DNA of 37,609 nucleotides from assembly GCA_027603945.1 (NCBI GenBank), contig JADIIU010000120.1:1-37609 (forward strand). The letters run 5' to 3'. Numbering within the stretch: the stretch's first letter is position 1; each line of letters begins with the position of its first letter. The notes beneath the pieces were generated by a model. It was not told the origin of the DNA, did no database searches, and worked only from the letters and a program-made list of their open reading frames with translations. Positions 1 to 37,609 of the stretch are shown one piece after another. This DNA is from Terramyces sp. JEL0728. Lineage: Eukaryota; Chytridiomycota; Chytridiomycetes; Rhizophydiales; Terramycetaceae. The position numbers and the translations under genes were made by a program.

Positions 1-10
1 AATAAATTTA

Positions 11-856
<846 letters not shown>

Positions 857-1190
857 TTATTAGTAATATATTCATATACCTTTGTAAATGATATTGTTTG
901 GTTGAAATGACTGCAGCATTCACTTTCAGGTGCATCAGTTTCACACTGTTGATGTCAAATTGTGAGGTTTCTTTCCATTGCCAGTTCCAGTGTTTCAACA
1001 TTTGTTGTGCTGGTTTGGAACTCGTAAACAGCTTCATTCAAAGATCGCGGTTATCTCATTTAACGTGTAGTCACTGACTATAGATCTTGGTCGAATAAAT
1101 CTGGCTTGTATGAGATGTGTTTATCAAGATGGTGTTGGATTACATTATCTGTTATTTTTTTGGCCACCAATTTTCAACTTTTTTGAATCA
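857..1190. other. Intergenic region between H4 and SWC4
   Basis: A 334-bp stretch without a supported gene. It should hold the H4 3' UTR and the SWC4 promoter. A 73-codon minus-strand frame (816-1037) runs into the end of H4 and has no recognisable homology, so it is not called. Confidence 0.5.
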
Positions 1191-2132
1191 ATGGAATTTA
1201 TAGATTTGTGTGGTGGACTGCCTCCACTCGTATTATCCAGAGATTACAGAGATCGGGTTATTGCAGATACTAAATGGGAATGGAAACAGACGAGAGAGCA
1301 CTGTAAATTACACAGCTGGACAAAGGACGGTCAAACTATAGAGCCGCTGCCAACAACTCAAGCGGTAGAGTATACAGAAGAAGAATACGAATTGCTAAAG
1401 AGTATTTTGGATTAATATAGATCCAAATTGGACAAAGGAAGAGACCGATGAACTGCTATATCTCGTAAAGGAATTCAACCACAGATTCCATATCGTTAAA
1501 GATCGCTTTTCAACAGAGAAATCAATAATAGAGATTAAACAGCGATATTTCCAGATTAATAGGACACTGTTGAATCATCGGGAAAAGAAACGAAGCTTCA
1601 TTTTCGATGCAAGTAAAGAGGCAAAGCGTTTAGAAAACATCGAAAGATTGATTCATCGGTCCGAGGAAGACTTGGAAACTGAAGAATTGTTGTATAATCA
1701 AATCAAACAACGTGTGAATACAAATTACGATGATCGCCTGTACAAAATAATGTCGTTCAACCTTGAAGCTACAAATTCAATCGGAGAAAAGAGTAGATAT
1801 TGCTAATGTAGGCGCAAACCTCAAAAAAAAGAAAGTCAAAAAGGAAGGTGTGTATCTTGCTTCAAGACCGCTATTGAAGCAACAAAAAATAGCTTCGGTG
1901 CTGGAAGAGTACGGATACAGTAATTGCTACTAATATAGAACCTATTAAAATGCCAGGTGTCAATGTCATGGATCGCTATGAAACGCTGCAGTCCAATATC
2001 GCCATGCTTCAAGACCTGAAAAAGAGCATTGACAAGGTCCAGGTTGAAATAAGGAATAGCGACGGATTAAAGAAGCGAACGCACACCAATGTTTATCATA
2101 CCCCAAGGGACAAGAAGCAGCGCATCAATTAA
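1191..2132 (+). CDS. SWC4: SWC4/DMAP1-family chromatin subunit
   Basis: Shared subunit of the SWR1 (H2A.Z deposition) and NuA4 (histone acetyltransferase) complexes. Four exons join in frame to 294 aa after removal of introns 1402-1420, 1793-1811 and 1920-1938, each 19 nt. Visible homology to DMAP1 is the conserved KWEWKQ and HSW segment, then a SANT-like block (NPNWTKEETDELLYLVKEF then HRFHIVKDRF and IIEIKQRYFQINR), and a C-terminal helical region starting VYLASRP. The protein lacks roughly 100-150 N-terminal residues present in the human protein, consistent with reduction. An in-frame upstream ATG at 1110 would add a hydrophobic stretch unlike the family, so 1191 is preferred. Confidence 0.88.
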
Positions 2133-2301
2133 TAAAGGTCTGTTGACTGTCTGTGCTTAACCTTTAAAAAGTTTAAACCACCTTTGGCTACACTGGTATT
2201 GTCTATATTTCATGAGATCTATGAGATCCACGGTTACATGGGCTTGTTTCAACTTGCTGGTTTCATAAAGTCAAATTTACCTCTAGAAAAATTTGGAAAA
2301 T

Positions 2302-3012
2302 ATGTCCTCAATCGCAGAGAAAACACTTGCCAAGCAATTTAAAGGTACTACTTATTAACACAGAACTTTCTATCCATCCTATCCCAGGGTTTAATGTAGA
2401 ACTAAAGAACGACAATATTTTCGAATGGCAGTACAGATAAATTAATTTAGGGTTGGTATTATTGGACCGCCGGACACAATTTATCAAGGCGGATATTTCC
2501 TAACTACCTTGAAATTTCCTGAGGATTATCCTTTCGGCCCACCAACCTTTACTTTCAACTCTGAATTCTTTCACCCAAATGTTTATACTGACGGAAAATT
2601 GTGTATCTCTATTTTACATCCGCCTGGAGATGATCCATTAAGGTATCTTTTTTGTTGATAAGTGGGGAAAAGGCAGAGGAAAGGTGGAACCCAACCCAAT
2701 CCGTCGAAAGTATTTTGCTATCAATCGTATCGCTTATTAATGATCCAAATTGCTCTTCGCCAGCTAATGTTGACGCAGGTGTTATGTATCGCAAGGATAG
2801 AGACCAGTACAACGCAATTGTCAAGAAACACGTTGAAGAATCAAAAAAGAACATTCCGTTGGAAGTAGATATTCCAACCACAGGTAATTAGTATTAAAAA
2901 AGATGATCAGTATCAAGTGAAATATCAAAAGCAGGAAATGACGCCTGACGATGATTTCTGGTGTGAGGATGATGATGCGGAAAGTTTTGGAGTCGAGTCT
3001 GACGATGATTAG
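2302..3012 (+). CDS. CDC34: Ubiquitin-conjugating enzyme E2, Cdc34/UBE2R type
   Basis: E2 that works with SCF ligases to build K48 chains on cell-cycle regulators. Five exons give 210 aa; introns are 2345-2363 (19), 2431-2450 (20), 2643-2662 (20) and 2884-2902 (19). The UBC fold carries HPN at residues 78-80 and catalytic Cys88 in [11 protein letters not shown]. It is followed by the acidic active-site insertion GDDPLSGE diagnostic of Cdc34 and by an acidic C-terminal tail ([14 protein letters not shown]...). The acidic loop and tail distinguish it from Ubc7/UBE2G. The last intron removes a stop that would cut off the tail. Confidence 0.95.
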
Positions 3013-3087
3013 TATATATTGTGAAAATAAAGTAATTACTGGCCTATTTATTTGGTTAGCGCTCTGTTGTAGGATGCTGATTCCGTG

Positions 3088-3515
3088 ATGGATCAAACAG
3101 CTGGACCCACATCATATTATGATTCAAGAGTTGTCCTGGTCATGCAAAGACACATTAATCTAGGCTATCTATATATCTCTCATTTGTCTCCCATATAGCA
3201 ACCAAACCTCCACCAGATTCCATGCAAAAAAGAAAACAAAAATACAAAATCAAAAACAAGCTTTCCTTTGCCAAACTCTTGTCCCAGCACCAAGAACTGT
3301 ATGTAGATAAAAAAGGCAGACTGCAACTGCCGTCAAACGACCTGCTAGACGGAATAATATCACTGCCGAAATACAGAGTAGAGCCAAATGTTATAATAGC
3401 GTTGGGGATGTTGGTGCAGGAATTACAGTACAAGGAGGGAGAGTATAGTATTTTGAGTGACGAGCAGTTGGTAGGTGCCCCAAAGTACTCTGATATCCTC
3501 GGCCAAAATGAATAA
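3088..3515 (+). CDS. Hypothetical small protein, 97 or 135 aa
   Basis: I do not recognise this protein. The secure part is the open frame 3222-3515, starting MQKRKQKYKIKNK (a basic stretch), followed by a segment with two likely helices and strands (ALGMLVQELQYKEGEYSIL). In-frame coding seems to continue upstream. Joining 3088-3143 to 3164-3515 by removing a 20-nt GC-AG intron (3144-3163), whose end CATTAATCTAG fits the local branch/acceptor pattern, gives 135 aa. That upstream exon is inference; if wrong, the start is 3222. Its 3' end lies 32 bp from the convergent TRS65 stop. Confidence 0.45.
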
Positions 3516-3547
3516 ATTATTAATCAACTGGTTCTGCCAAAATCAAT

Positions 3548-5157
3548 TTATTCAATATAAATCTGCAGCGTATTCTTGAGCACAAACTCTTCATTGCTGC
3601 CTAGATCAAATACATTAATCGTTGGCAACTCGTGGTTTTTTCCTTGAATTACAATATAGTGAAGCATAATCAATCTGCACGATTTAGGAGGAATACTTTC
3701 AATCTGAACGAGATTCTCCAGGCAAATAATACTGCTGTTATTCAACTGTTGGTATTCTTGGATTAATTCGTCTTTTTGCTTGTAGAAATTGAATGAATAA
3801 TTGTCAATCTTTGGTTTCTGCTGTGGGATTTGGATTGATAATTTTCTGGGTAATAAACCTGTATTTGAAATCAAGAGTTGCACTGAAAACACTCTGTGCA
3901 ACTTGATTGGGGGAATAACTTGTTAGTAAAGTCTTACCGGAAAGTGCGAATTGCAGCCCAACAAAAGGAATCACTTCTTTCTGCTTGAATGCAGACTCAA
4001 ACAATCGACCATGATTCAACTGTATATTGTCTTTGGTCAATAGCCCGCCATCTTGTGAAAGAGCCAGCCGCGTACAAAAGTTTGAATTGATGATTTTATC
4101 CAATTTACACTTGATTGAAAATGTAATGCTTTTTCTACTAGAACTGACAAACATATCACTCATTGACAAATTCGTCTTTTCCGTGTCCAGATCGTTGTTA
4201 AGTAATCGGATATTAAACAGGATATTCAATTGATCTTCTGGTTCAAGAACCATTGGAAACTAAATCAATATAGAAATACTCGAGAGAGAGTGTTGATTAA
4301 GGTGCCAGGCATATCAACTTGAATATCTTGAATTTCCAATTTGATTGGGGATTGCACCGTCAGCGATAATAAACTATTGAAATTTGAAAATGAAGACACT
4401 GATATAAATGAATTCAAGAGCGGCAAAATTGGTAATATCTTGCTACAGTGTTTCTTTAGTACTTCAATTGTATTATCAAATATCGGTCTGTAGTTGTTTG
4501 GAATTGCAAGTTTGGGTACCTCGCCCACCATTTCATCTATATTAGTTGCAATTACTCTTCAATAATCCCGCAAATGCGTTTATTCCATCAAAATCTTCTG
4601 GATCGCAAATCTCTGTGGTCTGTTCACTGTAAATTTCTGATACATGACAAGTCAGAGTCATTCTAGTCTTTAACGACTGCGAAGCTCGTTTTCTGCCAAT
4701 GTCTATCTCAGAACTAATAGGAAACAGGACATATTTACTATTTACTAGTGGTGTAAGATTATTGTAGTATTCGGAAAACAGCACTTGGTCATCTTTACCT
4801 ACAGTTGGTATTGCTGGTATTTCTATCCCTAGACTAGCGAATTTGTCTGCTATTTTACTTCCTTTTTCTTTGGTAATGAATTGCGTTTGAATTATTGCAG
4901 AGTCCACTTCGCCAAACGTGCTGATTACATGTATTTCCAAGTTATTTGAATATTCCAGAAGCTGCTGGTCGGTGAAATTGTGTTGTTTTAGATAAGCAAT
5001 CACGTAGTACGTTAGAGTTTCATCTGGGTTAGTGGAGAGTACCGTAGTATATTACTTGTCGTTGTTGCAAAGATATCAGTGTACCGATGTCTGTAGAGTC
5101 TATTGATGGGATGAGGATATCGTAATCCGCGGTTTGAAATACTTGCTTTAATGTCAT
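3548..5157 (-). CDS. TRS65: TRAPPII subunit Trs65
   Basis: Fungal-specific subunit of the TRAPPII Rab GEF complex acting at the late Golgi. Five exons give 510 aa; introns (minus strand) are 5024-5042, 4537-4555 and 3919-3937 (19 nt each) and 4260-4279 (20 nt). The first residues (DILIPSIDSTDIGTL then QVIYYDETLTYYVIAYL) line up with the yeast N terminus. The C terminus (IPPKSCRLIMLHYIVIQG then INVFDLGSNEEF) matches the terminal beta-rich domain that binds the rest of TRAPPII. The middle is poorly conserved. Assignment rests on both ends matching and on length close to the yeast protein. Confidence 0.85.
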
Positions 5158-5230
5158 TAAGATTGCAAGTGAACAAATTTCAAAAGCCCAATTCTAACAT
5201 AAATCCTTGGAAAACAAAAAAGATGACAAG

Positions 5231-6271
5231 TCAATTTATTGCAAAATCAGATAAATACTCTTTCCTCGACCAACATTTGAATTTATCACCCAATAATTCG
5301 TTCTTTCTATCCTGGTATTTGATGTTTGCTCGTTTCATTTGCAAGTAATTCCCTTTGCCCACTAGCTTCCCCAGTTCATATTTACATACCATCGAATTTG
5401 ATTTCTCTGGCCATTCACCATTTTTCTTGGCTGCACCTTGTTTCCGTCCATTCACCAGTACTTGCTGCTCTGACCCCAAACACCAGGTAATGCTGGAATC
5501 AGCCGGTGCTTTACTACCGGCTTTTGCATGTTGAAATACAATGAAAGTGCTTTCTATAGTAATCGGTTCTGCTCCTGTTCTTGTTATCAGTGATTCTTGG
5601 ATATATGGATGAAAATGGTCGCCGATAATTAAATGCGTTAGGCTGCAGTTAGTCAGCGAACCTCCAAATCCACAGTAAATCCATAGAGCCAGTTTATCTG
5701 AGCAAGACATTTGTAGAGTTGGTTCCGCGTCTGTCCTTCCTGGTTTTGTCCTCAGGTTACCTACCAGTGTATGACCATCTCTTCCTCTTTGTAATCCATC
5801 TACTTTAATCTTCTTTTTAGGGTGTTCTGACCCTGAATGCGGTTCTTCTGGATTAATATTCGACTCCGATTCATTCTCCAGAGGATTGTTTGAGGCACAA
5901 TCTACAGAGCGTCCTGTATTTGACTGGAATTCCAATTCTAATTGTATTTGAGAGGCATCTCCGCATGGTGCGTGGGATGTATACATGGCATATTTGGCAT
6001 CCGGTAATTGATCAGTTGAACTCAACAAATACCTCTTCAAACATCTCCTGGCAAGTACTTCGGCATGCGAATCAAATACAACTCTGCCACCTGTTTCCAG
6101 TTTTGACTTTGGCAGGCACTTTGTACCTGTTCCTATAGCTACACACCGCATATCAGCATCGTTGTATTCGACTATTCCTGCTAGTACGGTCCATTGATTT
6201 GCTGTTGGTTTTCCAGTCTTTTTCAATTTGTTGAATTTCGCAACTACACAATTGGCAATTTTATCATTCAT
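5231..6271 (-). CDS. TAD1: tRNA-specific adenosine deaminase Tad1/ADAT1
   Basis: Deaminates A37 of tRNA-Ala to inosine, which is then methylated. It is a single 346-residue exon, unlike its neighbours. The zinc-dependent deaminase site is complete: HAE at 69-71 (DSHAEVLARR), PCGD at 102-105 and CSDK with Cys190. The substrate-binding landmark LRTKPGR precedes the second cysteine. A low-complexity acidic/basic insertion (about 125-165) lies between the two zinc-ligand motifs. No splice signals break the frame. Confidence 0.95.
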   Translation of the reverse strand: MNDKIANCVVAKFNKLKKTGKPTANQWTVLAGIVEYNDADMRCVAIGTGTKCLPKSKLETGGRVVFDSHAEVLARRCLKRYLLSSTDQLPDAKYAMYTSHAPCGDASQIQLELEFQSNTGRSVDCASNNPLENESESNINPEEPHSGSEHPKKKIKVDGLQRGRDGHTLVGNLRTKPGRTDAEPTLQMSCSDKLALWIYCGFGGSLTNCSLTHLIIGDHFHPYIQESLITRTGAEPITIESTFIVFQHAKAGSKAPADSSITWCLGSEQQVLVNGRKQGAAKKNGEWPEKSNSMVCKYELGKLVGKGNYLQMKRANIKYQDRKNELLGDKFKCWSRKEYLSDFAIN

Positions 6272-6512
6272 GGAGAAAATATTTTAGTGCTAGGAGTGGT
6301 TATATGGGAATGTTGCATAAAGTCTTCAATCCGCCCAGATCCTCAGCAATTCAGTAGTTGAAAGCAACACCTATGGATTGAGACAACCACATGCCTACGT
6401 GATCACATCTCATTCCGCAGTAAGCTAATCGCAGCAAACTGACGAGTAGAATGATTGTTACTAATCTTGTGATGATTTGAACTGTGGGCGGCGTTAAATT
6501 TCAACCTAAAAA

Positions 6513-8116
6513 ATGGCTTCAATACAAATGGTATCGCCATGCTAACACAGGGGACAAAACTATCAGAGATACTAGAAATGATCCATGCGAAAGCAGATTC
6601 CCAATTCAGCTCATTCTTCCTCTCTGTATATTTCACCATTGCTTTCCTCACAGTACTAGTTGCAAGACAAAGTATCTTTTCATTAACCAGTACCATTTAT
6701 AATACAGCCAAGAGAAAGGACGCAACAAATATTTTACACAAGAATATTATCGTTGATTTGCGGGGCATATTTCCTGACATTGGAGTTTAATGACAATATT
6801 CTCATATTCTTTTTTATACAGCATTGTGCGGATTATTGCTTGCAAATTATGTACCAGTCAATTGAGACTATAAGGTTAAATGCGGAGCCGCCAAGTTTGT
6901 TATTAGTAACGTAGATATCTTTGAATGGGCTGCTGTGTTATATTTTGCCCCGGTATCAAATCCGGAATTTCAGCTGTCATTATCAGTGCTAATGAAAGTG
7001 TCTGTATTGCATTCTACCATGCTAAACTTTTTTGGATTGGCTGGAATCAGCAACTCACATCGGTAACACTACGGTAACACAGATTGATACCAACAACCAT
7101 TTCTGGATGTCTGCAGATATCCTTCTTTTTGCATTGCTGCTACTATAATAGACCGTACCCGTCGATTTTGTACATGGAGAGATTGCCCGAACTGTTAATT
7201 TTATCCTTGGTATTGCTATTTTCACTCATTTATTACTTTTGTACTATTAGCTAACACTAGGCGTGTTTATTTCAAGAGTAGGGCTAAAAATGCCAATGTT
7301 TTTGCAGATTGGGATTCAAATGTCTGACGATTTTTCGTTCGTGTTGAGGAAATGGGGAATTGAATTGGCTGGGTCTCCGCTTAGAAATGGATTGCTGAAT
7401 GAGGAAGAACCAATCTTGGCTCCAATCGGTGTTTCATTGCCTCCCAGGCTGCTTGTGAATCCATTCAAGAGAAATCCATTCCTGGTAGCTGCAAAAAGCA
7501 CAAAGAAGCCTTGGTGGCATGTAAAAAGCATTGAATCAAGTCCGCCAGGAGATACTTTGGCTGCCGTAAAGTATGTGTTTAAGCTATGGAGTATACTGCT
7601 ATACATTCCCTACAGCTACGTTTCGTTCCCAAAGAAACCTCTGCCAAAGAGAGATGAAGACGATGAGATAGATGAAGATTATATCCCAGGTATTTCAAAT
7701 TAACGATAGAAGTGGAGGACGTCGATGAATCGGAAGACAGTGAATCAGATTGTGACGACAATTCGAACGAAATCTACAAAGAAATATTTGACTTGGCCCT
7801 GGAACAGCACAGCGCAAAAACTCCACTCGAAGCTTATTCTTCACTCTTTCAAAACCTAGACCAGCCAATTACCACACGATCCCGAAGATCAGGGTTCCAA
7901 GAAATTAAACCAAGAAACGAGAGGCCGCCAGAAAAAGCTAATACGTCTTGCTGTGTAGTGTGTTTTATGGAGGAGCGGTGTATTGTGCTTCGACCTTGTG
8001 GTTGTCTTTGTCTCTGTGACTCTGGCTGTAGGGAAGATTTGGCTGCTAGGAGGCTAGATCATTGTCCTTGTTGTAGGAGACCAATTGAAGGGTACCAAAA
8101 GATCTATAAACCATAA
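6513..8116 (+). CDS. Multi-pass membrane RING E3 ligase, Asi1/Asi3-like
   Basis: Resembles the fungal inner-nuclear-membrane Asi ubiquitin ligases that degrade misplaced membrane proteins. Secure 20-nt introns are 6531-6550, 6895-6914, 7063-7082, 7241-7260 and 7690-7709. One further junction between about 6751 and 6822 is ambiguous: removing 6785-6821 (37 nt) or 6752-6785 (34 nt) both restore frame, giving 488 or 489 aa. The N-terminal half has several hydrophobic segments (VYFTIAFLTVLVA; LLILSLVLLFSLIYYFCVF) and family landmarks IFEWAAVLYFAP and RLIPTTISG. A conserved cytosolic/nucleoplasmic block and an acidic stretch follow. The protein ends in a RING finger (CCVVCFMEERCIVLRPCGC ... CPCCRRPIEGYQKIYKP), whose position at the extreme C terminus and GY-K ending match Asi proteins. 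No symbol given because Asi1 and Asi3 cannot be told apart. Confidence 0.82.
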
Positions 8117-8274
8117 TATATCTGTAAATCACCAATTTTCAATGTGATACTGCTGAATATTCATGATAGCGATCATTCTGTTCAGGATCTAATTATTGTA
8201 CTAGAGCATCTGTCCAATTTTAGATTTTTTGATTTTGAAAACCCTTGCTCGAATTTTTCTAACCAAATCTTGAA

Positions 8275-11011
8275 ATGACCACAACAGAAGAAAAGAAAGA
8301 GGAACCAAAGCCAGCCAGCAAAAAGGAAGAAAAAAAGGAAGAAGAATTGGTAATCAAAGATTAACAAAAGTCTGAAGAAGACTTGGTTTTGAAATCCGAA
8401 CTGGAAATGTTGGTGGAGCGATTAAAAGTATTTTAATTTTGATTGCAGGAAAACAAGCAAGAATTACATCGTCCTGCGTTGGAAACTTTACGAACTTTGA
8501 TTAGGACTTCAACTTCATCAATGACTTCGGTTCCAAAACCGCTGAAATTCCTAAGACCACATTACAGTGGTCTCCAACAAGTTTTTGAAAGTTGGAAACC
8601 ATCAGATACCAAGAAATTCTTGGCTGACACCCTCTCCGTTTTAGCAATGTCTTATTCAGACGAAGGGACACGGGATTCATTAAAGTATAGACTGTTAGGG
8701 ACTCAAGAGGATGCTGGATCTTGGGGACATGAATATGTTCGGTATTTACAATCTAACCTAGCCATTTATCTGCAGAAATTATTGCTGAATACCAATTTTT
8801 ATCAGAAAACGAAAACCAAGCACAATTAAAGATTATTCTTGAACAAGGATTGAAGCTTGTTCCATTCTTTATGTCTCACAATGCGGAAGCGGATGCCTGT
8901 GATTTGCTGATTGAACTGGAATCTTTGGACAAGTTGCCTAGCTTTGTAGATAAAGTTTCATTCCCTCGTGTTTGCTTGTATATTGTTGGGTAAGCATTGT
9001 TCACATTAGATGTGCTCCGTACGTTACTCCGCCGGATGATGTCGTTATTTTGAAAACAGCTCACCAGATTTACAAGAAATTCAATCAACATCCATCAGCA
9101 TTACAAATCGCTTTGAAATTGAATGATTTGGAACTAATTAAAAATGATTTCAATACCTGTCCAGATCCACTTGTAAAGAAACAATTAGCTTACATGTTGG
9201 CAAGACAGCAACTGGTAGTTGAAACTGAAGATGAAGAGTTGCAAAACATCTTGAACAACTCTACATTGTCCGAACACTTTATGGCTCTGGCTCGCGACTT
9301 GGATGTAGTTGAACCTAAGCTGCCTGAAGATATTTACAAAACACATTTGGAAAACACTCGTATTTGTTTTTAACGATAGGCCCTGGATTAGCAGCCACTG
9401 TTGATTCAGCAAAACAAAACCTTGCATCTACCTTTGTTAATGCGTTCTTGAACTGTGGGTTTGGTGCAGATAAATTGATGATCGGGGCTGAAGATAGCAG
9501 CTGGATCTTTAAGAATAAGGATCACGGCATGATGAGCGCCACTGCTTCACTGGGGTCTATTCTTTTATGGGATGTGGAAAACGGGCTTACTCAAATCGAT
9601 AAATATTTATACTCGAATGAAGATTACGTAAAAGCTGGAGCGCTCTTGGCTATCGGGTTGGTATCTTCTGGCGTCAGAAATGAGTCTGATCCTGCCTTAG
9701 CGCTATTATCTGAACATGTTAATGGCGACAAAGAAATCCTCCGAATTGCAGCCATTGTTGGACTTGGTATTGCTTATGCTGGAACTGCCCGTGAAGAAGT
9801 TCAAGATTTGCTGTTGCCTTTGGTGGCTGACACTGGAATTACCATGGAATTGTCCAGTTTGGCAGCACTGTCCCTAGGTCTAGTGTATGCCAGCTCGTGT
9901 CACGGTGAAATCACATCAACCATCTTGCAAACATATATGGAAAGGGATGAATCAAATCTCAAGGACCCATATGCGCGTATGATGGGTGTGGGGCTAGCCT
10001 TATTATTCTTGGGTAAACAAGAGTCTGCTGAAGCCCCAATCGAAACTCTAAAAGCCATTGAGAACCCTCTGGCTAAGCAAACCGAAGTCATGGTAGAAAT
10101 CTGTGCATATGCTGGAACGGGTAATGTATTAAAAGTACAAAAAATGCTACATCTTTGCAACGACCACTTGGACGCTGAAAAAGAAGATCCGCTGTTCCAA
10201 GCATTTGCTGTTATCGGTATTGCCATGATTGCCATGGGTGAAGATATCGGCCAAGAAATGGCGCTTCGTCAATTCAACCACTTGATGCACTATGGCGAGC
10301 CAGTTATTAGAAAAGCAGTCCCCTTAGCAATTGGTTTGCTGTGTGCTTCCAATCCGCTGGTCAACATCCTAGATCTCTTGTCCAAATATTCCCACGACCA
10401 CGATCAGGATGTATCCATAAATGCTATTTTCGCAATGGGTCTTGTAGGTGCCGGTACAAACAATGCTCGTCTAGCACAGATGCTCCGTCAATTAGCTGCA
10501 TATTACCACAAAGAGCCAAACCACTTGTTTATGGTCCGTATTGCGCAAGGATTGCTTCATATGGGCAAAGGGACATTAACCGTAAATCCTTTCACTTCAG
10601 GAAGGATGCTCATGTCCATTCCAGCCACCGCATCGCTTTTCATCTTGCTAACTTCGTTTACCAGTTCAAAGACATTCTTGTTTGGAAAGGCACACTACTT
10701 TTTATATTACCTTATTCCATCTATCTACCCACGATTCCTAATGACTCTAGATGAAAGTGGCAAAGTACTTCCAGCGACTGTCAGAGTTGGTCAGGCAGTT
10801 GACGTTGTTGGACAAGCCGGTCGTCCAAAAACCATTACTGGTTTCCAAACTCATACAACTCCGGTATTATTGGCATATACAGAACGTGCAGAATTAGGAA
10901 CAGAAGAGTTCTTGAGTGTTTCCCCATACTTGGAAGGATTTGTAATATTGAAAAAGAATCCAGAGGTAAATTTTATTAACATAGTATGAAGCAGATGTTG
11001 AAATGAAATAA
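8275..11011 (+). CDS. RPN1: 26S proteasome regulatory subunit Rpn1 (PSMD2)
   Basis: Scaffold of the 19S base; binds ubiquitin, UBL shuttle factors and Ubp6. Seven exons give 871 aa, within the family range. Introns are 8350-8370 (21), 8428-8448 (21), 8742-8761 (20), 8990-9009 (20), 9360-9379 (20) and 10966-10984 (19). After a Lys/Glu-rich N terminus, conserved segments appear in order: [50 protein letters not shown], the toroidal PC repeats ([19 protein letters not shown] onward) and [20 protein letters not shown]. The final intron supplies the short last exon, ending EYEADVEMK. The Lys/Glu-rich linker found between PC repeats in animals is missing. Confidence 0.97.
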
Positions 11012-11238
11012 TCTGCTCAAATAAAGATATATTTTTTTCTTTAAATTATAGTCTTGCCATATCGGCACTCTTATCAGCTCAGAAATATTCCGAGTTTGAA
11101 TGGGAGCCAAGTTTATCGTGTATGCTGTATAAAAATAGCCGGCCGTGAGGTAATTTGCGTGGAGCTATTCTACTCATGCTTAGTCATGCATGAAATCAGC
11201 TGAAATAATTAAAAACTTGCGAAAATTCTTGCGTAAAA
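11012..11238. promoter_or_regulatory. Intergenic region with TATA box before the Tps3-like gene
   Basis: This 227-bp gap holds the RPN1 terminator region and the promoter of the trehalose gene. A TATA-like element (TATAAAAATA, 11128-11137) lies about 110 bp before the start codon at 11239. I saw no STRE (AGGGG/CCCCT) that would indicate classical general-stress control. Confidence 0.4.
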
Positions 11239-13818
11239 ATGTACAAAGACAAACGAGTATTGGTAGCGTCGCTGTTCCTACCTATTACTACAACCAATAC
11301 CCTCAAAAAGAAACAATCGTTCAAAAAACAATTGCCAATATCTCCCGTATCTTTTGAAAAAACAAACAACGGCAATCCAGGTCTATACAACGCCGTTTGC
11401 TCCTTTGATTTGGACTGTATTTGGATAGGAACTATAGTCGGGCTGAACCAGGACCACGAAACCGATTCCAAATTAAATCGGTTTAATGCAAAGCCAGTGT
11501 TCTTGACAGACCAGGAACGTGATGGCCACTACAATCAATTTTGTAAACAAGTGCTGTGGAAACCGTTTCACTACCAATTCTCTGATGATTTGACAATTAC
11601 AAGAATCCAAAAGAGCTGGAATTACTACAAGATTGTCAACCAGAAGTTTGCGGATGTTATTATTGCAAATTACAAAGAAGGTGATTTGATTTGGATAAAT
11701 GATTACCACTTAATGCTTGTTCCGGAAATGGTTAGAAAAGTGTTGCCGAAAGCTACCATTGGTTTCTTTTTGCATATCCCGTTTCCAAGTTCGGAAATTT
11801 TTCGGTGCTTGTCAAGTAATTAACGCTAATATAGTGCGTAAAGAGCTATTAAGAGGGCTATTAGGTGCCGATCTGATTGGATTCCAGATCTATTCTTTCA
11901 TGCGACACTTTTTGATGACTTGTTCACGACTATTGGGGCTAGATTCAACACCAAGAGCGATACTAATGGATGATTGTCGGGTGGCTGTCGGATCTTTTCC
12001 AATTGGGATCGACTTGAAGTCGCTAAAGGAAAAGCGGGCCCATCCAGAAGTTGCTAAATTGGTTAGTTCTTTACAGGAGAAATACCGAGGAAAGTACGTA
12101 TTGATTGGGAGAGATAAGAATGACCAAGTAAAAGGAGTAGATCACAAGCTATTGGCGTTTGAAAGATTCTTGGATAACTACTCTGAATTCCAAGGGAAGG
12201 TGGTTCTGATTCAGGTGTCTCTGTCAACGGCCTCAGAGAACGAAGAGCAGTCCAATGTAGATCATTTGGTTTCCCGAATTAATTCAAAGTTTGGAAATAT
12301 AGGCTATATCCCAGTCGTTTACTTGCATCAAGACATTTCTTTCCACCATTATCTAGCATTGATGACAATGGCAGATGCTTGCTTGATTACCAGTTTAAGA
12401 GATGGAATGAACCTTACTTCCCACGAATATGTGGTTTGCCAAGAAGACAAGAAAAGCCCTTTGATTATTAGCGAATTTGCGGGCACTTATGGAAACTTTG
12501 GTGCCGCTTTAAGAGTAAGCAATGCTAATGATAGGTAAACCCGTGGAATCACAAGGAAGTTTCTGAAGCAATTTATGAGGCACTGACCATGAATGAAGAA
12601 GATAAAGCTTACCGATGGAAAATGCTAAAGTCTTATATCGCCACCAACACAGGTAATTGCTTGCTAAAATAGCCCAACAATATGTTGACAGTTTTCTGGG
12701 TGATCTCATTACCGCTCACGATGAAAATATCCAAGCTTCCTCCACAAGTATTCCATTTTTACCTTTTGAATGGGCAAGGAGAGAGTATTACAAGGCTTCA
12801 AAGCGCATCCTGTTCATGGATGATGAAGGAACATTGATGACCCCTCAAGTCACCAATCACTTTAGCGATATTCAAAAGGAAAAGAAGAATGTGTTTGCTC
12901 TCCTCACTCAGCTCTGTAAAGACGAAAAGAATCATGTATATTTTATGAGTAGTCGTACCAGGGCAGAGCTGGAAGAATACTTGGTAATTCCGAGATTAGG
13001 ATTAAGGTTAGCAGTGTTTAATGTAGTGCCGAATCCGGCTGTTTTGTACGATTTCCCGATCGTTCGCATTGGGAAACAATGCACAAGGACGTTGACCCAT
13101 CCTGGCGTAAAAAAGTATTGGAAATCTTTGAATATTACACAGAGTAAGCTATCGCTAAAATAGTCGTACTCCGGGGTCGTTTATTGAAGAAAAGGAGATT
13201 GGAATCGCCTGGCATTTTGGATTTGCAGACCAAAAGTATGGCGAATGGCAAGCACAAGAATGCCAAAACCATATCAGCAATACGCTGCAAACTTTTCCAA
13301 TTCACATCTTATCTCGTAAACACTGCATTGAAGTTTACTTGAGAAACGTCAGCAAGGCAACTGCAGCTCGACGTATTCTGCAACACCACCAGGGTAAAAA
13401 CCGCCGCCATTCTTTCCAATCTGAACTCCAGTCTCCTACTTTGGATAACTCACAGGTTTCAGTCACGTCATTCAGCACTAGCACTGCTTCTTTTGATCTG
13501 TCAAACACACAAATATGCGATTTTATTTTGGCAATTGGAAACGACCGTACAGACGAATTGATGTTTGAATACTTGAACAAACTGATATCAAAACGCATGG
13601 AGTCACAAAAGTCTCAGTATCTTGATGATGAGAAAGATAGTTGCTCCATTACCAGTTACGCCGAAAGTAACAAGAGTGAATGCACGGTATCATATTCTCA
13701 GTTTCAGCAAATCAGCTGCATTACGTGTACTGTCGGCTGCAAGAGTAGTAACGCAAAGTGGCATGTCAGCAACATTAGCGAGATGATCCAAGGCGTAGAA
13801 ACCCTGTTGAAATTATAA
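11239..13818 (+). CDS. TPS3: Trehalose synthase complex regulatory subunit, Tps3/Tsl1-like
   Basis: Six exons give 826 aa; introns are 11816-11834 (19), 12515-12534, 12653-12672, 13007-13026 and 13144-13163 (20 each). The N-terminal RVLVASLFLP is typical of Tps3/Tsl1 rather than Tps1 or Tps2. The synthase-like GT20 domain retains DYHLMLVP, GRDKNDQVKGV and the UDP-glucose region SLRDGMNLTSHEYVVCQ. The C-terminal phosphatase-like domain is degenerate: motif I reads DDEGT (Asp508-x-Glu510, normally DxDGT) and motif III reads GNDRTDE where active enzymes have GDDRTDE. This supports a non-catalytic regulatory role in the trehalose-6-phosphate synthase/phosphatase complex. The intron at 13007 begins GTTAGC and is required to reach the conserved SAESGCFVRFPD and YYTDRTPGSFIEEKE segments. 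Confidence 0.88.
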
Positions 13819-13880
13819 AATTATTTTTATTGCGTGTTTGTTTATTATGGTATTTTGCCGATTTTATATTGACTATATCA

Positions 13881-15354
13881 TTAAATCAACTCGTTTTCAT
13901 CCCAATTAGCTTTCAGTTTAATAAATACATTAGTCCCCTTGCCTACATTATCGACATTTACCAACCCCCGATTCAATCCAAATATCTCCCTTCAAAAACC
14001 TTGCGTAAAGTCTAGATAGCGGTAATCCATATCCATATCCAGCCATAACCTATATTAATATCAAACTACTGCAGCTCCGGGCTTGATTGGTTTCGCAGCA
14101 GTCGTGTAGTGAAACAAGAATACTTTTTCCAACAAATCTGGATCTATACCGATTCCTTGATCGCGCACTTCGAATATATAATGCTAATTAAGTGAAAAGG
14201 TACTTCTGGTGTGGTGCGCCAATGAACTATAATTGGCGGTAACTTTGAAGTATTCACTACCCCATACTCTCCAACTTTAAGTAATTCGCGTTCAATTACT
14301 GCTCGCATCGCATTCTTTAGCAATTCAAATAATATATGCTGTAAGTGACTTGTTAGAAACCCGGTACCTAGGAATATACAGCAAATCAAAGTTTTTTGAT
14401 TCTGGTGTACAACTTAGCTCGATTGGCGGAGCACATCCGTACGTAATCATACATAAATCTTCCGCCAATTGCACTGATTCAGTTACTATATCTTCAATCG
14501 GTGTCTTTGTACAAAATATACCAATCATATTATCCATCGGTAATGGTCTTGATAAAGCAACACAGTGTCCAATCAACAATCGAACCGCAATCCTTTGAAT
14601 ATGAAATTTAGTCAAAAATTGCTGCAGTTCGTCTTTTGTCAAAAGTTTATCCAGCAGTGCTCTGTTTTCTTCCTGGGCTGCCAACAACATAATTGGTTTA
14701 TGACGGGCAACAGCTCTTTCTAAAACATGAAAAAGTTTATCTGTCAAGTGCTCCGCTTTGCTAGCCAAGATTGGATCGTGGCATTCGGTTCCAAACACAC
14801 TAGAATTAACAATAGAAACATTTTATCCAGATCTTCTTCTGGCGGAGCCAATTTCTCTGGTAATATTGCCTACGTTAATTCCAAATACAGGTTTTTCTGA
14901 TTTGAACAGTGAAAATGGCCATGATTTACTTGGTTGTTCTGGCCAGCTGCTGGATGATTGTCCATGACGCATTCGTTCAATTTCGTCCGTAAATTCAAAC
15001 AGTTCCTCGTTAATATATACATACTTGGCAAGTCTTTGTGTAGAGAGCTTTAATTTGCTTGGCGAATTCTAAATCCCTGATTTGCGGGATATCGTCGATT
15101 TCCTTACACCGCTTTGCCAATCTGACTGTAATTTCATCTTGGATTAGCTAGAGCTACCTGCTACTATTCTTGAAGCTCACTTAGCATAAAATTACCTTGT
15201 AGACAGTAAAGCTTTGTTGGGTTTGTACCTGCATCAAAGTTAAGCTACCTGGTCCCAAATGCTCCTTTACTTTTATTTTCCGGAAATGTCTGGTAGCAAT
15301 TTGGCTCATCCTAGCTGTAGTTTCATTATGAAGCAGTCGTTTGAACGTTATCAT
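13881..15354 (-). CDS. Mitochondrial alpha-ketoacid dehydrogenase kinase (PDK/BCKDK family)
   Basis: GHKL-fold protein kinase that phosphorylates and inactivates pyruvate or branched-chain ketoacid dehydrogenase in mitochondria. It is the most fragmented gene here: eleven exons and ten introns. Minus-strand introns are 15229-15248 (20), 15176-15195 (20), 15138-15157 (20), 15006-15024 (19), 14870-14888 (19), 14800-14819 (20), 14349-14367 (19), 14184-14203 (20), 14050-14069 (20) and 13943-13961 (19), giving 425 aa. Exons of 33 and 18 nt lie next to each other near the 5' end. The N terminus is basic and Ser/Thr-rich, as for a mitochondrial presequence. Motifs are the RMLIG-like RIAVRLLIGHCVAL, N-box HILFELLKNAMRA, G1 RDQGIGID, the FHYTTA lid and G2 MAGYGYGLPLSRLYAR. 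I cannot decide between a PDH and a BCKDH substrate. Confidence 0.9.
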
Positions 15355-15429
15355 TTTTTGGCTGGGATTATCACGAGGAGATGAGGATGATCAACAACGG
15401 CAAACGTTTCAACTTGAAAATGCGGTTTA

Positions 15430-16023
15430 TTAGTGAAGATTGAAAACAACGGAAAACATTACGATGATGCCAATCAGCCAAAGTATTATAATTGATGAGA
15501 GCCACATATTAAATCTTTCCCACCAGATTGAATTTGGGTGCGGATGTTTTCTAGCAAGGGAGTAATAGCATCCCAGGCACCAAGCGAACGGACAGCAGAA
15601 CCCAACAAAGAACAGAGTGCGGTGTACATTTTCCTTTGGTTGTACGAGGAATACCGTAGGTTGGTTGATGGGATACGGCTGTTGCGCGACATATTGCTGG
15701 TTTGGGTATGGATATCCTTGGTACTGCTGGTTCTGTAGCACATAGACTTGCCCATTATTTGGGTATGGTTGGGGTTGATATGGATATTGCGGGGTAAAAT
15801 TCTGCTGTGGATACTGGTTGGATGGCTGGGTATACTGTGGATTAGACTGCTGGGGATATTTTGTACTTGCAAGATACGGTTGGACTTGGACTTGGTTGTT
15901 TAGTACGATTGGATATGCTGGTCTAGACGGGCCCGGATTCACTTCAATCGGATTGAGTTCTTGATATGGAGGTGGAAGGTTGTCACTTGCTTCTGGATTG
16001 ATTTTACCTCCTTTCCCAGACAT
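15430..16023 (-). CDS. Small Pro/Gln/Tyr-rich membrane protein with PPPY motif
   Basis: I do not recognise a named family. The 197-residue intronless frame has a disordered N-terminal two thirds (repeated YPQQ, PQYP and PYPNQQY elements) and an early PPPYQ motif (residues 17-21), a PPxY ligand for WW domains such as those of Rsp5/NEDD4 ligases. The C terminus contains two hydrophobic segments, one Cys-rich (about 137-157, FVGFCCPFAWCLGCYYSLA) and one ending near the C terminus (about 173-193). A role as a ubiquitin-ligase adaptor or endosomal membrane protein would be inference. Confidence 0.7.
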   Translation of the reverse strand: MSGKGGKINPEASDNLPPPYQELNPIEVNPGPSRPAYPIVLNNQVQVQPYLASTKYPQQSNPQYTQPSNQYPQQNFTPQYPYQPQPYPNNGQVYVLQNQQYQGYPYPNQQYVAQQPYPINQPTVFLVQPKENVHRTLFFVGFCCPFAWCLGCYYSLARKHPHPNSIWWERFNMWLSSIIILWLIGIIVMFSVVFNLH

Positions 16024-16073
16024 CTAAAAGTTAAAGTTGGGTCCACATAAAATTGGGGGTTTTATATCCAACA

Positions 16074-17573
16074 ATGAACGTCAACTTTGCACCAGATGAA
16101 TTGCGGGCTTCAGTAATTTCTCAACAAATGTCATACCTCACGCTTCCTCCGGATATAGTAGAGAACACAATTTTTTATTTTCTGAATGAATTGGATATTT
16201 GGAAACTATCGCATTTAAACAAGGAATACTATTTGAGGTTTTCCAACATCCGCATTTTAATCAAGCACAACTTGCAGTGGCCCAATACGAAATTGATACA
16301 GAAGAAAGACCGGATCATTGATGCATCGATAACAACAGACTTGGCAGGGTTCACATGGAAATTTCATTCCTTGACTATTGACACTAGCATTTTGAAGCTA
16401 TTCTACACTAAAGAAGCAGGAATCCCTCCTTCCTACTTTCTCAATTTGAATATATCTGGGGATATCGAGACAGGTCTAGTCGACTTTATAAATGGTCTAA
16501 ATCCGCACACGCTCAATTGCAGCAAAGTTTCAAATGCAACTCTGATGGGTATGGAAATCAACAAGATGTCGAAACTTTGCAATATCAGTCTTGCTAGGGT
16601 TGCTGGAGATGTAACCGATTTTATCTGCAGAATTAGCAATACCCCAGTAACTCATTTGGCGTTGCGAAATGTTGTTTATCAGCAAAATATGAAATATACA
16701 ACAATTAAAAGCCTGGACCTTTCAAACAGCAAACTTCTTCCATCGGATATATTTGTGCTGTCTCTGTCGCTTGCAAATCTGCACTCATTAGACTTGACAA
16801 ACTGCAAACTCAACAAGGAAGGTCTGAGACACATAGTACAAAAATTACCCGATTCCAATCTTGAACAGTTGCTGATTACAAAGAACGATCTATATCCCAA
16901 CGATTTCACAGACTTTTTCAATATTATTCACTTGACAAAGATAAAGGAATTTGAATTTCATGGTAAATTAGGAACGAAAGCACTCGCAATGTTGATAAAG
17001 AATATTTCCCTTTCGCAGCTGCAAAGAATATACCTGGAGGTTCCTTTGGAGTGCCTGAAAGAATTTCTTATCGAATGTGGCAAATCAAAGATACATGATT
17101 TGACATTGATCAAATCATTTCAAGGAAATGAGGTTTGTAAAGTACTTGCTCAATATATCAATATTATACCTCTCGAAAGACTAGGCTTCTCCCTATACAA
17201 CATGACAGTTGGCGGTCTGGAGGCTTTATTCAAATCTCTTACAGCAACCCGCATCAAACAATTTTCCATTGACCAAGGAGATTTTTGCAACAAAGCGCTG
17301 GAAACAATCTCAACCTTTCTTCCATCAACGAAAATCCAGGTCTTGGCTCTCCAGTCTAACAATTTTGATGACAATGGTGTAAGCAAACTAGCGGATGGCA
17401 CGTCGAAAGTCAGGCAGTTACGATTGGCGGGTAGAGTTTCAAAAAAGGGCATCGATGACATTGTTTGCAAGAGTACAAATATTCATGAACTGGAAGTGTT
17501 CACGACACTGCTAGATAACAATCAACGCAACGAAATCAAGGCTCTTTATCGTCATTTGTTAATAAAACTTTAA
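16074..17573 (+). CDS. F-box / leucine-rich-repeat protein
   Basis: Single exon, 499 aa. An F-box-like segment lies near the N terminus (LPPDIVENTIFYFLNELDIWKLSHLNK is conserved in pattern), followed by irregular leucine-rich repeats (for example IKSLDLSNSKLLPSDIF, LHSLDLTNCKLNKEGL, IQVLALQSNNFDDNGVSKL). This architecture fits an SCF substrate receptor, which would work with the CDC34-type E2 encoded at 2302. Substrate unknown. The start at 16074 is the first ATG; the reading frame is open slightly upstream. Only 50 bp separate it from the divergent PPPY membrane-protein gene. Confidence 0.75.
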   Translation: MNVNFAPDELRASVISQQMSYLTLPPDIVENTIFYFLNELDIWKLSHLNKEYYLRFSNIRILIKHNLQWPNTKLIQKKDRIIDASITTDLAGFTWKFHSLTIDTSILKLFYTKEAGIPPSYFLNLNISGDIETGLVDFINGLNPHTLNCSKVSNATLMGMEINKMSKLCNISLARVAGDVTDFICRISNTPVTHLALRNVVYQQNMKYTTIKSLDLSNSKLLPSDIFVLSLSLANLHSLDLTNCKLNKEGLRHIVQKLPDSNLEQLLITKNDLYPNDFTDFFNIIHLTKIKEFEFHGKLGTKALAMLIKNISLSQLQRIYLEVPLECLKEFLIECGKSKIHDLTLIKSFQGNEVCKVLAQYINIIPLERLGFSLYNMTVGGLEALFKSLTATRIKQFSIDQGDFCNKALETISTFLPSTKIQVLALQSNNFDDNGVSKLADGTSKVRQLRLAGRVSKKGIDDIVCKSTNIHELEVFTTLLDNNQRNEIKALYRHLLIKL

Positions 17574-17693
17574 CTTTTGCTACGGTTGATTATTGTTTGA
17601 CGTAGAATATAACTATTTGAGCAGCAGCCGTCTAATTCAAGAAACATTCAGCACCGCTGGCATCAGAATAAACAACTGTTTAATTTGTCTTTA

Positions 17694-20055
17694 TTAGTAG
17701 ATATTCCACGCTTTCAACCATTGCCTGGATGTCCAGTTACTTGCCGGACCAACCATGCCAAAGGTGAAATCCCAGAAATAAATGAATCCTAATGTAAAGC
17801 ACAGCCCAATCAATGCAAGCCCGCCTTGATGAGCGACTTTTGGTAATTTGCCCAAGAGGTGGTCGGCAAGAGTTACAAACGTTACCATTGCAAAGTACAG
17901 CGCAGGAAAGTAATGGTGCAGACTGTGTTAGAAATAGCACTTACTACATGACTCTACCCATAATATAGAATGGAATATAGTGTAAAAACCACCCAAGCAA
18001 TCCTACTTCTGCCTGGAACAAGAAATCCGCCCACTCGTCTACAATAAAATCATAACTACCTGGACCAAAATCTTTCAATCCTCTAGCTTGTCTAGTTACA
18101 TAGAAAATCACAGTTACTAGCAGACCAACAAGCGATGCTGTTGTGGACCACCAAATAAAAGGATTGCCGAGTAAATAATATTTTACATCGGTGTCTGACC
18201 ATCCGCAAATGCGAAGCCCTCGAAGTAAGAATGGCCAGTGATACGGCTTTGATTCGAGCTGCCCCATTTCTTTGAATGGGTCTGGTGTTAACGCATTATT
18301 TGACGACCACATAGCAACGTTCAAGTCCATAAAATCTCTTAAAAAGCTGGATTTGTAAGCATTGTGGCCGCCAGGAGGCAATTTCGGATTGACATGTAAT
18401 TCAATATTCCACATTACAGATTTTGAATTTAGTTCTGGCTTCTTTTGACAAACCACTTCTCCTTGTTTGAACCCCCATTCCGGTAAAGTAACACCGTCTG
18501 ATCTAAGCGCACATCCAAGGTTAACATGCATTAATCTGAATCTTGTGGTCAGCGAACGGAATTCGTTATGCGAATTGTCATGAATATCCTACATTAATAA
18601 TGACTCACATCAACTTTTTCAACTCTCCAATGGTCGTTAGTATCATTAAACGCACCATAACCACTAACTTCGTAATCAGACGACGTGACTGGAGCATCTA
18701 CCCTGTGTGAATGCAAATTCTTTGACGTTTGTTCGTGGACAAAGTTAAAAAAGCATTACCGAGCCTGATGATATCTCCATCTTTGACAAACTCTGGCGCA
18801 TCGTCTTCATTTCTATCACTGGCTCCCCAAACCTTTTCAACTTTCCATTCATTGTTCAAATCCTTATGCGAGTACGTTGTAACTTGCTGTTGTTCAGAAC
18901 CTTCTGGGAATTTTTGAACGTGAGAGTGTAATAAACCCCCACCTCTAGCGTTATTTTTAAGGGATATTTTAGAGCCGTAAGCAAGAGCTAGCATTAAAAC
19001 CATGATTACTGAGTGGATTTGAACTGAAATCATTCCCGCCTAATCCGGCCTGGAATAAGGAACTCATTTGTGCGTCTCCAGGTCCAGAATGATTCAAAAT
19101 TGCAAAGTGCAACACAAACGAGAACATGTATACTAAAATTGGAACGATAATCAAACATACAACTCTCGAACCCCAGTGAATAATTTGAGTTCTAAGTGGC
19201 AGCCTGATATTTCCATATAATTCCCATAAATCTTCAATGGTATGCAGTCCAACGAGGGCAATAGAAAATAATCCGACCCATTTGACGCTGAAATCAACAA
19301 AAAGCTACCTAGATACCAATCCTAATGAAACACCGCTTAAAAGCAACCAACCGAACCATTCAGGTGAAAATACATCTGTATTTTGGTATGTTCTGAAAAC
19401 GCAGACACAGTAAACTGCAAAGCAAGTGAAAAACAGCAACATTGCGTCAAGCAATATAAATCTGGTAATAGTTGCCCAAGCATTATCTACATTAAGAGAT
19501 AAATACCAACAATAGTCATTACTGCGAGCAATATTGCAGCTCCATGGGATAATCGGAGATGGATAGCAGTCCAATAAGCTAGCGGAGTGCAAAAAGCACC
19601 AAATAACCCATTGAAAAATCTCATTACCCCATAACTAACTTCTTCAGGATATTTCGCCCCAGATTCAAACTCAAATTTTCCGTTAAATCCACCCAACGTT
19701 CCAGCAAAGGCATTCAACATCTTTCCTAGTGGGGGATGAACGTCAAAATAAAACGTGTGCTTGATATAATACCCTGCAAACTTCCTAGTGTTACTAAAGT
19801 GTACCCAAAGTGCGCTTCATCCCATACTACATGATCCGAGAATGATATTTTGTACAGTCTAGTCCATAGTGCAATCGCAGTTAAAATCAAGCATACGATT
19901 GTGCTTCCTTTCGGAACTGTGCGCAAAACTCGAGTCTAAAATTAAAACAAAGCTACTTTGGAGTGAACCTTTTCTTCCGTTTCATAAATAACTGGAGTGG
20001 TGATTTTAGGTTGTGGTTTTTTCCTTTGTTGCAATCCAAAGTCTTGAGATGACAT
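17694..20055 (-). CDS. PMT2: Protein O-mannosyltransferase, PMT2/POMT2 subfamily
   Basis: ER membrane enzyme transferring mannose from Dol-P-Man to Ser/Thr. Nine exons give 731 aa. Minus-strand introns are 19936-19956 (21), 19785-19804 (20), 19487-19506 (20), 19288-19308 (21), 18988-19009 (22), 18740-18759 (20), 18589-18608 (20) and 17923-17944 (22). The luminal-loop acidic pair is in VVWDEAHFG (Asp71-Glu72), followed by [13 protein letters not shown] and [10 protein letters not shown]. Three MIR repeats carry the LLHSHVQ, NLHSHRV and GCALRSDG signatures. NPKLPPGG, the [12 protein letters not shown] segment, [10 protein letters not shown] and [14 protein letters not shown] resemble POMT2 more than PMT1 or PMT4. 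The 18740 intron must end TTTG, not AG, to keep [14 protein letters not shown] in frame. Confidence 0.92.
18740..18759 (-). other. Non-canonical GT-TG intron in PMT2
   Basis: On the minus strand this 20-nt segment begins GTAATG, contains the usual TTAAC branch-like motif and ends CTTTG, where an AG is expected. Its removal joins GDIIRL to [13 protein letters not shown] and preserves the frame of the following exons; using the next downstream AG (40 nt) would break the frame and delete conserved MIR residues. Length and branch spacing match the other introns, so a true non-AG acceptor or a one-base error at the acceptor are the two explanations. Confidence 0.7.
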
Positions 20056-20095
20056 TTGTTGCTTTTTGAATCGTGTTGGAAAAATATGAAAAAAG

Positions 20096-21651
20096 TTATT
20101 TATTTTCTAATTGCTCTATGTGTGAAAGAGGAATAATTGGAGGCTGATATTCTTGTTCCCTAGTTTCTTGGACGCTGGGTTTCGCAGAAAGCAGCCCCAA
20201 ATTCAACATTGGAGGTTGTGCTTCAGATATAGACGGACTACCAATATCTGGAAGCTGCTCTGCCGTTTGAGGGGCAACAACTGGGACAGCTTGGTCTACT
20301 GTTGGGCTAGAAGTGAACCGGGCTGTTGGCATTACTACCGCAGGCGTTGTAGTTTGATTATTTTCAGATAAATGAATACTTGTATTTACAATACCAGGAT
20401 ATGACATTGAAAGCTGCGGGATTTGAGTTAGAACAGGGACACTTGGCAAGTATGTTGAAGATGGCGATATCGGCAAAGCTGCAGTACTATAAACTAAAGT
20501 TGGCTGAACTGGTGGAGAAATATTCACAAAATAATTTTCAGGGACTGTAGATAGCGCAAGTTCTGGGACATCGTTTGCTAATTTTGGAGATCCACGAGTG
20601 CTTGAAGTCGCCAAACTTTCATGTAATTTATCCAGACCTGTCCTACCTATTGAGTTTGTGACAATAGGCAGATTAATCCCGGTGTTGACAAGCGGCGTTT
20701 GTGGAAATATTAGGGACGATCTTTTGGAATTTGTGTCATACTTCAATTGCAATGGCTGCGCAGAAGTTGCGGACTGTTGCTCAGAACGGGTATTAGACTG
20801 AGTATCATAGGGCTGTGATGGTTTACCGAAAGGAGTACTGTAATTCGACACTTGGTCAGATTTTGCCTTCTTTTGAGACCCAGCATCCGAAATCAATGGT
20901 GCGATTTCATCTTTCTTGAAATACCACAATACAGCCGCAATCGCAATTCCAATAACAACAGCAACCGCACAAGCAATCCCGACTATGGCTCCAGTTGAAA
21001 TCCCGTTTGAGGAACTATCAGTTGGTGCGGTTGGAGTGCTAGAGGTGCTAAATGTTTGAGTTGCACTGGGAACTGCTAATGTAGTTGTTGGGAGTGCTGA
21101 TGTTAAACAAAGGTTTACCCTGGCAAAATTTGACTCCAGAGCAATTTGGAATTGACGTAGCCGTTGGACACATGTAAGTATCAAAGGAACATCCTTTGTT
21201 TCCATCGCTTAAATTTCCAGCAGCAACGTTGACACTACCTGGGATATCTCCAGTAATGAAATTGTCTTTTAAATCCAAGTAAACCAAACTTGCACCGTTC
21301 AAGCTAACAAGAGGGCCAGTCAACATATTGTCATTTAAATACCTAATGTTAGCTTGATCAATACAAGATTTGCAAACCGATTTGGCCCAATGAAGCAGGC
21401 AGTTGTCCGGTAAGTGCATTATTGTTTAAAATTAGTGATTTCAATCCAGCCAAAGTTGAAATTGAATTTGGAATCGTGCCTTGCAAATTCTTTCCATTCA
21501 ATGCTCTACCATTAATATTGAATCACATTTTCTTGATGTTTTTATTGTCGTCGCAGCCAATCCAAGACCAGGTACAACAATCCCCGCTTTCAGCTAACGA
21601 CGTTGGAGAGCCAAAGGAGGGATATACTTTAGCTAATGCGTCGCACGACAT
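20096..21651 (-). CDS. LRR single-pass membrane protein with Ser/Pro-rich tail
   Basis: Four exons give 496 aa; introns are 21506-21526 (21, donor GTGATT), 21343-21364 (22) and 21097-21118 (22). The N-terminal part has the cysteine cap CDALAKVYPSFG then CCTWSWIGCD, and plant-type LRRs (LQGTIPNSISTL, LKSLILNNNALTGQLP, LQILYLNDNMLTGPL, LVYLDLKDNFITGDIP). A Cys-rich cap and Thr/Ser-rich linker follow, then a transmembrane helix (about 199-222) and a long cytosolic Ser/Pro/Gln-rich tail without a kinase domain. It is probably a cell-surface receptor or adhesion protein. Oddity: the only usable ATG gives MSCDAL with no signal peptide, so a short upstream exon may be missing from this model. Confidence 0.75.
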
Positions 21652-21882
21652 TTGAATTGTTGGCTACTTTTTTTCCTTTAAATAATCCCGAAAAACGGAC
21701 AAAAGAGAAATTCGGGGGTTTTTGAACAAAGACAGTAACGTGTTTTGTCGTTTAAGGCTGATCTCACCTATTCAATTATCAAAATTATGCTCATACTATC
21801 TGGTTAGAAGAGTAACTCCATTCCAAATTTTCAAAGTGTACAATTTCGTATAATTTAAATAAATAATATATTAACCAGCCAA
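21652..21882. other. Gap upstream of the LRR membrane protein
   Basis: This 231-bp region should hold the LRR gene promoter and possibly an unrecognised exon for its signal peptide. On the minus strand there are two short ATG-started frames, but none joins in frame to the LRR exon with a splice pair matching the local rules. Confidence 0.35.
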
Positions 21883-23619
21883 TTATCTAACAGGGTAGCA
21901 TGTTCTACAATTTCTATCGTAACATCCGTTAATGTTACTTTTACGAACTGGCTGCGGTCGGCTGTAAACAGTATCGTAGCCCTTAGCCGCTGATACCAGT
22001 ATGGCTTCTTTCAGTGCTTCTATCATATCATCTCTGGATCTGATGAACTTTATATCGCAGGCATTCATCAAGGTGGAATAGCAGGTTAGCCGAGCCTTGA
22101 TCAGTTTGACTCGGTTTTGGAAATGGGAGACTACGTTTTCAGGTGGAATTCCATAGCAGCTATCCAAATTATCGCAAAAGTCGGGCCGGATAAACTTTTT
22201 GGTTATTTCCAAGTTGAACACAAACAGTCTGTTGGAAGTTAGACTGGCATTAAAGATTTTCGTGAGCGTGGATTGCTTTTCTGCTGAATTCAGGGTTTCA
22301 GAGAATAACCCTATGAGCTCTCGGCTATTCGTTTGGCGAATCCATCTAACTTGTCTTGCAAGGTGTTCTCCAATCAAAACCTGCTTCATATTCCCGTTCC
22401 TGTACGAAAGATACTTTCTTCCAGACAGTTGAAGGTTGTCTGATGTCAAGAACAGTTTAATCAAGAATTCCCCAAGGTCTTTACACTTTCTCTTTGATCT
22501 ACCGTCTTCATTCTGCAAAAAATCACGAACTGAATAATCAATTTGATTTTGAATGGAGGGGAATTCTTTGATCAACCTCATGAATATTCTAAGCAGATGG
22601 ACATAGGCAACAATGCAAGACTGAGATTCAAACACCTTTCCCTGCATAATTTGTACCACTTGTTTGTTCATTAGAGCGGGCAAGACTTGTAGGATCATCA
22701 GAGGTTTGAAGTCATTCTTGATGCTCCCACTTTCCCCTTTGGAAATGACGGAAATGGTAGTTGTGAGAATATTCAAATATGTCTGGAATCTTTCTTCGTT
22801 GACGTAAATTGGCAGCCAGTTTGTGAACTTGTTTCCTGAAGCAGTGCGCATTGATCTATACTGCGAGGTAGATACAGCGTATTCATCCATGTACGCTTCA
22901 TATGAAATCAATTCTGGGTGTAAAGTGGACTGTATCCTGCCGACTGAATCGCGATAAACATCAAGCGGATAGCCCAAGCAAACTAACGGATCTTCGATTA
23001 CATTTCTCTTTGTAATTGAACAGAATAATTCCCTTTTCGCTCTTTCCTTTATTGGATCCTGTTCCTGCTGTTTGTCCAGCTGTACTTGAGCTTCCAAGTT
23101 TAGTGGTGGATAAGGTTCTTTGGTAGAGTGTTCACAGCCCATACACACAAACTCCTCGTCCATATTTCGCAACTCTTGGATTTGGGACGAGGTAGCAACC
23201 CTGCCATCAGGGTCAGCAAAGAAAGCTTGCATATTGATCATCAACCCTATGAAATCGCATGAAGAAGTCCAGCCAGTTCCAGCAGTAGCACTAGCTTGCA
23301 TGTATGCAAAGTTTCCAAGAAAGTCAGCACAAATACCGTTGCTTTGAAAAACGTGATGATGGTGACGTTCGTCAAAAGCGTAGCTGCTCACCATTCTTCC
23401 AAAAGGCGGCGAATATGGATAATCTTCATTGATTGACAATTCCCAATGAACCAAAAGTCCTTCATATACCCCTTCCATTACTCTAGTTGTAACGTGAAAC
23501 TTGTCCGAGTCAATTTGAATGATCGAAATCCCAGGAATTGGTGATTTGACTAACGCAGTATAGTGTCGGTAAGCAGTTTTACGAGCGGAAAGAATTGAAG
23601 GTTTTGAGCCAGTGAGCAT
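21883..23619 (-). CDS. Large E2-like (UBC-fold) protein with extended C-terminal region
   Basis: Single exon of 578 aa. Residues about 10-135 have the pattern of a UBC fold: YEGLLVHWELSINEDYPYSPPFGRM resembles the E2 beta-sheet/PxxPP region, followed by HHHHVFQSNGICADFLG, where Cys97 in GIC is placed like the E2 active-site cysteine. The usual HPN is not present. Downstream are a CMGCEHS zinc-knuckle-like segment and a long helical region with no recognised domain, ending NGCYDRNCRTCYPVR. Similar large E2-like proteins exist in fungi and protists, but I cannot give a name. It may be a ubiquitin-like conjugating enzyme or an inactive derivative. Confidence 0.65.
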   Translation of the reverse strand: MLTGSKPSILSARKTAYRHYTALVKSPIPGISIIQIDSDKFHVTTRVMEGVYEGLLVHWELSINEDYPYSPPFGRMVSSYAFDERHHHHVFQSNGICADFLGNFAYMQASATAGTGWTSSCDFIGLMINMQAFFADPDGRVATSSQIQELRNMDEEFVCMGCEHSTKEPYPPLNLEAQVQLDKQQEQDPIKERAKRELFCSITKRNVIEDPLVCLGYPLDVYRDSVGRIQSTLHPELISYEAYMDEYAVSTSQYRSMRTASGNKFTNWLPIYVNEERFQTYLNILTTTISVISKGESGSIKNDFKPLMILQVLPALMNKQVVQIMQGKVFESQSCIVAYVHLLRIFMRLIKEFPSIQNQIDYSVRDFLQNEDGRSKRKCKDLGEFLIKLFLTSDNLQLSGRKYLSYRNGNMKQVLIGEHLARQVRWIRQTNSRELIGLFSETLNSAEKQSTLTKIFNASLTSNRLFVFNLEITKKFIRPDFCDNLDSCYGIPPENVVSHFQNRVKLIKARLTCYSTLMNACDIKFIRSRDDMIEALKEAILVSAAKGYDTVYSRPQPVRKSNINGCYDRNCRTCYPVR

Positions 23620-23777
23620 TAAATTTCAGTGGTTTCCCAAAGTTTAAATATCTCGTTTTCGGTGACGTGAATGAGTCATTTACAGTAAAAATGTAAATTA
23701 GTCAGATGAATAGCAGCTGAACGAAAACGAGAATACTACGGCAAGGAAAGAATAAATAAGTTTGTGGCATTTTTATT

Positions 23778-26698
23778 TTAGCTGTTTGGGATTGCTTCGG
23801 CTTGGACATGCTGCTTCTTTTTGGAAAACTTTCTATCTGAAATGTTGCTTTTTGGAGATTCTGTTCCTTTCTTGTCCGCAGCGGCCACAATGTATCTATT
23901 TTCAATAACTTTATCTATTGTTGGCGAATTTTCATTTTGATCGACAATCACTGGGACTGATGGATTTACACTTATTCTTTTCAATCTTGGAGAGGGACTT
24001 GCGAGCTGCCCCTCATACTTTGATTTAATAGTGTCCAGCGTGTTCTCTAGCTCTTCAAATTCGCGCTCTCTTTCTGCCAAGTCTATTGGTGCCAGCCCAC
24101 TCTGGGTCAGTCTTCCTGGTTGAACGTCTGACCCCCTTTCGGAATTTGATCGTGGCCTTGTTTTTGGGGAAGTATTTACTTGTGCAGTTTGGGCATCAAA
24201 CTTTGGTTTGACGTTATCCAAAACCTTCTCCAATTCATTAAATTCAACCTCTCGTTTAGTTGCGCTAATTCGCATTGCAATCGATGGATCTTTCTTTCTA
24301 TCTGACTTTGGACTTGCCAACGACATTAATTTTTCCATAGTGCTGCTATGTTTAATTTGATCTGTTGCAGTTTTCTGTGATTTGTCTGCAAATGGATTCA
24401 AAGCGGATATCGCCTCAGCAACAGATTTTCTCCTATGTCTCGGAGTATTTGCCACCACTAATAAATTAGTGCTATCTCTCCCAACAGAGTTGTTTGAGCT
24501 TGTTGGATGCAATCCTTGCGAAGTAGACTTGGCTTCTGCACTTTGATCGTTGTATTTTGACGAAAAAGCATCAAGTACTTGTTCCATATCCTTGAAATCC
24601 TTTTCTTTCTCTGCTGCATCCTGTTTGGATTTGTCAGAAAAAGGGTTATACTGATGAACTACTTCTTGAACGGATGTTCTTCTAGCACGAGTGGCAGGAA
24701 CAGCTTCCTTTGGAATATTTCCAGTTGAAGCATCTGCAGGAGATTGGATGTCAACGGAATTGATTGAAATTACAGGTGACGCTTTGAATTGTGCACTTTG
24801 ACTAGTGTATTTAGAAGAAAATGCGTCCAGTACATTTTCCATGTCCTTAAAATCCTTTTCCCTCTGTGCTTGTGATTTCAGCAAGTCTGCACTTTCACTC
24901 TTTGCAACTCCCGATTTCGCTCCAACTGTTAAACTAGCTCTTCTAACAAACTGAGAAGATTCTGATTTCTTGATTGGTTTTGATTCTGGTGCTTGCTTCA
25001 TTGTTGCCGATTGGTTGTCGATTCGTCCCGGTGCTTGATCTAGCGACTTTTCTAATTCCTTGAAAAACTTTTCTTTCTGTTCTTTGGTAGCGGTATCGCT
25101 TTTTTCCTTCTTTTTTAAAATTGCACCTCCGGTAGTTTGTGCCCTTCCAATTGCAAATTGATTAGTCTCTCCCTGCTTAATAGTCGGTCTAGAATGAACA
25201 TCTTTACCCAGGTACAATAGTGGTTGATCAACTACAACAGCACCTGGCTCTTCTGGTTGATAGTTTTCATTCATTGTCTCCAACGGTGGTTTTTGAAGTA
25301 TAGTGTCGGGTGTTTTTGCGTCGTTTGTAGAGGTTACAGATTTGCGAGGTATTGATTGTCTCGGATTCATGTTTATTGTATCAGTTGGGCTTACTGCATC
25401 ATTCTTGTTTGGAAAGTTACTTGATTTTGATGGTGGTAATGACAGTTTTGGAACATTGACAGGTGGGGTAGTTGCTGAAAGTCTCTTGGAGTACGTAGCG
25501 GTTTGTGAATCATATCGTGGCTGAAAAGCATCTAAAATCACATCTACTTCTTGGAAATGTATTTGTTTCATTTCTTCTTTAGATAAAGCATCTTGCATTG
25601 GCATTCTGCCTCCCATCCTTTCCAAATGGCCCTGCATTCTCCCAAAGAACATTGTTCTTTGCTTTTCTTCGCTTGTCTCGTATCTTTGGTTGTTTAACTG
25701 TCCTTCTACTCTATCTAATTTTTCGTGGATAATCGCAGCCTGTTCATTCTTTAGCATTTGGGGAGATTTCCATTCCTATGTTAAAAAATACTTGCTTGCT
25801 CCGTCATTCTGTGCTTGACTTGTTTTTCAATCACATTTCCAAGGATTTTTGATTGGAAATGGGTTGTTGAAGGGCCAACTTCCGCGCATTGGTCTGTCAT
25901 CTTTGAAGCTGACAACTTCCAAATCAACTCCATTGTTTTTTCCATGTCATTTTCTCGCTTAATTGCTCTTTGGTCCTGGTATGAACTATTTCCAGCAATA
26001 AGTCTATCGATGAAAGCAAGAATCTGAGCTTTAGACAATTCCAATTGTTTTCTGGAAGACATTTCACTGGTTTGAGAGACATAGCGAGGCGAGGTAGTCC
26101 ATAACCGTTCTGTAGCAGCCATGATTTGATCCAATGCTTCTAATTCCAGTGTCATTGATTTCTTTGTGTGTTTACCGCTTAATACATTCATGATCTTTAA
26201 TATCCTTTCCCATAACTTTGATTGCTCTTCCGTCAAATTCTTTGTATTTAGTTTACTGTTGAGGATAAAGTCTGAACACATCAATTGGAATTGTTCGTAT
26301 GGAATCTTGTAATATTTTGGGGTTTCAATCACCATATCTGACGCGATTGTAGGTAGTTCCGATGGAATGGTTTCAAAAAACAGCATTATAGTATTAGACA
26401 GCACTGCAAGCAACGGTGTATAGGTTTCTGCACTGCTTACCTTTCCATTCTTCTTCTTTCCTGAAGGAGGTGTTCCAGTTCCTTTTGAAAAGAATGATTT
26501 TAATTCCGATGGAGATTTCAGTTCTGAGGGAGATTTCAGTTCTGTTGGTGAATGAACTTCGGTTGGTGATTTTAATTCTTCGAACTCTGATTCCTCGACC
26601 AGCGTTCCCAAAGTATCCAGACATCTCTGTCCCAATTTGTATAGAGTATTGAGCACCTTGTAGTCCTAAAGTTACAGAGGTATTACTTGTGTGTCCAT
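23778..26698 (-). CDS. 959-aa protein with a new about 25-residue repeat
   Basis: No known family recognised. Three exons join to 959 aa: a 12-nt first coding exon (MDTQ), a 21-nt intron (26666-26686), a long exon, a 20-nt GC-AG intron (25776-25795) and the last exon. The protein is hydrophilic and probably largely disordered. It contains about eight to eleven copies, mostly 60-130 residues apart, of a motif of the type EKDFKDMENVLDAFSSKY followed by xxQSA. Clear copies are the pair with LDAFSSKY, and variants VILDAFQPRYDSQTA, KSLDQAPGRIDNQSA, KVLDNVKPKFDAQTA and NTLDTIKSKYEGQLA; earlier ones are more divergent. Near the N terminus is a six-residue tandem repeat (KSPTEV, HSPTEL, KSPSEL, KSPSEL), whose SP sites could be phosphorylated. 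A scaffold or cytoskeletal role is only a guess. Confidence 0.7.
25776..25795 (-). other. GC-AG intron of 20 nt
   Basis: On the minus strand this begins GCAAGT, the classic GC-AG donor, and ends TTAACATAG, the common branch/acceptor string of this genome. Removing it joins two long frames (ending RMTEQ and starting EWKSPQ) in phase 0. Using the internal GT instead gives a 16-nt intron and an immediate frameshift. Confidence 0.75.
26495..26580 (-). repeat. 18-bp tandem repeat encoding SP-containing hexapeptides
   Basis: About four tandem copies of an 18-bp unit encode KSPTEV, HSPTEL, KSPSEL and KSPSEL within the 959-aa repeat protein. Copy-number variation between strains would be expected. 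Confidence 0.6.
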
Positions 26699-27027
26699 AA
26701 TATTAGTCAAAGAAAGGAATGGATTCTGGTGTAATACCAACAATGGGGACTGCATAACAATGAATTTACGAGCCCTAGATTTGGAATGGAAAGTAACAAG
26801 TACAAATTTGTATCAACTGAGAAAACAAAACATAGTTCAATTGAATTTAAACCAGATCCTTTCCATTTTTGATTTGGAAACTATCTCGTTAAACCGCCAA
26901 TACTATTATCGTGCTTTTTTATTTCTATTTCAATTATTACCCGCCATCTGTCTTTAATGATTGTCTTAATGATTGCCCGCCTCCATCTTCGGCCATCTTG
27001 TATCTCGTGCCAAAATTACTTTGAAAA
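26699..27027. other. Intergenic region between the repeat protein and PXMP4
   Basis: This 329-bp region is a divergent promoter between the 959-aa protein (-) and PXMP4 (+). A plus-strand frame from 26762 to 26957 (65 codons, ending RAFLFLFQLLPAICL) and a minus-strand frame starting MAEDGGGQSLRQSLKTDGG at 26996 are both open, but neither shows recognisable homology. A short spliced gene could be hidden here, as SF3B5 is near 36300. Confidence 0.4.
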
Positions 27028-27654
27028 ATGATTGCGGAAATCATAAAGTCTGGCAAGTACAATGATATATTGGCAATAATTAAAGGGTTCAGAAATGGTG
27101 CAGTATACGGTAACACTCATTTAAAATAAAGGAGCCAAGATTCGATTTCCTCATGCTTTGGTAATGACTTTTCTATTTCGCCGTTCCGACCCAAAGACAA
27201 TGGCCAAGCAAATATTGCAATTAACGTACCAACATTCAAAGAACCTGGCCTTCTTTGTTACCATTTACAAATCCTTGCTGTTGGTTCAGAGAAAAATCAA
27301 AGGAGCAGAGCATAATGCAGATTCATTCATTGCAGGGTTAATTGGAGGCTATATTATATTTGGAACTGATAATGCGGTTAATCAACAAGTATTTTTTACT
27401 AATTCAAGATTGTCTTGTACTTGTTTTCGCGTATTAGCACTGGTCTCGCCAGATTGGCGCACGACAAAGGATATGTACCAGCTCCTGACTATTCGTTTGG
27501 TATGTTTGCTGCGGTAACTTGGGGTGTTGTTATGTGGTTGTTCAGACACAACCGCAACAGTCTTCAAGGCGGATTACAAGCTTCCATGCAGTACTTGTAT
27601 AATGATAGTGACAAGTTTACAGATTTGCGCACGTTGCTCTGGCACAATAAATAA
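27028..27654 (+). CDS. PXMP4: Peroxisomal membrane protein PXMP4 (Tim17/22 family)
   Basis: Integral peroxisomal membrane protein of the Tim17/Tim22/PXMP4 superfamily; exact transport role unclear. Three exons give 194 aa, near the human 212. Introns are 27110-27131 (22) and 27389-27408 (20). Conserved segments are LAIIKGFRNGAVYGAKIRFPHALVMTFLFR (conserved across the first splice junction), the YQHSKNLAFFVTIYKSL region, FIAGLIGGYIIFGTDNAVNQQI, and LARLAHDKGYVPAPD through WGVVMWLFRHNRNSLQ. Absence of this gene in baker's yeast helps exclude that lineage. Confidence 0.93.
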
Positions 27655-27890
27655 TTGCTTACCTCATATATAATATTAGGGAGACGATGTGCTTGATATT
27701 ATTATGCAGCAGTACAGTACTGTTCCGAGAATCTGCTACCACCTTCTGGGTTTAGCTGGGCATCTGAGATATGTAATTTCACTTTCATTGTTTACTCCAT
27801 ATAATTGAAGATAAGAATTTCAAAGAGTGCTCGTATTCCAAATGGCTGTTGTAATTAGCACAACCATGTCCGAAATTTTTTGAAATCCAA
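27655..27890. other. Gap between PXMP4 and EXO1
   Basis: This 236-bp gap contains the EXO1 promoter. A plus-strand frame of about 43 codons (near 27680-27808, VPRICYHLLGLAGHLRYV) looks protein-like but has no start or upstream exon that fits, because PXMP4 coding ends only about 25 bp earlier. Confidence 0.35.
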
Positions 27891-29244
27891 ATGGGAATAC
27901 AAGGGCTGTTGCCATTACTCAAAGAAATCCAAAAGCCAATCAATCTAGAGTCGTTGAAACATCAATCAGTTGGAATTGATGGATATGTATGGCTACACAA
28001 AGGAGCGTTTGGATGTGCTTTGGAATTACACACTGGAGTTCCCACAAAAAAGTACCGGATATTTAACTAGGTATGTCGATTACTGTATGAAAAAGATTGA
28101 TCTACTGCTTTCCCTAGAGATATGGCCAGTGGTTGTATTCGATGGTGGATATCTACCCTTGAAAGAAAAAACAGAAATCGCTAGAAGGACGAGCAGGACT
28201 AGTAAGAGAGAGCGCGGACTGCAGCTGCTGAAAGACGGAAAGAAAGAAGCTGCCCGCGAAGTGTTTCAAACTTGTATAGATGTCACACCAGAAATGGCGC
28301 TTGAATGGATATTGGAACTAAGGAAAAGGAATATTGAATATTATGTCGCACCATATGAAGCAGACGCTCAGTTGGCATATCTGAATAAAACAGGGGTTAT
28401 ATCGGCAGTAATCACGGAAGACTCTGATTTATTGTTATTTGGATGTCAAAGAGTAATATACAAGCTGGATCACCAAGGCAACGGACTGGAGATTAACCTA
28501 AGCGATTTATCTCAGATAAAAGCTCTGCGGTACTTGCCCCATGAAAGATTCGTTCAAATGTGCATATTATCTGGCTGTGATTACCTCAATTCCCCTCCAG
28601 GAATAGGTTTAGGCAAAGCAACTAAACTGTTAAAGAATGAAAACGCCATTGATTTAATTGGTAAATGGGATAAATGGAAAACAGTGATTGATGCTCCAAA
28701 ATTGGAACTGGGTTATTTGGAAAAGTTTAAAAAAGCTGAAATGGTTTTCAAACACCAGAGAGTATATTGTCCAAATGCAAAGGCATTAAGGCCATTGAAT
28801 GATTTTCCCGAAGGATTTGAACTGTCGGACGAGATTTCAGAGTATATTGGCCCGTAGTTTATAGTTTAACCTAGCGATTTGCCAGCCTACGATGCCCAAA
28901 TGATTGCTGAAGGAAATATGTGTCCAATCAGTAGAGAAAATTTCGTATTGAAACCACTAGACAGTAAAAAAGAAAATATTGGTCGCAAAAGACTTTCTTT
29001 GAACGAACCCTTTAAAGTTTCAAAACATTTCGGAAAAGGAGTGCAGATTTTGAGCAATAGAACTAATTCAAGTAACAGCAATACCGATTCCTCAGTGCCA
29101 AGTAAAGAAGTTGCGTTGGAAAGCAAATACAGATCAAAAGTCTATTCGTTAAAGCAAGCAGTGCCAAAACCTGCAGTCCCAAAGGTACAGTCCAAGTATG
29201 TAGTTTCCCCATATTTCCCAAAGAAAAAGGTAAAGCTTGGCTGA
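27891..29244 (+). CDS. EXO1: Exonuclease 1
   Basis: 5'-3' exonuclease/flap endonuclease (XPG/FEN1 family) of mismatch repair, double-strand-break resection and meiosis. Three exons give 437 aa; introns are 28052-28070 (19) and 28854-28874 (21). The N-domain begins MGIQGLLPLLK, with catalytic-site segments GIDGYVWLH, VVVFDGG, APYEADAQLAYL, ITEDSDLLLFG, SGCDYLNSPPGIGLGKA. The conserved KHQRVYCPN and YIGPDLP follow. The C-terminal tail after about residue 335 is much shorter than in yeast or human but keeps a basic end (SPYFPKKKVKLG) that could be a nuclear localisation signal or an MLH1/PCNA contact. Confidence 0.96.
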
Positions 29245-29360
29245 CTATCAGAGTATTTTGGACCTGTTTCAGCGCAAAGAGTAGGTTGTAAGTCGTAGAT
29301 TAAGCTCTAAAATACAATTATACCATAAGCTTTTTAATAAAAAGGAATTTATTCAAAAAA

Positions 29361-30827
29361 TCATTTGCCATAGTTGAGATCATCATGTCTGAATTTACGT
29401 GATGTTCCGATTGGCTTCAATCGGATAGAATTGACATCGGTGTAAGAGATTTCTGGAGTAACCAGACCAGGAGCCTTTTGCACAACAGGTTGTCCGTATC
29501 CATCAACAACCAAGTCTGGTTTTTGGCAGCCAAAGCCTTTGTAGAAAGTAACTTGGATACCTGGAGTCAATTGCAAGATTTCTTGGATTCTGTTTCCACC
29601 AATTGCTTGAACACCAAAGCAGCCAACATTACCGCCAGTTTCAACTTTCCATTGGCGTAATCTGAATTGAATTGCAGGAGCAGTTGGATTGTTAAAGTCA
29701 TAATCGCTAGAATCTTCGTATTGGGAGTGGTAGTAATCGCCTTCGTCGCCATCATCATCGTAGTTTTGAACTTGATTATGTTCAATGTGGTATCCAGAAG
29801 TACCGATTGGCTTCAAGCGAATAGAATTGACATCGGTGTAAGAGATTTCAGGGGTTACTGGTCCAGCAGACTTTTGCACAACAGGTTGTCCATATCCATC
29901 AACAACCAAGTCTGGTTTTTGGCAGCCAAAGCCTTTGTAGAAAGTAACTTGGATACCTGGAGTCAATTGCAAGATTTCTTGGATTCTGTTATCGCCAATT
30001 GCTTGAACACCAAAGCAGCCAACATTTCCACCAGTTTCAACTTTCCATTGGCGTAATCTGAATTGAATTGCAGGAGCAGTTGGATTGTTAAAGTCATAAT
30101 CGCTAGAATCTTCGTATTGGGAGTGGTAGTAATCGCCTTCGTCGCCATCATCATCATAGTTTTGAACTTGATTATGTTCAATGTGGTATCCAGAAGTACC
30201 GATTGGTTTCAAGCGAATAGAATTGACATCGGTATAAGAGATTTCAGGAGTTACTGGTCCAGCAGACTTTTGCACAACAGGTTGTCCGTATCCATCAACA
30301 ACCAAGTCTGGTTTTTGGCAGCCAAAGCCTTTGTAGAAAGTAACTTGGATACCTGGAGTCAATTGCAAGATTTCTTGGATTCTGTTTCCACCAATTGCTT
30401 GAACACCAAAGCAGCCAACATTTCCACCAGTTTCAACTTTCCACTTGCGCAACTTGAATTGGACAGCAGGAGCAGTTGGGTTATTAAACTCATAATTAGC
30501 AGAATCTTCATAGGAGCTTGAACCACCATCTCCATGAGGGACAAGTCGAAGAGATTGGATATCAGTTGTAGTGAATGGGTTGTCAACAGTACCAGCAGTT
30601 ACGAAACCACCATGTCCAATCAATCCTTTGCAGTTTGTTCCAGTGTAGAACTTTACTTCAGTGCCAGGGGATAAGGATAGAATGCCTGTAAGATGGCTGT
30701 TGCCTTGGGCTGAAAATCCAAAGCAGCCAAAGTTTCCTCCAGTTTCAGCAATATCATTTTGTCTTTTGAGTTGAACCCGAGGTGCATAAGCAAGTGAGCT
30801 AGCGATCAGTAATGGTACAAGTTGCAT
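29361..30827 (-). CDS. Secreted protein with four related cysteine-pair domains
   Basis: Single exon, 488 aa, with a signal peptide (MQLVPLLIASSLAYA, probable cleavage near 15-17 or at KR 21-22). A first divergent domain is followed by three almost identical ones. Each about 90-residue domain has two cysteines (NVGCFGVQAIG and YKGFGCQKP) and a strand pattern ITP..QVTFYKG..C that faintly recalls beta/gamma-crystallin folds, which is inference. Domains are separated by a linker rich in Asp, Tyr and His (NYDDDGDEGDYYHSQYEDSSDYDFNNPTAPA in part). The repeat unit is 132 aa or 396 bp. Likely an extracellular or cell-wall protein; function unknown. Confidence 0.75.
   Translation of the reverse strand: MQLVPLLIASSLAYAPRVQLKRQNDIAETGGNFGCFGFSAQGNSHLTGILSLSPGTEVKFYTGTNCKGLIGHGGFVTAGTVDNPFTTTDIQSLRLVPHGDGGSSSYEDSANYEFNNPTAPAVQFKLRKWKVETGGNVGCFGVQAIGGNRIQEILQLTPGIQVTFYKGFGCQKPDLVVDGYGQPVVQKSAGPVTPEISYTDVNSIRLKPIGTSGYHIEHNQVQNYDDDGDEGDYYHSQYEDSSDYDFNNPTAPAIQFRLRQWKVETGGNVGCFGVQAIGDNRIQEILQLTPGIQVTFYKGFGCQKPDLVVDGYGQPVVQKSAGPVTPEISYTDVNSIRLKPIGTSGYHIEHNQVQNYDDDGDEGDYYHSQYEDSSDYDFNNPTAPAIQFRLRQWKVETGGNVGCFGVQAIGGNRIQEILQLTPGIQVTFYKGFGCQKPDLVVDGYGQPVVQKAPGLVTPEISYTDVNSIRLKPIGTSRKFRHDDLNYGK
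29400..30458 (-). repeat. 396-bp tandem repeat, about 2.7 copies
   Basis: Nearly identical DNA recurs with a 396-bp period: for example the string around 29667 recurs around 30063, and the domain at 29470-29660 recurs at 29866-30056 and 30262-30452. Only scattered, often silent, differences separate the copies, which indicates recent duplication or ongoing gene conversion. It lies wholly within the secreted-protein gene. Confidence 0.9.
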
Positions 30828-31121
30828 CTTGAGATTTCAGAAAATTCGTTGCTCTTAAAGGTAGTGGTGGCTTAGCATCAGAACTGCGGTTCAAAAAAAG
30901 TGCACATTGATGTGGGAGCTTATCGGTTCCTGTTCCCACAGTTTTTGGGAGTTGTTAGCATACTTCTGGCTAGCTGTTTACCGTGTTTTGGGCTGCATTC
31001 TCCCAACTGCTGAGCTCCATCCTAACTGCTGAGCTTCCATCCAAACTGTCAAGAGTCCAACCCAAACCCATTGGAAATGAGGTTAATTTGATGTGCAGAA
31101 ACCTGGACAAAAAGTTTAAAA
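30828..31121. promoter_or_regulatory. Divergent promoter between the secreted repeat gene and PCH2
   Basis: The 294-bp gap contains a perfect 7-bp inverted repeat (TGTGGGA at 30911-30917 and TCCCACA at 30934-30940) and a near-perfect direct repeat (AACTGCTGAGCTCCATCC at 31005-31022 and the same with one extra T at 31024-31042). Both are candidate protein-binding sites; no gene is seen. Confidence 0.4.
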
Positions 31122-32219
31122 ATGATTGAAATTGCAGGAGATAAAAAATCACTGCAGGCACTAGACTTGAAAGAAATCAAATCCCACTTGGAAACCAATT
31201 ACGTCTCTGTTAAAACCCACACCCCATTTGCCTACAGGGATTACCTTATCAATTTCAATTACAATGAACAGATTCATCAGTTGTCCCCCAATGATGAGTT
31301 TGTCACGTACGAACTTTACGATTCGATAGAAGTTGAACCAAATTACAGCCTGTACCGACTGCCATTCAAATCGTTTTATTCTTTGTATGAACAGCTTTAT
31401 TATAAAGGCAATATCAAGCATTCGCTGCTGGACTTTGTAGATTCAATCGCTCTATTTTCCTCAAAAGGCATAACCAAAGTATCAGTTAATAAGCTGGTGC
31501 TGCTCTATGGACCACCAGTAAAGCGTATTTAATGATAGGGTATCAGATTGCTGATTTAGGGACTGGCAAGACATCGCTTGCCAAAGCTGTAGCTCAAAAG
31601 ATTTCAATCTACCGACCGTCAGTACTGGTTGAAATCAATACAAACTCATTATTGAGTAAATTCTATGCAGAAAGCTCAAAACTAGTAATCCAGGTATTTG
31701 AAAAAATATACGACTTGATGAAGCACAAGTTTGTAGTTGTGCTAATGGGTAATTGAAATTAATGCAGACGAAGTTGAAAGTTTAACTGCAGCACGCAAGA
31801 CTGCTGTTTGTGGGCTGGAACCAAGTGACGCAATCCGCGTAGTCAATACGATTCTTACCCAAATTGACAAGTTGCAATCCAAGAGCAATGTACTAGTAAT
31901 AGCAACATCGAATATTACTGAAGCCATTGATGAAGCTTTTTTGGATAGAGCTGATTTAGCATTATTGATCGATAACCCTAGCAGTGAAGCTATTTACCAA
32001 ATCTTGTATGGCGGACTGAAAGAGCTGAGTGAAAAGAAATTGATTGCTGATATGGTTTGTAACTGCGATGAGCTGTGGAATGTCAGCAAGGAGTTGGAAC
32101 GAAAGAATTCTAGCGCTCGTAAAGTTGGTAAATTGCTGCTAGTGGCCCACGCAACAATCATTCAAAAAGACCAGGCTTCATACGCAGAATACTTGGATTC
32201 AATTGCTAAACTAGTTTGA
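31122..32219 (+). CDS. PCH2: AAA+ ATPase Pch2/TRIP13
   Basis: Remodels HORMA-domain proteins (Hop1, Mad2) in meiosis and the spindle checkpoint. The coding parts join to 345 aa after removing 31518-31538 (21), 31540-31559 (20) and 31749-31767 (19). Residues 1-120 form the HORMA-binding N-terminal domain, including the family segment LYRLPFKSFYSLYEQLYY then HSLLDFVDS. Walker A GPPGTGKTS (about 130-138) is completed only if the single base 31539 is kept between the first two introns. Walker B is VVLMDEVESLTAAR (Asp196-Glu197), followed by EPSDAIRVVNTILTQID and sensor-1 ATSNIT. Its stop lies 8 bp from the convergent HEM12 stop. Confidence 0.93.
31539..31539 (+). other. Candidate single-nucleotide exon in PCH2
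   Basis: The base G at 31539 lies between a 21-nt intron (31518-31538, GTAAAG...TTAATGATAG) and a 20-nt intron (31540-31559, GTATCA...CTGATTTAG). Keeping it gives CCA CCA G|GG ACT GGC AAG, i.e. the invariant PPGTGK of Walker A. Skipping it shifts the frame. Both flanking introns follow the length and branch rules of this genome. Confidence 0.7.
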
Positions 32220-32227
32220 AAATATAT

Positions 32228-33397
32228 TTATTTCAACTTCTTTGATGATATGTCTCTCTAATGTTAATTGTATTTACAATTGCTTCCAAATAGAATTTCA
32301 AGTGCTCTGGGTCGTGGTCTGGATACATCCCATGGCCCAAGTTGGCAACATACTTTTCAACTCCGAATGCTTCAATCATTCTTTCAACGTTCTTGTAGAT
32401 TGTTTCTTTGCTTCCGTACAACAATGATGGGTCGGCATTTCCTTGCAATACTTTGGTTTTTGCAGCTTCCCTCGTCTTTTTAGGATCCATAGTCCAGTCA
32501 ATTTGAATAACATCAAATTTAGTCTTGGCAAGGTTTTCAATTGCATAATGAGAGCCTCTTGCAAATATGCTAGATGGGACGCTGTATCCTAATGCATCTG
32601 TTTTTTCCTTTACCTTGTCGACGATTTGAATAAGATAAGGTAATACAAATTCATTAAACAATTGCGCAGACAGTTCGCCAGAATTAGATTCAAAGACTTG
32701 ATACAGCTACATTATAAATATTTACTTGTGCACCAGCTTTTACTTGTCCAACCAAGAATGGAATAATGACATCAGTAATCTTTTGAAGTAAGATTCTACT
32801 TTCTTTTGGATATTTGAATAACCAGGATTTGGCTTTGCTGTAGGTTTTACTTCCACTTCCTTCAATCATGTAAGCCATCAACGTCCATGGGCCGCCAACA
32901 AACCCGTATAATGGCACTCGGCCATCCAACTTTTGTCTGGTAAGGGTGATTGCTTCAAAAACATACCCCAAAGTTGCATCGACATCCACTTTTTCAGTCA
33001 GTCTCTTTATATCGTCGGGTTGTCTGATCGGCTCAGGGAAAGTAGGTCCTTTTCCTGGAACCATTTCGCAAACAAGTCCCATTGCTTGTGGAACAACCAT
33101 AATATCACTGAAAATGATTGAAGCGTCAAGCAAATCCCCGTATCTGTCAATTGGCTGTAAAGTAACTTCGCATGCAAGTTCCGGTGTTTGGCAAACTTTA
33201 AAGAATTCATTATTTGCTCTTCCCTTTCTGTATTCTGGCAAGTACCGTCCAGCCTGTCGCATAATCCAGACTGGGAGTTTGTGAATCTTTTCGCCTTTAA
33301 TTGCTTGAAGGATCAATTTGTTTTTCAAAGGAGGAAAGTCCTTATCATGCAATGCTTTGTATTTTTCTGTTCGTGCTTTCTTTTCTGTTGGGGACAT
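32228..33397 (-). CDS. HEM12: Uroporphyrinogen decarboxylase
   Basis: Cytosolic haem-pathway enzyme converting uroporphyrinogen III to coproporphyrinogen III. Three exons give 376 aa; introns are 32707-32725 (19) and 32258-32277 (20). Active-site residues are present: Arg47 and Arg51 in PVWIMRQAGRYLPEYR, Asp98 in IIFSDIMVVPQAMG, Tyr176 in WTLMAYMIEG and His349 in NLGHGMYPDHDPE. The last intron replaces an apparent unspliced ending with the exon RDISSKKLK, which resembles the C terminus of the neighbouring paralogue, supporting the splice. It lies 33 bp from the stop of its tandem paralogue upstream. Confidence 0.95.
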
Positions 33398-33430
33398 TTT
33401 TTAGATTTCAAAATCAAAAATCAATTTTAT

Positions 33431-34679
33431 TTAGTAAAAGTAGTACATCATATTGTTTGCATCTCTAGGATCTAATTCACAGGCACTTTCTTTCATCTTT
33501 TCGGCAGAGATTTCCCGCTATCGTTAATCAACAATTACAATAGAATCCAAGAACATTTCTACTGCCTCTGGGTCGGTATCCGTGTCTATATCGTGATAAA
33601 TATGGGCCACGAGTTTGTTGGTTGTATATTCCGTAAGCATATTTTCAATTTTTTTGTTAATTTCTTGTCTATTGGAGCCTGTCAATTGAGAAAGATTGAA
33701 ATAAGCCAAAAGGACTTTGCCTCTGGATATTTCCCGCTTTTCCTTTGCATCATACCAAGCGGGGGTTTGGATTAATTCGGCATCGGTGTAGCACAATCTG
33801 TCAAAGACATAGTGGTTGGTTCCAACAAAGACACTGATTTGACTCTTGTATCCAATATCATCCAAACGTGATTTTGCTCCTACTAAAAGTTGAATCATGA
33901 ATGGATAGATGTATTGGTCAAACAAATCCTTTGGCAGTTCTTCAGCATTAGGTTCGTGGACATGCAGACTCTATTATAAGCATAAATTACTTGACAGCCC
34001 ATTCGCTGTTGATCCCACATCAAACCTGCTTGGAAATTCACAATTCTTTGAAGCAAGACATGGGAATGCACCCTTCTATTTCTTAGCCATTCTTCGGCAA
34101 TTGCTGATTTTCTGCAAGCTCTTCCCTCCAACATGGTGCAAAATATTGTGTATGGCCCTTCAATGATACCCACTAAAATAGCTCTTCCGTCCAGTAGTGT
34201 CCTTGCTTTTACAATACTTTCCATAATATAAGAAAACTTTGCATCGGCATCAAATTCCTTTGGCGGCAACCTCCTTAAATCCTCTGGCTCTCTGATTGGG
34301 TTCTTTAATACTGGTCCATACGCCGATAGCTCTACCGTCAACCCCATTGCTTGCGGGATCATCATTGGGTCGTAGAACATTGCAACTCCGTCAACTTTCC
34401 CTTCATATTTGATTGCTGGGATTACTGTTGCCTTTGCAGAAAGTTCTGGGTCTTGGCTGACTCGAAAGTATTCATTCAAGTCTCTAACCGTACATTCTTC
34501 TGCTGTTAGAAACACTCACCTGGTAAATATCGTCCATGTATCCACACTGGTATTCTTGGTAATTGCGACCCTTTGTTTGCATGAATCAGTAATTTGTTCT
34601 TGGTGTCTGGAAAATCTCTGTCGTACTTGGTCTTGTATGTGCTATTTCTACTGCGCTTTAGCAGAGGACTTTGAAACAT
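33431..34679 (-). CDS. Divergent uroporphyrinogen decarboxylase paralogue
   Basis: Tandem duplicate of HEM12 on the same strand. Four exons give 395 aa; introns are 34500-34519 (20, GTGAGT donor, NAGNAG acceptor), 33971-33990 (20) and 33518-33538 (21). The fold is kept (IPQAMGLTVEL, IREPEDLRRL, TDTDPEAVEMFLDSI), but the active site is altered. The PVWIMRQAGRYLP motif is shortened to PVWIHGRYLP, losing one substrate-binding Arg. The tyrosine of the AYMIEG motif is Thr175, while Asp97 and a His in HIYHD remain. Sequence has diverged far from the neighbour throughout. It is probably inactive as a decarboxylase or has a changed substrate. Confidence 0.85.
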
Positions 34680-34971
34680 TAAAAAAGTTTGTGCAAGCTC
34701 TTGCCTCTTTGAAATCACAAACACAAGATTCAAAATACAGCGGAAGCATTATACCAATTCAAAGTGCTGGCCAGAAATGCTTTGAATATATCAGTCGTAG
34801 AGTGGGTCGCGTGTTCAATTACAAAAGCTTGACTGAATTCCCAATTACGAATTCCATATTACGGTACATATTGCAAGTTAGATGCTGTATTAAGAGAGTT
34901 GTCCGACAATTTCTGGTATGCAAAAAGGATACTGCAGTCAATAAATCATGGGCGAAAGAAATGTTTAGAGT
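34680..34971. other. Gap between the PRMT gene and the UROD paralogue
   Basis: A 292-bp region that includes the promoter of the UROD paralogue. A plus-strand open frame runs through it (about 34636-34996, containing FETLKKFVQALASLKSQ), but it overlaps both flanking minus-strand genes and has no recognised homology. I do not call it. Confidence 0.35.
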
Positions 34972-36265
34972 TTATTCAAATAATGCATCCAATTGAGAGT
35001 TTCCAGAGTCAGGTTGATACAATCCAGCGTATTCCGGTTTGGCAACGTGTTCTGGAGGCGGCTGGTCAAAGTAATATGTTTGCTCGTGAAGGGCCCACTC
35101 GCCAGTACGTTTGCTAAAGTTATTGGTCTGATTGCGATTAAAAAATTCATGGTCAAGTTTAGGATCAGAGAGAATTGTGTTTCCTGTAACAATTTCTGCT
35201 TTGATGTCGTAGGAGCGCATTGGGTTGGCTACCATTCTAATCCATCCTCTGATCGTTTCAAAAGCGTTGACAGCAAGAGGTTCTTTGTTAATCAAATACT
35301 ACCTTTCAGCACCATTCTAACTTGGTGCCAATGTGTCTTTTCAGCGTGCGGAGCAGTGGAAAGAATATAACCGCCAAGGTTAATATCAAACCAAGCACCA
35401 ATACCATGAATTAGCCCAGTGTATTGTGCGACCCAAGTAAAAGGAATAATAATATCTTGAATTTCTTCTTTGGTAACAGTTCTAAAATCTACTGCGTGGG
35501 CATGTGCTGGGGATAATAGGATTCTAGCATCAAATCCACCAACAATCGGCTAATTTAAACCCTAATTACCTGTCCAAACACTTCATCTTTGGCATCTTTG
35601 GCTAAAGGCGAAAAGTCAACTCCATAGAAATCTTGTTGCTCCCAGAAACGTACTATGTTAGCATAAAATACCTTTTGCCATAGTCTGCGACCACAAATTG
35701 GCGTCAGAGAATGGGGCAACATAAATGGTACCCATTGAAGGAACCTAAATCAGCCAAATAATACCATTGCACCGCCAGGTTTCAAGAACCGATCTCTAGC
35801 GACAATATAGCTTTCAATCATCCTTTCATGAACCAGCAACACACCGATAGGTTCACTAATTAATGTATCGACTTTGGGTAATCTGTCGACGTCTTCAATT
35901 TTGCTTTTAATAACAGTCAATTTCCCTTTCAACCAATCATTGGTAACTCCAACATGATCCATTATCTTTTGAATTTTGTCAGCCATTCCACTTGCTTCAA
36001 TTGCATAGACATGTTCAGCGCCAGCTTTAACTGCAAAATAAGACAAGATTCCACTTCCAGCCCCCAAATCCATTACTGTCTTTCCCATGAACAACGAACT
36101 ACTGTTGGATAGAATTGCGGTCTGATATAACGACGTACGAATTGAATCATTCAGCATGTTTTGTTGGTGCACAAATTGCGCATAATAACTGAAATAAGTA
36201 GGATCTCTTTCATCATTCTGCGCTGATTTTTTACTCATTTGCCTTTCCATTGGAGTGTCTTCCAT
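34972..36265 (-). CDS. CARM1: Protein arginine methyltransferase, CARM1/PRMT4 type
   Basis: Type I arginine methyltransferase of chromatin and splicing factors. Five exons give 404 aa; introns are 35745-35764 (20), 35653-35671 (19), 35550-35569 (20) and 35283-35302 (20). The SAM-binding motif is VMDLGAGSGILSYFA, the post-I acidic residue lies in YAIEAS, and the double-E loop is SEPIGVLLVHERMIESY (Glu138 and Glu147). The YFSYYAQFVHQQNML start, HVHAVDF-like motif (AHAHAVDFR) and THWHQVR (THW loop) fit PRMT4 better than PRMT1. The N-terminal PH-like domain and the C-terminal transactivation tail of animal CARM1 are absent. Confidence 0.88.
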
Positions 36266-36295
36266 TTTTCAGTGATTGTTTTTTTTCGAGATCAA

Positions 36296-36558
36296 ATGAA
36301 CACTGCTCAGTTGGAACACTTGCAAGCTAAATATACCGGAAGTGGAAATGCCGATACAACCAGATAGTAATAATTTATTAAAATAGTGAGTGGTTGACAC
36401 ATCAGCATAGAGATTCAATTGCGAGTTACGTGGGCCACAACACACTTGTCTCTTACTTTGCAGTTGCAGAAAATGAAAGTATAATGAGAGTGAAACACAA
36501 GTTATTTCAAAAATATATTCAGCCTTGCGGTACTCCTGTAGAAAATGACAATGCATAA
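36296..36558 (+). CDS. SF3B5: Splicing factor SF3b subunit 5 (SF3b10/Ysf3)
   Basis: Small subunit of the U2 snRNP SF3b complex, which clamps the branch-point helix. It is invisible as a long open frame because a 20-nt intron (36367-36386) splits it. The joined protein is 80 aa, the human one 86. Residues MNTAQLEHLQAKYTGSGNADTTR-(Y)EWL (in two parts across the junction), HQHRDSIASYVGH, YFAVAENES and YIQPCGTP match SF3b10 almost position by position. It starts only 31 bp from the divergent PRMT gene and ends 14 bp from the convergent sensor-like gene. Confidence 0.95.
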
Positions 36559-36571
36559 TAATATATCGTTT

Positions 36572-37609
36572 TTAAGGGTTATATGGTGGAAGATTGTCTT
36601 GCTCTTGAGAAGGTGCCTGCGATGGTATCATTGCAGGAAATGCGCTTTCTACGTGAATCTGTGGAACGTTATTGTTCAGCATAATTGGTAATTGGCCATA
36701 CGCCGGTTGTGGTGGAATATAAATTGGCTGAGCAATTTGAACAGGGGAGGGATTGAAAGGCTGGCTAACTGGGAACGTATTAACAGGAACACCGGGCTGT
36801 AAAAATGGAGATGTAGAACCATTCCAAGATACTCTTGACGAAACAGTTGGTTGGCGAGACTGGTTGTCACCTCATGAACTGCGTGCTCCGAAAGAAGTAG
36901 CTGGTTGATTTAGGGATAAGTTTGGAGAGGTCTGTCCTGGCTTTGAATCTGGAACACTCAGGTTTTGGTTGTACGTGTCAACCCATGGGGTATCTGAATT
37001 TGATCCCATGTAGGCGTTCTGTGCAATTGAACTCTGGTTTCCATCCATATCGGATCCTTGAGTGGAAAGAGGGAGTACACTGGGAGATCCAGTATCATCA
37101 AGTGTGCTTTTATCTTTACTGAATCTACCTTTAATCGAGTCTTTGTATTTTACAAACAAAAATACACCCAAGAAAGCAATAACTGCCCCGCATACCAAAG
37201 TAACAATCAAGCCCTTTTGAAACGTATTCAGCGTAACATTTGTGTCAGATGCTGGGATAGAAGTTTGTAGAGGACTGTCATTAGATTGATTGTCATTATC
37301 TGTTGCGTTGGAAATGCTTGATGAGATTGCTGCAGGCGGATTAACTTGCGTTGCAGCTGGGATATTAGATGCACTAACGCTGTTAGCAGTTCCTGCATTT
37401 GAACCACCACCAGAATTAGTTGAACCTGAATTTGTAGGAGTGCCATTACTGCCAGAGTTTGTATTACCTCCTGAATTTCCTGAGTTTGAATTGCCACTGG
37501 AACTGCTGGTTGAACCTGAATTTGCAGGTGTGCCTTTACTGCCAGTGTTTGAGTTACCTCCAGAATTGCCAGTGTTTGAGCTACCTCCAGAATTGCCAGT
37601 GTTTGAGCT
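36572..37609 (-). CDS. Partial single-pass cell-surface protein with Asn/Gly/Ser repeats
   Basis: The gene runs off the window edge, so the N terminus is missing. The visible 345 codons start with extracellular Ser/Asn/Gly/Thr repeats (SSNTGNSGG units), then a transmembrane helix (LIVTLVCGAVIAFLGVFLFV), a basic stop-transfer KYKDSIKGRF and a Ser/Pro/Gln-rich tail ending LPPYNP. This is the layout of fungal wall-stress sensors of the Mid2/Wsc kind, which would be PMT substrates. An in-frame TGA at 36872-36874 interrupts the tail. The same frame continues for 100 codons. A 27-nt GC-AG segment (36860-36886) could be spliced out, or the stop may be read through, mutated or an error. Confidence 0.65.
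37380..37609 (-). repeat. Low-complexity repeats encoding SNTGNSGG-type units
   Basis: Short direct repeats of about 24 bp (for example the string GCCAGTGTTTGAG recurring near 37535, 37569 and 37595) encode Ser/Asn/Thr/Gly-rich octapeptides in the extracellular part of the partial sensor-like gene. The array continues beyond the window end. Confidence 0.75.

Follow-up and report, generated by a model that had tools for sequence, protein, structure and literature searches.

In chlorarachniophyte nucleomorphs introns measure 18–21 bp, with more than 800 present in ~300 genes, according to the accessible text of PMC10245619, whilst those of the heterotrich ciliate Stentor are given in the accessible part of PMC9505925 as 15–16 nt with the branch A at position 10–11. 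Mikrocytids, parasites with a strongly reduced spliceosome, hold 224 introns of 16–17 bp (PMC10245619). For fungi and their relatives, these sources, as far as their text is accessible, describe an intron-rich chytrid background (4.5 introns per kb in Gonapodya; PMC8476143), a mean intron of 63 bp in Cryptococcus with no 19–22 nt class in the text of that survey (PMC8476143), and few, relatively short introns in microsporidia (PMC10245619). No report of genome-wide ultra-short introns in any fungus was found in the accessible text of the open-access literature.

The window analysed here is the entire contig JADIIU010000120.1 (37,609 nt) of Terramyces sp. JEL0728 (Rhizophydiales, Chytridiomycota), accompanied by a genome sample of 20 loci (10 kb each) spread over 20 of the 231 contigs, with 18 of these loci taken at one fixed offset in approximately every fifth contig and two picked because U2 and Prp8 lie there. 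At the level of sequence, the analysis confirmed that most genes of this chytrid are interrupted by predicted spliceosomal introns of ~19–22 nt, a length far below the usual fungal one. They are almost certainly ordinary major (U2) type introns shrunk to this size in the chytrid lineage. They resemble the chlorarachniophyte introns in being spliceosomal and of nearly the same narrow range, but belong to a nuclear genome of 15 Mb rather than to a relic nucleus, and their total, scaled up from the sampled models, is estimated at roughly 20,000. Stentor, as far as its published account is accessible, shares a genome-wide narrow class, GU..AG ends, and a conserved U2 GUAGUA, whereas the Terramyces introns are 4–6 nt longer with the branch A mostly at position 14–16. 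Mikrocytids are similar in their narrow size range and conserved motifs; in Terramyces, U1-C and a U2AF65-like gene were found, and the final gene models carry 1.85 short introns for each kb of coding sequence.

Length spectrum and window introns

Elements of the form GTA..TAAY..AG show a sharp peak at 19–22 nt in the window and the 20 sampled loci. Over the window and 32 loci, 225 strict motif matches fall at 19–22 nt against 29.7 expected from the baseline at 200–999 nt, with no excess at 23–25 or 26–30 nt, counts below expectation at 10–18 nt, and a weak excess at 31–40 nt (101 against 74.3). The final gene models (237.6 kb, lengths above 26 nt penalised) place 361 of 400 introns at 19–22 nt, and another run, penalising lengths above 60 nt, places 307 of 385 there. 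With trained motifs and a flat length prior to 300 nt, 278 of 632 introns were of 19–22 nt and 331 were spread unpeaked across 31–300 nt at about one per length; the latter are probably skips across intergenic stretches, by which neighbouring genes become fused. In the gene finder the motif reward can outweigh the intron cost, so that a part of the short calls is surplus; the final-model run also gave 17 untrusted calls of 13–18 nt (four among the 68 window introns and 13 among the 332 from the other loci), and the window introns 13611–13632 and 29230–29251 are doubtful.

The window gene models hold 61 introns of 19–22 nt (18, 27, 9, and 7 of 19, 20, 21, and 22 nt), to which hand correction adds PMT2 18740–18759, PMT2 18589–18608, and the GC-AG candidate 25776–25795. 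The resulting 64 bear out the length class described in the first-pass annotation, which gives 67 (18, 35, 9, and 5). Many of the short introns are already included in the deposited models for this contig. The window introns are listed below, with support from a gene model where none is given; "alignments" are homologue alignments made without a splice-site rule, and P0122 and P0241 are deposited Terramyces proteins.

1402–1420, +, DMAP1/SWC4-like, 19 nt; gene model, Pfam SANT_DAMP1 on spliced protein
1793–1811, +, DMAP1-like, 19 nt
1920–1938, +, DMAP1-like, 19 nt
2345–2363, +, ubiquitin-conjugating enzyme, 19 nt; gene model, Pfam UQ_con 2–139 of 140 on spliced protein
2431–2450, +, ubiquitin-conjugating enzyme, 20 nt; gene model, Pfam on spliced protein
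2643–2662, +, ubiquitin-conjugating enzyme, 20 nt; gene model, Pfam on spliced protein
2884–2902, +, ubiquitin-conjugating enzyme, 19 nt
5024–5042, −, Trs65-like, 19 nt; gene model, Pfam match below cut-off
4537–4555, −, Trs65-like, 19 nt
4260–4279, −, Trs65-like, 20 nt
3919–3937, −, Trs65-like, 19 nt
7241–7260, +, presumed RING-type gene, 20 nt
7690–7709, +, presumed RING-type gene, 20 nt
8350–8370, +, RPN1, 21 nt; gene model, 21-nt gap in 2/5 alignments
8428–8448, +, RPN1, 21 nt; 4/5 alignments
8742–8761, +, RPN1, 20 nt; 5/5 alignments
8990–9009, +, RPN1, 20 nt; 5/5 alignments
9360–9379, +, RPN1, 20 nt; 20-nt gap in 5/5 alignments, GT-AG slide in 4/5
10966–10984, +, RPN1 last intron, 19 nt; gene model, frame and motif only, outside alignment reach
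11816–11834, +, presumed trehalose-phosphate synthase-like, 19 nt
12515–12534, +, presumed trehalose-phosphate synthase-like, 20 nt
12653–12672, +, presumed trehalose-phosphate synthase-like, 20 nt
13007–13026, +, presumed trehalose-phosphate synthase-like, 20 nt
13144–13163, +, presumed trehalose-phosphate synthase-like, 20 nt
13611–13632, +, presumed trehalose-phosphate synthase-like, 22 nt, doubtful; gene model only
15229–15248, −, PDK (pyruvate dehydrogenase kinase-like), 20 nt; P0122, 20-nt gap in 1/4 alignments
15176–15195, −, PDK, 20 nt; P0122, joint 40-nt gap with 15138–15157 in 2/4 alignments
15138–15157, −, PDK, 20 nt; P0122, separated from 15176–15195 by an 18-nt exon
15006–15024, −, PDK, 19 nt; 3/4 alignments
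14870–14888, −, PDK, 19 nt; 2/4 alignments
14800–14819, −, PDK, 20 nt; P0122, 2/4 alignments
14349–14367, −, PDK, 19 nt; P0122, 3/4 alignments
14184–14203, −, PDK, 20 nt; P0122, 3/4 alignments
14050–14069, −, PDK, 20 nt; 20-nt gap in 1/4, 23-nt gap in 2/4 alignments
13943–13961, −, PDK, 19 nt; 2/4 alignments
19936–19956, −, PMT2 (protein O-mannosyltransferase), 21 nt; P0241, recovered by 0/4 homologues (variable N-terminus)
19785–19804, −, PMT2, 20 nt; P0241, 4/4 alignments
19487–19506, −, PMT2, 20 nt; P0241, 20-nt gap in 4/4 alignments (GT-AG slide 3)
19288–19308, −, PMT2, 21 nt; P0241, 3/4 alignments
18988–19009, −, PMT2, 22 nt; P0241, 4/4 alignments
18740–18759, −, PMT2, GT..TG, 20 nt; 20-nt gap in 4/4 alignments, no GT-AG placement
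18589–18608, −, PMT2, 20 nt; P0241, 1/4 alignments (others 17, 26, 17 nt)
17923–17944, −, PMT2, 22 nt; 4/4 alignments
21506–21526, −, presumed LRR-type gene, 21 nt
21343–21364, −, presumed LRR-type gene, 22 nt
21097–21118, −, presumed LRR-type gene, 22 nt
26666–26686, −, repeat-protein gene, 21 nt; gene model, frame restored
25776–25795, −, repeat-protein gene, GC-AG candidate, 20 nt; joins two halves, frame restored
27110–27131, +, presumed membrane-protein gene, 22 nt
27389–27408, +, presumed membrane-protein gene, 20 nt
28052–28070, +, XPG-family (EXO1-like), 19 nt; gene model, Pfam XPG on one exon
28854–28874, +, XPG-family (EXO1-like), 21 nt; gene model, 33 nt in another run
29230–29251, +, XPG-family (EXO1-like), 22 nt, doubtful; gene model only
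31518–31538, +, TRIP13/Pch2-like AAA gene, 21 nt; gene model, GPPGTGKT restored gaplessly
31539–31539, +, TRIP13/Pch2-like, 1-nt exon (G); required by Walker A frame
31540–31559, +, TRIP13/Pch2-like, 20 nt; gene model, GPPGTGKT restored
31749–31767, +, TRIP13/Pch2-like, 19 nt
32707–32725, −, uroporphyrinogen decarboxylase, 19 nt; gene model, Pfam URO-D 2–345 of 346 on spliced protein
32258–32277, −, uroporphyrinogen decarboxylase, 20 nt
33971–33990, −, presumed second URO-D-like gene, 20 nt
33518–33538, −, presumed second URO-D-like gene, 21 nt
35745–35764, −, protein arginine methyltransferase, 20 nt; gene model, Pfam on spliced protein
35653–35671, −, protein arginine methyltransferase, 19 nt; gene model, Pfam on spliced protein
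35550–35569, −, protein arginine methyltransferase, 20 nt; gene model, Pfam on spliced protein
35283–35302, −, protein arginine methyltransferase, 20 nt

Splice signals and spliceosome components

With a coding-only gene finder and a flat length prior of 12–120 nt, 65 of 110 GT-AG introns fell at 19–22 nt, compared with 3–11 for 11 control dinucleotide pairs. Donors begin with GTA and carry T instead of G at position +5. Position-specific motifs place a branch-like TAAY/TGAY, complementary to the GUAGUA of U2, at a nearly fixed site, with its A, as assigned by motif score, 13–15 nt from the 5′ site and 5–6 nt before the intron end; the branch expression is missing from 57 of the 361 introns of 19–22 nt. 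These introns look like U2-type, with TAAY/TGAY presumably serving as the branch site. The RTATCC donor of U12-type introns showed no enrichment, with GTATCC donors found once (1.8 expected) and ATATCC three times (4.2 expected) at 19–22 nt with an AG acceptor, and AT-AC ends found 11 times at 19–22 nt, inside the control range. The GC-AG class as a whole shows no enrichment. Candidate exceptions to GT..AG are one GT..TG gap in PMT2 (18740–18759), reflecting either a non-canonical 3′ end or a base error, and one GC..AG intron in the repeat-protein gene. With 25776–25795 and 26666–26686 removed the repeat protein is 978 aa from the upstream ATG, and a hand count from the next in-frame Met returns the 959 aa originally reported.

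We infer that the 19–22 nt segments are themselves spliced. U1 and U6 would select AAG/GTAWTT at the 5′ site, U2 would pair with the branch motif only 13–15 nt downstream to give a lariat loop of about the same size, and the AG 5–6 nt past the branch would serve as acceptor with no pyrimidine tract before it. What limits the size from below may be the need to accommodate contacts at the 5′ site and the branch site together on a single short RNA; deletion bias, a spliceosome preference for this spacing, or both may account for the narrow upper edge.

The genome contains U2 RNA (140 bits, GUAGUA kept), U5 RNA (86 bits), a Prp8 domain, U1-C, and a U2AF65-like gene, with the gene models of the last three carrying 1, 3, and 4 such short introns respectively. 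Searches of the genome recovered neither U1 nor U6 RNA, which does not imply their absence because the search tool is uncalibrated for chytrid U1/U6, and the genome search likewise did not find the U1-70K N-terminal domain. A check for reduction, covering a handful of components only, found U1-C and the U2AF65-like gene kept in a 15-Mb genome; Stentor, in the accessible account, has no reduced spliceosome or genome, so reduction is not truly defining for ultra-short lineages. The suggestion that splicing here works below usual steric limits holds relative to usual fungal introns, but not more widely, with introns of 15–17 nt published for other eukaryotes (PMC10245619 and PMC9505925, in their accessible text).

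Homology and competing explanations

A junction-by-junction test without a splice-site rule, covering three window genes and 24 introns (five homologues for RPN1, four each for PMT2 and PDK), recovered 20 of the 24 with one or more homologues; a further two, both in PDK, appeared as a joint 40-nt gap. The 20-nt intron predicted at RPN1 9360–9379, which reads GTATTTGTTTTTAACGATAG, proved exact. Such introns make up 6 of 7 in each of P0122 (PDK) and P0241 (PMT2), both of which are truncated models, each with a wrong exon skip. The spliceosomal reading, already proposed for a fungal nucleus, is supported for this chytrid by the length spectrum, the dinucleotide controls, the rule-free alignments, the contig indels, and a gapless restored protein.

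The introns may be kept short by a size-specific job, such as splicing-coupled control through nonsense-mediated decay, rather than by a neutral floor. This is unlikely; retention gives an in-frame stop in 57 of 66 introns of 21 nt (3n), compared with 47 of 83, 80 of 132, and 9 of 26 for 19, 20, and 22 nt, but the 3n figure is biased, the gene finder being readier to accept a 3n intron where a stop leaves it no choice. The published holders of ultra-short introns are nucleomorph-bearing algae, ciliates, and mikrocytids, and contamination from one of these would leave the introns real, but is scarcely credible, being contradicted by the identity of the RPN1 exon to Kappamyces sp. JEL0829 (87%) and Globomyces (84%) and of PDK to Boothiomyces sp. 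JEL0838 (90%), and by the two deposited Terramyces proteins, whose aligned residues are all identical to the window (636/636 in one, 334/334 in the other). Indel errors in assembly or base-calling also yield frame breaks, and the PMT2 gap without AG could be read as one artefact of forced repair; as a general origin, error is extremely improbable, as it cannot explain GTA..TAAY..AG at one length, and the near-identical contigs C199 and C111 share the segments, with 7 indels in 9,904 columns, three inside gene models, and two of these three being single bases within 20/21-nt introns. Bypassing and frameshifting elements are known from other organisms and bypassing could remove short stretches, but programmed skipping of segments that stay in the mRNA is highly implausible, with the splice-site dinucleotides, the near-fixed branch spacing, the several introns to a gene and their spread over all three phases (159/119/83 of the 361 introns of 19–22 nt), and the spliceosomal genes in the genome all fitting splicing.

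Longer introns and implications

Beside the short U2-type introns, RPS3 has a homology-supported intron of 45 nt, indicating that the ~20-nt size is a preference and no absolute ceiling, and PP2A carries a 109-nt insert formed of five head-to-tail units of 22, 21, 24, 21, and 21 nt. The genome-wide extent claimed in the first-pass annotation stands for the sample (the window and 20 loci, 20 of 231 contigs) with these two longer cases set apart. Spliced PP2A aligns without a gap to the PP2A-C chain 2ie4_C, and the five-unit insert beats every shuffle, its fifth unit lacking the branch expression; two-unit head-to-tail chains are not enriched (21 against 47 in the reversed control). The five-unit structure may point to stepwise splicing. 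Recursive splice sites and fungal stwintrons are described, in the accessible text of PMC5126111 and PMC9024468, as complex introns removed in consecutive reactions, with the stwintron type having its donor split by an internal intron, in contrast to the head-to-tail 21–24 nt units of PP2A. A tentative possibility is that the spliceosome is tuned to ~20 nt and longer inserts are built and removed as modules, with zero-length exons in PP2A and a 1-nt exon in the TRIP13-like gene; if so, intron gain at AG/GT junctions would have lengthened introns by whole units.

For annotation, gene-finding programs that set the minimum intron higher would be expected to break genes in this genome. Fungi are the kingdom behind many spliceosome structures, and a chytrid with ~20-nt introns would provide a fungal system for probing the smallest intron that a spliceosome can excise.

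Length spectrum and gene models

Terramyces is a genus of the Rhizophydiales (Chytridiomycota), and such chytrids are free-living saprobes. The window corresponds to contig C120 of a 15.0-Mb assembly in 231 contigs, and no second copy (haplotype) of it was found over the 5.7 kb tested. Counting every GTA..[YTRAY]..AG pair by length, independently of any gene model, across the window and 20 further loci (237,609 b; 18 contigs sampled at the same fixed offset, and two sites picked for their U2 and Prp8 genes) yields 90, 129, 81, and 45 elements at 19, 20, 21, and 22 nt over a background of 30.4 per length, with 33 at 18 nt and 34 at 23 nt. A comparable peak is absent from the same count for the donors GTG, GTC, GTT, GCA, GA, and AT. 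When the branch motif was tightened and the baseline drawn from lengths of 200-999 nt over the window and 32 loci, 225 elements were observed at 19-22 nt against 29.7 expected, compared with 21 against 66.9 at 10-18 nt, 22 against 22.3 at 23-25 nt, 23 against 37.2 at 26-30 nt, and 101 against 74.3 at 31-40 nt, the window (0.74 per kb) and the other loci (0.70 per kb) having similar densities. Another motif pair, of different construction, yielded 166 observed against 43.1 expected at 19-22 nt, with further weak excesses (z of 2.4 to 3.8) at 31-40, 61-100, and 151-200 nt. GC-AG introns showed no enrichment as a class; a candidate 20-nt GC-AG intron with the donor GCAAGT (window 25776-25795, minus strand) joins the two halves of the repeat protein.

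A gene finder based on coding potential, in which every GT..AG intron of 12-300 nt carried the same fixed cost and no motif was used, placed 52 of its 114 introns at 19-22 nt. Lowering the upper limit to 120 nt placed 65 of 110 GT-AG introns in this range, whilst 11 control dinucleotide pairs each gave 3-11 introns of these lengths. Trained motifs with a flat prior to 300 nt produced 87 models with 632 introns, of which 278 fall at 19-22 nt; a further 331 are spread over 31-300 nt at approximately one per length, and we read these longer calls as probable skips across intergenic DNA, because the gene number is too low and no length stands out. Penalising introns above 60 nt left 307 of 385 at 19-22 nt, and penalising those above 26 nt left 361 of 400 (86, 153, 86, and 36 at 19, 20, 21, and 22 nt), in 149 models with 195 kb of coding sequence, 1.85 ultra-short (19-22 nt) introns per kb, and at least one such intron in 72% of models. 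Scaled from this sample the genome total is 22,814 ultra-short introns, which we round to an estimated 20,000 because the motif reward can exceed the intron cost.

Homologous proteins, deposited models and natural variation

Homologous proteins were aligned to the DNA with gaps of any length of at least 9 nt and no splice-site rule, for three genes holding 24 predicted introns (5, 13, 4, and 2 at 19, 20, 21, and 22 nt). In RPN1, one exon of which is 87% identical to Kappamyces sp. JEL0829 and 84% to Globomyces, introns 8742, 8990, and 9360 appear as 20-nt gaps in all five homologues and intron 8428 as a 21-nt gap in four of five; intron 8350 is a 21-nt gap in two of five (18, 12, or not covered in the remainder), and intron 10966 lies outside the aligned ends of the five. 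Four of four homologues recover introns 19785, 19487, 18988, 18740, and 17923 of the protein O-mannosyltransferase PMT2, with 19288 found in three, 18589 in one, and no gap recovered at 19936 in any of the four. Eight 19/20-nt introns of pyruvate dehydrogenase kinase (PDK) are each found in one to three of four homologues, and two further introns are seen as a joint 40-nt gap in two of four. In total, 20 of the 24 introns have a gap of their own in one or more homologues, and two share a gap; several PDK alignments also place other gaps (for example 9, 11, 13, 72, 87, 93, and 202 nt). The recovered 19-22-nt gaps usually slide to GT..AG; the 20-nt PMT2 gap at 18740-18759 (minus strand) starts with GT, ends with TG, and has no GT..AG placement in four of four, so that either its 3' splice site is non-canonical or a base is wrong.

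The deposited Terramyces sp. JEL0728 proteins P0122 (PDK) and P0241 (PMT2) are identical to the window over 334/334 and 636/636 aligned residues, and introns of 19-22 nt make up six of the seven in each model. Each model contains one wrong exon skip (62 and 155 nt) at short introns, and both are truncated before the C-terminus. Pfam matches were obtained for six spliced window proteins, for example covering URO-D over 2-345 of 346 and UQ_con over 2-139 of 140 positions; the Trs65 match fell below its cut-off. Two uroporphyrinogen decarboxylase-like genes lie adjacent on the same strand (window 32228-34679), Pfam having been run on the first only.

Where contigs C199 and C111 overlap, their sequences are almost identical; they are probably alleles that the assembly did not merge, and otherwise duplicates of recent origin. 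An alignment of 9,904 columns shows 102 substitutions between them and seven indels, four of which lie outside gene models and one, of 11 nt, in a model ~20 nt from its predicted end. The remaining two are single-base indels in predicted introns of two genes, changing 21 to 20 nt; these events are few, but their direction is that expected. Peptide inserts in relatives were considered as retained introns, with two of 30 compatible with GT-AG. The insert YEFLIS in protein P0123 coincides with an intron position of Terramyces and would equal an 18-nt intron, a suggestive case read from protein only, and the insert YDVADFISR of Globomyces matches no intron position of Terramyces.

The length peak, the gene-finder controls, the rule-free alignments, and the C199/C111 indels together argue that these segments are real ultra-short introns. 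The first-pass annotation proposed that such introns are spliceosomal and occur genome-wide in a fungal nucleus, having reconstructed 67 in the window, and judged from sequence this proposal is right in its core.

Intron anatomy, longer introns and composite inserts

The donor consensus is AAG/GTAWTT (slash, exon-intron border), with A at +3 at ~0.9, T at +5 at ~0.5, T at +6 at ~0.6, and G at +5 at 0.14 (278 introns; 0.12-0.21 when split by length). GTAAGT and GTATGT are common donors, and both are rare in the ultra-short introns of this genome, GTAAGT occurring in 10 of 361. Motif scoring places a branch-like A 13-15 nt after the first intron base in 334 of 361 introns; this A is followed by 5-6 nt in 296, and therefore there is no space for a pyrimidine tract. 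Phases are distributed as 159/119/83 over the 361 introns. With a median internal exon of 193 nt (287 exons) and a median spacing between models of 122 nt (128 gaps), the genome is compact, yet not extremely reduced. Two divergent gene pairs, which we take to be histone H3-H4 pairs (window 11-856 and genome locus L023 1907-2753), are intronless in the models.

Three predicted introns above 26 nt (45, 58, and 85 nt) were left in the 20 loci. The 85-nt call looks false. The 45-nt intron stands as genuine on sequence grounds, with RPS3 aligning across it without a gap to the 40S ribosomal protein S3 chain (9p8h):

L004 4814-4858, plus strand: 45-nt intron of RPS3 (uS3), GTAAGT donor

This rules out that all introns are 19-22 nt, and longer introns can therefore be spliced.

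A composite insert interrupts a gene for the catalytic subunit of PP2A (minus strand of locus L014, 7943-9056):

L014 8855-8963 (in G000:C55:20001-30000), minus strand: 109-nt PP2A insert at the CEK/AREIL junction

It consists of five head-to-tail GT..AG units of 22, 21, 24, 21, and 21 nt, separated by zero-length exons and leaving no remainder, and the spliced protein aligns gaplessly to PP2A-C chain 2ie4_C (query 5-306, chain 8-309). The same five-way split is possible in 0 of 200,000 base shuffles and 0 of 20,000 dinucleotide shuffles, for an insert picked post hoc. A scan for such chains counts four units, because the fifth does not match the branch-motif pattern. Head-to-tail pairs are not a general feature, with 21 two-unit chains in 299 kb against 47 in the reversed control, and the PP2A insert is therefore a single striking case rather than a class, possibly a new twist on ultra-short introns. 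A pair (21+21) at L013, in an ABC-transporter-like gene, is suggested by the reading frame only, and an apparent pair at L004 1837-1858 (minus strand), in a presumably CCT6-like gene, is in our reading one 22-nt intron that splits the start codon between AT and G. In a TRIP13-like gene (window 31518-31559) a 1-nt exon, G, lies between introns of 21 and 20 nt, and removing 21 + 20 nt while keeping this single G is the only way to restore the Walker A motif.

Splicing machinery and known systems

Canonical U2 and U5 RNAs are encoded in the genome, at 140 bits (with GUAGUA conserved) and 86 bits respectively. Genes for Prp8 (PROCT), U1-C, and a U2AF65-like protein were also found, their own models holding one (partial model), three, and four ultra-short introns respectively. 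The U2AF65-like match scores 252 bits over 68-471, below the family's threshold of 310, a shortfall probably due to introns interrupting the gene; this gene is present although the ultra-short introns have no space for a pyrimidine tract. Covariance models and core patterns found no U1 or U6 RNA in the genome, where the U1-70K N-terminus was likewise not found; the U1 pattern gave three matches against four in the control direction. Coding sequence accounts for the U6 candidates on C199 and C111, and a near-match to the U6 core at L028 resembles coding sequence and has no Rfam match. U6 carries introns in some fungi, and these would hide such a gene from the search patterns.

Passages of PMC10245619 give ultra-short introns of 18-21 bp in nucleomorphs, 16-17 bp in mikrocytids, and 15-16 bp in heterotrichs. 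Those of PMC9505925 describe the introns of Stentor and suggest that steric clashes are avoided around the small lariat, and SMU1 and RBM17 are cited as short-intron factors in passages of PMC12862383. No 19-22-nt class is mentioned in the available passages of a survey of 644 fungal genomes (PMC8476143). For another Rhizophydiales chytrid with 15-Mb genomes, one passage gives a protein-level completeness of 40.5%, and "intron" appears once in the passages available, as a software option (PMC13391722). Our search of the open-access literature, outside which most subscription papers lie, found no report of ultra-short introns in any fungus. Terramyces is a further lineage with a known kind of ultra-short introns, in a kingdom for which no report of them was found.
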